Shown: positions 1-64,000 of the stretch, one piece after another
Position numbering within the stretch: the first letter of the stretch is position 1
Layout of the letters: each line of letters opens with the position of its first letter
From: Diplonema papillatum
Taxonomy: Eukaryota > Euglenozoa > Diplonemea > Diplonemida > Diplonemidae
Direction of reading: 5' to 3'
DNA length: 64,000 nucleotides
Assembly: GCA_030068145.1 (NCBI GenBank)
Contig: JAPJBO010000447.1
Coordinates: 1-64,000 of the forward strand
Notes under the pieces: model-generated
Databases searched by the model: none
Seen by the model: the letters and a program-made list of their open reading frames with translations, nothing else
What the model was told of the DNA's origin: nothing
Translations under genes and position numbers: made by a program

Positions 1-98
1 TGATACACTCGCGAAGGGTGGTGACACCACCCACCTGCTTTAGCGGTTCTGCTCACGAAAACACGTCTTTTACAAGTGGGATGGGGAAGGTATTCGGT
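1..98 (+). promoter_or_regulatory. 5' leader of lectin gene L1
   Basis: This stretch precedes the conserved ATG of L1 and matches the region just upstream of the other lectin copies. It contains a tight hairpin at 16-32, where an 8-bp stem (GGGTGGTG with CACCACCC) closes on one base. Compared with L2 and L4, a block of about 190 bases just before the ATG is absent here and in L3. The promoter itself probably lies left of the window. Confidence 0.5.
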
Positions 99-3000
99 AT
101 GAAACATGCAGCAGCGGTTTGCTTCCTCTTGCTGACGCCTGTCGTCCGCGCCCAATCATGCACAGATGATACAGTATGCAGCGGAGGAGACTGCGACGGC
201 GGGTTCTGCACAGTGCCAGACGTCCGGTGGAGCCACGGCTTTCGCGCCCTTGACTTCTTCGTTGTTAGGTCTCCCACGACAAACGTCGACAGCGCCGCCC
301 GAAGGTGTGGGTACATCGCACCGAACGGCAGGCTCGCACGCGTGTTGTACGAAGTCGAGGACATCCGCTTGATGACTTTATTCAATGCGCGGCACATTCT
401 CTTGGATGGTTCTGATGCTGCCGAAGAAGGAGTATGGAGGTGGAATGACGGCATCGTGTACTTCAGAAGGGACGGAAACGTCTGTGAACAAACATATTGC
501 GGTTGGGATCTGTCGCGTATTTCTGACCATAGTGGTGTGAGCGGTGAACATTACATGGCATATTTCAGTGGCGTGTGGAATGACGTCACCGATGGCACGT
601 TTCGGTATTTCTGCGAGGTGCCTTGCACGGCGGATTCAGAGTGTGAAGACCCGAACGCAAATGAAATAATGTACTGCTCTGTTCAAGGTCGTTGTGAATA
701 CTTTTTTGTCGATGCTGGACCAAACATCACATTCGCTGTCTCTCAGAATCCAGCCATCCGTGACGGAGCGGATAGTGGCTGCCAGGATTTGACTTACGGA
801 GGAAGGACGGGCCGTCTTGCACGCGTGGTGAACGTCGATGAGGAGTATCGGCTTGTTGCTCTGAAAGGGGGAGTCGACACAGCCGTTTGGATGGATGGAG
901 TTCGATCGGGATCTGGCACCCCGTGGACGTGGAGCTCTGGTGAACACTTTTCGGGGAGCTCCGGTTGTCTGCAGGAGTACTGCAATTGGATCGGGGGTGA
1001 CGCTCCGAGCGATGCAAGCCTTGGCGCCACGGCGGCTTACCTTGTCATGAACACCACCGGTGTTTGGTCACCCGCTGAAAGTGGGGGCGCGTTTACGTAC
1101 TTGTGCGAGTTCCCGTGTACGGGAACAAGTGACTGCGCAGCTGGGGAATGCGATGCTTTAACAGGTCGTTGCCGTGACCCAGAAATCAGGTGGAGCTACC
1201 ATCGCTCGATCAACTTTAGCTTCGTGGGTTCACCTCCTGTTCGATACGACGAAGCGAATTTAAGATGCGGGCACGTTGCAGAAAACGGGAGGTTGGCACG
1301 CGTTCTGTATGAGTCCGAGCATAATCGGCTTTTGGCTCTGGAGACAGACAAGCACATTCAGCTTGACGGCACGGACGAGACCGAAGAAGGCGTTTGGACT
1401 TGGTCAGATGGGACTATATTTTACAAGGTCGGCGTGGGTTGTTTGCAAGCTTTCTGCGCCTGGGACCCTTCCCCAAGCAATACGGGCGGTGTTGAGCACC
1501 ACCTGTCGATGTATTTCACATCGTGGAACGACATAGACGAATCGCGCGGAATCGCGCTGGAGTACTACTGTGAAGTACCGTGCACGGGGGAGTCGGCTTG
1601 CGAGGCGCCAGGAGCAGAAGAGATTGTTCACTGTTCGAGTCAGGGACGCTGCGAGTATTACGCAGTCGGCATCGACGCTTCGATTGTTTACGCTTTCTCA
1701 GAAAACCCAGCCATTCAAGCCGGTGCCTCAAGCGCCTGTTCTGAGGTGGTGTACGACGGTCGCAGTGGGCGTCTAGCTCGTGTGACGAGCAGTGCCGAGG
1801 CAGTTCGTGTTGCATCTTTGACTGGTGGAACTGCGACGTGGACGGATGGCACAGGATTGGCGGGAACGTGGACATGGTCGGATGGGAGCGTCTATTGGGA
1901 CGGCAGCTGCCAGCAACTGTTCTGCAACTGGGCCTCTGGTCAGCCGGACAGCAGTAGCCACGCCGGCTTGAACGGTGCCGGCGAGTGGGTAGGTGTGGAC
2001 AACCTCGTTGCTCAAAGATACCTGTGTGAGTTTCCCTGTGCGGGCGATCATGATTGTGGCGGCGGGCTCTGCACCGTATCAACTGGCCGCTGCACTGAGG
2101 CCAATATTACGTGGGACCGCGCGCGCTCGATTGACTTCTTTTTCGTTTCGTCGCCAACCGTCGCTCGGGCTGAAGGGCACCAGTGGTGTGCGCATGTCGC
2201 GCCGCACGCCCGGCTGGCGCGCATTGTATACGAATCGGAAAACACGCGCCTGTTGGCTTTGAATGAAAGCAAGATAATTCAGTGTGATGGCACCGACGAA
2301 GCTACGGCAGGTGAGTGGGTGTGGTCGGATGGAACTGTGTTTTATCAGGATGGTGTTGGATGCTTGCAGACATTCTGCGGCTGGCAACAGATTCCGGACA
2401 GCACGAACGGCGAGCACTTTTTGTCTTATAGCTTCGCCGTGTGGAACAGCTTCAATCCTGCGCTACAAGGTGCACAGCCGTATTATTGTGAAGTGCCTTG
2501 CACATCAGCTGCAGATTGTCAGACGGCTGGCGCAAATGAAATAGTGCAGTGCTCCGATCAAGGACGTTGCCATTACTACAACTTCAGTCCCGCAAGTGAT
2601 ATTTATTTTGCTGTGTCAGACTATCCGGCGTTTCCTGCAGAAGCCAAGTCAAAGTGCGAGTCCTTAACCTTGAACGGCCGAGCAGGCCGGCTGGCCCGCG
2701 TCGTGAGCGCAGAAGAGGCAGCTCGCCTAGTAGCTATGAGAAGCCTCAATTCTACATCGATAATGGATGGAAGCGTCTCGGGTGGCACTTGGTCTTGGTC
2801 CGGCGGTACTCCGTTCTGGGACGTGGGTGCCTGCCAGCAGGCGTACTGTGATTGGGACGCTGGCGCCCCAAGTTCGAACACTTTCGTCGGATTGACCTCC
2901 ACAGGAGCTTGGGTAGATGTTGCTGGCGACTCACCCCACACCTTCCTGTGCGAGTTTCCATGCACAGCGAACACGGACTGTGCCGGCACCACGTGCGATT

Positions 3001-6000
3001 TGGCTACTGGGCGTTGCACAACGTCGATCTTCTGGAGCTACGACCGGAGCATTGATTATTTCTACGTTGAGTCGCCGACTGCCACCTGGCATGATGCCTA
3101 TGATATGTGCGGGTTTCTGATGCCTCGTGGGAGGCTTGCTCGCGTTGTACGCCGCAGTGAGAGCGAGCGGATTTTTGTGTTGCAGAAAGGTCCGTATATA
3201 TATTTGGACGGCGTCTCGGCTTCACCAGGTATCTGGACCTGGTCTGACAATACGGTTATCTGGAACCATGGGTGCTTGCAGGCGTACTGCGGAAACTTCG
3301 CTCCCGCGGATGACACCGACCACTTATCCTACTACTACGGTGTGTGGTGGGGTATCAAAGCAGCAACACAAGGGCCAGGAAGGTACTATTGTGAGGTGCC
3401 CTGCATAGCAGCATCCGATTGCGAGAACCCAGGCGTTGACGAGATTGTTAGCTGCTCGAACTACGGCCGCTGCGAGTATTTCAAAATGGATGTCGGTGAA
3501 GACATCACCTTCGCTGTTTCGGTAGTCGGCGATGAACTCCCGGCCATTAGCGCGCGCCTTTGCTCTGATCTGATGTACAACGGCAGAGCTGGTCGTCTCG
3601 CTCGGCCCATGAGCGCCGATGAAAACGATCGTTTGCAAGGATCGGCAATCCATGCATATACACTGATAGACGGCGTGGGTGCAGGAGACAGCGTGCAATA
3701 CCGTGACGGTACTGTTATTCACAAGGCTGGCTGCCAAGTGTCGTACTGCAATTTCAGGAACAGCGTTGGTAACAGCGGGGTCCTCGTTCTGAAACTTACG
3801 GATGGAATGTGGAGGGAGTACAGTGTCACTACCGAGGCAGGATTTTTCTGCGAGTTTCCGTGCATGAAAGACTCTGATTGTGCGTCGGGCGTCTGCTTTG
3901 TCGCCACTGGGCGATGTTCGTATTCGACAAATGCGCCGCCAACAAGTGTTCCCTCGCTTGCGCCTTCTACACTAGCACCCACTGTGGCACCTCCTACAAC
4001 GGTACCTCGGACAAAAGCACCTCTCACAACAGCACCATCAACCCTAGCACCACATACTATGTCACCTCCAACAACAGCACCGTTGACGATAGCACCTCCA
4101 ACACTAGCACCACAAACTACGTCACCTTCAACAACAGCACCACCCACGATAGCACCTCTAACACCAGCACCACAGACATCAGCACCATTGACGGTAGCAC
4201 CTCCAACACGAGCACCACATACTACGTCACCTCCAACAACAGCACCGTTGACGATAGCACCTCCAACTCCAGCACCACAAACTACATCACCTCCAACAAC
4301 AGCACCACAAACTACATCACCTCCAACAACAGCACCACCCACAATAGCACCTCTAACACCAGCACCACAGACAACAGCACCATTGACGATAACACCTCCA
4401 ACACTAGCACCACATACTACGTCACCTCCAACAACAGCACCTTTGACGATAGCACCTCCAACTCCGGCACCACAAACTACATCACCTCCAACAACAGCAC
4501 CACCCACAATAGCACCTCGAACACCAGCACCACAGACAACAGCACCATTGACGATAACACCTCCAACACTAGCACCACATACTACGTCACCTCCAACAAC
4601 AGCACCACAGACAATGGCACCTCTAACACCGGCACCACAGACGACAGCACCTTTGACGATAGCGCCTCCAACTCCAGCACCAAAAACTACGTCGCCTCCA
4701 ACAACAGCACCACCGACAATAGCACCTCTAACACCTGCACCACAGACAACAGCACCATTGACGATAGCACCTCCAACACTAGCACCACATACTACGTCAC
4801 CTCCAACAATAGCACCTCTAACACTAGCACCGCAAATTACGTCATCTCCAACATCAGCACCACAGACAGCATCACCGATGACAATGTCGCCTCGGACAAG
4901 AGCACCACCGACGATACCACCTTCAACATTAGCGCAGACAGCATCACCTTCAACATCAGCACCACCAGCAAGAGTGCCTCTAACATCTGTACCAACGACA
5001 GGAGCACCTCCAACGTTAGGACCGCAGATATCATCATCACCAACATCAGCACCACCGACGATAGCACCTCCGACATCAGCACCATCCACAACATCACCTC
5101 CAACAATAGCACCGGCAAGCATACCTTCAACGTTTGCACCATCAGCTGTACCTCCAACATCAGCAGCTCCAGCAATAGCACCTCCAACAACAGCACCACG
5201 GACAATAGCACCTCCAACGTCAGCACCACAGACAATAACACCTACATCAGCACTACCCACGATGCCACCTCCGACATCAGCACCACCCACAACAGCACCA
5301 CCAGCAGTACCTGCAACGTCAACAGCACCGACGATAGCGCCTCCAACATCAGCACCACAGACAACATCACCTTCTACATCAGCACCCACAACAACACCTC
5401 CAACAGTAGCGCCGGCAGTACTACCGTCAACCTTTGCACCAGCCGTACCGGCACCGTCAACAACACCAATAATATCACCTCCTACATCAACACCAACAGT
5501 AGCGCCTCCAACATCAGCACCACAGACAACATCACCTCCTACGTCAGCACCACCAACAATACCACCTCCGACATCAGCACCACCCACAACAGTACCGCCG
5601 ACCGTAGCACCGGCAATAAAACCGTTTACATTTGCACCATCAGCATTACCTGCAACGTCTGGAGCACCTGTAATCCCAACACTCACACCACCAGTACCGG
5701 CATCGTCAACAACACCAACATCATCACCTCCTACATCAGCACTACCTACAGTAGCGCCCCCAACATCAGCACCACAGACAACATCACCTTCTACATCAGC
5801 ACCGCCTACAATCGCGCCTCCTACATCAGCACCACAGACAGCATCACCTCCTACGTCAGCACCACCAGCAATACCACCTCCAACAACAGCACCACCCACA
5901 ACAGTACCGCCCACCGTAGCACCGGCAATAATACCGTTTACATTTGTACCACCAGCATTACCTGCAACGTCTGAAGCACCTGTAATCCCAACATTCGCAC

Positions 6001-8090
6001 CACCAGTACCGGCATCGTCAACAACACCAACAATATCACCTCCGACATCAGTACTACCAACAGTGGTGCCCCAAACATCAGCACCACAGACAACATCACC
6101 TTCTACATCAGCACCGCCTACAATCGCGCCTCCAACATCAGCACCACAGACAGCATCACCTCCTACGTCAGCACCACCAGCAACACCACCTCCAACAACA
6201 GCACCACCCACAACAGTACCGCCCACCGTAGCACCGGTAATACCGTTTACATTTGTACCACCAGCAATACCTGCAACGTCTGAAGCACCTGTAATCCCAA
6301 CATTTGCACCGCCGCCAGAATTAACCTGGGCACCGCCCGCGATCGCACCATCGGCTGGTCCACCGGATCGAACAAAAGCGTATCAACCATTTCAATCATT
6401 CCAACCACAAACTTCCACCCCGTCGCCCTTGTCAACGCAAACGCATGTGCACACACCCTTTCCATCAACATTCCTGCCGACAGAAAATGAAACGCTCTCA
6501 CCGCTGGTACTTGACGCGGCAAGCCACGTAGACAAATCACCTCTTCTTGCATCCGGAGCGGGAAAGAGCGCACTGGGTGTGACTTTGATGTCAGCCGGAG
6601 GTGCCTCCATGGCAGCAGGACGCTTTGTTGTCCTCTCAGGCAGGTGTTTTTACGATGTGAATGATCTTATGCCCATTCTATCACCGACTGGGCTGATGCT
6701 TCCTGGCTCCAATGGCAGACTTTCCGGGTGTATTGTGGGCAGCGTCGGTGTTTTACTTGTAGCCATCTTACTCCATGTAGTAGTTACGCAGAAGTGTGTC
6801 AGAACAGCAATGCGGCCTTTGCTCAAGGTCGTCATAAATACAAGCATGGCTGACAGCCTGGCAAGAGAGGCCATTAGCCTTTCCGCTTGGTCGATTCTGG
6901 TCTTCATAAAGCTTTATCAAAGCTTCAGCATGTGTGGAATGAAGTTGTTGTTGCTCGCGGATGGTATAGAAGAAGCTCTTCTGGGGTTCGTCTCGGTCTT
7001 GAGTGTGTTGGTAGTACCCATTATCGGGTTACGAATTATTCAGTCCATCGTTCCACAAGGCAAGGCCATCTACGTCATTGACCCTGTAGCCAGCCGTTGG
7101 GACTGGATGCTTGGGAAGGGAGAGTGGATCTTTACCAATGAACAGAGATGCGTCGAACGCCATAGCAGCCTCTTCCGAGCGTTCGTTCCAGAGGCGGTGT
7201 TCTTCTTGTTCATATTTGAATGCTTCCTGGTTGTATGCTTCGCTGTCATCACCAGTGTAGAAGCCGTTACTTGGGTCCAGTGCGGATACAAGAAAATGGC
7301 ACTCTTGACGGCCCAGCTTTTGCACTTGTCGCAAGTGGTGGTGCGAAAGCCGCATAGGCAGCCATTTGTGGAGGTAGTGGAGCTCATTGTCGCAGTCTTC
7401 GTGTGCATCGGGCTCAGCCTGGCTGCAGGATCATGTTTTGCTGAGGATCCGCTTACTCACTGGGGAAGTGCCGCAAGCAATTACATCATGTTGTTTGCAG
7501 CAGTCGCCCTCCTGTTCAGAGTCATTGTCAGTGGAATTGGAACTGCGTTCGTAGTTTTCACCGGTCGGCGGTCCAGATTAGCTTGTTCTCTCAAACGAAG
7601 CTGCAACTTGGAGTCGGCCATCTCAACCTCACTTGATGCGCAGGAAGATGCCTCAGGCAAAGAACCGAACTTGGCTTCTCTTCTCGTGTTTCCGGACAAC
7701 GTCTCGTCTTCGTCTTCTCTGATGAAAACTTGCGACTCAACAGCCTCCGTTATCAAGCTTGGGGCACTGGGCCAGGAGCCCAGCACAGGGAGTAATCTGG
7801 GCTCAAGCGTTTCAAGCTTCCAGGCTTCTTGTCAAGTCAAGAGGTTGACGAGCATCTTACCGTCAGCTCCCCAGACTGCAGGACGGCAGAAGCGGCACCG
7901 GACAAAGCGCAATAACAAATGTACACCAAGCACTTCAAGCGCTTCACACTTCTTGGTTCCCCAGCAGCAAGAAGGGCACCCGAACACGTGCAGCTCGGCG
8001 ACCGCGGCTCTGAGTACCGAAAGACAGGATCAGCTGTCATTGGCACCGCGTGACAGACCCAGTACCAGATCCTCAAGCACCCACTCGTAG
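99..8090 (+). CDS. L1: eight-CTLD lectin, Thr/Pro stalk, polytopic membrane protein
   Basis: Predicted 2,663-residue cell-surface protein. The start is the ATG at 99, because the same Met is kept in all four copies and begins a clean signal peptide (MKHAAAVCFLLLTPVVRA). An in-frame ATG at 81 is not in frame in the other copies. Residues about 40-1277 hold four A+B pairs of C-type-lectin-like domains of about 150 residues each. Recurring marks are GRLARV, a W-x-DG or LDG core, W-x-W-S-x-G, a C-x4-C-x-W segment and a closing C-E-x-P-C. Residues about 1277-2075 are a mucin-like Thr/Pro/Ser/Ala stalk. About seven hydrophobic segments follow (roughly 2207-2487), then a Ser-rich cytoplasmic tail of about 175 residues. 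Glycan binding or adhesion is inferred from the CTLD family, and I do not recognise the membrane domain. No introns are needed. The other copies have one A+B pair, so L1 was internally expanded. Confidence 0.85.
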   Translation: MKHAAAVCFLLLTPVVRAQSCTDDTVCSGGDCDGGFCTVPDVRWSHGFRALDFFVVRSPTTNVDSAARRCGYIAPNGRLARVLYEVEDIRLMTLFNARHILLDGSDAAEEGVWRWNDGIVYFRRDGNVCEQTYCGWDLSRISDHSGVSGEHYMAYFSGVWNDVTDGTFRYFCEVPCTADSECEDPNANEIMYCSVQGRCEYFFVDAGPNITFAVSQNPAIRDGADSGCQDLTYGGRTGRLARVVNVDEEYRLVALKGGVDTAVWMDGVRSGSGTPWTWSSGEHFSGSSGCLQEYCNWIGGDAPSDASLGATAAYLVMNTTGVWSPAESGGAFTYLCEFPCTGTSDCAAGECDALTGRCRDPEIRWSYHRSINFSFVGSPPVRYDEANLRCGHVAENGRLARVLYESEHNRLLALETDKHIQLDGTDETEEGVWTWSDGTIFYKVGVGCLQAFCAWDPSPSNTGGVEHHLSMYFTSWNDIDESRGIALEYYCEVPCTGESACEAPGAEEIVHCSSQGRCEYYAVGIDASIVYAFSENPAIQAGASSACSEVVYDGRSGRLARVTSSAEAVRVASLTGGTATWTDGTGLAGTWTWSDGSVYWDGSCQQLFCNWASGQPDSSSHAGLNGAGEWVGVDNLVAQRYLCEFPCAGDHDCGGGLCTVSTGRCTEANITWDRARSIDFFFVSSPTVARAEGHQWCAHVAPHARLARIVYESENTRLLALNESKIIQCDGTDEATAGEWVWSDGTVFYQDGVGCLQTFCGWQQIPDSTNGEHFLSYSFAVWNSFNPALQGAQPYYCEVPCTSAADCQTAGANEIVQCSDQGRCHYYNFSPASDIYFAVSDYPAFPAEAKSKCESLTLNGRAGRLARVVSAEEAARLVAMRSLNSTSIMDGSVSGGTWSWSGGTPFWDVGACQQAYCDWDAGAPSSNTFVGLTSTGAWVDVAGDSPHTFLCEFPCTANTDCAGTTCDLATGRCTTSIFWSYDRSIDYFYVESPTATWHDAYDMCGFLMPRGRLARVVRRSESERIFVLQKGPYIYLDGVSASPGIWTWSDNTVIWNHGCLQAYCGNFAPADDTDHLSYYYGVWWGIKAATQGPGRYYCEVPCIAASDCENPGVDEIVSCSNYGRCEYFKMDVGEDITFAVSVVGDELPAISARLCSDLMYNGRAGRLARPMSADENDRLQGSAIHAYTLIDGVGAGDSVQYRDGTVIHKAGCQVSYCNFRNSVGNSGVLVLKLTDGMWREYSVTTEAGFFCEFPCMKDSDCASGVCFVATGRCSYSTNAPPTSVPSLAPSTLAPTVAPPTTVPRTKAPLTTAPSTLAPHTMSPPTTAPLTIAPPTLAPQTTSPSTTAPPTIAPLTPAPQTSAPLTVAPPTRAPHTTSPPTTAPLTIAPPTPAPQTTSPPTTAPQTTSPPTTAPPTIAPLTPAPQTTAPLTITPPTLAPHTTSPPTTAPLTIAPPTPAPQTTSPPTTAPPTIAPRTPAPQTTAPLTITPPTLAPHTTSPPTTAPQTMAPLTPAPQTTAPLTIAPPTPAPKTTSPPTTAPPTIAPLTPAPQTTAPLTIAPPTLAPHTTSPPTIAPLTLAPQITSSPTSAPQTASPMTMSPRTRAPPTIPPSTLAQTASPSTSAPPARVPLTSVPTTGAPPTLGPQISSSPTSAPPTIAPPTSAPSTTSPPTIAPASIPSTFAPSAVPPTSAAPAIAPPTTAPRTIAPPTSAPQTITPTSALPTMPPPTSAPPTTAPPAVPATSTAPTIAPPTSAPQTTSPSTSAPTTTPPTVAPAVLPSTFAPAVPAPSTTPIISPPTSTPTVAPPTSAPQTTSPPTSAPPTIPPPTSAPPTTVPPTVAPAIKPFTFAPSALPATSGAPVIPTLTPPVPASSTTPTSSPPTSALPTVAPPTSAPQTTSPSTSAPPTIAPPTSAPQTASPPTSAPPAIPPPTTAPPTTVPPTVAPAIIPFTFVPPALPATSEAPVIPTFAPPVPASSTTPTISPPTSVLPTVVPQTSAPQTTSPSTSAPPTIAPPTSAPQTASPPTSAPPATPPPTTAPPTTVPPTVAPVIPFTFVPPAIPATSEAPVIPTFAPPPELTWAPPAIAPSAGPPDRTKAYQPFQSFQPQTSTPSPLSTQTHVHTPFPSTFLPTENETLSPLVLDAASHVDKSPLLASGAGKSALGVTLMSAGGASMAAGRFVVLSGRCFYDVNDLMPILSPTGLMLPGSNGRLSGCIVGSVGVLLVAILLHVVVTQKCVRTAMRPLLKVVINTSMADSLAREAISLSAWSILVFIKLYQSFSMCGMKLLLLADGIEEALLGFVSVLSVLVVPIIGLRIIQSIVPQGKAIYVIDPVASRWDWMLGKGEWIFTNEQRCVERHSSLFRAFVPEAVFFLFIFECFLVVCFAVITSVEAVTWVQCGYKKMALLTAQLLHLSQVVVRKPHRQPFVEVVELIVAVFVCIGLSLAAGSCFAEDPLTHWGSAASNYIMLFAAVALLFRVIVSGIGTAFVVFTGRRSRLACSLKRSCNLESAISTSLDAQEDASGKEPNLASLLVFPDNVSSSSSLMKTCDSTASVIKLGALGQEPSTGSNLGSSVSSFQASCQVKRLTSILPSAPQTAGRQKRHRTKRNNKCTPSTSSASHFLVPQQQEGHPNTCSSATAALSTERQDQLSLAPRDRPSTRSSSTHS
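3930..6320 (+). repeat. Stalk-coding minisatellite of L1
   Basis: This is a degenerate 15/30-bp tandem repeat encoding T-x-A-P-P-T-type units, the expected O-glycosylated stalk. It lacks stops in several frames and on the minus strand, which creates long spurious reading frames. Equivalent arrays are about 590 bp in L2 (15100-15690), about 140 bp in L3 (27499-27640) and about 290 bp in L4 before the retroelement. Stalk length therefore varies strongly among otherwise similar genes. Confidence 0.9.
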
Positions 8091-9150
8091 TTTCCGTCAT
8101 GCTCGTGTTGCCTGCTGGCTAGTTTGATCTCGCACGCGGCGAAGCGAGTTCTGCATGGAAGAGAGGTTTGCGCCAAACATGCTCTGACCTTGTGGTGGCA
8201 CCAGTGTCTTGTGGGGAGAAAACAAAGAGACGGCAAACGACGGTGCCACGGCATGATTTGGCAGCCGCTGCTAAACGAAAGTGCTCAAGCCGAAAACTGT
8301 TTTGTACGCGAGTTTGTGCTGGGTCCAAACAACCAACAAGAGCCTCGAAAGGTTCTACTATCGACGAGATACCTTTTGGGGTCTTCGTTGATGCCTGGAA
8401 CTCGTGTCGATGAATTGACAGAACTTCACGTGCTGCGGTTGGTAGCCTTCCGCGTGTTCTGCTTCTTCTGCTGGCTTATGCTCAAAAAGAAAGAAAGGAA
8501 CGCTAACCCAAACAACTTCCGTCGGTAGAGAAAACTTGCCTAAAGAAATCAACTGCCTTCGGGTAGGGTTATTCTAATCCCCGAAGTTCAGGAAATCCCG
8601 GTTAAAAAGTCAACATGGCCAGAAGAATTTTTCCCCCGCTGCGCGTGGAAAAAAAAGGTGTGAGTGACAGTGCGCTTGAAACTCCGGTACTCCGGCAGTC
8701 TCACAAAAATGTTACAACTAATATCGTTCCGCATAGTTGCGCATAGTTGTTTGGGCTGTTGTCGATTCATCGTGGGAATGCTAAGCGCGTAACGAACCAC
8801 TCTCTAGGAAGGTGTTGGGCACCGGATTCAAAGGAATCAGACAACAAAAGTTGCGCATAGTTGTTTGGGCTTTTCTGCATAGTTGCGCATAGTTGCGCAT
8901 AGTTGTTTGGGCTGTTCCGCATAGTTGCGCATAGTTGTTTGGGCTGTTTGCGCATTATATATAGGGGGGTTTGCGTGAAAAATTGCGAGATTGAAAACTG
9001 GGGAGGTTTGGTCGATGTGCACTACCCCTCGGACTGAGTTGGGCAGGGTTGTTGGGAGCCTTGATGGGAATCATCTCCCCTGATATACAGCCGCGCCGTT
9101 GAAAAAGGATGAGAGGAGCAGCGCGCACCCAACTGGAACTGTGCGCACTG
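8091..9150 (+). other. Duplicated 3' flank of L1
   Basis: This contains the 3' untranslated region and downstream DNA. It is nearly identical to 29278-30327 after L3, and its first part also matches 25294-25767 after the orphan 3' fragment. A 134-codon open frame (8124-8528) recurs unchanged in all three copies, but this reflects recent duplication and is not evidence of a gene. Confidence 0.7.
8731..8955. repeat. GCGCATAGTTG minisatellite
   Basis: Imperfect direct repeats built on GCGCATAGTTG followed by TTTGGGCTGTT. The duplicate after L3 (about 29915-30125) has fewer units, so copy number changed after the segmental duplication. Confidence 0.85.
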
Positions 9151-10118
9151 TCCAGCCCCTTTACCCTGAGACTTTTGTTGAGCTAGTTGACAGCTGCCGA
9201 GGGAAAGCGTCTGCAAAAAATGAGAAGAAACGGAGGCAAGAGACGCACTGTGAGTGGTGTCGTGCCAAATTCACAACAGTGAAACACACTCTACAATGGC
9301 GACGTGAGCGGGGAGCGGGGAACCCTGGGCAGAAGCGGCCACCTGACTGTTGCGAGAATACTTCCAGTCGGTCCGAGCATGCCTGCCACTTCCCGACACG
9401 CTTCGGCACGGAGGCTTTGCCCAAGCAGGGATCTTGACATTGTTGTTGCCGCAGTAAGGAGTTCCACACAGCCCATCAAGCACTCGGGCTCGACCATAAT
9501 AGTCAGAATTTTGTGAGGTTTCGTAAACATGAAAAAGCGGACGAGGCAGCAGGATGAGTGCTGAACGGACGAAGCGTCTTTGATGTGGATCGGTCTACCA
9601 TGATGCAGGCCTCCAATATGTATGCGCCCAAGATGCCGCCGGCCTAGTGCAGATGGAAGAGATCGGCAGGTTTGCACGAGGGACCCTTGAGCATCAGAGG
9701 AACCGCAGACTCCGAGAGCGACTAAACGCGCCACAGAGCAGCATCAACGGCAAGACGCTGCACCAACTCCGGAGGTCCAGCGGAGCAGTGCGCTCTACGC
9801 GTGCCAGCTGCCCGGGAGAGAAGTGCACTGAATGGGCAACATGGGCCCTACAAGCATAGGAAGAAGGTGAGAACGCAAGCACGGCAGCGGCAGCAACACC
9901 CCAAGAATCAACGACAATAGAGTGACGCAGTAGGCACACCGCGTTCGTTCCCAACACCCCGACCCGATCAAGCAACCGCCAAACCCCAAGAAGTACTAAT
10001 CTCACGGCAACAGCCCAAACAACTTCCCCTAGCACCCTCGTGTGACAAGAATCCTAGTCCTCGAAACCCCCCGTGGATCTTCCATACCATAAGCAGAAGA
10101 AAGTCGGACCGAAAATAT

Positions 10119-10181
10119 TTGGACCGGACAAAAGTTGGACCGCGGACGACCAAAACAATTGGACCATTTTGTCCGGTCCAA
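10119..10181. repeat. Hairpin repeat, copy 1 (GGACCGGACAAAA)
   Basis: Two arms beginning TTGGACCGGACAAAA face each other across a short spacer. A second copy lies at 10703-10772. The pair brackets about 520 bp and could be ends of a small element or two solitary foldback repeats. Confidence 0.6.
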
Positions 10182-10702
10182 CATATTTCCGCCCGTAGGC
10201 ACGTATCCACTTAGGCGGGGTTGGGTCGATGGGCATGAGGTAAAAAAATGTCACTTGACAAATGGGTAGTCAGGCGCGAGAGATGCGTTGGGTTTCTTCT
10301 TGAGCGTACCAAGATCGTCGTTTATTGGCGGCTCATACTTTTTCCTTCACGGTCAGCCAACCTCGAGCCACCTCGTTTGCACTCTGCATTTTTGCGTTTG
10401 CACTCCACCAAAGCAATGGGACAGACGGTGGACGCATCTTGGTCCACCCTCGGGCACTGACCAACCGCAACCGGTCGCGATCAAACATCCTTCCATGCAA
10501 GGAATGTGATTCCACCACAGGGCCACGGCGACCAATGGCTGGACCATGGCCAGGGTGCTTCGCAAGTTGCTGGAGGGAACTCAGCGGGTTACGCAGCGCC
10601 GCGCAGTGTTCGGGAACTCCTGGCGGCGGACCCATGCGCGACTACGGAGTGGAGCGAGTGCCAGCCGCAAAACTGCACGAAGTACACAGAACCCCCGAAA
10701 AA

Positions 10703-10772
10703 AGTTGGCCGGACAAAAGTTGGACCACCAGAGCCCAAAATAGGTGAGTTGGACCTTTTTGTCCGGTCCAAC
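10703..10772. repeat. Hairpin repeat, copy 2 (GGCCGGACAAAA)
   Basis: This is a diverged copy of the hairpin at 10119-10181. It has the same arm sequence and a similar right flank (TTATTTCCG against ATATTTCCG). Confidence 0.6.
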
Positions 10773-10919
10773 TTATTTCCGTTTACGGTATTTGCCTTTC
10801 AGAGTTGACCGCACTGTTGCCCACGACTCAGTCCAAAAAATGGATGCCAAGCCTGTCCGGCATAAGACGCACGCAGGCAGAGATATTCGTAACCTCCTGG
10901 GCCAAACGCAAGATACCAG

Positions 10920-10954
10920 AGATGGGCGCCATTGCCGTGCAATGGCGCCCATCT
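10920..10954. other. Perfect 15-bp hairpin
   Basis: AGATGGGCGCCATTG pairs exactly with CAATGGCGCCCATCT across the 5-base loop CCGTG. A weaker outer match (ATACCAGA with TCTGGTAC) extends the structure. There is no neighbouring gene for it to terminate. Confidence 0.7.
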
Positions 10955-11311
10955 ATTTCTGGTACCAGGACGTACCTGTGCACGACTCTGCTCTGAGAGG
11001 ACAAGGACGCAAGGACGCCTCCTCCCTCGCGCTCCGTCTCTTCCGATGTTATTGTCCCGTGTTCCCACCGCATCGAGCCACAGGGGGGTCGTGCTCGAGT
11101 GTGGGGGAAACCTGGATTGACGCGGTCTGCCTAAGCGCGGGGCTCTCAAGCACTGGGTTGACACTTTGCTCTGCTCTCCCAGCCCCATTTTGACGAGTTA
11201 GGTGAAAAAGAAGCCGGTTCTTCTGAATGTGTGCTTCACTTGCCACAGTTTCTTCTTGTTTCACCCCAAAGCACGTGCCAAAACACCTGAAATCACCTGT
11301 AAATTTTACTA

Positions 11312-11347
11312 GTGCACTTGTAAATTTTAAATTTTACAAGTGCACTT
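11312..11347. other. 36-bp near-perfect palindrome
   Basis: AGTGCACTTGTAAA on the left mirrors TTTACAAGTGCACT on the right around an AT-rich centre. It sits in a patch (11290-11420) of repeated CACTTGTAAA and ACTAGT words in both orientations. Confidence 0.75.
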
Positions 11348-11587
11348 GTAAAATTTACTAGTGGCACTTGTAAACCATTTTCACTTGTAAAACCACTAGT
11401 AAATTTACTAGTGAAAGCCTTTACTACTGCACCGTGCACCCCGGCCACGGCCCCAGGGTGGGACATTGTCCGTCGGTATTCCAAAAACGTCATCCCTATC
11501 GCTTTTTCTTCAAGTTAGTAGAACAGTTGTGAGCTTGCAGTCGTGTAGGTCTGCGGGAGTTCTGTAGCCTCCTGGTCGTCGGGGGGG

Positions 11588-11815
11588 AAAAAAAGGGTAA
11601 AGTCCCTTGTGACACCTAACTTTGAAAAAGTCCCTTGTATGGACAGCAAACTTTCAAAATTCCCTTGTATGGACACCTGGTTTTGAAAAGGTCCCTTGTA
11701 TGGACACCTGATTTTGGAAAAGTCCCTTGTATGGACGACATATTTTTTTATAGCCCCTTGTATGGACAAACTTCCCGGGTCCCTTGTATGGACACCTGAT
11801 TTTGGAAAAGTCCCT
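11588..11815 (-). repeat. 31-bp minisatellite, inverted orientation
   Basis: About seven units of GTCCCTTGTATGGACACC plus an A/T-rich spacer. This is the reverse complement of the array at 12383-12780, so the two can pair as a very long imperfect hairpin. Confidence 0.85.
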
Positions 11816-12019
11816 TGTCAGGTGTGGTGAAACCTGCTCCAAAATTTGGGTCCAAGTGACAAATTGCATTTGTCAGAAAAATGGCAAAAATCTGAAGAGT
11901 CGGCAAGAATTCTGGTTTTTTTGGAAAATGTGAACCCTTGGCCAAAAGGTTTTCCTTCCTATCCCAAAGGGATTGTCTGGTCTTTACGAAAGTACACCGT
12001 CCATACAAGGGCCTTTTCA

Positions 12020-12275
12020 AAAGTTTGTCGTCCAATGGGACAACCTCTAAAAGCTTGTTTTCGAAGTGGGACAACCTCTAAAAGTTTGTTTTCGAGGTGG
12101 GACAACCTCTAAAGGTTTGTTTTCGAGGTAGGACAACTCTAAAGATTTGTTTTCGAGGTGGGACAACCTCTAAAGGTTTGCTTTCGAGGTGGGACAACCT
12201 CTAAAGGTTTGTTTTCGTGGTGGGACAACCTCTGAATCCTTGTTGTCGAGATGGGACAACCTCTGAATCCTTGTT
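12020..12275 (+). repeat. 31-bp minisatellite GGGACAACCTCTAAAGG
   Basis: About eight units of GGGACAACCTCTAAAGG plus TTTGTTTTCGAGGT. It differs from the flanking arrays but shares their period, which suggests a common origin. Confidence 0.85.
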
Positions 12276-12382
12276 TTTCCCACGTTGAGCAATGTTGGGA
12301 CGTTGTTACAGCACGTCCAAGGCCAAGGTTTGGAGGTCCCCACTGCAAAACAGACGTATGCAGGTTGTCCCGCTTCAAAAGG

Positions 12383-12780
12383 GACTTCTCAAAAGTTTGT
12401 CGTCCATACAAGGGACTTTTCAAAAGGTTGTCGTCCATACAAGGGACTTTTCAAAGGTTTGTCGTCCATACAAGGGACTTTTCAAAAGGTTGTCGTCCAT
12501 ACAAGGGACTTTTCAAAGGTTTGTCGTCCATACAAGGGACTTTTTGAAAGTACGGCGTCCATATAAGGGTAGGTTCTCCATACAAGGTATTTTTGAACTT
12601 CCGCCGTCCATATAAGGTACCAAAGATGTCTGTCCATACAAGGTCCCTTCTGAGAATGTGTGTGTCCATAATATAAGGGTACTTATTCAGAGTCTTCTGT
12701 CCATACAAGGGCATTTTGCAAAACCTGGTGTCCATACAAAAGGCCCTTTCAGAAACTAGGGAGCCCATACAAAGGTTTAT
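12383..12780 (+). repeat. 31-bp minisatellite GTCGTCCATACAAGGGACTT
   Basis: Units of GTCGTCCATACAAGGGACTT plus TTCAAAAGGTT are near perfect on the left and decay to the right. The array recurs at 30328-30740 before L4. Confidence 0.9.
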
Positions 12781-12829
12781 TCCAAAGGTTCGGCTCCGGA
12801 GAAGGAACTTTGTCCAAAAAAAAACCTTA

Positions 12830-13181
12830 TTTTAGGACGGAAACAACCCGCACCACGTTAAGCACCGCAAGTGCCGCGAAATCCAAGCACCACACTGCGA
12901 GAAAATACATATAAACGCGGACAACAGACCTGTACGGGCTACAAGGCAACCCCTGCTCAACTTGTAGAACGTGAGCCCAAGACTACACTCCACGAAGGAA
13001 TGTACTTGGTGTCGGTCACAAACAGTCCCGGAAATGGCTAGCCATAACCCATAACGAAAGCGTGCACTAAATATACAACCCTTAACCACAGCCCTTTCTT
13101 GCTCTAAGAGAACCCATTCATGAACGGTCACACGGAGACCCTAAAACCTCGGAATTTCAAGCGAACTTTAACTCTAAAAAA
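12830..13181 (+). mobile_element. Truncated tail of retroelement B (copy 1)
   Basis: From about 13000 to the final ACTCTAAAAAA this matches the 3' untranslated end of element B (36827-37031). Shared blocks include GGTGTCGGTCACAA, CGGAGACC, TAAAACCCCGGA and CGAACTT. It is best read as a 5'-truncated copy that kept only the tail. The left boundary is uncertain. Confidence 0.6.
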
Positions 13182-14014
13182 GTTCAGCTCTCCCACCTCC
13201 CTTGACCAACCAGACTCACACCGCAGTCCTGTCTGCAGACACTCAGGTTCCGCGCTGATGACGGTCCGCCTTATGTGTCCGTGGCTTAAAGGACCGAAAC
13301 ACGGCGCAGACGGGACCAGTGCGGTGTTGAGCACATACCCATTCCAAGCACGTTCTTGCAATCCCACCTCCCTTGCCCACGCTCGGTTCCCCGAGATGAG
13401 GCAATCACTCAATACATTCCCTTCCGCTAGACGTGTTCTTACTTCTCCCTTTCTTGGCAGTCTTCGTCAGGGAAAACGCACCTTCAAGTAGCGGGAGAAG
13501 AGACACTTGCAAAAAGTCTCTTCCGCCATCCGAAGGTGCTCCGCCCACTGGAGACACGGCGGAATACGCACCCAAAAAGTATGCGACCTGCAAATGACCT
13601 ACTGAGGGGTGTCTCCCGCTACGTGCAAGTGCCTTGAGCCATTCGAAAGTGTCCCCAGCAAGAAGTGAGACACAACCAGACGACAACGGGATCCCGTAGC
13701 ACCACGCCTGAGGAAACGGTTGTGATACACTCGCGAAGAGTGGTAACACCACCCAGCTGCTTTAGCGGTTCTGCTCACGAAAACACGTCTTTTACACGTG
13801 CGTTGCGAGTTGTTCTTCTGTGTCCAACGTACGACGGTGCAAATCAAGACAGGCGTGGCACCGGGAACAGACACATGCAAACTGTGCTTTGGTCATGTGC
13901 TCCTCTCCCCTTCGTTCCGATTCCTGCCTTGCAAAGGACAAAACGACAATTCCCGGACCTGCAGCAATTTGTTCACCCATTGGACACAGGGAGGGGGATG
14001 GGAAGGTATTCGGT
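13182..14014 (+). promoter_or_regulatory. Upstream and leader region of L2
   Basis: This region is conserved before L3 (25808-26418) and L4 (31129-31962). It carries several GAGACAC or GTGTCTC words and two copies of CCATTCGAA followed by GTGTC, which are candidate regulatory sites. Just before the ATG it has a block of about 190 bases (13798-13989) that is missing from L1 and L3. The block begins GTGCGT and ends CACAG, so it may be a leader intron or a plain indel. Confidence 0.5.
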
Positions 14015-17000
14015 ATGAAACATGCAGCAGCGGTTTGCTTCCTCTTGCTGACGCCTGTCGTCCGCGCCCAATCATGCACAGACGATACAGTATGCAGCGG
14101 AGGAGACTGCGACGGCGGGTTCTGCACAGTGCCAGACGTCCGGTGGAGCCACGGCATTCGCGCCCTTGACTTCTTCGTTGTTAGGTCTCCCACGACAAAC
14201 GTCGACAGCGCCGCCCGAAGGTGTGGGGACATCGCACCGAACGGCAGGCTCGCACGCGTGTTGTACGAAGTCGAGGATATCCGCTTGATGACTTTATTCA
14301 ATGCGCGGCACATTCTCTTGGATGGTTCTGATGCTGCCGAAGAAGGAGTATGGAGGTGGAATGACGGCATCGTGTACTTCAGAAGGGACGGAAACGTCTG
14401 TGAACAAGCATATTGCGGTTGGGATCTGTCGCGTATTACTGACCATAGTGGTGTGAGCGGTGAACATTACATGTCATATTTCAGTGGCGTGTGGAATGAC
14501 GTCCCCGATGGCACCTTTTGGTATTTCTGCGAGGTGCCTTGCACGGCGGATTCAGAGTGTGAAGACCCGAACGCAAATGAAATAATGTACTGCTCTGTTC
14601 AAGGTCGTTGTGAATACTTTTTTGTCGATGCCGGACCAAACATCACATTCGCTGTCTCTCAGAATCCAGCCATCCGTGACGGAGCGGATAGTGGCTGCCA
14701 GGATTTGACTTACGGAGGAAGGACGGGCCGTCTTGCACGCGTGGTGAACGTCGATGAGGAGTATCGGCTTGTTGCTCTGAAAGGGGGAGTCGACACAGCC
14801 GTTTGGATGGATGGAGTTCGATCGGGATCTGGCACCCCGTGGACGTGGAGCTCTGGTGAACACTTTTCGGGGAGCTCCGGTTGTCTGCAGGAGTACTGCA
14901 ATTGGATCGGGGGTGACGCTCCGAGCGATGCAAGCCTTGGCGCCACGGCGGTTTACCTTGTCATGAACACCACCGGTGTTTGGTCACCCGCTGAAAGTGG
15001 GGACGCGTTTACGTACTTGTGCGAGTTCCCGTGTACGGGAACAAGTGACTGCGCAGCTGGGGAATGCGATGCTTTAACAGGCCGTTGCCGTGACCCGACT
15101 GTGGCACCTCCTACAACGGTACCTTCGACATCAGCACCATCGACGATAGCACCTCTAACAGCTGCACCACAGACAACAGCACCTCCAACATCAGCACCGC
15201 AGACGATAGCACCAGAAACACTAGCACCACAGACAACAGCACCTCCGACATCAGCACCGCAGACGACAGCACCGCAGACAACAGCACCACCGACATCATC
15301 ACCTCCAACACTAGCACCGCAAACGACAGCACCCCTAACACTAGCACCACAGACAACAGCACCTCCAACATCAGCACCGCTGACGACAGCACCACAAACA
15401 CTAGCACCACAGACAAGAGCACCTCCAGCATTAGCACCACCGACATCATCACCTCCAACACTAGCACCACAGACAACAGCACCTCCAACAGCAGCACTAC
15501 CGACATCATCACCTCCAACACTAGCACCGCAAACGACAGCACCCCTAACACTAGCACCACAGACAACAGCACCTCCAACATCAGCACCGCTGACGACAGC
15601 ACCTCAAACACTAGCACCGAAGACAACAGCACCTCGAACATTAGCACCGCAGACAGTACCACCACCAACATCTGCACCGTCAATACCAATCACCGGGACG
15701 CCGCAAACGCATGTGCCCACACTTCTCCCATCAACGTTCCTAAGTCTAACGCTCTCACCGGAGGCCCTTGGCGCGGCGATCGGTAAAAACCATTCAGGGT
15801 CTCCTGTTGCATCGAATGCGGGACAGACCGTACTGGCTTTGACTTTGTTGTCGGGAGCGGCTTCCTCATCCTTGTCAGCAGGGCGTGTTATTCTGGTCTC
15901 GGGCAGGTGTTTTGACGATGCGCGTGATCTTACGCTTGTTGTATCGCCGACTAGGCTGAAGCTTTCTGGCTCCAACGGCAGCCTATCCGGGTGTATTGTG
16001 GGCAGCGTCGGTATTTTACTTGTGGCGATGGTGCTACGGCTGATAGTTGTAAAGTTGTGCCTCGGCGCAGCAATGCGGTCTTTGATCAAGTTCGTCACGA
16101 AATCGGATGGGGCTGACAGCCTGGCAAGAAATGCAGTCAGCCTTTCCGCTTGGTCGTTGGTGATCTTCTTGACATTGTATCAAAGCTTCTGCGTGTGTGG
16201 CGTGAGGTTGTTGTTGCTCGCGGAAGGTATTGAAGATGTCCTTCTGGGGTCCGTCTCGGTTGTGAGTGTGTTGGTAATGCCCATTATCGGGTTACGGATC
16301 ATTCAGTCCATCGTTCCACGAGGCAAGGCCATCTACGTCATCGATCCCGTTGTCAGCCGTTTGGACTGGCTAGTTGGGAAGGGGGAATGGATCTCTGTCA
16401 ATGAGCGATGCGTCGAACGCCATGGCAGCCTCTTCCGACCGCTCGTTCCAGAGGCGGTGTTTTTCTCACTCATATTTGAATGCTTTCTGGGTTTGTGCTT
16501 GGCTGTCATCACCAGTATAAAAACCAAGACTTGGACCCAGTGCGGATACAAGAAGCTGGCACTCTTGGTGGCTCAGGTTGTACACTTGCTGCAGCTGGTG
16601 TTGCAAAGGCCCTACAGGCAGCGATTTGTGGAGGCAATGGAGCTCATCGTTGGAGTTTTCGTGTGCACAGGGCTCAGCCTGGCTGCAGGATCATGTTTTG
16701 CTGAGGATCCGCTTACTCACTGGGGAAGTACCGCAAGCGACAACGTCATGTTGTTTGCGGCGGTCGCCCTCCTGTTCAGGGTCATCGTGTGTGCGATTGG
16801 AGCTGCGGTGGTAGTTTCCACCGGTCGGCGGTCCAGATTAGCTTGTTCTCTCAAGCGAAGCAACTCGACGGTGGCAGACGTGCTTGATGTGCAGGAAGAT
16901 GTCGCGAACAATGCAACTTTGTTTCTCATGTCGGACACGAGCAGTGGTGTCGCGTCGTATTCTGTGATGAACGCTTGGGACTCCTCCGTCAATGGCAACC

Positions 17001-17254
17001 AGCCGTCCTGGATTGGGAGTACGCTGGGTTCAAACTGTTCGACCCGGATTCATCAGGGAGCCAAGCCTCTGTCGAGCTTGATATCCCCAGCCACCCCCAC
17101 TGAAAGACCGCCGACGCTGCACGAGACATTGCATGACAGACGTACACCAAGCATTTCAAGCCGTTCGCACTCGGTGGTTGCCGCGGAGCACCTGGACCTA
17201 TACGGCTCGATGAGACGCATCACCCTGCCCGTGGCCTCAAGCACAAGCTTGTAG
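14015..17254 (+). CDS. L2: two-CTLD lectin, stalk, polytopic membrane protein
   Basis: Predicted 1,079-residue paralogue of L1. The start is the conserved ATG of the signal peptide; the frame is open further upstream only because the leader has no stop. One A+B pair of C-type-lectin-like domains spans residues about 40-362, nearly identical to the first pair of L1. The Thr/Pro stalk covers about 363-560 and hydrophobic segments run from about 657 to 940. The last 140 residues, after CSLKRS, form a cytoplasmic tail unrelated to that of L1 and L3 and containing VADVLDVQEDV. The downstream flank also differs from that of L1 and L3. A role as a surface receptor or adhesin is inferred from domain architecture only. 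Confidence 0.85.
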   Translation: MKHAAAVCFLLLTPVVRAQSCTDDTVCSGGDCDGGFCTVPDVRWSHGIRALDFFVVRSPTTNVDSAARRCGDIAPNGRLARVLYEVEDIRLMTLFNARHILLDGSDAAEEGVWRWNDGIVYFRRDGNVCEQAYCGWDLSRITDHSGVSGEHYMSYFSGVWNDVPDGTFWYFCEVPCTADSECEDPNANEIMYCSVQGRCEYFFVDAGPNITFAVSQNPAIRDGADSGCQDLTYGGRTGRLARVVNVDEEYRLVALKGGVDTAVWMDGVRSGSGTPWTWSSGEHFSGSSGCLQEYCNWIGGDAPSDASLGATAVYLVMNTTGVWSPAESGDAFTYLCEFPCTGTSDCAAGECDALTGRCRDPTVAPPTTVPSTSAPSTIAPLTAAPQTTAPPTSAPQTIAPETLAPQTTAPPTSAPQTTAPQTTAPPTSSPPTLAPQTTAPLTLAPQTTAPPTSAPLTTAPQTLAPQTRAPPALAPPTSSPPTLAPQTTAPPTAALPTSSPPTLAPQTTAPLTLAPQTTAPPTSAPLTTAPQTLAPKTTAPRTLAPQTVPPPTSAPSIPITGTPQTHVPTLLPSTFLSLTLSPEALGAAIGKNHSGSPVASNAGQTVLALTLLSGAASSSLSAGRVILVSGRCFDDARDLTLVVSPTRLKLSGSNGSLSGCIVGSVGILLVAMVLRLIVVKLCLGAAMRSLIKFVTKSDGADSLARNAVSLSAWSLVIFLTLYQSFCVCGVRLLLLAEGIEDVLLGSVSVVSVLVMPIIGLRIIQSIVPRGKAIYVIDPVVSRLDWLVGKGEWISVNERCVERHGSLFRPLVPEAVFFSLIFECFLGLCLAVITSIKTKTWTQCGYKKLALLVAQVVHLLQLVLQRPYRQRFVEAMELIVGVFVCTGLSLAAGSCFAEDPLTHWGSTASDNVMLFAAVALLFRVIVCAIGAAVVVSTGRRSRLACSLKRSNSTVADVLDVQEDVANNATLFLMSDTSSGVASYSVMNAWDSSVNGNQPSWIGSTLGSNCSTRIHQGAKPLSSLISPATPTERPPTLHETLHDRRTPSISSRSHSVVAAEHLDLYGSMRRITLPVASSTSL

Positions 17255-18228
17255 TTTCGGTTCCGGAAGACAGACACATTCCGTTCAGGTGCTGGCGTTG
17301 GCAGTTAAGTTCGAGTATATACTGGCTCTATGGTTTGGAGTTGTGAAGCAGAATAACTGTAGATGACCTGCACTACCCAATAGGTGACCACCGACCACCT
17401 CTTCGATCGTACCGTCGTTGTCGTGCACTATGGAAGGCGAGTTCTGCAGAGGAACGAGGTTGCAGAAATCTTGCTTCTGCTGCGGTGTGGGTTCCAGCGA
17501 CGCCAAGTACCTTCGGTACTGCGTAGTACCATTTGGTACTACGTTTCCCGTCTGTGCATAGTGCGTGACTGTGTGACTTTACGTGTGAGTGACGTGGTTA
17601 TGGCAACATAGCGACATGGCGACCCAGGTACTAGTGATAGTGGATGGTGCCAAGTACCGTTTGGTACCATGTTTCCTGCCTGTACAAAACAGTACGTGTG
17701 AGTGATGTGGTTATTGCAACACATACCTGTTGCAATAACCACATCACTCATACGTACTAAGTACTATGGCTGACTCAACGTTGGCACCCAACGTTGGTGG
17801 AGTCTTGCAAGACTTCTTATTTCGGGTGCTCGCTAATATGAGGTCTGCAGAAGAAAAATCAAACATTTCCCCGGTACACTCGTGCTCGCATTATGGGGAG
17901 GCCAGATCCAGCTGCTGCTTGTATAAGCAAGCAACAAAACAAGTCGCCAGGCATCAGAACTGCAGATATCGCCATGCAGGCTCACCGCGCAGCTTCCGAG
18001 GCCAGGCTGAAGTCCATCAGCGAGTCGTCGGGTTGGAGCGGATCGCGGCTCCGCTGTTTAATGGCGCGAAATATAGGGCAAACCTCCTTGTCGTCATCAC
18101 TTCGCTTGGAGTTGCTTATATCGTAGCACCCCCCTTGAGGCTAGGGAGCTCGCGCCCAACAATTCTGACGAGTCTGAGGATTGCCTGAAGCTCGCGGCCG
18201 GCCATTACAGGTGTTTTTATCGAAAAAA
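17255..18228. other. Intergenic DNA after L2
   Basis: I see no gene here. It contains two related blocks (about 17500-17630 and 17640-17760) with repeated CCAAGTACC and GGTACTAC words, ending in the strong hairpin listed next. Confidence 0.5.
17692..17757. other. Long perfect hairpin (22-bp stem)
   Basis: GAGTGATGTGGTTATTGCAA at 17700 and its exact complement ending at 17749 form a 22-bp stem around the loop CATACC. With one mismatch the pairing extends outwards through TACGT and AGTAC. It resembles a small foldback element. Confidence 0.8.
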
Positions 18229-18584
18229 TAGGTGTTTAATTCAGCTAATCCCGAGCAAAGCCCCGGCAGGAGCGCGGATCTCCACCAAACCGGATCAGTC
18301 ATTTGTTTCTGGTCTACTGTTTGGCTGGAGAGCGCCCTGCCACTGCTCGCCGGGACTGAATACCGAGTAGCAGAGCATGCGTGGGGGCATGCCAGGCTGA
18401 TGCTTGAGGTACGAGCCGCGGTCCACCTGAGGGGGGCCGTCGCGCGCCGAGAGACGGTCGATCGGCTGGATCCAGCTGAGATTCATCCCGCCTAGTACTC
18501 GAAGTGCCATGCGGAGATCTGTCTGGCGCCTGACGAGCGCCAGGCCGAAGACGGCCAGGCTCGCTTCGGTTGAGATCCGCCGTG

Positions 18585-20640
18585 CCGCGTGCATGGCGTG
18601 AAGCTCGCCTGGTTGAGATCCGTCTACCCTGATCACCGACGTGTAGGCTCGCTTTGGTTGAGATCCGCCGTGCAGCGTGCACGGCGTGAAGCTCGCCTGG
18701 TTGAGATCCGTTCCTGGTCACTGACGTGCAGGCTCCCTGTGGTTGAGATCCGCCGTGCCGCGTGCACGGCGTGAAGCTCGCCTGGTTGAGATCCGTCTAC
18801 CCTGATCACCGACGTGTAGGCTCGCTTTGGTTGAGATCCGCCGTGCAGCGTGCACGGCGTGAAGCTCGCCTGGTTGAGATCCGTTCCTGGTCACTGACGT
18901 GCAGGCTCCCTGTGGTTGAGATCCGCCGTGCCGCGTGCACGGCGTGAAGCTCGCCTGGTTGAGATCCGTCTACCCTGATCACCGACGTGTAGGCTCGCTT
19001 TGGTTGAGATCCGCCGTGCAGCGTGCACGGCGTGAAGCTCGCCTGGTTGAGATCCGTTCCTGGTCACTGACGTGCAGGCTCCCTGTGGTTGAGATCCGCC
19101 GTGCCGCGTGCACGGCGTGAAGCTCGCCTCGTCTACCCTGATCACCGACGTGTAGGCTACCTGTGGTTGAGATCCGCGATGCCCGTAGACGGCGTGAAGC
19201 GCCTGGCTGAGATCCGTCTAGCCTGATCACCGACGTCTAGACACGCTTCTGCTGAGAGCCACCGTGCCGCGTGCGCGGCGAAGCTCGCCTTGCTGAAATC
19301 TGTCTGGCCTGAGCACTGGCGTGTATGCTCGCTTCTGCCGCGGTCTGCCGTGCCACGCGCACAGCGTGCATGCTCGCTTTGCTGGGATCCGTCAGGCGCC
19401 TGTCGAGCGCATGGTCGTTGACGTGTAGGGTCGCTGCGGCTAAGATCCGCCGTGCCCCGTGCACGGCGTGAAACTCGCCTGGTTGAGATCCATCTGGCCT
19501 GGTCACTGACGTGTAGGCTCGCGGCTAAGATCCGCCGTGCCCTGTGCACGGCGTGAAACTCGCCTGGTTGAGATCCATCTGGCCTGGTCACTGACGTGCA
19601 GGCTCGCTTTGGCTGAGATCCGCGATGCCCGTGCACGGCGTGAAGCGCCTGGTTAAGATCCGTCTAGCCTGATCCCTGACGTCTAGACACGTTTCTGCTG
19701 AGATCCGCCGTGCCGCGTGCACGGCGAAGCTCGCCTTGCTGAAATCTGCCTGGCCTGAGCACTGACGTGTAGGCTCGCTTCTGCTGCGGTCAACAGCGTG
19801 CATGCTCGCTTGGCTGGGATCCGTCATGTGCCTGTCGAGCGCATGGTCGTTGACGTGTAGGCTCGCTGTGCCTCGTGCACGGCGTGAAGTTTGCCTGGTT
19901 GAGATCCATCTGGTCTGGTCACTGACGTGCAGGCTCCTTGGCTGAGATCCGCCGTGTCGCGTGCACGGCATGAAGCTCTCCTGGCTGAGATGAGTTGGCC
20001 TGACGGCTGACGTGTAGGCTCGCTTCTGCTGCGGTCTGCCGTGCCACGCGCGCAGCGTGCATGCTCGCCGTACCGGGGGTCCGTCGGGCGCCTGTCGAGC
20101 GCATGGTCGTTGACGTGTAGGCTCGCTGCGGTTGAAGATCCGCCATGCCGCGTGCATGGCGTGAAGCTCGCCTGGATGAGTCCATCTGGCCTGGTAACTG
20201 ACGTGCAGATTGGCTCAGCATTCCCAAACTGAGCGACTCGTGCTAGCAAGGAGTTACATGGCTCGCCGAGGAAATACGGGACTCTAATCCTCTGTGGATG
20301 TCGCTTCGGCCGAGATCCGCCGTGCCGCGTGCACGGCACGAAGCTCTCCTGGCTGCGATCAGTCTGGCCTGACAGCTGACGTGTAGGCGCGCTTTTGGCT
20401 GAGATCCGCCGTGCCGCGTGCACGGCGAAGCTCGCCTGGCTGAAATCCGTCTGGCCTGAGCACTGACGCGTAGACTCACTGCTGCTGCGGTCTGTGCTTG
20501 CTTTGCCGAGATCCGTCAGGCGCCTGTCGAGCGCATGGTCGTTGACGTGTAGACCCGTGCCACGCACACAGTGCAAGCTCGCCTGGTTGAGGTCCGTCTG
20601 GACCGCTGGATGCCTGCCATGTGGCCGGCGAAATTCCTGG
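18585..20640. repeat. 173-bp satellite array
   Basis: Exact 173-bp periodicity is seen across 18589-19120, where three identical 61-codon frames start 173 bp apart. Each unit is itself two related halves of about 86 bp carrying GTTGAGATCCG and GTGCACGGCGTGAAGCTCGC. To the right the repeats diverge and lose phase. The array lies inside element copy 1. Confidence 0.9.
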
Positions 20641-21080
20641 GAGCTGGGCATCGCCGAGGCCTGACAACCTCTTGGCGAATCTCTGAAAGGGTTGCCCGAC
20701 GCCGGGACCCGGACGTGTCAGTCGAGGAGCTGATTCGGGGCCAGCCCGACGTGCTCGCGAGGGCCAAGAGGGCCGTCAGGGGCGAACCGGTCGCCAACAA
20801 GGAGGCCATCTGGGCGTCGGTGCAGAAAGAGGTGGACAGAGGCTTCGTGGTCGAAGTGGGGCTGCCTATGAGCGAGTTTTTCTGCGGCGCTTTATGGTCG
20901 CCGGTCGCCCGGCTGACGCCGGACCAGGAGATATGGCGGACGAGCCTCCATGCGTTCGTGCAGTCAATATGGCGGTCGACATGGCGGCGAGGGTCAAGCT
21001 GGGCATCGTCGACGTCTTCGTGGAGGTGGTGCGGCAGCTGGCCAATGATGGCCTCTGAAAGATTTGCTGCAGACGGATGA
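20590..21080 (+). pseudogene. Decayed coding remnant, possibly DIRS-type RT region
   Basis: The frame contains RAKRAVRGEPVANKEAIWA followed by a V-x-R-G-F segment. It resembles the region just before the reverse transcriptase of DIRS-like elements in algae and protists, as I remember that family. No catalytic motif survives and later frames are broken. A profile search would be needed to confirm the assignment. Confidence 0.3.
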
Positions 21081-22302
21081 AGGCGCAGGACGATGTCATC
21101 TGCAGGAGCTCTGGGCGGCGACGGGACGACCCCACGGGACACCAGCTTTCGGCACCTGGACTTGATTGTCTTGACCGCCGGGCGCGGAAGGGTACGTTGG
21201 TGTTCGTTCTGGAGGGCGTTCTCCCTCACGACTCTGGCACCGGGCGAGGCCGCGTCGCTAGCAGGGAAGTTGGGGGTCGCCTCGTCCTCCCTGTTTGGCA
21301 AGGTGGTAGGGTGCCTCTCCAGCTTTTATCCAGGCGCGCCGAAGCGCAGAAAATTCAAGCTGGGTCGCGAGCCTCGTGTATCGCTCCAGTGGTGGGTTGT
21401 CTAGGGTCTTTGAGAAGTCGGTTCCCCTCAACTCGCTTAGTCCGGACATGGGAAGCTGTTTACGGATGCCTGCTCGAAGGGGTTGGGTGCAACCCTGTCG
21501 TTCTTACAGACGGCGTGGTGTCGTCTACTACTGCGCTTCCTGTCCGGGCGTCCGGGCCGCTGATTCACGCACTGAAGCTCGCGTCCGTGTCGGTGGCCGG
21601 TCTGTGGCATACGGAGATGACGGGCGTGCAAGTTTCGTTGGGACAACGTCGTTCTGGCGAGCCTTGTCCAGGGCCAGTCTAGCTAGAATGCTGCTTGCCC
21701 CGGTTCACGGGCTGTAGAAAGGCATCGTCAGGGCGAAGGCGAGATGAACGTAGCGGACCTTCCGAGTCGCCCTGTCCACTCCTATGCCGTGTCCGTTCCT
21801 CGGCGGTGCCCGGTTAGGCGGATGCCGGGCTTCCACACGAACGATGGGGCGACGGCAGACCTCTTGGTCCCGGGCACCTCCAGCTTGTGCCGTAGGCTGC
21901 TGGTTCTTGCGCATTGATCTTTGGCTTCTCTTCTCTTTTGCGTCGGTCCATTGGGATAGAGCCATTGGGATAATCCCAGAGTCCCGCGAGGCGAATGCGA
22001 GCAGCCAGGCATCGTGAGCCGGCCCGCCGCAGCCAGTTGTGTTAGATTGAAGCCAACTCAGGCCTTCGCCAGTTGAGCTGTGACTGATGCGGTAGCCAGG
22101 AGGACCGATCTCCCCAACTGAGGCAGCCGCCGGGCAGCCAACTTCGCCGGTCAGCTCGTTCCCAAGGTACCAGCAAGCCAGCTAAGGAGAGCTAACCGTG
22201 AATGATCCTTTGGTAGGTATGACATGAATTAAACGGATGTTAAATTGGCGGATGGAGAAGGAACAACGGCTCCGAGTGACTCTCTCCAAGGAGGCAATTT
22301 AA

Positions 22303-24136
22303 TAGGTGTTTAATTCAGCTAATCCCGAGCAAAGCCCCGGCAGGAGCGCGGATCTCCACCAAACCGGATCAGTCATTTGTTTCTCCCGCCCGCCCACCCG
22401 AAGAAAATAATGACATGAGACGTTGCACGGTTAGACGGCATGAGAGGGGGGTCGAGTGGAAAGCTCTGGTTCGCTCACTCGCGGGGTTGCCCGAGGTCGT
22501 GCCCCTGACCTCCTTCCGTGTAATGCCGTGCAGGGTGCTTCCTGAATCTCTCTCATCAGGAAGCCGCGGCCGGCCGAGGAAGACTACAAGCGTTTTCGCA
22601 GCGTGGCGGCAGAGCTAGGAGCGGGGCCCCGCGAACGGGGTCCCGCCCCGAGCAGGGACGGTGCCAAGGACACACCGCCCCGGTCTCCGCCCGGTCAGCG
22701 AGCAAGGAGACGGACTCTGCAGAGGGCAGCGCTTAAGAGGTCCCTCAGTCGGAACTCAGCCGAGGTGGCCCGCAGGGCCATGCGGGCCCGTTACACGACG
22801 GTGGGCTCGAAGGCCACATACGACTCGAACACGGCCGGGTACGTGTCGTGGTGGTAGTAGCATGGGCTGAGCCTCTCCCAACCACGGTGGAGAGGTTGGA
22901 GGAGTTCGGCGGTCACCTGCTGCTGATGGGCGACGACGGGGCAGCTCACATTGCAGAGAACAAAGCCGCGGGGTTGTGTTCTCGATGACCCGCTGAATAT
23001 CGTGGGTAGAATGATGGCCGTCCTCGGGAAGGAGTCGCCGGACCCACAGCAGGCGGAGCCGCTGGGCGTGAAGGAGTTCAGGACGACTTTTGATGCCATC
23101 CGGACTACGGGCGACTACGGCGCTGCCCGGATTCTGGGCGATCCGCGCAGAGGACGGCACTCTAAATGGAGGACGGCTCAGGGTCGAGTGGCGCATGGCG
23201 AAGGGCAAGAGGAACGCATGCGGTACTTGACGTTCAAGGCCATCAATTTGGTGCCTTCGCTCACGCTTTCCGGCCCAGCACCGTCCTCCATCCGCTTCTG
23301 CCCGTCGAGGTGTTCACCCTCCTGAAGCGCTTGGCCGGGTCAAGTCAGCTCCTGTGCCCCAACTGCGGGTACCGCTCATTCAGGGAGGCACTCTGCGATA
23401 CAAGGACACAGCGGGGACTCTTCGCCGTTATTAACGGGATGTCGGCGGGGGAGTCCAGGAAGGAGACCCGCGTACACACACACGACGCAGCGCCAGGGTC
23501 GGTGGTTGCTGCACACTGCTGAAGGCGGGGAGGGGTGATGCAGGTTTGCGAGCTGGGGGACTGGGCGTCGGAGGACGTGGTGAGGTTGTACGGGGAGAAG
23601 CACACGCGCGATCCGTAGTGCGTAGAGACGGTCCGGTTTTACAACCCGGTGCGACTAGCTCATTGCTACGCCGCACCCTCGTAGGTCGGTCCTCCTCGGG
23701 ATTCATATGAAGCTCCCCGCGCCCCACCCGTTCTTCTCTCCCCACTTCCCCGCAGTGGATCAAGGTTAGTCTCCCTGGCTTGCTGAGCTTGACCGGCGGA
23801 GGGATAATCCCAGAGTCCCGCGAGGCGAATGCGAGCAGCCAGGCATCGTGAGCCGGCCCGCCGCAGCCAGTTGTGATAGATTAAAGCCAACTCAGGCCTT
23901 CGCCAGTTGAGCTGTGACTGATGCGGTAGCCAGGAGGACCGATCTCCCCAACTGAGGCAGCCGCCGGGCAGCCAACTTCGCCGGTCAGCTCGTTCCCAAG
24001 GTACCAGCAAGCCAGCTAAGGAGAGCTAACCGTGAATGATCCTTTGGTAGGTATGACATGAATTAAACGGATGTTAAATTGGCGGATGGAGAAGGAACAA
24101 CGGCTCCGAGTGACTCTCTCCAAGGAGGCAATTTAA
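22303..24136 (+). mobile_element. DIRS-like element copy 2 (short)
   Basis: Shares its first 82 bp and last 335 bp with copy 1 but is only 1.8 kb long and lacks the satellite. After its end, the sequence CGAACTTTAACTC resembles the tail of element B, so it may have inserted beside an old B tail. Confidence 0.55.
22740..23600 (+). pseudogene. Decayed coding remnant, possibly tyrosine recombinase
   Basis: Reading across frames, a segment with ARYTTVGSKATYDSN is followed by a P-L-P-T-T-V-E-R-L and G-G-H-L-L pattern and then Ala-rich text. This recalls the N-terminal half of DIRS or Crypton tyrosine recombinases. Stops and frame changes show it is dead. No catalytic R-H-R-Y set is visible, so the identity is weak. 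Confidence 0.25.
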
Positions 24137-24479
24137 ACGAACTTTAACTCCAAACGCAAACACGAAGTCGAAAGTCAACGGACTGACTGTCCACTGTCAG
24201 AAACAACCTCTCTAAAAACCATGCTTGCCAAAGCAAGCAAGTAAAGTGGACACGAAAGAAGCCACCCCGTACGTATTAGTTTTAAGGGAAAAGTGCCTCA
24301 GGGGACTAGTCCCTATCTTGCATTACAATTCCTGGTAAGAATTTGCAAAAAAGTTGCTAAGTGCATTTCCCAGTACTTCCCAATGAAAATGTGCCCTTAG
24401 GGGACTAGTCCCCTAAGGGCAAACAATTTCATTGGACTTTTTGCCAGGGAAGTGTACTTAGCAAATTTTTAGCAAATTT
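24137..24479. other. Foldback repeat with 28-bp perfect palindrome
   Basis: The palindrome GCCCTTAGGGGACTAG plus its mirror occupies 24393-24420. Pairing continues outwards with small mismatches (CCAATGAAA with TTTCATTGG, then TTGCTAAGT with ACTTAGCAA), giving an inverted repeat of about 130 bp. A related GGGGACTAGTCCC word lies at about 24301-24313. No gene is seen. Confidence 0.65.
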
Positions 24480-24879
24480 TCGGAAATTTTCAGATTTTCC
24501 GGATTTTTCGGATTTTGGCCTATTTTCGCCGATTTTGCCAGATTCTGGCCATTTTCGGCCATATTTGCCGATTTTTCCAGATTTTCCAGATTTTGGCAGA
24601 TGTTGGCCATATTTGCGGCCATTTTTGCCGATTTTTCCAGATTTTGACCAATTTTGCCGATTTTTCCAGATTTTGGCAGATTTTGGCCATTCTTGCCGAT
24701 TTTTCCAGATTTTCCCGATTTTGACCATTTTTGGCCATTTTTGCCGATTTTCCAGATTTTGGCCATTTTTGCCCAATTCTGCCGATTCTTCCACATTGTG
24801 GCTATTTTTGCCGATTTTTCCAGATTTTCCAGATTTTGACCATTTTTGGCCATTTTTGCCGATTTTCCAGATTTTGGCC
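24480..24879. repeat. AT-rich GATTTTCCAGATTTTGGCC tandem repeat
   Basis: A degenerate short-period repeat built from GCCGATTTTTCC, AGATTTTGGCC and ATTTTT. It is free of stops in some frames and gives Phe/Pro/Asp-rich or Lys/Asn-rich nonsense proteins. It joins directly to the lectin fragment that follows. Confidence 0.85.
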
Positions 24880-25293
24880 TCGCTTCTCGTGTTTCCGGAC
24901 AACGTCTCGTCTTCGTCTTCTCTGATGAAAACTTGCGACTCAACAGCCTCCGTTATCAAGCTTGGGGCACTGGGCCAGGAGCCCAGCACAGGGAGTAATC
25001 TGGGCTCAAGCGTTTCAAGCTTCCAGGCTTCTTGTCAAGTCAAGAGGTTGACGAGCATCTTACCGTCAGCTCCCCAGACTGCAGGACGGCAGAAGCGGCA
25101 CCGGACAAAGCGCAATAACAAATGTACACCAAGCACTTCAAGCGCTTCACACTTCTTGGTTCCCCAGCAGCAAGAAGGGCACCCGAACACGTGCAGCTCG
25201 GCGACCCCGGCTCTGAGTACCGAAAGACAGGATCAGCTGTCATTGGCACCGCGTGACAGACCCAGTACCAGATCCTCAAGCACCCACTCGTAG
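24880..25293 (+). pseudogene. Orphan 3' fragment of a lectin gene (L1/L3 tail type)
   Basis: From CTTCTCGTGTTTCCGG onwards this matches the last 135 or so codons of L1, including the stop, and continues into the same 3' flank. No ectodomain or membrane part is present, and the left side is the AT-rich repeat. It is a relic of a lost or rearranged copy between L2 and L3. Confidence 0.85.
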
Positions 25294-25767
25294 TTTCCGT
25301 CATGCTCGTGTTGCCTGCTGGCTAGTTTGATCTCGCACGCGGCGAAGCGAGTTCTGCATGGAAGAGAGGTTTGCGCCAAACATGCTCTGACCTTGTGGTG
25401 GCACCAGTGTCTTGTGGGGAGAAAACAAAGAGACGGCAAACGACGGTGCCACGGCATGATTTGGCAGCCGCTGCTAAACGAAAGTGCTCAAGCCGAAAAC
25501 TGTTTTGTACGCGAGTTTGTGCTGGGTCCAAACAACCAACAAGAGCCTCGAAAGGTTCTACTATCGACGAGATACCTTTTGGGGTCTTCGTTGATGCCTG
25601 GAACTCGTGTCGATGAATTGACAGAACTTCACGTGCTGCGGTTGGTAGCCTTCCGCGTGTTCTGCTTCTTCTGCTGGCTTATGCTCAAAAAGAAAGAAAG
25701 GAACGCTAACCCAAACAACTTCCGTCGGTAGAGAAAACTTGCCTAAAGAAATCAACTGCCTTCGGGT
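25294..25767 (+). other. Duplicated 3' flank after the orphan fragment
   Basis: Nearly identical to 8091-8566 and 29278-29750. The match ends at GGGTAGG, where the sequence jumps to a short unique stretch ending in an A run (25797-25807). Confidence 0.75.
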
Positions 25768-26418
25768 AGGCTAGTCTGACAATAGTTGTCGTCGGGGGAA
25801 AAAAAAAGTTCAGCTCTCCCACCTCCCTTGACCAACCAGACTCACACCGCAGTCCTGTCTGCAGACACTGAGGTTCCGCGCTGATGACAGTCCGCCTTAT
25901 GTTTCCGTGGCTTAAAGGACCGAAACACGGTGTTGAGCACATACCCATTCCAAGCACGTTCTTGCAATCCCACCTCCCTTGCCCACGCTCGGTTCCCCGA
26001 GATGAGGCAATTATTCAATACATTCCCTTCCGCTAAACCTGTTCTTACTTCTCCCTTTCTTGGCAGTCTTCGTCAGGGAAAACGCACCTTCAAGTAGCGG
26101 GAGAAGAGACACTTGCAAAAAGTCTCTTCCGCCATTCGAAGGTGTCTCCGCCCACTGGAGACACGGCGGAATACGCACCCAAAAAGTATGCGACCTGCAA
26201 ATGACCTACTGAGGGGTGTCTCCCGCTACGTGCAAGTGTCTTGAGCCATTCGAAAGTGTCCCCAGCAAGAAGTGAGAGACACATCCAGACGACAACGGGA
26301 TCACGCCTGAGGAAACGGTTGTGATACCCTCGCGAAGGGTGGTAACACCACCCACCTGCTTTAGCGGTTCTGCTCACGAAAACACGTCTTTTACAAGTGG
26401 GATGGGAAGGTATTCGGT
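25768..26418 (+). promoter_or_regulatory. Upstream and leader region of L3
   Basis: From 25808 it matches the upstream regions of L2 and L4. The B tail found there is replaced here by about 40 unique bases. An inverted pair, GTGTCTCC (26142-26149) and GGAGACAC (26157-26164), sits inside a set of GAGACAC-like words. CCATTCGAA followed by GTGTC occurs twice. The leader lacks the 190-base block of L2 and L4. Confidence 0.5.
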
Positions 26419-29277
26419 ATGAAACATGCAGCAGCGGTTTGCTTCCTCTTGCTGACGCCTGTCGTCCGCGCCCAATCATGCACAGATGATACAGTATGCA
26501 GCGGAGGAGACTGCGACGGCGGGTTCTGCACAGTGCCAGACGTCCGGTGGAGCCACGGCTTTCGCGCCCTTGACTTCTTCGTTGTTAAGTCTCCCACGAC
26601 AAACGTCGACAGCGCCGCCCGAAGGTGTGGGTACATCGCACCGAACGGCAGGCTCGCACGCGTGTTGTACGAAGTCGAGGACATCCGCTTGATGACTTTA
26701 TTCAATGTGCGGCACATTCTCTTGGATGGTTCTGATGCTGCCGAAGAAGGAGTATGGAGGTGGAATGACGGCATCGTGTACTTCAGAAGGGACGGAAACG
26801 TCTGTGAACAAGCATATTGCGGTTGGGATCTGTCGCGTATTTCTGACCATAGTGGTGTGAGCGGTGAACATTACATGGCATATTTCAGTGGCGTGTGGAA
26901 TGACGTCCCCGATGGCACCTTTTGGTATTTCTGCGAGGTGCCTTGCACGGCGGATTCAGAGTGTGAAGTCCCGAACGCAAATGAAATAATGTACTGCTCT
27001 GTTCAAGGTCGTTGTGAATACTTTTTTGTCGATGCTGGACCAAACATCACATTCGCTGTCTCTCAGAATCCAGCCATCCGTGACGGAGCGGATAGTGGCT
27101 GCCAGGATTTGACTTACGGAGGAAGGACGGGCCGTCTTGCACGCGTGGTGAACGTCGATGAGGAGTATCGGCTTGTTGCTCTGAAAGGGGGAGTCGACAC
27201 AGCCGTTTGGATGGATGGAGTTCGATCGGGATCTGGCACCCCGTGGACGTGGAGCTCTGGTGAACACTTTTCGGGGAGCTCCGGTTGTCTGCAGGAGTAC
27301 TGCAATTGGATCGGGGGTGACGCTCCGAGCGATGCAAGCCTTGGCGCCACGGCGGCTTACCTTGTCATGAACACCACCGGTGTTTGGTCACCCGCTGAAA
27401 GTGGGGACGCGTTTACGTACTTGTGCGAGTTCCCGTGTACGGGAACAAGTGACTGCGCAGCTGGGGAATGCGATGCTTTAACAGGTCGTTGCCGTGACCC
27501 GACTGTGGCACCTCCTACAACGGTACCTTCGACATCAGCACCATCGACGATAGCACCTCTAACATTAGCACCACAGACAACAGCACCTCCAACATCTGCA
27601 CCGTCAATACCAATCACCGGGACTCCGCAAACGCATGTGCCCACACTTCTCCCATCAACGTTCCTAAGTCTAACGCTCTCACCGCAGGCCCTTGGCGCGG
27701 CGATCGGTAAAAACCATTCAGGGTCTCTTGTTGCATCGAATGCGGGACAGACCGTACTGGCTTTGACTTTGTTGTCGGGAGCGGCTTCCTCATCCTTGTC
27801 AGCAGGGCGTGTTGTTCTGGTCTCGGGCAGGTGTTTTGACGATGCGCGTGATCTTACGCTTGTTGTATCGCCGACTAGGCTGAAGCTTTCTGGCTCCAAC
27901 GGCAGCCTATCCGGGTGTATTGTGGGCAGCGTCGGTATTCTACTTGTGGCGATGGTGCTACGGCTGGTAGTTGTAAAGTTGTGCCTCGGCGCAGCAATGC
28001 GGTCTTTGATCAAGTTCGTCACGAAATCGGATGGGGCTGACAGCCTGGCAAGAAATGCAGTCAGCCTTTCCGCTTGGTCGTTGGTGATCTTCTTGACATT
28101 GTATCAAAGCTTCTGCGTGTGTGGCGTGAGGTTGTTGTTGCTCGCGGAAGGTATTGAAGATGTCCTTCTGGGGTCCGTCTCGGTTGTGAGTGTGTTGGTA
28201 ATGCCCATTATCGGGTTACGGATCATTCAGTCCATCGTTCCACGAGGCAAGGCCATCTACGTCATCGATCCCGTTGTCAGCCGTTTGGACTGGCTAATTG
28301 GGAAGGGGGAATGGATCTCTGTCAATGAGCGATGCGTCGAACACCATGGCAGCCTCTTCCGACCGTTCGTTCCTGAGGCGGTGTTTTTCTCACTCATATT
28401 TGAATGCTTTCTGGGTTTGTGCTTGGCTGTCATCACCGGTATAAAAACCAAGACTTGGACCCAGTGCGGATACAAGAAGCTGGCACTCTTGGTGGCTCAG
28501 GTTTTACACTTGTCGCAAGTGGTGGTGCAAAGGCCCTACAGGCAGCGATTTGTGGGGGCAATGGAGCTCATCGTTGGAGTTTTCGTGTGCACAGGGCTCA
28601 GCCTGGCTGCAGGATCATGTTTTGCTGAGGATCCGCCTACTCACTGGGGAAGTACCGCAAGCGACAACGTCATGTTGTTTGCGGCGGTCGCCCTCCTGTT
28701 CAGGGTCATCGTGTGTGCGATTGGAGCTGCGGTGGTAGTTTCCACCGGTCGGCGGTCCAGATTAGCTTGTTCTCTCAAACGAAGCTGCAACTTGGAGTCG
28801 GCCATCTCAACCTCACTTGATGCGCAGGAAGATGCCTCAGGCAAAGAACCGAACTTGGCTTCTCTTCTCGTGTTTCCGGACAACGTCTCGTCTTCGTCTT
28901 CTCTGCTGAAAACTTGCGACTCAACAGCCTCCGTTATCAAGCTTGGGGCACTGGGCCAGGAGCCCAGCACAGGGAGTAATCTGGGCTCAAGCGTTTCAAG
29001 CTTCCAGGCTTCTTTTTGTCAAGTCAAGAGGTTGACGAGCATCTTACCGTCAGCTCCCCAGACTGCAGGACGGCAGAAGCGGCACCGGAAAAAGCGCAAT
29101 AACAAATGTACACCAAGCACTTCAAGCGCTTCACACTTCTTGGTTCCCCAGCAGCAAGAAGGGCACCCGAACACGTGCAGCTCGGCGACCCCGGCTCTGA
29201 GTACCGAAAGACAGGATCAGCTGTCATTGGCACCGCGTGACAGACCCAGTACCAGATCCTCAAGCACCCACTCGTAG
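26419..29277 (+). CDS. L3: two-CTLD lectin with very short stalk
   Basis: Predicted 952-residue paralogue. It has the signal peptide MKHAAAVCFLLLTPVVRA, then an A+B CTLD pair (residues about 40-360), a stalk of only about 45 residues, hydrophobic segments from about 497 to 780, and the L1-type Ser-rich tail. It is a mosaic. Most of the membrane region follows L2, a short tract around 28500-28535 follows L1 (HLSQVVV), and from about 28775 to the stop and beyond it follows L1. One extra codon in the tail (near 29013) separates it from L1. This indicates recombination or gene conversion among the copies. Function is predicted as for L1. Confidence 0.85.
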   Translation: MKHAAAVCFLLLTPVVRAQSCTDDTVCSGGDCDGGFCTVPDVRWSHGFRALDFFVVKSPTTNVDSAARRCGYIAPNGRLARVLYEVEDIRLMTLFNVRHILLDGSDAAEEGVWRWNDGIVYFRRDGNVCEQAYCGWDLSRISDHSGVSGEHYMAYFSGVWNDVPDGTFWYFCEVPCTADSECEVPNANEIMYCSVQGRCEYFFVDAGPNITFAVSQNPAIRDGADSGCQDLTYGGRTGRLARVVNVDEEYRLVALKGGVDTAVWMDGVRSGSGTPWTWSSGEHFSGSSGCLQEYCNWIGGDAPSDASLGATAAYLVMNTTGVWSPAESGDAFTYLCEFPCTGTSDCAAGECDALTGRCRDPTVAPPTTVPSTSAPSTIAPLTLAPQTTAPPTSAPSIPITGTPQTHVPTLLPSTFLSLTLSPQALGAAIGKNHSGSLVASNAGQTVLALTLLSGAASSSLSAGRVVLVSGRCFDDARDLTLVVSPTRLKLSGSNGSLSGCIVGSVGILLVAMVLRLVVVKLCLGAAMRSLIKFVTKSDGADSLARNAVSLSAWSLVIFLTLYQSFCVCGVRLLLLAEGIEDVLLGSVSVVSVLVMPIIGLRIIQSIVPRGKAIYVIDPVVSRLDWLIGKGEWISVNERCVEHHGSLFRPFVPEAVFFSLIFECFLGLCLAVITGIKTKTWTQCGYKKLALLVAQVLHLSQVVVQRPYRQRFVGAMELIVGVFVCTGLSLAAGSCFAEDPPTHWGSTASDNVMLFAAVALLFRVIVCAIGAAVVVSTGRRSRLACSLKRSCNLESAISTSLDAQEDASGKEPNLASLLVFPDNVSSSSSLLKTCDSTASVIKLGALGQEPSTGSNLGSSVSSFQASFCQVKRLTSILPSAPQTAGRQKRHRKKRNNKCTPSTSSASHFLVPQQQEGHPNTCSSATPALSTERQDQLSLAPRDRPSTRSSSTHS

Positions 29278-30327
29278 TTTCCGTCATGCTCGTGTTGCCT
29301 GCTGGCTAGTTTGATCTCGCACGCGGCGAAGCGAGTTCTGCATGGAAGAGAGGTTTGCGCCAAACATGCTCTGACCTTGTGGTGGCACCAGTGTCTTGTG
29401 GGGAGAAAACAAAGAGACGGCAAACGACGGTGCCACGGCATGATTTGGCAGCCGCTGCTAAACGAAAGTGCTCAAGCCGAAAACTGTTTTGTACGCGAGT
29501 TTGTGCTGGGTCCAAACAACCAACAAGAGCCTCGAAAGGTTCTACTATCGACGAGATACCTTTTGGGGTCTTCGTTGATGCCTGGAACTCGTGTCGATGA
29601 ATTGACAGAACTTCACGTGCTGCGGTTGGTAGCCTTCCGCGTGTTCTGCTTCTTCTGCTGGCTTATGCTCAAAAAGAAAGAAAGGAACGCTAACCCAAAC
29701 AACTTCCGTCGGTAGAGAAAACTTGCCTAAAGAAATCAACTGCCTTCGGGTAGGGTTATTCTAATCCCCGAAGTTCAGGAAATCCCGGTTAAAAAGTCAA
29801 CATGGCCAGAAGAATTTTTCCCCCGCTGCGCGTGGAAAAAAAAGGTGTGAGTGACAGTGCGCTTGAAACTCCGGTACTCCGGCAGTCTCACAAAAATGTT
29901 ACAACTAATATCGTTCCGCATAGTTGCGCATAGTTGTTTGGGCTGTTGTCGATTCATCGTGGGAATGCTAAGCGCGTAACGAACCACTCTCTAGGAAGGT
30001 GTTGGGCACCGGATTCAAAGGAATCAGACAACAAAAGTTGCGCATAGTTGTTTGGGCTTTTCTGCATAGTTGCGCATAGTTGTTTGGGCTGTTCCGCATA
30101 GTTGCGCATAGTTGTTTGGGCTGTTTGCGCATTATATATAGGGGGTTTTGCGTGAAAAATTGCGAGATTGAAAACTGGGGAGGTTTGGTCGATGTGCACT
30201 ACCCCTCGGACTGAGTTGGGCAGGGTTGTTGGGAGCCTTGATGGGAATCATCTCCCCTGATATACAGCCGCGCCGTTGAAAAAGGATGAGAGGAGCAGCG
30301 CGCACCCAACTGGAACTGTGCGCACTG
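29278..30327 (+). other. Duplicated 3' flank of L3
   Basis: A near-identical copy of 8091-9150, including the GCGCATAGTTG minisatellite with fewer units (about 29915-30125). It ends exactly where the 3.2-kb segment of the first copy begins. Confidence 0.75.
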
Positions 30328-30740
30328 GACTTCTCAAAAGTTTGTCGTCCATACAAGGGACTTTCTTCAAAAGTTTGTCGTCCATACAAGGGACTTTTCA
30401 AAAGGTTGTCGTCCATACAAGGGACTTTTCAAAAGGTTGTCGTCCACACAAGGGACTTTTCAAAGGTTTGTCGTCCATACAAGGGACTTTTTTGAAAGTA
30501 CGGCGTCCATATAAGGGTAGGTTCTCCATACAAGGTATTTTTGAACTTCCGCCGTCCATATAAGGTACCAAAGATGTCTGTCCATACAAGGTCCCTTCTG
30601 AGAATGTGTGTGTCCATGATATAAGGGTACTTATTCAGAATCTTCTGTCCATACAAGGGCATTTTGCAAAACCTGGTGTCCATACAAAAGGCCCTTTCAG
30701 AAACTAGGGAGCCCATACAAAGGTTTATTCCAAAGGTTCG
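30328..30740 (+). repeat. 31-bp minisatellite, second copy
   Basis: Same GTCGTCCATACAAGGGACTT array as at 12383-12780, with slightly different unit number and spacing. Confidence 0.9.
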
Positions 30741-30777
30741 GCTCCGGAGAAGGAACTTTGTCCAAAAAAAACCTTAT

Positions 30778-31128
30778 TTTAGGACGGAAACAACCCGCAC
30801 CACGTGAAGCACCGCAAGTGCCGCGAAATCCAAGCACCACACTGCGAGAAAATACATATAAACGCGGACAACAGACCGGTACGGGCTACAAGGCAACCCC
30901 TGCTCAACTTGTAGAACGTGGGCCCAAGACTACACTCCACGAAGGAATGTACTTGGTGTCGGTCACAAACAGTCCCGGAAATGGCTAGCCATAACCCATA
31001 ACGAAAGCGTGCACTAAATATACAACCCTTAACCACAGCCCTTTCTTGCTCTAAGAGAACCCATTCATGAACGGTCACACGGAGACCCTAAAACCCCGGA
31101 ATTTCAAGCGAACTTTAACTCTAAAAAA
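30778..31128 (+). mobile_element. Truncated tail of retroelement B (copy 2)
   Basis: Near-identical to 12830-13181. It was carried by the segmental duplication and is not an independent insertion. Confidence 0.6.
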
Positions 31129-31962
31129 GTTCAGCTCTCCCACCTCCCTTGACCAACCAGACTCACACCGCAGTCCTGTCTGCAGACACTCAGGTTCCGC
31201 GCTGATGACGGTCCGCCTTATGTGTCCGTGGCTTAAAGGACCGAAACACGGCGCAGACGGGACCAGTGCGGTGTTGAGCACATACCCATTCCAAGCACGT
31301 TCTTGCAATCCCACCTCCCTTGCCCACGCTCGGTTCCCCGAGATGAGGCAATCACTCAATACATTCCCTTCCGCTAAACCTGTTCTTACTTCTCCCTTTC
31401 TTGGCAGTCTTCGTCAGGGAAAACGCACCTTCAAGTAGCGGGAGAAGAGACACTTGCAAAAAGTCTCTTCCGCCATTCGAAGGTGTCTCCGCCCACTGGA
31501 GACACGGCGGAATACGCACCCAAAAAGTATGCGACCTGCAAATGACCTACTGAGGGGTGTCTCCCGCTACGTGCAAGTGCCTTGAGCCATTCGAAAGTGT
31601 CCCCAGCAAGAAGTGAGACACAACCAGACGACAACGGGATCCCGTAGCACCACGCCTGAGGAAACGGTTGTGATACCCTCGCGAAGAGTGGTAACACCAC
31701 CCAGCTGCTTTAGCGGTTCTGCTCACGAAAACACGTCTTTTACACGTGCGTTGCGAGTTGTTCTTCTGTGTCCAACGTACGACGGTGCAAATCAAGACAG
31801 GCGTGGCACCGGGAACAGACACATGCAAACTGTGCTTTGGTCATGTGCTCCTCTCCCCTTCGTTCCGATTCCTGCCTTGCAAAGGACAAAACGACAATTC
31901 CCGGACCTGCAGCAATTTGTTCACCCATTGGACACAGGGAGGGGGATGGGAAGGTATTCGGT
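31129..31962 (+). promoter_or_regulatory. Upstream and leader region of L4
   Basis: Near-identical to the L2 upstream region, including the 190-base leader block with GTGCGT and CACAG borders. It also has the inverted GTGTCTCC/GGAGACAC pair (31482-31505). Confidence 0.5.
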
Positions 31963-34900
31963 ATGAAACATGCAGCAGCGGTTTGCTTCCTCTTGCTGAC
32001 GCCTATCGTCCGCACCCAATCATGCACAGACGATACAGTATGCTGCGGAGGAGACTGCGACGGCGGGTTCTGCACAGTGCCAGACGTCCGGTGGAGCCAC
32101 GGCATTCGCGCCCTTGACTTCTTCGTTGTTAGGTCTCCCACGACAAACGTCGACAGCGCCGCCCGAAGGTGTGGGTACATCGCACCGAACGGCAGGCTCG
32201 CACGCGTGTTGCACGAAGTCGAGGATATCCGCTTGATGACTTTATTCAATGCGCGGCACATTCTCTTGGATAGTTCTGATGCTGCCGAAGAAGGAGTATG
32301 GAGGTGGAATGACGGCATCGTGTACTTCAGAAGGGACGGAAACGTCTGTGAACAAGCATATTGCGGTTGGGATCTGTCGCGTATTTCTGACCATAGTGGT
32401 GTGAGCGGTGAACATTACATGGCATATTTCAGTGGCGTGTGGAATGACGTCCCCGATGGCACCTTTTGGTATTTCTGCGAGGTGCCTTGCACGGCGGATT
32501 CAGAGTGTGAAGTCCCGAACGCAAATGAAATAATGTACTGCTCTGTTCAAGGTCGTTGTGAATACTTTTTTGTCGATGCTGGACCAAACATCACATTCGC
32601 TGTCTCTCAGAATCCAGCCATCCGTGACGGAGCGGATAGTGGCTGCCAGGATTTGACTTACGGAGGAAGGACGGGCCGTCTTGCACGCGTGGTGAACGTC
32701 GATGAGGAGTATCGGCTTGTTGCTCTGAAAGGGGGAGTCGACACAGCCGTTTGGATGGATGGAGTTCGATCGGGATCTGGCACCCCGTGGACGTGGAGCT
32801 CTGGTGAACACTTTTCGGGGAGCTCCGGTTGTCTGCAGGAGTACTGCAATTGGATCGGGGGTGACGCTCCGAGCGATGCAAGCCTTGGCGCCACGGCGGC
32901 TTACCTTGTCATGAACACCACCGGTGTTTGGTCACCCGCTGAAAGTGGGGACGCGTTTACGTACTTGTGCGAGTTCCCGTGTACGGGAACAAGTGACTGC
33001 GCAGCTGGGGAATGCGATGCTTTAACAGGCCGTTGCCGTGACCCGACTGTGGCACCTCCTACAACGGTACCTTCGACATCAGCACCATCGACGATAGCAC
33101 CTCTAACAGCTGCACCACAGACAACAGCACCTCCAACATCAGCACCGCAGACGATAGCACCAGAAACACTAGCACCACAGACAACAGCACCTCCAACACA
33201 TGCACCACCGACATCATCACCTGCAACACTAGCACCGCAAACGACAGCACCAGAAACACTAGCACCACAGACAACAGCACCTCCAACATCAGCACCGCAG
33301 ACGACAGCACCACAAACACTAGCACCACAGACAACAATCACGGGGGAGGAGTTGCGAATTCTGCTGAGGAAGAAGCCGAAGAAAAGCGCGTCAGGGGTGG
33401 ATGGCTGGCGTATGGCTGAACTGCGGGAGTTGCCGCACCCCCTGCTGAATGCACTTGCAGACGTCATGAACCTGGTCGAAGCAACTGGAGACTGGCCGGC
33501 AAGCATGACAACTGCGCTGGTGTCGATGGTGCCGAAGGATGAGAGTCAAGACCCGCTGCACACAAGACCGATAACCGTCACATCCGCCGTGTACCGCTTA
33601 TGGGCCTGCCGCAGGCTGGCGGACATAGTTCTGTGGCAAGAGGAATGGATCGAAGAAGGACAGAAAGGCTTTCGACCGGGTCACCGGATCGAGGACGTCT
33701 TGATGGAAATTGGGCTCGAGATGGAGGACGCCTTGTTAGACGGGGAGCCGCTCTACGGTGTGGCGCTGGACTTCCGGAAATGCTTCGACATGGTCCCGCG
33801 AGAGATAGTACTGCGCTTAGCCGAGGACTTAGGATTGCACAATCGGGTTCTCAAGCCGCTGAGGGCTATCTACAGACTGCTCGCGAGACGCTTCAAGCTA
33901 CCATTAGGGGTGGGCAGGGAGTTCAGTGTGACCAACGGTATCCTTCAAGGGTGCCCTGTATCCGTCATACTCATCAATGCCCTGCTGTCGGTAGTGATGA
34001 AAGCGGTCAAGAAAGAAGCGGAGGGTGTGAGTCCAAAGTCATACGCGGACGACGCCACACTGCTGTCCAGGCTGTCGGAGGCCGCCCTGCAAAAGGGAGT
34101 GGACGTAGTAGACGAGTTCTGCACACTCACCGGGATGGAGCTAAACCTCCAGAAGACGGTCGCGTTCTCGACGAGACGTAGGCATCAGTCGACTCTCAAA
34201 CTCCGCAGCGTGGATGCGCTGCTGCGGTTTAGCAAATCCGTCAAGTGCCTCGGGGTCCTAGTCTCGACGGCGAAGAATAGGACGGAAAGGTCCGACTCGG
34301 AGAGGGTGGAGAAGGCGGCTGCCCTGGCGGAAGGCCTCCGCCATGCGCCGTTCCGGTACGAAAAGCGGGTCCGGATTGTGCAGTCGAATGTGCTACCGGC
34401 GGCGCTGTCAGGCTGCTCTTTCGCGCCGGTATCGAAGGTGGCGATGAAACGGCTGACGACGTCGGTGATGGGACTGATCTGGGGTGGATCCAACCCGAAG
34501 CGCGCGAGGGAGATGGTCCTAAACTTTCAGGAGAAGGGCCACCTGACGGATCCCGGTACATGCCTAGCATATAGGGTGACGACAGCGTTTTACGCGGCGT
34601 GCGAGAGGTTGCCACGACTGCTGCCTCTGATGGAGAGCATCCGGGGAAGATACGCCGAGGGGGACCTACCCCTGGGGCCAGTTGGACTGGCGATGAGGAG
34701 CATGGAGGAGTGTGGACACGTATGGGGACCCGGGCCCCTGTCTCGCACGCTGAGGAATGGTGCAACATATGACCCGTTAACCTCGGCACCTTCGAAGAGG
34801 GGACATGAAGTTAGGGCGGACTTGAGGGCGAAGACGTGGTCCCGACTGGTGGCGAGGCGGCCGGGATTTGAGGGCATACAGAGAGCCGACCTGGAGCGGA

Positions 34901-36684
34901 CGAACTCCTTCTGGAGGATGCGTGAATGTCCCGCGCACACCGCGAGGCTTATACGTGTAGCGTTGGCGGGGGGGGTGAACACGGCTGAGTACACGTCGCG
35001 GATGAGGCAGGCCGGAGCTGAGCCGCAGGCGCCCAGCTGCAAGCACTGTGGAAGCGGCGACACCGAGGACGAGAAACACGTATTCTGGGACTGCGGAGCG
35101 TACTCGCACATACGGCGACGAGAGGCACATGCCGAGCTGATGGCAGCCAACCGGGCCGACTGGCCCAGATGCACGCTGGAACACGGTGTGGTAGTACCCG
35201 AGAATGCCCAATTCTCGAGGCGGCTCCAGGAGATGATGGCTGAAATCCTTGCGGAACGGGCTGGGCTCGAAGCACGTGGCTGGGTGGCCAGGAACCCCAC
35301 GACCCCCTGGTCGAGAGCGAATGCGATGCCTGCCGAGAAATTTGACCACCCCTTCGCGCGGATTGCCCCGGCATGGACGTGGGAACGGAACAAGACCTGG
35401 GGACTACCGACGTTTTATGCGTTGGTAGCGTGGCTGTCGGACATGCAATGGACCGAGAACGGGCAGGCGTCAATGCTGGAGCTTGCGATCGACTTTGAAC
35501 TCTTCTCGGGCCTCAGCATGCCGCTGCACGGGAATGCGCCGAAGGGGGTGAGAGAACGGGGAAACGTCCTGCGCTGCATGATGAGCGCGTTGGACAAGCT
35601 GGCGGCACAGCAAGGGCTGGGAAGCTGCATGAGAGGAGAGAGGGTGTGCCCGACGACGTCGCTGTCGTTCATGGGCATCACGGGGATATCGGGTATACGG
35701 CCCAGGCCACGCTTTCGCGAGGCACACACGGGGACGATACTTGAGGAACAAGTGAAAGGAAGCGATGTAGGGACGCAGTGCCCGACGTACCCTGACTGGA
35801 CGATCGGGAGAGCGGCGAGGTGGGCCCTGCCTGCCCCACCACAACTGCACCCAGACCCCGTGCATATGCCGGGTGTCGGTATAGAGAAGGCACTCGTCAC
35901 GTGCGCGACCCATCACAAAGGGAAGTGTGAGGCGTGCAGAGCACTCGTCCGAAGGGACGTTCCCACGGTAGAGATGTGCTGCCGGCACCATCACCACGCG
36001 AACGATGGGCAGCCGATCGCGGTGTGCACAGAGCACAGCACGACGAAGTGCGGCGAGTGCAAGACGGCGGCGGCGTGTTGCCGCAGCGGGCATCATGCCT
36101 GCCGCACGCATGGCAGAGGAACCTGCCAAGAGTGCAAAAGGCTCCCTACGCTGACGCAGAGGCGACCGGCGGCATGTTGCAGCCGCGGCCACCACCAGTC
36201 CAACAAGCCGAACGTCCAGTCAACCCCCGGACGCAACAAGAAGAAGAGGCCCTCCTCACCCACCCAGGTGGGTGTACAGCGGGAGACGCCATTAGGAAAG
36301 CGAGCGGCGCGAGCGGCGCGAGCTCGCGGCAACGAAAAAGGAGACGGCGGCAACCGGACGGGCGACCAAGAGGCCGCCACCAACGCCAGGAACCAGCGAA
36401 CGACCAGCGCTGAAGAAGAGGGTGCTTGGCACCCCGAAGGAAGGCCCGATCGCCGGCCGCAAGCGGAAGAAGACGAAGGCGACCACCCCCGAGTCAGGGG
36501 TGCATCGAAGGAAGAAGAAGGTTCCGAGGGCAAGCAGCTCTCAGAAACGACCGGGGACCACGGGCACGCCAATGCCCTCGAAAGTCAAAAACGGGCACAC
36601 GTGCCCGCCCTCGTACTCGCCGACTCAGTCTCTGGAATCGCAAGAAAGCCAAACCCCGCTAGCTCCACAAATGCTCGACCTTGA
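31963..36684 (+). CDS. L4: lectin ectodomain fused in frame to reverse transcriptase
   Basis: A single uninterrupted frame of 1,573 residues. Residues 1-458 are a lectin N-terminus like L2: signal peptide, A+B CTLD pair and part of the Thr/Pro stalk. At about 33337 the stalk passes directly into a non-LTR reverse transcriptase. RT marks are K-x-A-x-G-V-D-G-W, motif A with LDFRKCFD (about residue 603), motif B with GILQGCPVS (about 660) and YADD at 694-697. A C-x2-C-x-H-x-C zinc motif starts near 1026. The end (about 1314-1413) has three Cys/His repeats of the form C-x2-H-x4-C-x2-C then CC-x3-HH. The lectin membrane domain is lost. The frame match is most simply a chance effect of the insertion. 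Whether a chimera is made, and secreted, is unknown. Confidence 0.75.
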   Translation: MKHAAAVCFLLLTPIVRTQSCTDDTVCCGGDCDGGFCTVPDVRWSHGIRALDFFVVRSPTTNVDSAARRCGYIAPNGRLARVLHEVEDIRLMTLFNARHILLDSSDAAEEGVWRWNDGIVYFRRDGNVCEQAYCGWDLSRISDHSGVSGEHYMAYFSGVWNDVPDGTFWYFCEVPCTADSECEVPNANEIMYCSVQGRCEYFFVDAGPNITFAVSQNPAIRDGADSGCQDLTYGGRTGRLARVVNVDEEYRLVALKGGVDTAVWMDGVRSGSGTPWTWSSGEHFSGSSGCLQEYCNWIGGDAPSDASLGATAAYLVMNTTGVWSPAESGDAFTYLCEFPCTGTSDCAAGECDALTGRCRDPTVAPPTTVPSTSAPSTIAPLTAAPQTTAPPTSAPQTIAPETLAPQTTAPPTHAPPTSSPATLAPQTTAPETLAPQTTAPPTSAPQTTAPQTLAPQTTITGEELRILLRKKPKKSASGVDGWRMAELRELPHPLLNALADVMNLVEATGDWPASMTTALVSMVPKDESQDPLHTRPITVTSAVYRLWACRRLADIVLWQEEWIEEGQKGFRPGHRIEDVLMEIGLEMEDALLDGEPLYGVALDFRKCFDMVPREIVLRLAEDLGLHNRVLKPLRAIYRLLARRFKLPLGVGREFSVTNGILQGCPVSVILINALLSVVMKAVKKEAEGVSPKSYADDATLLSRLSEAALQKGVDVVDEFCTLTGMELNLQKTVAFSTRRRHQSTLKLRSVDALLRFSKSVKCLGVLVSTAKNRTERSDSERVEKAAALAEGLRHAPFRYEKRVRIVQSNVLPAALSGCSFAPVSKVAMKRLTTSVMGLIWGGSNPKRAREMVLNFQEKGHLTDPGTCLAYRVTTAFYAACERLPRLLPLMESIRGRYAEGDLPLGPVGLAMRSMEECGHVWGPGPLSRTLRNGATYDPLTSAPSKRGHEVRADLRAKTWSRLVARRPGFEGIQRADLERTNSFWRMRECPAHTARLIRVALAGGVNTAEYTSRMRQAGAEPQAPSCKHCGSGDTEDEKHVFWDCGAYSHIRRREAHAELMAANRADWPRCTLEHGVVVPENAQFSRRLQEMMAEILAERAGLEARGWVARNPTTPWSRANAMPAEKFDHPFARIAPAWTWERNKTWGLPTFYALVAWLSDMQWTENGQASMLELAIDFELFSGLSMPLHGNAPKGVRERGNVLRCMMSALDKLAAQQGLGSCMRGERVCPTTSLSFMGITGISGIRPRPRFREAHTGTILEEQVKGSDVGTQCPTYPDWTIGRAARWALPAPPQLHPDPVHMPGVGIEKALVTCATHHKGKCEACRALVRRDVPTVEMCCRHHHHANDGQPIAVCTEHSTTKCGECKTAAACCRSGHHACRTHGRGTCQECKRLPTLTQRRPAACCSRGHHQSNKPNVQSTPGRNKKKRPSSPTQVGVQRETPLGKRAARAARARGNEKGDGGNRTGDQEAATNARNQRTTSAEEEGAWHPEGRPDRRPQAEEDEGDHPRVRGASKEEEGSEGKQLSETTGDHGHANALESQKRAHVPALVLADSVSGIARKPNPASSTNARP

Positions 36685-37031
36685 CGACGCGATGGCAGGT
36701 GACGACGTCATCCGATAACCTGACTTTCAAGGCAGTGCATGTTAATCCGTGTGGTTCATGTACTTAAAAGAACTCAATGCTAAACATGTATGCACGTGGG
36801 GGGCCCGAGATCGCTTTCATCGCGAACGTGAACTCGGTGTCGGTCACAAGAGCCATGGACTTGGCAAAGCACATAGGAAAAAAGAGCGCGCGTCAAAGTA
36901 AGTCGAATAGTCGGCAATAGGCAGCAAGGATATACACACAAACATACTATACCTTAAAGGAACCTATATGACTACGGTCACCCGGAGACTATAAAACCCC
37001 GGATCCCTAAGCGAACTTGCACTCTAAAAAA
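33337..37031 (+). mobile_element. Non-LTR retrotransposon B, 5'-truncated
   Basis: Starts inside the RT domain, so any N-terminal endonuclease is missing, which is typical of 5' truncation in LINE-like elements. The coding part ends at 36684. A 3' untranslated region of about 345 bp follows and ends in ACTCTAAAAAAA at 37031. That tail is shared with truncated copies at 12830-13181, 30778-31128 and 62917-63049. The YADD motif and C-terminal zinc finger are intact, so the RT was probably functional recently. Confidence 0.75.
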
Positions 37032-38041
37032 ATGTTAATTTTCTGAAAAGGCAGTTCCTTCTTGGGTGTTGGCCAGGGCCAGTCAGGGCACCATGCCACC
37101 GAAGAAGCGGGCAAGATTCGATCGATCTCAGGGCACACTCGCTGGCTTTTTAGCTCCAAATGCAGAACCTGCTCGGCATGCTCGAGTGCGCCAGGAAGGA
37201 GAAGTGTGAGCAGCTCAAGTTCAGCGAGGTTCGGAAACCGGGGAAGGGTGCGGCCACACCGGAAATAGTGGAGGAGGAACACTGCACCCGCAGGCACTGA
37301 AAGACAGGCTCGACTCTCACCCTGATTTCCCGCCGGACTCAGAGCCTTGCGGCCGGTCGACAAGCACGAGAAAGGCAGCTGCAACGAGAGGCGAAAGAGG
37401 TGGAATTGACTCAGGAGAGCAGGGGCCCCCTCCCATGGCTACCCTCCAGGCGTCAGAACAAAACACCATGTCAAACACAGTCACAAGAGCGAAGGCGACA
37501 CCAGCAGCCGCCGGAGCGAGAGTGGAAGTGCTCCCAGCCGGGGAGGCACTCGACATGGGCGCAGAGGAAGACACCATCTCGGCAGCGAGACGGAGAAAAC
37601 GAGACTCCGAAGAGGGAATCAGCTTCGAGAGCGAGACCGAAGCTGCGCGACCAAGCGGAGGCGCCACGAAGAAGACCAGGGGACCAGACTTTCCTTGGGA
37701 AGGCATGGATGCACCCAGAGGGTTGGACTCCAGGTTCCCGCTCTCTCTGCACAGGACGGAAGGGCAGGGGAGAGTGGCGGACGAAGGGGGGTGGGCGGCC
37801 CTGAACTGGCTGGCAGCCGCACACGGTCGGCCGAAGGTAGCATTCTCCGCACTGTTCAAGATTCAGGCGTGGCTGTACTTGGAGCGCCTCGAATCCACGA
37901 ATGTCGAGCACCGGATGAGTTTTGAGTTTTAGTGGGTAAGTCCCGACGGAAAAACGGACAGTCCCACACTCACAAGTTTGGTCCGGCTTGTGGTCGTGCG
38001 TCACGCATTTCTCCCCTCAGTTACCAAAAAAAAAAAAAAAA
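37032..38041 (+). mobile_element. Short retroelement C1 with C-family tail
   Basis: Begins straight after the A run of element B and ends in a poly(A) run (38026-38041). Its last 115 bp (from about 37927) match the end of C2 (44267-44380), including CAAGTTTGGTCCGGCTTGTG and CCCCTCAGTTACC. It may be an internally deleted or 5'-truncated relative of C2. Confidence 0.6.
37092..37932 (+). pseudogene. C1 coding remnant with PIP-box-like N-terminus
   Basis: An ATG at 37092 opens a 38-residue frame, MPPKKRARFDR then SQGTLAGFLAP, before a stop at 37206. The Q-x2-L-x2-F-L spacing looks like a PCNA-interacting motif after a basic stretch. Two other frames continue the coding-like text, the last open until 37932, so frameshifts are likely. 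The distal part is rich in Arg, Glu and Gly and matches no domain I know. It could be an ORF1 or N-terminal region of the C family. Confidence 0.4.
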
Positions 38042-38072
38042 GAATGTGCCCTCCCCATTTCTGTCCATTGTC

Positions 38073-41000
38073 ATGGATGAGGAGGACGAGCAGATCGGGC
38101 GGTTCGTCGGCCTGGCCACAGATGTGGACGACGCCTGCCAGCTGGACCCCAAGACGGTCCAGCAGGTCATCCGCAAGACGAAGGCCCGATGGTTCGGGAA
38201 GGCGGTGGCCACCCTTGCGGCGGCGAAGGTGTCCCCAGTCAACGCCGAGTCGTTGAGGGTGATGCGCGAAAAACACCCACAGGCGCCAGAGCCCCCCCTC
38301 CCCCGAATACCACCACAGGCGGATACAGAGATCACTGTATCCTGGGGAAACGTCATCAAGACGTTGAGGGCACTCCCCCGGGGGACGGCCCCGGGGCCAT
38401 CGGGGCTGTCGGCGCAGCACCTGCTGGACCTGGTGAGCCCCGCCTCCCCCATAAAGGCCCCCCTCGTGGCGGTGATTAGGCGGATCGCCACGGGGAGTAT
38501 CCCGGAGGAAGCCAGACCACATGGATACGGGGCGAGGCTGGTAGCCCTCGAGAAAAAGGATGGGGGGCTCCGACCCATTGCCTGCGGGGAGGTCCTGAGG
38601 AGGGTGGCAGCCAAGATCCTGGCCAGGGACAAGTCCGTGGTGCAGGCAATCAAGCCAATCCTCGCGAGGTGCGGACAGACCGGGGTCGGGATGAAGTCCG
38701 GCGCCGACGCCATGGCGTGTGCGATGAGGTGCGTGGGCGAACGCTACCGGCACAGCGGCCAGGGGCGAGGAATTGTGAAGGTGGACCTGCGCAACGCATT
38801 TAACAATGTGAACAGGGGAGCCATCCTGAAAGCGGTGGCCGAAAGCACACCCGGCCTCCTGCCATACGCAATAGCGGCGTACGGGCACAGATCACAGCTG
38901 TCCTTCGGGCACGAGGTGGTCTGGTCCGAGTGCGGAGTGCAGCAAGGGGACCCGCTGGGCCCACTGTTCTTTTGCTTGGTGCTCGAGCAAGTCCTAAGAG
39001 AGATGGACTTGTCCTTGGCCGGTCACCTGCCACCCTTGGGGGCCGATGACATCCCGCCCGGGGCCCCCATCCCAGCCCAACTGGACCGAGCGCCAGACCC
39101 ACAACCACAACCACAGCAGGCGGGGGGGGAAGAGGAACCAGCCCCGCAGCAGGGGATGGTAGTGGATGGGGAAGGGGCACCAATCCCCCCAGCACAGGCG
39201 CAGCTCGACCCGTTGCGAGCGTCCCAGCTGGAAGCGCGGGCTTTCTACCTGGACGATGGCGCAGCAGCGGGCTTGTGGCGGTACCTCGTGGCATGGCTGG
39301 CTGCCTTCGAGAGGGAGGGCGGGGCCGTGGGCATGCACCTCAACCACGGCAAGAGCGAGGTCATCTGCCTGGAGGGGGAGGAAGTGCCGGATGCGTTCGC
39401 GGCGATGACCCGGCGCTCGCTGGACTCCTGGGACATCCTGGGGGCGCCGTGCGGGTCCGCGGCGGCGGTCAAGGAGGCGGTGGAGAAGATCCTGGACCGG
39501 GCCGAGAGGAGGGCGAGGGCCATCGCGAGCCTCCCGGACCCGCACGTGGCGATGGCCCTGCTGAACTCGTGCGCGGGGTTCGTCTGCGTCGTGTCGCTCA
39601 TGCGGGCGACCGGACCGACGGCCGACTATGGAAGGGTCGACACCTTCATGCGGCGAGCTGTGGGAAAGACCCTCGGGGCCGAGCTGAGCGACCTGGAATG
39701 GTTGCAGACGTCGCTGCCCCTCAGGCTGGGCGGCCTGGGGATGCACTCCTGCGCGGACACGGCGGCCGTGGCAGGGGCGGCGGCGACCCTAGAAGGCATG
39801 AAGGGCCTCCCCCTCCTGACCAGGTCCCCCGAGGGGGGGCCGCACACAATCACACCCACACAGGATTCCGTATGCGCGGCATCGCTCAGCTGCCCCAGAC
39901 TTGCACTCTTCCCGGAGGTCCTGACCGAGGTCAGGGACTCACTGCAAGCAGGGGCCGCGAGCGTTCCGCGTAAGCAGAGGGAGTGGGCGGTGAAGATCTC
40001 GGCAGCCAGGCAGGAGAGCCTGCTGAGGAACCCGCTCACCGGAGTCAGGGGCCAGGCAAGGGTCCGCAGCTGCGCGGCCAAGCACGCGTCGACGTGGCTC
40101 TACGGAGCGCACAACGCTCCGGACGACCTGTGGATGTCCCGAGCCGAGCTGACGGTAGCCGTCCGTCTGAGGCTGGGGATGCCGCTGGCACCCCGGGATC
40201 GGGTGTGCCGCCTCTGCGGGCTAGCCACGGCCGATCGCTTCGGGGATCACTCCCTGTCGTGTTTGAACACCGGGCTCCGCACCCGCGCCCACACGGCACT
40301 CCGTGATGGGGTGGCGGCCCTGGCCAGGGAAGCGCTCCTCGGCCCGGTCCTGGAAGACAGGCCGTTTACAAAACACCCAAACAGGAACAAGCGGGTGGAC
40401 GTGCTCTACGAGCGCGAAGGAAAGCGGAGGTTGATCGACGTGGCGATAACCTTCCCGCTCCAACCGTCCTCGATCTCCAAGGCGGCAGAGACTGAAGGCG
40501 GCGCCGCCACCAAGTACGAGGCCGTGAAGCGCGCCGCGTACGGGCCAGCCATCGCGGCGGAGGCCCCCGAACAGCAGGACCTGATGCTGATCCCGATGGT
40601 GGTGGACACCTTCGGCGCCTGGGGCGAGTCTGCCTTGCCCGAGCTGCGCGCGCTGGTGTCGGCGGTGCACAGGCGCCACGACTGGGAGACGTACGCCTCC
40701 GTCTCTCACCTGGCGTTCCATCGCCTCAGCTTCGCGGTGGCGAGGGCGATGGCCCGGGTTGCCCTGGTGAACGCGGACGTTCATCTGGATGCGCCGGAGG
40801 AGGAGGGGCAAGGCGACCCGCTGATTCTCGACGACAGCAGTAGCAGTAGCGGCAGCAGTAGCAGCAGCAGCAGCAGCAGCAGCAGCGGCGGCAACAGAGG
40901 CGGCCAAGGCGGGGGCGGCAGCGGCAACGGCGAAGCCGGGGGAGGCCACGACGACCCCGGACAGGACCCCCAAAACGAGGGCCACGGCCCACCGGCGCCC

Positions 41001-41486
41001 GGACCGGGGCCCCCCTTTAACGAACGACCACAGGACGGGGGGGTGGGCGAACAGGGAGATGTGGGACGAGCACCCGGCGCCCAAGCTGCTCCCCAGGGGC
41101 AGGTGCAGGGGGAAGTGATGCCGATCACCGGGGGGGTAGAGCCGAACCCCCGAGTCCCCCCCCACACCACCCAGCGCCAACCACCCAGATCACGTGCGAG
41201 CTGTAGCGGGCCAGCCGTCACGACCGATCACACGCATGCCGGACAAAGGGCACCCGGCATGCACACCACCACCACCAACACACACACCCAGGGAGGCGGA
41301 GGGGTTCGGCTTTACCACCCTTTTGCCAGGCAGAGCGACTTCCTGCACCGGCCTTCGGGGGTCAGGGAGGGAAGTCCAGCGGTGCCCCCTAGGGCTAAGT
41401 TGGATGGAAACGCCGTTTCTTTTAGTTTTTTCGAAATATGGAAACGGAAACGGAAACGGAAACGGAAACGTTTCCGTTTCTTTTAA
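38073..41486 (+). CDS. C2 reverse transcriptase / endonuclease (interrupted)
   Basis: The start is placed at the ATG at 38073 (MDEEDEQIG), because codons upstream belong to the C1 tail and its poly(A). RT marks are P-G-P-S-G-L, VDLRNAFN (motif A), VQQGDPLG (motif B, about residue 290) and YLDD (392-395). Motifs B and C are separated by an unusually long Pro/Gln/Glu-rich insert of about 80 residues. Near residue 710 is C-x2-C-x7-GDH-x4-C, followed by R-V-D-V-x14-D-V-A-I-T, a PD-(D/E)xK-like nuclease core as in RLE-type elements. A poly-Ser microsatellite lies at about 40840-40890. Codons after 41391 come from the inserted transposon, so the stop at 41486 is not native. Confidence 0.75.
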   Translation: MDEEDEQIGRFVGLATDVDDACQLDPKTVQQVIRKTKARWFGKAVATLAAAKVSPVNAESLRVMREKHPQAPEPPLPRIPPQADTEITVSWGNVIKTLRALPRGTAPGPSGLSAQHLLDLVSPASPIKAPLVAVIRRIATGSIPEEARPHGYGARLVALEKKDGGLRPIACGEVLRRVAAKILARDKSVVQAIKPILARCGQTGVGMKSGADAMACAMRCVGERYRHSGQGRGIVKVDLRNAFNNVNRGAILKAVAESTPGLLPYAIAAYGHRSQLSFGHEVVWSECGVQQGDPLGPLFFCLVLEQVLREMDLSLAGHLPPLGADDIPPGAPIPAQLDRAPDPQPQPQQAGGEEEPAPQQGMVVDGEGAPIPPAQAQLDPLRASQLEARAFYLDDGAAAGLWRYLVAWLAAFEREGGAVGMHLNHGKSEVICLEGEEVPDAFAAMTRRSLDSWDILGAPCGSAAAVKEAVEKILDRAERRARAIASLPDPHVAMALLNSCAGFVCVVSLMRATGPTADYGRVDTFMRRAVGKTLGAELSDLEWLQTSLPLRLGGLGMHSCADTAAVAGAAATLEGMKGLPLLTRSPEGGPHTITPTQDSVCAASLSCPRLALFPEVLTEVRDSLQAGAASVPRKQREWAVKISAARQESLLRNPLTGVRGQARVRSCAAKHASTWLYGAHNAPDDLWMSRAELTVAVRLRLGMPLAPRDRVCRLCGLATADRFGDHSLSCLNTGLRTRAHTALRDGVAALAREALLGPVLEDRPFTKHPNRNKRVDVLYEREGKRRLIDVAITFPLQPSSISKAAETEGGAATKYEAVKRAAYGPAIAAEAPEQQDLMLIPMVVDTFGAWGESALPELRALVSAVHRRHDWETYASVSHLAFHRLSFAVARAMARVALVNADVHLDAPEEEGQGDPLILDDSSSSSGSSSSSSSSSSSGGNRGGQGGGGSGNGEAGGGHDDPGQDPQNEGHGPPAPGPGPPFNERPQDGGVGEQGDVGRAPGAQAAPQGQVQGEVMPITGGVEPNPRVPPHTTQRQPPRSRASCSGPAVTTDHTHAGQRAPGMHTTTTNTHTQGGGGVRLYHPFARQSDFLHRPSGVREGSPAVPPRAKLDGNAVSFSFFEIWKRKRKRKRKRFRFF

Positions 41487-42643
41487 AAGAAACGCCGGAA
41501 GGCTCCTCATGCTGAGGGGTCCTATAGGATACCACTTCGCGGGTCCTTCTGTGTGTCCGTCGGGTGTCCGTTTCCAGCCAAATTTTGGCTTTCCTTTCAG
41601 AGGGCGGGATCACCTTCTTCTTTTGGTCTACCAGCAGGCACTTTTCTTCCTCCGTCTCGGCCCCTTCTTGTGTGTCGTCGCGGTCTCGTTTGTGCAGAGC
41701 AGTCGCTGATGCTCACCGCTTTCTTTCGTCGGCGATCTGACACGAGCAAATAGGTAACCACAAGCTAATGATGCAGAATGTCGTCACATGCGGATGCTGA
41801 GGTTTTCTGACACCAGATTCCACTCTTCAGTGCCTACCACTTCGTCCTCTGCTGCTTCCAACCCGCGTTCTCATGTTTACTTGTATCGGTGGCCGTGCCG
41901 AGTGGGGCTTTTTGAATCTGCCGTCCTCTTCTGCATTGTCGGTGGGGTTCTTCCTGCCGTCGCTGTCTATGCTCCGACAACACCGCCCGATGGTGCCCCT
42001 TCGTGACGGTTGCCACCCGTCGTCGTATGCAAGGTGCACTGTGGCAAGCGATGACGCACACGTTACTGCGTGGCCATCGCTTTTCTGGCGGGTTTAACAT
42101 TGCCCCGGCATACGTGTGCCCTTCTCACCTCTCACCTCCTGATGCTGATTGCACTCCCTCTTTGTCTTACGCCGCCGAAAAACCCCGGTCTTGTAGCCTG
42201 TGGCGCGGCGGTGCTCCCGCTGTCCTGAACGATCGTATCTGTATAGCCTATTATTGGAAGCGGATGTGCTTTCTCGATCGTCTTCAGCGCGTTGGCCAAC
42301 GGCCTCGCATAACAGAGCATCGTCGCCACAACAGCCATTGGTATAAAAGCTGCAGACCTCAAAGTCATCACAACCGGATGCGTGTGGTTGCGTCTGCTCC
42401 ACGCGGTCGCAACTCTTATGCTTCATTCCGCCCTCTTTTTCGGAGCCTCCTTGTCCATGGTTTCCCACTGGATTGCGGGGTCCGCCGTTCGGAACACATT
42501 TCCGGTCGGACCTTCAGCCAGTATACTAGTGGCATACCAGCCGTTTCTTTTGAAAAGAAACGGCGTTTCCATCCACCGCCAAAAAGAAGGAAACGGAAAC
42601 GGAAACGGAAACGTTTCCAACGTTTCCATCCTACATAGCCCTA
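41392..42643. mobile_element. TA-flanked inverted-repeat transposon inside C2
   Basis: TA dinucleotides at 41390-41391 and 42642-42643 bracket inverted ends GGGCTAAGTTGGATGGAAAC and GGGCTATGTAGGATGGAAAC (right end read on the minus strand). Inner CGGAAA microsatellites form further hairpins at both ends. The length with one TA is 1,252 bp, which is 1 modulo 3. That is exactly the offset between the RT frame on the left and the Pro-rich frame on the right, so precise removal would rejoin one open frame. No transposase is seen inside, so it is non-autonomous, probably Tc1/mariner-like by its TA target. Confidence 0.8.
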
Positions 42644-44217
42644 GGGGGGGCTCACCAGCGGCGGACGGACAGATGGCAGGGCCTGCAGCAGCGCCGGAGG
42701 AGCGCATTCTCTGTGTCCCTGGGGAGGGTGGCTCCCTCCTTGGGGGCACGGAGGGTGCGCTGGGGCGGATGCCCCCGGAGAAGCGAGTGGCCGTCCCGGA
42801 AGACGAGGAGATTCCGGCTTCAGACGCGAGCCCGGGGGTTGACGCGCAGGTGGGCGCCGAGCGACCGAAGGCGACGCGACGGGAAGGCGGAGTCCCCCCC
42901 CCAACAGCAACACCCCCAGTGCCGCCAGCACCCCCAAAAGAAACGGTGGCACCCCAGCCCCTCCAGCACGTCGCGGCCAAAACGGCAGAGGGAGCGCGGG
43001 TGGAAGGCACAGGGGCAACAGGGAGCGGGATCCGGAGCCCCCCAAAGCACCCCCCCACCCAACACGACACCCTCATGCAGGTCGAGGCAGAGGCGGCGAG
43101 GAAGGCCACCCTCAAGCCACTCGAAGCAGGCAGGGCGGGCACGGCATCATCGCGCGACGGCTGGCGATGCGCACCACCGAGGGCAGCCCCGTCCGAGCCG
43201 TACAGGCAGAGACAGCAGTCGACGGGAACCAGGCGGGACCCGTTGGGGGTCGAGGATGGGCCATCCTCGTCGATCGTGCCGCCGCTGCCACCGGCCGGCC
43301 CAACCCCAAAGCCGCAGCTCCGCAAGGGGGAGACCGCCCCGGCCACTTCGAAGCCCCTAGATCCCCCCGGAAAAGGTCGACCCCCACCGAAAAAGCAAGG
43401 GCTACCAAAAGGCCCCAATCCACACACACAGGCGCTCAGGCTGCAGGCAGCCGCGAAAGCCCTCCAGCCCCCCGAAAATCGCCAACCACCCCCCCAAAGA
43501 CGGGAGCTCCCCCCCCCGAAAAGCGCCTCTGTATCCGAAACAAACCCACAGGCACCCCCCCCAAAACGAGAGCTCCCCCCCCCGAAAACCCCGCAGGCAC
43601 CCCCCCAAAGACAAGAGCCACCCCCCCCGAAAAACGCACCTGCATCAAAAACAAACCCGCAGGCACTCAAGAGGAAAGACCCCCCGGTGGGACTGAGCAA
43701 CCCACAACTCTTGAAAAAACCGCGCCCCCCGGGGGACGTCCAGCCACCACCGCCCCCCCCGAAAAAGGCACCAGCCCCCCCAGAAATAATAATAATCGCC
43801 GCCCATCAGCCACCGCCCCGGTTGAAGCGAAAAGACCCCCCCCGCTCCACATTCCTGGGTGAAAAAGACCGCCCCAAAAAAGCCCGCCATCAGGACCCTA
43901 ACCTGAACAAGAGCGCCCACAACACCCAGGAACACCAACCTTGCCCGGGGCCCACTCCAAGACTGCTCGCAGAACAGTCACTTCCGGAGTGTGTCGCCCC
44001 CTCGAGCAAGATGAGCCCCGCAAACGGATTTCTGCCACAGTCTGCCAGGTTGCCCCGCCAGGCCCCCCAGACTGGTCCGTTACCATCCTCGTCTTTAGGG
44101 AGGATGAGCCGCGCGTTGCCGAAGTGCGTAGGGGAATCCAACTCGCCACTGGAACCCCTACGGGAGGGGGCGTCAGGACTGGCCAAGTCCCGCATGGAGG
44201 TTGGCCTCTCCATGTGA
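42644..44217 (+). CDS. C2 Pro-rich C-terminal region
   Basis: About 524 codons, rich in Pro, Lys, Ala and Arg, with repeated PPPKRELPPPK-type units. The frame is open across the right end of the inserted transposon but is in phase with the RT frame once that insert is subtracted. It stops just before the C-family tail. It lacks a recognisable domain and may bind RNA or act as a linker. The repetitive composition makes the exact reading frame less certain. Confidence 0.55.
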
Positions 44218-44380
44218 GTCCACGGGTGATTCCCGCTCCTTAAACGACTAATCCTGAGTTAAGGTTTTTTAGTGGGTAAATCCCGCCAGAAAAAGCGGCA
44301 GTCCCACACTCGCAAGTTTGGTCCGGCTTGTGGTCAGTGCGTAAGGAATTTTTCCCCTCAGTTACCAAAAAAAAAAAAAA

Positions 44381-44892
44381 GAAAAAAGTCGAAAGCGCAA
44401 CCTCAGCCAATATTCGGGTTGCCACTCTAGCCGTCTTTATGAGACAACAACTCGCTCTCCGAGGATTCACATAGCAATCGACGCATGCAGGAGCTATGTG
44501 CGGGAATTTTTCAAATCGCAGAGAAGTCTAGATTACGTAGACCTCGACACCTTTTTGTCTCAATTTGGCCGGAGCAGGTGCTGGTGCCAGGAAACTAGAT
44601 CCGGGCTCACGTTCAGTTGGAACACAAACAGACCTTTGTTGTCCCAACGCCTCTTCTTGCCGCACTGCCAAGTTGACACCTGGCTGGGCGAGGGCGAGCA
44701 TGACACAGCAGTGTCCAACGTGGGACGAGAAGCGTCGGAAACTTCTGCCAAAAGGCAACACTCCAACTGCCCAACTTTCACCCACTGCACTCCCAACTTT
44801 CCCGCCAAATCTCTCAGACCGATATAAGTCCCTGACCTCAGCGGGAACACTTAACAATTAAGCATCGCGATCAACCAATTCAGGGCACACAC
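44381..44892 (+). promoter_or_regulatory. Upstream region of PAN gene P1
   Basis: 512 bp without a convincing gene. A CCAAT word lies at about 44403 and a TATA-like GATATAAGT at about 44820, some 70 bp before the ATG. Both are weak hints only. The region is unrelated to the upstream DNA of P2. Confidence 0.35.
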
Positions 44893-47800
44893 ATGGGTCG
44901 GGTATCACATGTTGTTTTGCTGTGCCTGCTGCTCGGAAGCAGCAGCGTGCATGCAGCACCATGCCAAGGTTACGGTGGTGTTGTGTTCGGCGGCGACTGC
45001 AGAAAGCAGTGGTGTCCACACCCGCTGAACGATGCTGAGTATCCGAAGTGGCCGTATTGCAAGAGGGTGCCCAATGATCCGGACACACGTTTCGACTTCA
45101 TATGGGAGACAATGCCGCCTGCAGATGTGCCGTATCATCAGTGCGGTGCTGGGAAGGTTTTGAGGCCAGACGCTTCGGGCATGGTTTGCCGCAATCCACA
45201 CAACGACTTCGAAGCAGGTGAATGCATCGACGAAGAGTGCTGCACACAACAGATATGTTCGAGCTACACATGTCCTACTGGCTGGACTCTCAAGGGGCAT
45301 GCAGCCGACATCGATTGCTACTTCGGATGCACTGAAGCAGATTGTTGTGAGTTGCCAACCGTGAAGAAACTGCCGCGACAGCGCCCGATGGGATTGTTGT
45401 TCGTAGACAAGGATCCAGCCAGATTCGTGTTTGGTGGGAACGCAACGATTCTTCGTGCCATCGACGAGTCGGATATTACGCATTACCGGGTGTACTGGGG
45501 GTTCGTGATGGCCAAAAGGAAGGCACCTTCTTGTGAGCTGAGAAATCCCGTCTCATGGAACCTTGCGAGATGGATGGACAAGTCCAAGCTTTATGCAGAG
45601 TTTCCGAAGACAGGCTGCGACATTACGTTTGAGATTCCAATGGGCACGAAGGCTACTGACTACCAGAGATGTCCCATCAGCCTCGACAGGCGGGATCAGA
45701 AAACAGGGGCGACAGACAAGTGTAACCCGCATCTTCTCGTGGTTGTGTCGGTCAATGAGAACGGCGAGAGATCTTCCTTCGAGTCACCATCCGACCTAGT
45801 AGGACCAGTGCTAGCGATCTCAGACTACGAAGAGGATCTGGGCATGACATGTGCGGAGTCTGGGGTAGTTGGTGGAGCTGATTTGATAGCGGTAGATGAT
45901 GCGGAACTTGGAGCTCGGGGAAGTTGTCCAACTCCCGCTGAATGTGCTCAGAGGTGCCGTGAATATGATGGAGAGAAGGGCCGCTGCAGGATGTGGACGT
46001 GGACGTACCCTTCTGGGGGGCCCAATTCAAATTCGTGTTGGATGGAATCGCAGTCACTACAGATGACCCACTACACAGTGCGCATTACAGGTCCTGCTGT
46101 GTGTCCAACGAGAAACGAGTCGTCGCCGCCGACCGGTCGTGAGCGGCCGAAATGTACACGGTGGCAGAGGTTTCAGAACGCTCTTCCTTTTCCCGATGGC
46201 GACCAGTGGAAAGTTCGCTCGGAGGGGATCAACTATGTACAACGCCCGTTGGGGCCTTACGAGAGCGCTGAAATGTGCAAATCGCTATGCGACATGGACG
46301 TGATGTGCGTTGGGTTCTACTATCAAAAGGCACTGCAGCTGAACCGCGGGGACAACCGGCTTTTGAAGATGTGCCGGATTTTGCACGTGGACTCGGGCGA
46401 GAGGCACGATCTGTTGCCGGACGACGGCGTCGATGTGTTCAACATGGTCAACTTGTACGATACGTGGTTCTGCACGCGGGAAGGGAAGGCACCGCTTGTG
46501 AACGGCTATGCATTTCAAAGACTTGAGTTTGGGTACATCAAGTGTGAAGATGCATCGATCAGTCGGACACCGATGGAGAATGTGGACTGCTGCGCGTTTG
46601 CGTGCGATGAGGATGCGACATGCGGAGCGTTCACATTCTGGAACGGAAACAACGAATGCGAACTGTTCCGCAGCTGCAGCAGCCAGACGCTAGTGGAGAA
46701 GGTGGAGGGATGCACTTATGAATCGTGCTTCGACGGGTTTGGGGCGTCGACTTATTTGAAGATACAAGAGCGAAAGATGCAGATTGTGGATCAGTTCCCA
46801 CGACAGGGAACCAAGGACGGGATCCCTGTCAGTGTGCAGACCAACGGAATGATGAACGGTGCAGAGGTCGTCTGTGCGGCGCGAAGACGGTCGGACGACC
46901 GAGAAGAGTTCCCAGAGACAGCCGCGGAATTGAAGGCATTGAATGGTACAAATGGCGAATTCGTAAAAACAGCGATCGTGGTGAACGACGTGGCAATGGT
47001 GATGCTGACCCAAGAGATGGGAGGGCAACTGTACGACGGACTGAAGTACCAAGTGAGGTGTGCAGTCGTCGAACACACGAAGTACAACGGCCTCCCGGCC
47101 TTCGTGGACTCCCACAAGTCGTTCCAGCTGCAAGAACCGAAAGGGTATCGATTCATGCGTCACGGCAGGTGCATAGGGTACCAAGGCTGCGAGAAGTTGC
47201 TAGGCGACGAACGAAACAAGGGTGTGAGCTACGATGACTGCCTTGCTCTCAGCAACAACGCTGCAGAGTCGACGGGGTTCTCATGGGGGATGTACGACGG
47301 GTGGTGCCGTGTCTATTCGGTGTGCCCTCCGCAAGGTGTGGCGCGGGACGATGGACAGTACTACTGCTTCAAAAAGACAGACGAGTGGGAGGACTTCAAC
47401 GATCCGGGTCAGGGAGAGTGCGACAATGTGTGTCCATTTGGCGACACGTGCTCCTTCAAACACAAGATGGGGGTACAGAACAGGAATGTCTTTACTCCGT
47501 CTCGCGACCACTGCGGATTCCCTCCAACTGCGGCACCAGCCACCAACGTGCCAACTGCCGCACCAGCCACCAACGTGCCATCTGCGGCACCAGCTACGGG
47601 AGTGCCAGATGTTGCAACCAGCGGTCCTGGCACCAAGGGAAACACGAAGTTACCATCTGGAGGGACTGATGCATCAGGAACAGGAGCTGCGGCCGATGAT
47701 GATGGCGATGGAACGAGTCCAAGCTGGTGGCTGTGGGTGTTGATCGTCGCTGGTGCCCTACTGCTTGTGATTCTGGCGGCGTACATGTTCACTAAGTGGC

Positions 47801-47991
47801 GTGCGGTTCCGAAAGTGTATTCGCCCGCGGCTACGTCGGACTCTGTGCCGTCTCCGGGGTCCCTGTCATCTCCAACCGCGATGCTTCCTGTCGGGAGCAT
47901 AGCTAGCGAGTCTCCGATGGAAATGTCACCGAGGAACCATACGGAGGACACTGATACAGCTTCCAGGCAGCTACCTTACGGAGGCGATTGA
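44893..47991 (+). CDS. P1: PAN/Apple-type single-pass surface receptor
   Basis: Predicted 1,032-residue type I membrane protein. Signal peptide about 1-21 (ending GSSSVHA). A Cys-rich N-terminal part ends in a C-x4-C-P-x-G-W-T-L-K and CTEADCC module (about 122-155). A fibronectin-III-like stretch with ITHYRVYWG follows. There are at least three PAN/Apple-like Cys modules (about 318-400, 448-510, 537-600) with C-x3-C and C-x-G/M-F/W-T/Y patterns, and a fourth possible one at about 752-815. A short stalk of A-P-A-T-N-V-P repeats precedes one membrane helix (about 945-967) and a 65-residue Ser/Pro-rich tail. Binding of protein or carbohydrate ligands is inferred from PAN domains in general. It is paired with P2 downstream. 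Confidence 0.8.
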   Translation: MGRVSHVVLLCLLLGSSSVHAAPCQGYGGVVFGGDCRKQWCPHPLNDAEYPKWPYCKRVPNDPDTRFDFIWETMPPADVPYHQCGAGKVLRPDASGMVCRNPHNDFEAGECIDEECCTQQICSSYTCPTGWTLKGHAADIDCYFGCTEADCCELPTVKKLPRQRPMGLLFVDKDPARFVFGGNATILRAIDESDITHYRVYWGFVMAKRKAPSCELRNPVSWNLARWMDKSKLYAEFPKTGCDITFEIPMGTKATDYQRCPISLDRRDQKTGATDKCNPHLLVVVSVNENGERSSFESPSDLVGPVLAISDYEEDLGMTCAESGVVGGADLIAVDDAELGARGSCPTPAECAQRCREYDGEKGRCRMWTWTYPSGGPNSNSCWMESQSLQMTHYTVRITGPAVCPTRNESSPPTGRERPKCTRWQRFQNALPFPDGDQWKVRSEGINYVQRPLGPYESAEMCKSLCDMDVMCVGFYYQKALQLNRGDNRLLKMCRILHVDSGERHDLLPDDGVDVFNMVNLYDTWFCTREGKAPLVNGYAFQRLEFGYIKCEDASISRTPMENVDCCAFACDEDATCGAFTFWNGNNECELFRSCSSQTLVEKVEGCTYESCFDGFGASTYLKIQERKMQIVDQFPRQGTKDGIPVSVQTNGMMNGAEVVCAARRRSDDREEFPETAAELKALNGTNGEFVKTAIVVNDVAMVMLTQEMGGQLYDGLKYQVRCAVVEHTKYNGLPAFVDSHKSFQLQEPKGYRFMRHGRCIGYQGCEKLLGDERNKGVSYDDCLALSNNAAESTGFSWGMYDGWCRVYSVCPPQGVARDDGQYYCFKKTDEWEDFNDPGQGECDNVCPFGDTCSFKHKMGVQNRNVFTPSRDHCGFPPTAAPATNVPTAAPATNVPSAAPATGVPDVATSGPGTKGNTKLPSGGTDASGTGAAADDDGDGTSPSWWLWVLIVAGALLLVILAAYMFTKWRAVPKVYSPAATSDSVPSPGSLSSPTAMLPVGSIASESPMEMSPRNHTEDTDTASRQLPYGGD

Positions 47992-49105
47992 CCTCTGTAC
48001 CAAGGACTGGAGGACGCGGCAGCGGACAGTGGGGAAGGCTCTGATTTTGGTTTCAAGCAGTTCAAGCAGTTTCCAGTCCGCAAATCCGGCATCACTTCCA
48101 GTTTGCAACTTCCGATTCCCAATCAAAAGTCCCAGCACGACGATTTTTCCGATTCCCCAGCATCCAAGTCCCCAGCAATACGGTCTTGTACCTCAAGAAG
48201 CGAGTTCTGCAGAGAAAAGATTCTTGGACGTTTCTTGCAGCGAACTTGCCTCTCAATCACGGTTGACAACCATTCCGACGACAATATTTTGTTACATGCG
48301 TGTTGAGAACGGAACAGAAAGACATGTTGGTGACTTCAATCAAACCAAACTCTCTCTCTCTCATGCCGTGTGCTGTTTCTTCCCGAGACTGCTTCTACCT
48401 CTTCTTCCGCATCCAGTTTAACACAGAAGCTTGGAACAGACAGGCAGGCTACGCTCCTTTTCAGGGCAAAACAATAAGTCAGCTCAGCCCATGTGCTCCT
48501 CTTCCGTTCATTTTGAGGCTACATTGCTGAGAACCAGGAGCAACAGAAGAAGTTATCCTGCACCTCTGCGGTTTACGCTGGCTCGGCGTACTTCTGGTCA
48601 GGGTGTGGAATTGCCCGAACATGCTTGTCTCGCTCGCTCCTTGCGTACACCTTGTCCGACAAAGTATCCACCGGACAGGGGGGAGGTACACCTATAGACC
48701 CCAACCCAGACGGGCAAGGAAGCTGTGAGACAGAAAGTACCGCACCAAAGACTTTCGACGATATCCTGAACAAAAGGTTTCCTGCGCGGCTGCAGTTGGC
48801 AAAGCCTGAAGCGTATAATTAGGGTATCCCGAGGAACGCACCGTGGAATGACTTGAATTCTTGTGCGGCAGAGCGGCGGGTTTCCGCTCTCTTACAAGAG
48901 ACATAGTATGCAGGTGGGTCTGTCTTTCGGTTTCAGATTCAGACGACGTTCTCGCGCGACACAGCCTCGGTAATAGAGTCATGGTACTTGCCGTTTCTTC
49001 CTTTGCATCTCCCGCAAATTGATGCAAACCTCGCATCATGGTTTAAGACCGGTTTTCCTTCTAGTTGTACACTGTAAAGCACCTGCTTTATCCAGAGCTC
49101 ACACA
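47992..49105 (+). other. Intergenic region between P1 and P2
   Basis: 1.1 kb that holds the P1 3' end and the P2 promoter. A 65-codon frame at 48625-48822 ending FPARLQLAKPEAYN is protein-like but unsupported. Nothing resembles the region upstream of P1, so the duplication that made the pair is confined to the coding region. Confidence 0.4.
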
Positions 49106-52100
49106 ATGGGACGGGTTTCATATGTTCTGCTGTGCCTGCTGCTCGGAAGCAGCAGCGTGCATGCAGCACCATGCCAAGGTTACGGTGGTGTTGTGTTCGG
49201 CGGCGACTGCAGAAAGCAGTGGTGTCCACACCCGCTGAACGATGCTGAGTATCCGAAGTGGCCGTATTGCAAGAGGGTGCCCAATGATCCGGACACACGT
49301 TTCGACTTCATATGGGAGACAATGCCGCCTGCAGATGTGCCGTATCATCAGTGCGGTGCTGGGAAGGTTTTGAGGCCAGACGCTTCGGGCATGGTTTGCC
49401 GCAATCCACACAACGACTTCGAAGCAGGTGAATGCATCGACGAAGAGTGCTGCACACAACAGATATGTTCGAGCTACACGTGTCCTACTGGCTGGACTCT
49501 CAAGGGGCATGCAGCCGACATCGATTGCTACTTCGGATGCACTGAAGCAGATTGTTGTGAGTTGCCAACCGTGAAGAAACTGCCGCGACAGCGCCCGATG
49601 GGATTGTTGTTCGTAGACAAGGATCCAGCCAGATTCGTGTTTGGTGGGAACGCAACGATTCTTCGTGCCATCGACGAGTCGGATATTACGCATTACCGGG
49701 TGTACTGGGGGTTCGTGATGGCCAAAAGGAAGGCACCTTCTTGTGAGCTGAGAAATCCCGTCTCATGGAACCTTGCGAGATGGATGGACAAGTCCAAGCT
49801 TTATGCAGAGTTTCCGAAGACAGGCTGCGACATTACGTTTGAGATTCCAATGGGCACGAAGGCTACTGACTACCAGAGATGTCCCATCAGCCTCGACAGG
49901 CGGGATCAGAAAACAGGGGCGACAGACAAGTGTAACCCGCATCTTCTCGTGGTTGTGTCGGTCAATGAGAACGGCGAGCGACCTTCCTTCGAGTCACCAT
50001 CCGACCTAGTTGGACCAGTGCTAGCGATCTCAGACTACGAAGAGGATCTGAACATGACATGTGCGGAGTCTGGGGTAGTTGGTGGAGCTGATTTGATAGC
50101 GGTAGATGATGCGGAACTTGGAGCTCGGGGAAGTTGTCCAACTCCCGCTGAATGTGCTCAGAGGTGCCGTGAATATGATGGAGAGAAGGGCCGCTGCAGG
50201 ATGTGGACGTGGACGTACCCTTCTGGGGGGCCCAATTCAAATTCGTGTTGGATGGAATCGCAGTCACTACAGATGACCCACTACACAGTGCGCATTACAG
50301 GTCCTGCTGTGTGTCCAACGAGAAACGAGTCGTCGCCGCCGACCGGTCGTGAGCGGCCGAAATGTACACGGTGGCAGAGGTTTCAGAACGCTCTTCCTTT
50401 TCCCGATGGCGACCAGTGGAAAGTTCGCTCGGAGGGGATCAACTATGTACAACGCCCGTTGGGGCCTTACGAGAGCGCTGAAATGTGCAAATCGCTATGC
50501 GACATGGACGTGATGTGCGTTGGGTTCTACTATCAAAAGGCACTGCAGCTGAACCGCGGGGACAACCGGCTTTTGAAGATGTGCCGGATTTTGCACGTGG
50601 ACTCGGGCGAGAGGCACGATCTGTTGCCGGACGACGGCGTCGATGTGTTCAACATGGTCAACTTGTACGATACGTGGTTCTGCACGCGGGAAGGGAAGGC
50701 ACCGCTTGTGAACGGCTATGCATTTCAAAGACTTGAGTTTGGGTACATCAAGTGTGAAGATGCATCGATCAGTCGGACACCGATGGAGAATGTGGACTGC
50801 TGCGCGTTTGCGTGCGATGAGGATGCGACATGCGGAGCGTTCACATTCTGGAACGGAAACAACGAATGCGAACTGTTCCGCAGCTGCAGCAGCCAGACGC
50901 TAGTGGAGAAGGTGGAGGGATGCACTTATGAATCGTGCTTCGACGGGTTTGGGGCGTCGACTTATTTGAAGATACAAGAGCGAAAGATGCAGATTGTGGA
51001 TCAGTTCCCACGACAGGGAACCAAGGACGGGATCCCTGTCAGTGTGCAGACCAACGGAATGATGAACGGTGCAGAGGTCGTCTGTGCGGCGCGAAGACGG
51101 TCGGACGACCGAGAAGAGTTCCCAGAGACAGCCGCGGAATTGAAGGCATTGAATGGTACAAATGGCGAATTCGTAAAAACAGCGATCGTGGTGAACGACG
51201 TGGCAATGGTGATGCTGACCCAAGAGATGGGAGGGCAACTGTACGACGGACTGAAGTACCAAGTGAGGTGTGCAGTCGTCGAACACACGAAGTACAACGG
51301 CCTCCCGGCCTTCGTGGACTCCCACAAGTCGTTCCAGCTGCAAGAACCGAAAGGGTATCGATTCATGCGTCACGGCAGGTGCATAGGGTACCAAGGCTGC
51401 GAGAAGTTGCTAGGCGACGAACGAAACAAGGGTGTGAGCTACGATGACTGCCTTGCTCTCAGCAACAACGCTGCAGAGTCGACGGGGTTCTCATGGGGGA
51501 TGTACGACGGGTGGTGCCGTGTCTATTCGGTGTGCCCTCCGCAAGGTGTGGCGCGGGACGATGGACAGTACTACTGCTTCAAAAAGACAGACGAGTGGGA
51601 GGACTTCAACGATCCGGGTCAGGGAGAGTGCGACAATGTGTGTCCATTTGGCGACACGTGCTCCTTCAAACACAAGATGGGGGTACAGAACAGGAATGTC
51701 TTTACTCCGTCTCGCGACCACTGCGGATTCCCTCCAACTGCGGCACCAGCCACCAACGTGCCATCTGCCGCACCAGCCACCAACGTGCCATCTGCGGCAC
51801 CAGCCACAGGGGTGCCAGATGCCAAGGGAAACACGGAGTCACCATCGGATGCATCAGAGACAGGAGCTGCAGCCGATGATGATGGTGACAGTACGAGTCC
51901 AAGCTGGTGGCTGTGGTTCTTGATTGTCGCTGGTGCCCTGCTGCTGCTTGTGTGTGTGTGTCTGGCGGCGTTCATGATCATGCGCACTGGGAGGCGTGCC
52001 GCATTAAAAAAGTATTCGTTCAGTGACTATACGACTGCATCTGAAGCTGTTTCGTCTCCGGAGTCAATGTCAACCTATATGCTTCCTATCGGAAGCTTAG

Positions 52101-52462
52101 TCAACCATTCTCCGTTGGAAGCTTCACCAAAGGACCCCACCCACCGCCCCTCGTCGGCATTCAGTCAGCCCGCATCGACAGGTTCTGTCGCAGGTAGCCC
52201 GAACCCTTCTCTCTCACACAGCCTGCGCCCAGCAGCACGTTCGTTACTGTCCAGCCCGAACCCTTCTCTCTCACATAACCAGTGCCCAGCAGCACGTTCG
52301 TTAGTGCCCAGCTCGAACCTTCCTTCTTCACACGACCAGCGCCGAGCAGCAAGTTCATTATCATCCAGACCGGTGGCTTCTTCCTCACAGAAGCGGCGCC
52401 CTTCGGAACCGAAGAAATCATCTGATTTGATGGTAAAGCGACCAACGGCATACAGTCTTTGA
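49106..52462 (+). CDS. P2: PAN/Apple-type receptor with long repeat-bearing tail
   Basis: Predicted 1,118-residue paralogue of P1. The ATG at 49106 aligns with the P1 start and begins the signal peptide (ending GSSSVHA); earlier in-frame Met codons lie in unrelated leader DNA. The ectodomain up to the stalk differs from P1 by only a few residues (for example DLN-M-T against DLG-M-T), and DNA identity is equally high at silent sites. The stalk, helix flank and cytoplasmic tail then diverge sharply. The tail is about 160 residues and carries three 19-20-residue repeats (PNPSLSH then AARSL) rich in Ser, Pro and Arg. The pattern suggests recent gene conversion of the ectodomain, or a duplication limited to it. 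Confidence 0.8.
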   Translation: MGRVSYVLLCLLLGSSSVHAAPCQGYGGVVFGGDCRKQWCPHPLNDAEYPKWPYCKRVPNDPDTRFDFIWETMPPADVPYHQCGAGKVLRPDASGMVCRNPHNDFEAGECIDEECCTQQICSSYTCPTGWTLKGHAADIDCYFGCTEADCCELPTVKKLPRQRPMGLLFVDKDPARFVFGGNATILRAIDESDITHYRVYWGFVMAKRKAPSCELRNPVSWNLARWMDKSKLYAEFPKTGCDITFEIPMGTKATDYQRCPISLDRRDQKTGATDKCNPHLLVVVSVNENGERPSFESPSDLVGPVLAISDYEEDLNMTCAESGVVGGADLIAVDDAELGARGSCPTPAECAQRCREYDGEKGRCRMWTWTYPSGGPNSNSCWMESQSLQMTHYTVRITGPAVCPTRNESSPPTGRERPKCTRWQRFQNALPFPDGDQWKVRSEGINYVQRPLGPYESAEMCKSLCDMDVMCVGFYYQKALQLNRGDNRLLKMCRILHVDSGERHDLLPDDGVDVFNMVNLYDTWFCTREGKAPLVNGYAFQRLEFGYIKCEDASISRTPMENVDCCAFACDEDATCGAFTFWNGNNECELFRSCSSQTLVEKVEGCTYESCFDGFGASTYLKIQERKMQIVDQFPRQGTKDGIPVSVQTNGMMNGAEVVCAARRRSDDREEFPETAAELKALNGTNGEFVKTAIVVNDVAMVMLTQEMGGQLYDGLKYQVRCAVVEHTKYNGLPAFVDSHKSFQLQEPKGYRFMRHGRCIGYQGCEKLLGDERNKGVSYDDCLALSNNAAESTGFSWGMYDGWCRVYSVCPPQGVARDDGQYYCFKKTDEWEDFNDPGQGECDNVCPFGDTCSFKHKMGVQNRNVFTPSRDHCGFPPTAAPATNVPSAAPATNVPSAAPATGVPDAKGNTESPSDASETGAAADDDGDSTSPSWWLWFLIVAGALLLLVCVCLAAFMIMRTGRRAALKKYSFSDYTTASEAVSSPESMSTYMLPIGSLVNHSPLEASPKDPTHRPSSAFSQPASTGSVAGSPNPSLSHSLRPAARSLLSSPNPSLSHNQCPAARSLVPSSNLPSSHDQRRAASSLSSRPVASSSQKRRPSEPKKSSDLMVKRPTAYSL
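52190..52385 (+). repeat. 57-60-bp tandem repeat in the P2 tail
   Basis: About three units containing CCGAACCCTTCTCTCTCACA and CCAGCAGCACGTTCGTTA encode the Ser/Pro/Arg repeats of the P2 cytoplasmic tail. P1 has no counterpart. Confidence 0.8.
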
Positions 52463-53460
52463 AGTCGCATTACTTTGATGACCAGGTGTTTGCATCCGAC
52501 GGCAGCGTCAGTGCCATCCAGGCGCGATTAAAGAAGCCGCAGTTTGCAAGAACGGACGAAAACTGCGTCACTGGGGTGGCTGGCTAGATTCTCGACACCC
52601 ATCATCCAACGACTCATGCGGAGGGACACGGGAGTTTACGCGGAAATGAACTCTGACGAAGAAAAGGAGAAGGGCTTGCATTTTTCTGCACGATCGGTTG
52701 TGCAACCACTAGTGAGCGGCGCCACCACCCCGGCTAGCACACGGATCAAGCCGCGTCTGATGATGACAGTTGTTGTATGGAGCGCCTGCAGAAGTCCGGT
52801 GCGCATTTTTCCACACAAAGATGCTTCTGCTGCTCTGGTGAAGCAGTGTGATTTGGGTACCTGAAAGCAGAGCTGCTTTCTCGTGCTCAACCTCCTCATT
52901 CCTCAGGGCAAGGACCTTCCTTGCTGGGGGCGGGTCACGGGAGGAAAAAAAGACCCTGCCCCTGTGCATGCTGTCTTCAACTGCTGTTATCTGTTTGCAA
53001 TCACGAAGGAAGTCTTCCCCCCATCAACAAGACAAGGCATCTTTGGTAGTGATTTCCATGAGATCTTAATCCATGATCTAGCCTTTCGGAGTCGCTGAGG
53101 GCTTCTTTGCCTTCGTGTGTTTTATACACGACCAACACCTCCCCGCACGCCAGTCCGCTTTCCGGAACAACGTTTATCCAGAACATTCTTTTTATATTTT
53201 GTTACAAAGTTACGAAGGGCCCGAGCTTGACCTGGCGAGCTTTTGGCCAAACTCGGTCAAAGTCGGTCAGCAGTGGTAGTCTAAAATTAGCAAGCAACGT
53301 TACCAGTAACGCTTCCCACAGCAGCTGGCAGTAGCCTGGGGACCCCAGCTGCACACGCTGCTCTGTTCACGGTGCATCAACCCGTCTCAGACCGCAAGGC
53401 GCCCTGTCACTGCTTCATGCAGAAGTGTGGCTTCGGTGCGCCGGTTTTGCCTGCCTGGTG
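52463..53460 (+). other. 3' flank of P2
   Basis: One kilobase without a gene that I can support. It contains the probable P2 3' untranslated region and unremarkable mixed sequence up to the small inverted-repeat element. Confidence 0.4.
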
Positions 53461-53620
53461 TAAAGGGGGGGGTCGAATAATAACACCTGTGTTATTATTC
53501 GATTTGTCGAATAATAAAAAAAGTTCCGGGTACCGAACAGTAGCAGGATCAAATAGTGGTAGTGTTTTTAGACAACCAGACGTGTGTCAAATAACTGTTA
53601 TTATTCGACCCCCCCCTTTA
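53461..53620. mobile_element. 160-bp TA-flanked MITE with G-rich ends
   Basis: The ends TAAAGGGGGGGGTCGAATAA and their exact complement form perfect inverted repeats of about 24 bp, with TA at both tips. Internal GTCGAATAAT words form further hairpins. There is no coding capacity. The tips resemble those of the 60621-61612 element. Confidence 0.85.
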
Positions 53621-53639
53621 GAACTAGGCTGGCCAGATC

Positions 53640-55402
53640 CGAAAAAAGAGGTTGAAAACATTCTCGGTCAGTGGCCTTACAAGGAGGGGCCGAGATTCTT
53701 TTGGCAAGCAAGCGAAATTTAGAGTTGCAAGCAAGTTTTGACTGTTTCCGATACTGGGTCACAAAGAGGAAGCAAAAGACGCACACCAAATGTGACATAA
53801 ATCTGCTAAAACCAGATTGGGAACCAAATCTTGTGTTGCCTTGCTGGCTTGTTGAGGGGCGTGTCGATCTCCAGTGCTGCACAGCATTGCGACAAGCCAA
53901 GCACTCCTCCAGCGCAAGCATTCCTCCAGTGCAGCCTCCTTGGTTTGCACTTCGGCAATGTATTTTGCCGGTGTCTCTTCCCCCCCCTATTTTACACCCC
54001 ACGCCAACGACAAGAACAGTTGTCAGATTGTCAGCAGCCAGCTCGCGCAACCCTGTCGACACCAACCGAAAATAAGCGCTCACTGATGCGGATCCCAAAG
54101 GAAGGATGGAGGCAAGCTGGAGAAGTTTGCAGGTTGCCGGGTACTTCATGGACAGGTTCCCTGTTGTGAAGTGCTGAATTACGGTGTAGAGATCCGAGAG
54201 ACCCAACTGACGAATCTCGGCACAAACGCTTGCACACTCGGATATGACAGCAGTTTTGTGTGCTTGGATCCACTTTGGCGGATGCACCGCCGGCGCTTCA
54301 AAATCTGGACAGGTATACTTGTCTGTGATGCCTGGTCCGACTGACATGTAATGGTCAGCAATCGAGGAAAGGGAATCCTGGACACCTGTCCCTGTCAGGC
54401 TCGCATCAGTTGCGACACAAGTTTCGAATGTGCTGCCACGCGGATCGAGAGCAGCAAAGTGCTGCACCACCCCGGCTGCGGGCATGTTGTCCTGCACCGT
54501 TTTAAGCAGATCGTTCAAGTACGATTGAGCAGTTGTTGTGTGGAATGTGAAGGAAGCCCCAAGAACTGCCGCGCGAGTTACAATTTCCCACGATCCCCAG
54601 TACGCTGTGAATCCCGCGGTGTTCTCTGCTGTGCTGGCTTTCAGTACCCGGAGAGTTTCTGCAAGTAATAGTCCCGAAGCCCACTATTTCAGAAAAACAA
54701 AAGCGTGGATTCTGCAGAGATGCACTGAAAGCAAGGATACGACAGGTGGCCGTACAGGGTTGTAAGTTTAGAAATTTCTTCGCGAAGCTCACGAGCTTTC
54801 GCAGAGAAGTCTTGCCCAACGAGCGCATTGCGAATACCAGGCAGAACACGTGTGAGTGTAGCAGCGGCTCGCTGGTGCGTTACCCATCTCGTACTTCCAA
54901 CTTCCGGAATACTCAACTCTCGCCAGTACCCAAACTTGTCGACTTCGTTGCACGCCTTCTTTATCTCCTCGTCATATGCTGTACACCAGGCGGTACGTTT
55001 CCTGAATTACCTGGCACGTGGTTTGCACAGCAGGATGTAGGTCTGTCGCTGCTGCAGCTTGGATATTCAAGCTACGTGCTTGACACAAAAGCCTGAAGGT
55101 GTGCCACGACTTCCAGCCTGAATGAAATGCTGCACCCCCGTTTTCCCCTCGCATGAGGTTACAGCCGTCTGTTGCCAACGCAATGCCACGTTTCTTCTTC
55201 CAGAAGGTCTCTCGCGAAGAGTACGTGGACAAAACGTGACGGGCAAAGTGACCGGCTGGAGGAAGCGCTGCGCTTGCTGCACAAACTGGCTCAGGTTAGT
55301 TGTCCCAAAATACTTCTTTTGGCTCGTCACCACCTGTATACCGGATGTAACATGCATACATCTGCTGTTTTTAGTCTTGTGCTTCATCGAACAGCACACT
55401 GT
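53640..55402 (-). pseudogene. Decayed hAT-like transposase (ZNF862/KIAA1586-like)
   Basis: Read on the minus strand from 55402 down, the broken frames give, in order, IALATDGCNLMRGENGG (compare G-S-D-G-A-x-V-M-x-G in this family), ARSLNIQAAAATDLH, GSTRWVTHQRAAATLTRVLP (the S-T-R-W-x-S/T block), a DPRGSTFE block, and KYPATCKLLQLASILPLGSA (the C-terminal dimerisation region). The usual E-R-x-F-S following that block is degraded. At least three frame changes separate the blocks. It is a dead copy of a hAT superfamily transposase or a domesticated relative. Confidence 0.6.
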
Positions 55403-55790
55403 TGAAGGGTGACGACCAGTATGTCACTCTTTTATCTCCTCTTTCCGCACTTTCCATAATCCGTAGCATCTCGTCGTGAACCGCGCCTTGGCGCCTGTCT
55501 CTTCCTTCCCGGCATTTTGTTGTTTTCTGATCTGTTTCCCTCTCTCCTCTGATGATTATTGGTAGTTGAGACCCTGCTTTGCGTCTATCAACAAAGAGTG
55601 TGCATCTTCACTAGTTGCTTCGGCCCCTGTCATCCACACCAGTTTTAGTTTTTCAAATAAATGTGCAAAAGGAGCCAAAGTTGTCAGCCAGACCCAACGG
55701 GGGCTGAAAGGGTCGCCCTCCAGCTCCCAGGCCGGGGTTACTGGACCCAGTTTCCTCCCCCTCAAAAGAACTCCCCAAAAAAAAAAAAAA
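55403..55790. other. Spacer ending in a poly(A)-like run
   Basis: No gene. An A run at about 55777-55791 abuts the next element and may be the tail of an unidentified retroelement. Confidence 0.35.
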
Positions 55791-57167
55791 AGGAATTCAG
55801 TTCAGTACACCCATAAAGCCGTAAATTCAGTTCCACCACTTTTTAAGCTATAAGTTCAGTTCTACCACTTTTAAAGCCGTAAATTCAGTTCTACCACTTC
55901 AGACGAAGCTGGCTGCGACAAAATGGAGGCAACTGTTGTGTCTTCCGGCCTGGCTATCAGGCTGGCACTCGTCTGAGTCATCTAACCCAGAGTCAGAGGG
56001 CCGTCAGAGGGCCAGACGAGTGTCAGACTGATTCGTCACGGCGTCAGTCTGACGGCCAGAGACACTCGAACGATCCAACAGAATGGGGTCCACTGGGCCC
56101 AGCCTGGGGACGGAGCTCAAATTCGGTCCCCAAATTGACTAAGTCCGCTGCAGTACGTTTCAGAGTTTTGCCCCATCCCAGCCCATTCCCACTCGTTCTT
56201 TCCAGGAAGCGAGAGATGAACTGATATGGAGTCCGGTGGACCAAGTTGGACGAGGCACAACCAAAAGCAGTCTGCGATGGTAGGGAAAACTTTAGAACCA
56301 TTTGCCAGTTCTCACTTCTTCTCTCGCGTCCCAGAAGAAACCCTTCGAGGTCTGCGTGTTCAGATACTGAATTGGACAGTAGTGCTGAATACAGGGCCCT
56401 CATCCACCGGCGGGTAAGCTGCCCTCCTGGACAATGCCTGGTCTCCCTTGCCTGGTCAAACATTTTGGTCATGAAGTGCAAGACAAGTGAAAGTACGGAC
56501 ATTGATGGTCAGGGAAACGGATCCGTCGGAACTCGGATTGGTCGGATCGGGAAAAAATCAGACCAGTCCGATTCCGTCCGATTTGCCAATTTTTCCGGTC
56601 TGACTGGTTCTCCCTCAGGGAGAAAGCGAACTTAACTCCAACAAATTCCCGTTGCCGAGACCTGGTGGCCCACCATGTGCGACAACTCCCGTCCTCAGCA
56701 GCGGGTGCAGCTCTCTTTTCTTTTCTTTGTTTCTTAAACAAACTACTACTACTACTGTTTCTTAAACAGTACATTTGTGCCGAAGGGAACATTTCCGGAG
56801 CAACGATTGTACATGACAGAAGAACGGATTCTGGCCGGGTTTCTAGCTATTCTGGGCCAAATCCTGGACAAGATTAGGGTGAGTTTGCCCGGATGGAACC
56901 CGAGAGTCACCACAGGCTCACCACAGGGGCTCAGTAGAATCGTTCGAGTGTCTCTGACCGTTAGACTGAGTCAGTCTGACACTCGCCCGGCCCTCTGACT
57001 CTGGGCCAGACGACTCAGACGAGTGCCAGCCTGAGAGTGGTCGGAAAACACAACGGATGCCTCCGATTTGTTGCTGCCAACTTCGTCTGAAGTGGCAGAA
57101 CTGAATTTTGGGTAAAAAGTGGTAGAACTGAATTTACGGCTTTATGAGTGTACGGAACTGAATTCCT
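55791..57167. mobile_element. 1.4-kb element with long terminal inverted repeats
   Basis: The left end (from AGGAATTCAGTTC) and right end (to GAACTGAATTCCT) are imperfect inverted repeats of about 230-280 bp. They share CATAAAGCCGTAAATTCAGT, a GGCTGGCACTCGTCTGAGTC block, and CAGAGACACTCGAACG. Long repeats of this kind are typical of Mutator-like elements. No direct target repeat is clear. The interior (56076-56940) has a 152-codon minus-strand frame (56044-56502) of unknown identity, which could be captured host sequence. Confidence 0.65.
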
Positions 57168-58404
57168 CTCAATTCAAAATCCTACCGGTAGTTTCTTGGT
57201 TTTTTTTTGCCTGACCAGGGGGAAAAAAAAGAATAGGTATCATGGGGGGCATTCACATGGTCACACCGTCGACCGCACCTTAGTTGAGTCACGGTCGCCG
57301 ATCCCCCAACCGCCAGCATCATGTACTTGATGCGACGCGGAACAAGTGCTGACAGCACCGCCCGGCGAATAGAGGGCCACAAAAGTGGCAAATCGACGGT
57401 CGGGGGGTGCTTAGCAGCCAATGGCCTACACCTGAGCAGGGCTGTATCCTCGTTGTAGCCGCGTTGGGTTTAAGGCTTCGTACCTCATCACAACAGGCGC
57501 AAACTTTCTCGACAGTGATTGGACAGTCGGGATGCCGGGGGCGGGTCTCCATGAAGAAAGTGAAAAGTAAAGCGAGACCTGCCCCTGCGCCTGCTGTCTC
57601 CGGCTGTTTCGGAAGCCGACACATCCTACTACTACTACTTTTGCCTGACCGAGTTTCTTCTGGTTTAAAGTGCAAGCTCGGTCAGCCGAGTTTACATGCA
57701 CAAGCTCGGCCACTCAAATATTACAAAGTTCCCGATCCCTCTCTCGCTCTCTCTCTCTCTCTTTCACATGACACTTCTAATCAACAATACGACATAAACA
57801 AGCAAAGGAGCAAAAATAATGTCAGCACCCTCAGTTATAGAACGTACGTAAGACCTAAAACCACTGAAGAAATGGAGGTTTAAGAGGGACGCTGCTTGGC
57901 ACTCTCTACATACCCACTGACTGTGAGCACGCTTCGGCGTGACTGCTGTGAAAGAGGTACGCTGCTTGGCACTCTCTACATACCCACTGACTGGTGTTGA
58001 TCGCGTTGTATGCGAACATCACCGCGCACGGGAAAGTCATCCGGTTTTGTAGATGATGCACTGCGTCGCCCGTTCGAACGACAGAAGGTGGGTGCTTCAG
58101 CAGGCACGATCGCACGGGGTTTGTCAAGTCTGCGTGCTCCATGAACGCAGTCACGCCGAAGCGTGCTCACAGGCGGCATTTGCATGCTTTGGAAGAGGTA
58201 CGCTGCTTGACACTCTCGAATTACTCTTTGACTGCGATCCGCTTCGGCGCCCTCTGACACTGCTTGACACTCCCTGCACCCATTCACTGTGATCTGCCTC
58301 GGGTGACTACCCTCTAGCGAACCGCCGACAGAGGTCCGCCGCAGTAGTTTTCTTGTGCGCCCGTGGAGACCATTCCAGTCCGCATCCCCCCCACAGTTCT
58401 TGCT
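57168..58404. other. Gene-free stretch with direct repeats
   Basis: I see no supportable gene. At about 57893-58300 a block with GTACGCTGCTTGGCACTCTC, then CATACCCACTGACTG, recurs two to four times with divergence. A CT-rich microsatellite lies at about 57740-57765. Confidence 0.5.
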
Positions 58405-58743
58405 GGCAAAGGACCATTGGGATGTGAGCCATTGGGACAATCCCATGGTACCGCGTGAATGACGCGTTCGGGGCCACGGCAGCGCAAGCCAGCTATCGGC
58501 TGTCGCGCCGGCCCGGCCCGCAACCGCAGCCGCCATGTGGCGGCCACATTCGCCCGTGCCGTGCCCACACGCCGGCCAGCTCCGAGCTAGCAACCCGAGC
58601 ACAACCGAGGATCCCGTAGCGTCAGCAGTCCGGCCAACGTAGCCGAGGTCCGTTTGGTAGAACAGCGCATTAAACATCAGTTTAATTCGCACACAGGAGC
58701 GGCGCCTACGGCTCCGAAGGCAACCGCACCGAAGGAGAATTAA
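58405..58743 (+). mobile_element. Diverged relative of the 335-bp element end
   Basis: The opening GGACCATTGGGATGTGAGCC ATTGGGACAATCCCA corresponds to 21951-21978, and the close ACGGCTCCGA to AGAATTAAA corresponds to 22267-22302. In between, similarity is patchy but colinear. It is a third, older copy of the end found in the two 18-24 kb elements, so that family is dispersed. Confidence 0.5.
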
Positions 58744-60620
58744 ACCGAAGGTACCGTCACCAGAAAGAAGACGCGGAAGAGCGTTGAGAGTGTAAGCGCA
58801 GGTAAAAAACGAAACAAGACTAAGCATTTCTTTCAGGTGTTTACTCAGGGGTCGACAGTTAGCCAAACCGGATAGGACTTCGTCAAAAGCCGGCATTTGG
58901 TTTATACCATGTGCGAGGAAGCTGAACCGCCCAAGTCGGACCTTTTGATCATCATCTTTTGCCAAGTTGCCACCTGAAACCACGCCCAGGATTTGGGCTC
59001 AGGATAGTGCGGTCAACGAAAGCTCTATTCTCCTACTCTCGCGGTGTACGGTTTTGGCTTTATCTGTTTTCTGGCAGATGCGAGACGGTCACGCTATACA
59101 CTACCCTTCTGCTCTTCTGAGGCTGGCGACTCCATTGTCTGGCAAGGGGAGTGCCAGCCATTGGGCCGATGCTGTTGAAGCTCCCGAGCCCCTCTCTCCC
59201 AGTTGGTTTCGAACTGACTACGGCCTCAGGCAGTGAGTGAGAAGATCTTATTATGAAATAAGAGTAGTAGTTGTATATGCGCACGCTTCTTCTCTTCTCC
59301 ATATCAACCCCAGCCAAAAGTCAGACAGACGTTTTCGGTTTGGCAATTCGCATCATACGTTTTTGTAGACGTTTCTTCAGTCATTTGGAGTTCCCTCCTC
59401 TCGAACCCTCCTTGCTCCTTGCTCTCGAGCGGTGTGACTCTGACGATCGCAAAAGCAAGTATCCACCAGTTCCGCCGTACACGCTTCATGATGCGATCTG
59501 CTGGCTTCGCACATTCTGACTATCGCGGATTCGAGTTACTCAACGAGCTTCGATTATTTCCGATAGTTTTCTGCCTGGCCAAATATTTTGGGTTCCGGAA
59601 GCTATCTATCTTGGCGCTAAAACCATTCAGCTGGCACAGCAGAATCGGCCGATCTGAACGGCATACATTCCTGCCATATCAATGACACAGCTGCAGACCG
59701 ATGCTAAACTTTGAACAGTAAAGCATTGATGTCCGACTATCTATCTAGGCAACCACCGATGTACGCGAACTTTAGTGCCACATCAGTAACAAGAAAGAAG
59801 AACGATGCGGCAGGTGTCCGGTGAACCTCAAAGAAAGGGGACCACAAAAACCCTGTTTCAAAGCTGGAGCGCATCAGATTGATATCTACGCTCAGGCGCG
59901 CTCAGGTCACCGTGTATAGCTGCGAAACTAACCCTTTCAATCCCATGTTCGTCTTCCATGCAATTCCGCCCCTTTTCCACTCCTCGGCGCGAAAAACGCG
60001 CTGCAGACGGTGGCGAAAAACAGCGGCGCAGTCAGTGACTGCAGAACTGTTGTACCTACCACCCCTGTGAGCTACAGAGAGTAGGTGGGGGAGTTAACTG
60101 TGCGGTCAAGTACACCCGCAAATACAGTGTGCAATCCGGTGTGACAGACGCAAATCCAGTATGACATCCGGTGTGATACACGCAAATACAGTATGACATC
60201 CAGTGTAGTATTATGCGGGTGCCACACCCGCCAACCGGACCGCACAGTTTTACTCCCGCACACGGTGCTGGAGCAGACCGTGTTTCTGCCGGAGAGTCTG
60301 CAGAGTTCTGGAAGATAGAAAGCAAGCATCAGATTTGTAGGTGGTTCCGCAAGATCTTTGGCTCCACCTTAGCCAAACGCGTGCCTGAGCGCGACGATCA
60401 CGTGCGAGGAGATAACCGCGCCGTCGGCGATACAGATTATCGCCACAGATTCTTTGCATTCTAACCCAAACCACCTTGTCAGTTCGCACTCGTTTCCTTG
60501 TCCTCCCATGGGCACTTTGCAATGAAGCAGCTACGCCAGCAAGCATAGAGAGAAAGCTTGGACAGAGCACCAACCTGACTCGGTGCCGGTTTAACAATGC
60601 TAAGGGTGGACTATTTTTTT
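58744..60620. other. Gene-free stretch
   Basis: Only short, non-overlapping open frames and no domain that I recognise. It contains the short tandem repeat listed next. Confidence 0.4.
60105..60235. repeat. CGCAAATACAGTATGACATC tandem repeat
   Basis: About four imperfect units of 30-32 bp containing CGCAAATACAGTATGACATC followed by CGGTGTGA, flanked by a GTGCCACACCCG inverted word. Confidence 0.75.
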
Positions 60621-61612
60621 TAAAGGGGGGGTAGACCTATTATCCACCCGATTTTTCCCGGAATTTCCGCGAACATTAAAACTAATGGTGTTAAAAAAAT
60701 TGCTATTATCCAGGCTTTGTCCAAGGGCTATCCAGGGTTTTGTTGCAGGGTGGTGTTTTTTTTCCTTTGCGCCTTCGGCGCGATATTGACTATTGTTTGG
60801 TAAAACCAACCTGTCCGGTCGAAACCCAGCTCACATTCCCTGTTAGTGGGTGAACAAGCCAACCCTTAGACAATTCTGCTTGTCTTGGTTAGGAGGAGTC
60901 AACATCGAAGGATCGAAAAGCAACATTGCTATGAACGCTTGGCTGCCACGAGTCCCCTTCCCTGTGGCAATTTTTCTGTCACCTCCGGCTTCATCCCTTG
61001 AACATAGCTGAGGGATTTCGATGCACAAGGCACTCCCACGATTCCCGTTCTTTTTCGCCACCTGGCCGACGTTGTCATCCCCTGCACTGGGTGCGGTAGA
61101 AGTCAAGGAAGAAGTGCCACAGAACAACCCACAGGTTGACATACCAGCCGTATCTGCACCAGTAGCACCTGCACCGGGTCCGACCAATTCTGAGTGCACT
61201 GAGACAACAGAAAATAGTCTACACCAGCCACGAGGAGCGGCGCTTCAGCCGTCCTCTCCATAGCGCCAGCAAAGCAAACCGCACCACAGGGTGGCAGAGA
61301 GAGTGTGCTGGTTCACAAAACACCACCAAACCGCGGCCTTTGAGAAACCATTGATCAGCCTCTTTTCCGCTTTAACAGCTCTTTTTTCTCGTTTTCACTC
61401 TCTCGTTTTTGCTTGTTGGCAACTTTACGTGCTAGACTGTTTCCACACGTCTTCTCAGTTGGTGTGCTGTTGTTACACTCACAGCGGGTGGATAGGTCCA
61501 CTTCCATAAAAATTTAACTCGCCGCTGAAAAATTAAAAAGTTAAATTTATCTCCAAAACCAGTCGACTCATTATCCTAGGTCCCCCTGGATAGTAGGTCT
61601 ACCCCCCCTTTA
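60621..61612. mobile_element. 992-bp TA-flanked transposon with G-rich ends
   Basis: The left tip TAAAGGGGGGGTAGACCTAT and the right tip (reverse complement TAAAGGGGGGGTAGACCTAC, then TATCCA) form inverted repeats of about 25 bp with one mismatch and TA at both ends. The interior has two opposed short frames (60843-61199 minus; 61021-61263 plus) without a recognisable transposase. The tips are like those of the 160-bp MITE at 53461, so they are probably one superfamily. Confidence 0.8.
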
Positions 61613-62916
61613 TTTGTTCCGCGTTCGCGCGCGCGGAAAATTTTGAGAAATCCCGAAAAAAAAGATAGTTGGAAAAACAAATAGTTTGGCTCCGTGGCCT
61701 GTCATGGCACTGTGCAGCGCAACACGATACTACCACATTTTCATAACATTATATCCACAAATCCAGGATTTTGCCCAAACCGGTAAAGTTGCCCAAGTTT
61801 TCACCCAAAACGGTGTGGTTATTCAGGGTTTTGCGCAGTCGAGCTACAGTACTGCGTACTGCAGCTAATACACGTACGTCTTGACCTAGCTCGCAACGTA
61901 AAAGCGCCCGAGCCAGCCACGCGTTAGACCTGCTCCCTAGCAAGAGCTGGCTGAGGAGCGCAAGTCGTGGGTGATCCTGTTCAATCGTATGATCACCTAC
62001 TACCCGATCGGTATCGTGCGCTTGTACCAAAAGGGCCGCACCCCATTCCAAAAGCTGACAACGATCTTGCTCAGCCTTGATGGACTTCCTATGGCGACGT
62101 TGCTGACGGAACGCAAAGGGCGTCAACAAGGCTGCACGCTTGAAAACTGACAGCAACAAGAGCGAAGTTTCGCCGAGCTGTTTGCTACGCTTTGGTTTTC
62201 AGAATCGAAGTCTTTTGCGCTACGCAACACGTCCCTGCTAGGGACCCCACACGTGACTGGCAGCAAGATGTCATCGACGCAAGGAAGTTCATCTTGGAAG
62301 GAGCCGGAAACCAAGCTGACGGCAACATCTGAGCTCGAGCCCTTTGCTCTCGACACCGTGCTGGGACTGCCTGTTTGTCGTCATGCCCGGTCAGATTCCT
62401 GCAACAGCTCACCAGCATTTCGATTGGGTGTACAAGTACAATGCCGAAGGTTGTCAGCGGACACACTACTTTGAGACCATCTGAGTCGAGAACACGTTTA
62501 ACGGGCTCGGAACGAAGTTTCATAAGAGCAAAAAGAAATTAACTCGTCAACTTTGGAGGGTGTCCGGGACAAAGCGTACTTGATGTACCCGGGGTACGCA
62601 AATGTGCCCCGTACATCAACAGAGCAGCAGCTCGCGCAACTTCCCGGAACAGACTTCACGGCGGAGGAGTTTAGCAAGATCGTGTACCGCACGTCTTCGA
62701 GTAATCGTCAAAATACGACGATTACTGGGAGGTTATGCATCAGTTTCTCGAAGAGTGCGGCATGGTTGTAGACGACAGGCGTCACGGAGAAATCGCGCGG
62801 TTAACACCGGAGCTCTCTCCAGCATTCTGAGGAGGAGGTTAAGAAAAGGCTTCCGGAGGATGCTATCATTCCTTCCGAGCCTTGGGCGCAGACAGTAGCA
62901 AGTAAAAGCGACGCTT
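61613..62916 (+). other. Degenerate coding remnants of unknown identity
   Basis: Several plus-strand stretches read like protein but switch frames. One is a 69-codon frame at 61941-62150 with ITYYPIGIVRLYQKG. Another at 62553-62771 has AYLMYPGYANVP. At about 62712-62885 two offset frames carry WEVMHQFLEECG, DDRRHGEIARLTPELS and EVKKRLPEDAIIPSEPW. They look like a decayed gene or transposon that I cannot name. The remnant ends at the B tail. Confidence 0.4.
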
Positions 62917-63049
62917 CATAACGAAAGCGTGCACTAAATATACAACCCGTAACCACATAGCCCTTTCTTGCTCTAAGAGAACCCATTCATGAACGGTCAC
63001 ACGGAGACCCTAAAACCCCGGAATTTCAAGCGAACTTTAACTCTAAAAA
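62917..63049 (+). mobile_element. Truncated tail of retroelement B (copy 3)
   Basis: From CATAACGAAAGCGTGCACTA to the ACTCTAAAAA end this is almost identical to 13050-13180. It is a separate insertion from the lectin-linked tails, because both flanks differ. Confidence 0.7.
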
Positions 63050-63055
63050 GATTCA

Positions 63056-64000
63056 GGATGAGCTCTTCGGCAATGCAAAAGAAGCTTACTCCAAATTGGG
63101 TGACTTTTTTGCCCATGTTGTTGAACAGAACACACGCGTACGTACACCGGAAAACTGTCGACGAGCAGCAGCACTTCGACCACGCCTTCATGGTGTTAAA
63201 TTGTTGCGAAGAAGCTTATTCATTGCTCAAACCCAAATTTCTCTCCGCTGATGGCGCCTTCTTGAAAGGTGCCGTCAAAGGTCATCTTCTCGCTCTCTGC
63301 GCAATTGATGGCTATTCGCGGATTCTGCCTCTCGCTTTGGGGGTCTTTCCGTTTCAGAACGAATGCGGAGTTGCGTGGAAGCAGTTTGTGAGAGCCGTCC
63401 GTAGCGAAGCTGCCTTTGGGCCCTTGACCGGAAAAACGCTCATCACCGACCGCCGCACCGGTCTGGACGCTATAATTCGGGAAGAGGCGCCCGAAGTCGT
63501 ACACGTGCGCTGTCACGTGCACATAAAAGACAACTTGCGGTCGCGCTTTCGCACGAATAAATTTAGCGCTTCTTCAACGCCATGGCGCGGGCAGAAAATC
63601 AGGAGCAGTTTGACACGGCCAAGACCGCCCTCGAGACTGAGTTTCCTGACGAAGCTTCGGCAGTTTTAGACTACCTCCTGCCCACAAAAGAAACTTGGGC
63701 AGATGTATATCTTCCGGCCGGAGCAGTCCGAGCCATCGCGCCTCAATTCGTCTCTGTTATCGGCGAGACGACAACACGTAGTACTTCTCTTCAACCTCTG
63801 GCGACTGAAAGTTGCCGACGTATTCCAAAAAAACGCACCTGCCCCGGAGGTGCCGGGGGCAAGAGTCCTCGAAAGACCGTTAGCTCTCCTGGAGAAGAAC
63901 AAAGAAAAAGGGCGCCGTTGCACGATTTTGTTCTGCATTTCTGGTATAAAATCGCCACGGGCATGTTGACAATTCTGTTGCCTGACAGGCTGGCGGGCAG
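63056..64000 (+). pseudogene. Mutator-like (MULE) transposase, frameshifted, partial
   Basis: The MULE core is clear: FLSADGAFLKGAVKGHLLAL (first catalytic Asp), DGYSRILPLALGVF, an E-C-G-V-A-W-K-Q-F block, LITDRRTGLDAI (second Asp) and VRCHVHIKDNL (C-x-x-H). The N-terminal piece EAYSKLGDFFAHVVEQN is in another frame, so a shift lies near 63130. A second shift near 63575 moves the distal part (FNAMARAENQEQFDTAK, then a W-A-D-V-Y block) into a third frame, which stays open to the window edge. The gene starts immediately after a B tail, which seems to have removed its true start. Confidence 0.75.

Follow-up and report, generated by a model that had tools for sequence, protein, structure and literature searches.

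A large ectodomain combined with several membrane helices is described for the bodonins of the free-living euglenozoan Bodo saltans and for DGF-1 of Trypanosoma cruzi, the Chagas parasite, in which DGF-1 forms a large gene family that its own review calls elusive (PMC9967923). Bodonins are multi-copy proteins whose large ectodomain is repetitive and enriched in Ser, Thr and Asn, and is followed by an average of seven transmembrane (TM) helices and an intracellular domain; for most of them, low abundance, coverage of the cell surface and a part in attachment to prey and substrata have been proposed (PMC4728078). Some bodonin TM domains resemble DGF-1, and their discovery moved the origin of DGF-1 back to a free-living kinetoplastid (PMC4728078). 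DGF-1 is similarly built, with a huge ectodomain containing EGF-like and integrin-like motifs and pectin-lyase-like parts, eight to nine C-terminal TM helices and a cytoplasmic region (PMC9967923). Lectin binding motifs are mentioned for it there, not C-type lectin domains (CTLDs), and the word "lectin" is absent from the main text of PMC4728078. CTLDs do occur on membrane proteins that have as many as 11 TM segments, namely human PKD1 and PKD1L2 and sea urchin SpREJ3, a group defined by GPS, PLAT and mostly REJ and PKD domains (PMC1934368). A possible parallel with dinoflagellate lectins carrying ion-transport domains was dropped; the literature search led to sponge work instead.

Diplonema papillatum has been suggested to be predatory and cell-wall degrading in the abstract of PMC10161547, the text of which reports an expansion of CBMs. 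In a window of 64,000 nucleotides of its genome (the whole stretch analysed here, the first 64 kb of contig JAPJBO010000447.1), we find a tandem cluster which we take, with a probability of roughly 60%, to belong to a large family of polytopic glycoproteins of the surface type, serving as swappable adhesins or receptors with modular heads on a shared core. The genome carries the diplonemid spliced leader 616 times, against 0 occurrences of the reversed control sequence, in keeping with its identity as D. papillatum. The original prediction held this architecture to be unusual; CTLDs on multi-TM proteins and the layout of an ectodomain followed by about seven TM segments are both known, but a description of lectin ectodomains on this particular core, or of the core in a diplonemid, was found neither in the literature search nor among the words of the main text of PMC10161547. 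In PMC7859406 and PMC8061765, a search for "bodonin" returned only the suborder Bodonina.

Organization of the cluster

The cluster spans positions 99-33336 as originally predicted, the first ATG being taken at 99 and copy 4 resembling copy 2 as far as 33334, and all of its features lie on the forward strand. Three copies share the order signal peptide, CTLD units, Thr/Pro-rich stalk, membrane core and Ser-rich tail. Copy 1 (c1, 99-8090) is a single open frame of 2663 aa with a signal peptide placed by eye (99-152), eight CTLD units between 153 and 3863 (units 1-4 at 153-626, 627-1118, 1119-1583 and 1584-2039, units 5-8 at 2040-2501, 2502-2963, 2964-3404 and 3405-3863), a repetitive stalk (3930-6460), a core formed by a juxtamembrane Cys/SPT/GC motif and seven predicted TM segments (6546-7601), and a Ser/Thr-rich, basic cytoplasmic tail (7602-8087). 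Copy 2 (c2, 14015-17254, 1079 aa) has a CTLD pair (14069-15034), a deletion scar extending to 15096, a stalk and a seven-TM core (15812-16873), and ends in a tail that has little in common with that of c1. Copy 3 (c3, 26419-29277, 952 aa) has a CTLD pair (26473-27438), the same scar to 27500, a short stalk and a core at 27736-28797. In copy 4 (c4, 31963-33336), the signal peptide, the CTLD pair (32017-32982), the same scar again (to 33044) and some stalk residues run in frame into a LINE-type reverse transcriptase ORF (33337-36684; RVT_1, 1.4e-20). Stalk lengths, originally given as about 800, 200 and 45 or fewer residues, are corrected by eye to about 840 in c1, about 200 in c2, 45-65 in c3 and about 90 in c4, where the LINE cuts the stalk; the tails measure about 130-165 aa.

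The claim that four copies share signal peptide, lectin pair and core stands for the first two elements in all four copies and for the core in three, since c4 is broken by the LINE and the core profile matches the window at only three sites; four intact copies are rejected. The contrast of eight against two CTLDs is confirmed for c1 as compared with c2 and c3. Missing from the earlier list of copies was an orphan remnant at 24874-25770, in which only the cytoplasmic tail and the 3' flank are left (99.7% identity to c1, 99.2% to c3). The 5' half of c2 and its flank (12382-15416) are 97.8% identical to the 5' half and flank of c4 (30327-33334). MULE and LINE sequence surrounds the cluster. Contig C147 was considered as a fifth copy and rejected: 300 of the bases at its end show 0 mismatches to c1, the upstream part included, compared with 38-44 differences to c2-c4, and it terminates 62 bp past the lectin match, so that it most simply overlaps the start of this contig.

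As the frames of c1, c2 and c3 run uninterrupted through the core, the possibility that the membrane part belongs to a separate spliced gene is rejected for the DNA read here. Introns have been reported in 41% of D. papillatum genes (PMC10161547), and the frames may for this reason differ from the mRNAs.

Lectin units

The first 340 aa of c2-c4, comprising signal peptide and lectin pair, are 96.8-97.9% identical in protein sequence to c1. Lectin_C matches c1 at 4.1e-14, above the cut-off, and c2 and c3 alone below it (0.055 and 0.066); the domain profile search of whole c4 gave no Lectin_C match. A profile built from the eight units of c1 matches solved C-type lectins in the PDB, langerin being closest at 3.7e-5, and these searches place c1 in the C-type lectin domain superfamily. 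The eight units are four repeats of an A-B pair, with identities of 42-53% among A units, 36-47% among B units and 24-33% between A and B. An AlphaFold2 model of a CTLD pair reached a pLDDT of only 45, and the Foldseek search with it gives weak support at E >= 0.015, although each of the best 50 of its 167 matches is a C-type-lectin-type chain by description. Two CTLD pairs and two cores had no match in NCBIfam.

Animal C-type lectins have the CTLD in common with c1 and are mostly single-pass or soluble. Those that bind sugar in a calcium-dependent manner carry EPN or QPD together with WND, and these motifs are kept only in part in c1: the canonical QPD is found only in unit 4 and WND only in units 1 and 3, and no unit combines the two motifs. 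Calcium-dependent sugar binding is consequently doubtful for the units of the window itself, and c1 is best classed, from its sequence, as CTLD-type and not as a proven sugar binder.

Membrane core and its relation to DGF-1

The averaged hydropathy of 11 cores (three from the window and eight relatives) shows seven peaks of 1.40-2.38, preceded by a weaker eighth of 1.27, a refinement of the original estimate of about seven membrane segments. The loops L2 and L6 are poor in Lys and Arg (0.0 and 1.7 per 100 aa) as compared with L1, L3, L5 and the C-terminus (10.7, 12.5, 15.5 and 27.2), and a seven-segment topology with the N-terminus outside and the C-terminus inside is predicted from these charges. 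The location at the cell surface is likewise a prediction. About seven C-terminal TM helices followed by an intracellular domain, the bodonin and DGF-1 layout, are thus found by prediction only, and L4, with 17.6 Lys and Arg per 100 aa, is contrary to it. The fold of the core is unproven, since the AlphaFold2 model from the three window copies has a pLDDT of 34 and is unusable; the PDB profile search with 16 cores returned two matches, the best at E 1.2 and nothing usable. A tblastn search of the core against phage records, uninformative by design, had no match. Five positions are invariant among the 16 aligned cores, all of them in loops or past the last helix.

Among the 16 cores, five match the Pfam profile DGF-1_C, with E-values between 4.2e-7 and 7e-4 and with 204-245 of its 259 positions covered; one of them, the best, lies over the cut-off. 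Three of the five (C74, C382:171000 and C65) had been picked for their genome-wide DGF-1_C match, and among the 13 other cores two match. In the whole genome there are six DGF-1_C matches, three on core-family loci and three (C65 and two on C103) on no locus from the core queries; none was obtained in 14 control genomes. The cores of c1-c3 have no DGF-1_C match in the profile search, so the link is transitive, not direct: on this profile evidence, the core is a probable homologue, by way of intermediates, of DGF-1_C of T. cruzi, a relative of Bodo bodonin. The relation to bodonin is visible only via this profile, not by comparison with bodonin sequences. Profile searches supported the CTLD identity of the head and gave the window cores no DGF-1_C match, and what is already described as a family is the membrane half only.

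The family in the genome

The original prediction of an adhesion or recognition receptor family agrees with the anatomy of the proteins, and its size goes far beyond four copies. A first core query gave 104 matches, 103 of them without stops, and a more distant one gave 119, none with stops; their union amounts to 128 merged loci on 65 contigs, a multi-copy family as in bodonin and DGF-1. These counts are six-frame matches and lower bounds, and the 128 loci include possible haplotype or duplicate contigs, some contig pairs (e.g., C2009/C2755) looking like one locus. The core measures at least 850 nt at 113 loci, and the median frame is 1231 aa. CTLDs and core lie in the same ORF at 11 of the 128 loci, three of them in the window, the criterion being identity of contig and of frame length.

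Eight further members were fetched with their ectodomains, hand-chosen for spread and long frames and not random, four of them being cut at one end of the stretch (L032, L036 and L039 C-terminally, L037 N-terminally). In all eight, one frame carries the ectodomain and the core and extends at least into the tail. Their heads comprise CTLDs in three members, one of which also carries RicinB_lectin_2 (4.6e-68) and Laminin_G_3 (1.9e-9), a CBM6/35 array in one (CBM_6, 8e-73) and LVIVD-type heads in two (6.7e-5, over the cut-off, and 0.0061, below it); the remaining two had no domain match. Thr/Pro-rich stalks are present among the members but absent in C1211. Six more members were fetched as cores only, three of them chosen for their DGF-1_C match.

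How the copies change

Evolution by module duplication, as originally proposed, is not supported for CTLD number. Relative to c1, copies c2, c3 and c4 share a single in-frame deletion junction, with the interval 1181-3979 of c1 (2,799 bp, or 933 codons) missing from all three; ACCC ends the left side of the junction, and on the right side it reaches 3980, a position occupied by C in c1 and by G in the copies. The eight units of c1 also correspond one to one, in the same order, to those of a paralog on C2755, at 68-88% unit by unit. Given the shared junction and the common eight-unit order, the two-lectin copies were not made by module addition, and module duplication is rejected as the origin of the eight-versus-two difference. 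Comparisons between the copies do support whole-gene tandem duplication, change in stalk length and recombination, c3 being a mosaic of a c2-like core and a c1-like tail. In this reading, copies change by tandem duplication of whole genes, in-frame deletion of lectin units and alteration of the stalk repeats; they also recombine close to the boundary between core and tail, and are lost when a retroelement inserts. Between the c1 and c2 cores, the DNA divergence is 19% and dN/dS is 0.59, with no stop; values of 0.7-2.9 among recent copies, derived from few changes, are expected if some copies are no longer under constraint.

Proposed role and alternatives

A role as adhesins or receptors for the capture of prey or surfaces appears most likely. 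The signal peptide would send the modular head, here A-B pairs of CTLDs, outside the cell, and the Thr/Pro-rich stalk, which varies greatly in length and is probably mucin-like, would lift it off the membrane, while the core of seven predicted helices would anchor the protein with its basic Ser/Thr-rich tail inside. The heads would attach to prey, substrata or particles by way of their glycans or surfaces, and core and tail might link this attachment with the cytoskeleton or with signalling; glycan binding, prey capture and any signalling are suggested here from the anatomy. Since several heads are of recognizable carbohydrate-binding types, the idea of adhesion or feeding is testable.

It is possible, although we consider it less probable, that these proteins are pure anchors, i.e., adhesive coat glycoproteins without signalling in which the core only holds the head in the membrane, as speculated for bodonin coats; the surface coverage and attachment proposed for bodonins (PMC4728078) and the dissimilar tails of c1 and c2 would fit, but a seven-helix core conserved over 128 loci, with its five invariant positions, exceeds the needs of an anchor. 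An improbable alternative makes the core a cation channel of the TRP or polycystin type, gated by binding at the lectin head. Pfam TRP (PF06011) does match two of the 16 cores over the last helices (0.0059 and 0.02), but at 15.9 and 14.2 bits these matches are below the Pfam cut-off of 28.5, and those to DGF-1_C are stronger and more numerous. Nor do seven segments with the N-terminus outside fit a channel with both ends inside, and searches of the cores and, at E <= 1, of all four copies in full revealed neither the PKD channel domain nor GPS, PLAT, REJ or PKD domains, which also sets the copies apart from the PKD1/SpREJ group.

Still less probable is a reading of the locus as tandem relics, in which a repeat region amplified not long ago is now decaying and contains few functional genes: the LINE-broken c4, the orphan tail, the high dN/dS among recent copies and the surrounding MULE and LINE sequence speak for it, and the three long uninterrupted frames, the dN/dS of the c1/c2 core and the near-complete absence of stops from both sets of core matches against. 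A glycan-sensing G-protein-coupled receptor is the least probable, for although seven predicted segments, the N-out/C-in orientation, the Ser/Thr-rich tail and 21 G-alpha matches in the genome (four passing the Pfam cut-off with neighbouring pieces of frame added) would suit it, none of the 16 cores matches a GPCR family at E <= 1, and all 21 G-alpha matches, in frames of 122-906 aa, have their main stretch within profile positions 159-262 of 333, a part shared with ARF-type GTPases.

For the adhesin or receptor family, the deletion junction and the mosaic copy provide a concrete view of head trimming and part exchange. A more far-reaching version, which we regard as unlikely, is that 100-plus receptors with one seven-helix core of bodonin/DGF-1 descent and varied heads (CTLD arrays, ricin-B, CBM6/35 and LVIVD propellers) form combinatorial, prey-choosing glycan sensors, the core itself signalling and predating the split between diplonemids and kinetoplastids; if this were true, the DGF-1 of the parasite would be a late offshoot of a feeding receptor. 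With this core present in a diplonemid, the origin of DGF-1 would lie further back still, in the ancestor that diplonemids and kinetoplastids share.

The Membrane Core and Its Heads

The lectin receptors of the window belong to a family that is defined by its membrane core, with seven predicted transmembrane segments. Genome-wide searches covered an assembly of 271 Mb in 2,910 contigs, the window spanning positions 1-64,000 of contig C447. The core of copy 2 found 104 places, 103 of them stop-free, and a distant core found 119, none with stops; merged, the two queries gave 128 loci on 65 contigs, 113 of which have at least 850 nt of core, with a median frame of 1231 aa. C-type-lectin units (CTLDs) of the kind seen in the four copies of the cluster share the frame in 11 of the 128 loci, three of these 11 lying in the window. 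Eight members retrieved with their ectodomain, four of them cut at one end by the retrieved stretch, follow one common plan and differ in the head, the part of the ectodomain above the stalk. The members on contigs C2755 and C369 carry eight and five CTLDs, respectively, and that on C1271 carries six, together with RicinB_lectin_2 and Laminin_G_3. The C1211 head is a CBM6/35 array, with 15 CBM_6 stretches matched and about 20 counted by eye. Heads of LVIVD type occur at C382:153792, over Pfam's own cut-off, and on C12, below it, and the C264 and C45 members combine small heads that have no Pfam match with giant Thr/Pro stalks. A long Thr/Pro stalk is absent from the C1211 member, and the stalk is therefore not universal in the family.

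Lectin arrays also occur in coreless form, as frames with 28, 18, 10 and 4 CTLDs on C159 and one six-CTLD frame on C1271. The seven-segment core was not matched in the C159 lectin frames, one of which closes with a single hydrophobic segment. These giant frames cluster at C159:178001-248000, and some of their units keep canonical EPN and WND motifs. CTLD matches were also seen inside open frames of 14,039 aa (C64, around 385000-413000) and 14,784 aa (C319, around 156000-169000), and several frames in C425:19755-80973 give strong CBM_6 matches, down to 3e-22; neither genome-wide core search found a core locus on C425.

Change in Lectin Number

All four copies lie on the forward strand. In copy 1 (99-8090) the eight CTLD units form four A-B pairs, with identities of 42-53% between A units, 36-47% between B units and 24-33% between A and B; some 840 stalk residues follow, and then the core and a tail. 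Copies 2 and 3 each have one A-B pair and a core; copy 4 has one CTLD pair and about 90 stalk residues, followed by an in-frame LINE-type reverse transcriptase, and the core search of the window found no membrane core in it.

The shorter copies match copy 1 through position 1180, which takes in the opening 20 residues of unit 3, and past a single junction common to all three they resume as copy 1 stalk from 3980, where 27 of the 30 initial bases match and the very first does not. ACCC closes the left side of the junction and reaches 3980 on the right, and the stretch missing relative to copy 1 is 2,799 bp, or 933 codons. The eight units of copy 1 pair one to one, and in order, with those of the C2755 paralog (68-88% identity), whose core is 60% identical to that of copy 1; in the unit tree this pairing is starred for seven of the eight pairs, the exception being unit 6 (85/65). 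Units 5-8 of copy 1 have units 3-6 of the six-unit C1271 gene as best identity partners; in the tree this partnership is starred for two of them (copy 1 units 6 and 8), unit 5 receives 91/90, and the position of unit 7 is not settled. The original prediction proposed a receptor family evolving by module duplication. The common junction and the ordered eight-unit paralog indicate instead that the eight-unit head is, as read from the sequences, the older state and the two-unit heads are deletions, so that module duplication gives way to duplication of whole genes together with deletion and recombination.

Across all four copies, protein identity is 96.8-97.9% for the stretch made up of signal peptide and first lectin pair, whereas the cores of copies 1 and 2 are 69% identical in protein and 81% in DNA (dN/dS 0.59), which suggests that the heads were homogenised or copied after the cores diverged. 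Copy 3 is a mosaic of copies 2 and 1 with the switch near the core/tail boundary: its core is copy 2-like (97.5% over 27537-28785), and its tail and 3' flank are copy 1-like (95-100% in 200-base windows past the core, 76-88% within it).

Other Elements and Contig Setting

A second retroelement, a LINE-type reverse transcriptase ORF (37926-41486; RVT_1 4.3e-9), lies downstream of copy 4. A MULE transposase fragment was found at 62917-63669 (8.9e-10), and since the adjoining 140 bp are present again, at 96% identity, upstream of both copy 2 and copy 4 (13050-13187 and 30997-31134), the duplication may have involved a MULE-type element. Tandem repeats of an approximately 30-bp unit also lie upstream of these copies (11599-12617 and 30327-30570), and a degenerate GC-rich tandem array (18510-20600; 74-82% between repeat copies), with long open stretches on its minus strand, separates copies 2 and 3. 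The window also holds another tandem pair of surface-type genes, both large (44836-47991 and 48977-52462; 97.8% identical over 2.9 kb). They have PAN domains (PAN_1 3.8e-9 and 5.3e-9), to which inspection by eye adds a signal peptide, a short stalk of Ala and Pro and a single transmembrane segment. The two tails of this pair differ from each other, like those of the lectin copies.

The start of C447 is most simply overlapped by the end of C147 (no mismatches over 300 bases); copy 1 is thus the cluster's first gene on C447, and its upstream sequence lies on C147. The diplonemid spliced leader gave 325 + 291 matches in the whole assembly with up to three mismatches allowed, and the reversed control none. 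The D. papillatum genome paper describes an assembly totalling roughly 280 Mb across 6,181 contigs and a 39-bp spliced leader exon (PMC10161547). We take the organism to be D. papillatum.

Probable Relation to DGF-1 and Bodonin

The window cores gave no Pfam match at a meaningful score. Among 16 cores, five match DGF-1_C, the Pfam profile of the Trypanosoma cruzi DGF-1 surface family, over 204-245 of its 259 positions: those of C74 (4.2e-7, over the cut-off), C65 (6.2e-6), C382:171000 (1.4e-5), C45 (5e-5) and C66 (7e-4). The C74, C382:171000 and C65 cores had been chosen for a prior genome-wide DGF-1_C match, and two of the other 13 match. Across the whole genome the profile has six matches, and it exceeds the cut-off at two of them, C74 and, when neighbouring pieces are included, one on C103. 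Three fall on core loci (C74, C382 and C531), although all core loci together occupy about 0.05% of the genome, and three (C65 and two on C103) on none. Jackson et al. (PMC4728078) link DGF-1 to bodonin, a Bodo saltans surface family of 394 canonical genes with seven transmembrane segments on average and a Ser/Thr/Asn-rich ectodomain, for which attachment to prey and substrata is speculated. Taken with the matches of the relatives, this link suggests that the Diplonema proteins descend with that kind, through a transitive chain in which the window cores have no DGF-1_C match of their own, and they would resemble it in working. Apart from one paper on trypanosomatid genomes, our literature searches found none that pairs diplonemids with C-type lectins, and none that names both Diplonema and DGF-1, and "lectin", "adhesi" and "bodonin" each occur zero times in the main text of the D. 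papillatum genome paper (PMC10161547).

Topology and Function

Averaged over 11 cores, hydropathy shows seven peaks of 1.40-2.38, preceded by a weaker one at 1.27. Loop charges favour a predicted N-out/C-in layout with loops 2 and 6 outside, but the charge of loop 4 speaks against it. Invariant in the 16 aligned cores are the Gly and Trp of a GEW-like motif, an Arg in loop 3, a Cys in loop 4 and an Arg past the last helix. As regards possible G-protein coupling, no GPCR family matched among these cores; the genome gives 21 partial matches to G-alpha, whose main stretch falls inside positions 159-262 of the profile, four of them over the cut-off once neighbours in frame are counted.

The canonical calcium and sugar motifs are kept only in part in the CTLD units of copy 1, which counts against glycan recognition, and some of these units may bind protein or be structural. 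Nevertheless, one core bears several unrelated carbohydrate-binding head types (CTLD, ricin-B, LamG-like and CBM6/35), and D. papillatum is described in its genome paper as predatory and cell-wall degrading (PMC10161547); together these features suggest cell-surface recognition of glycans as the putative role of the family.
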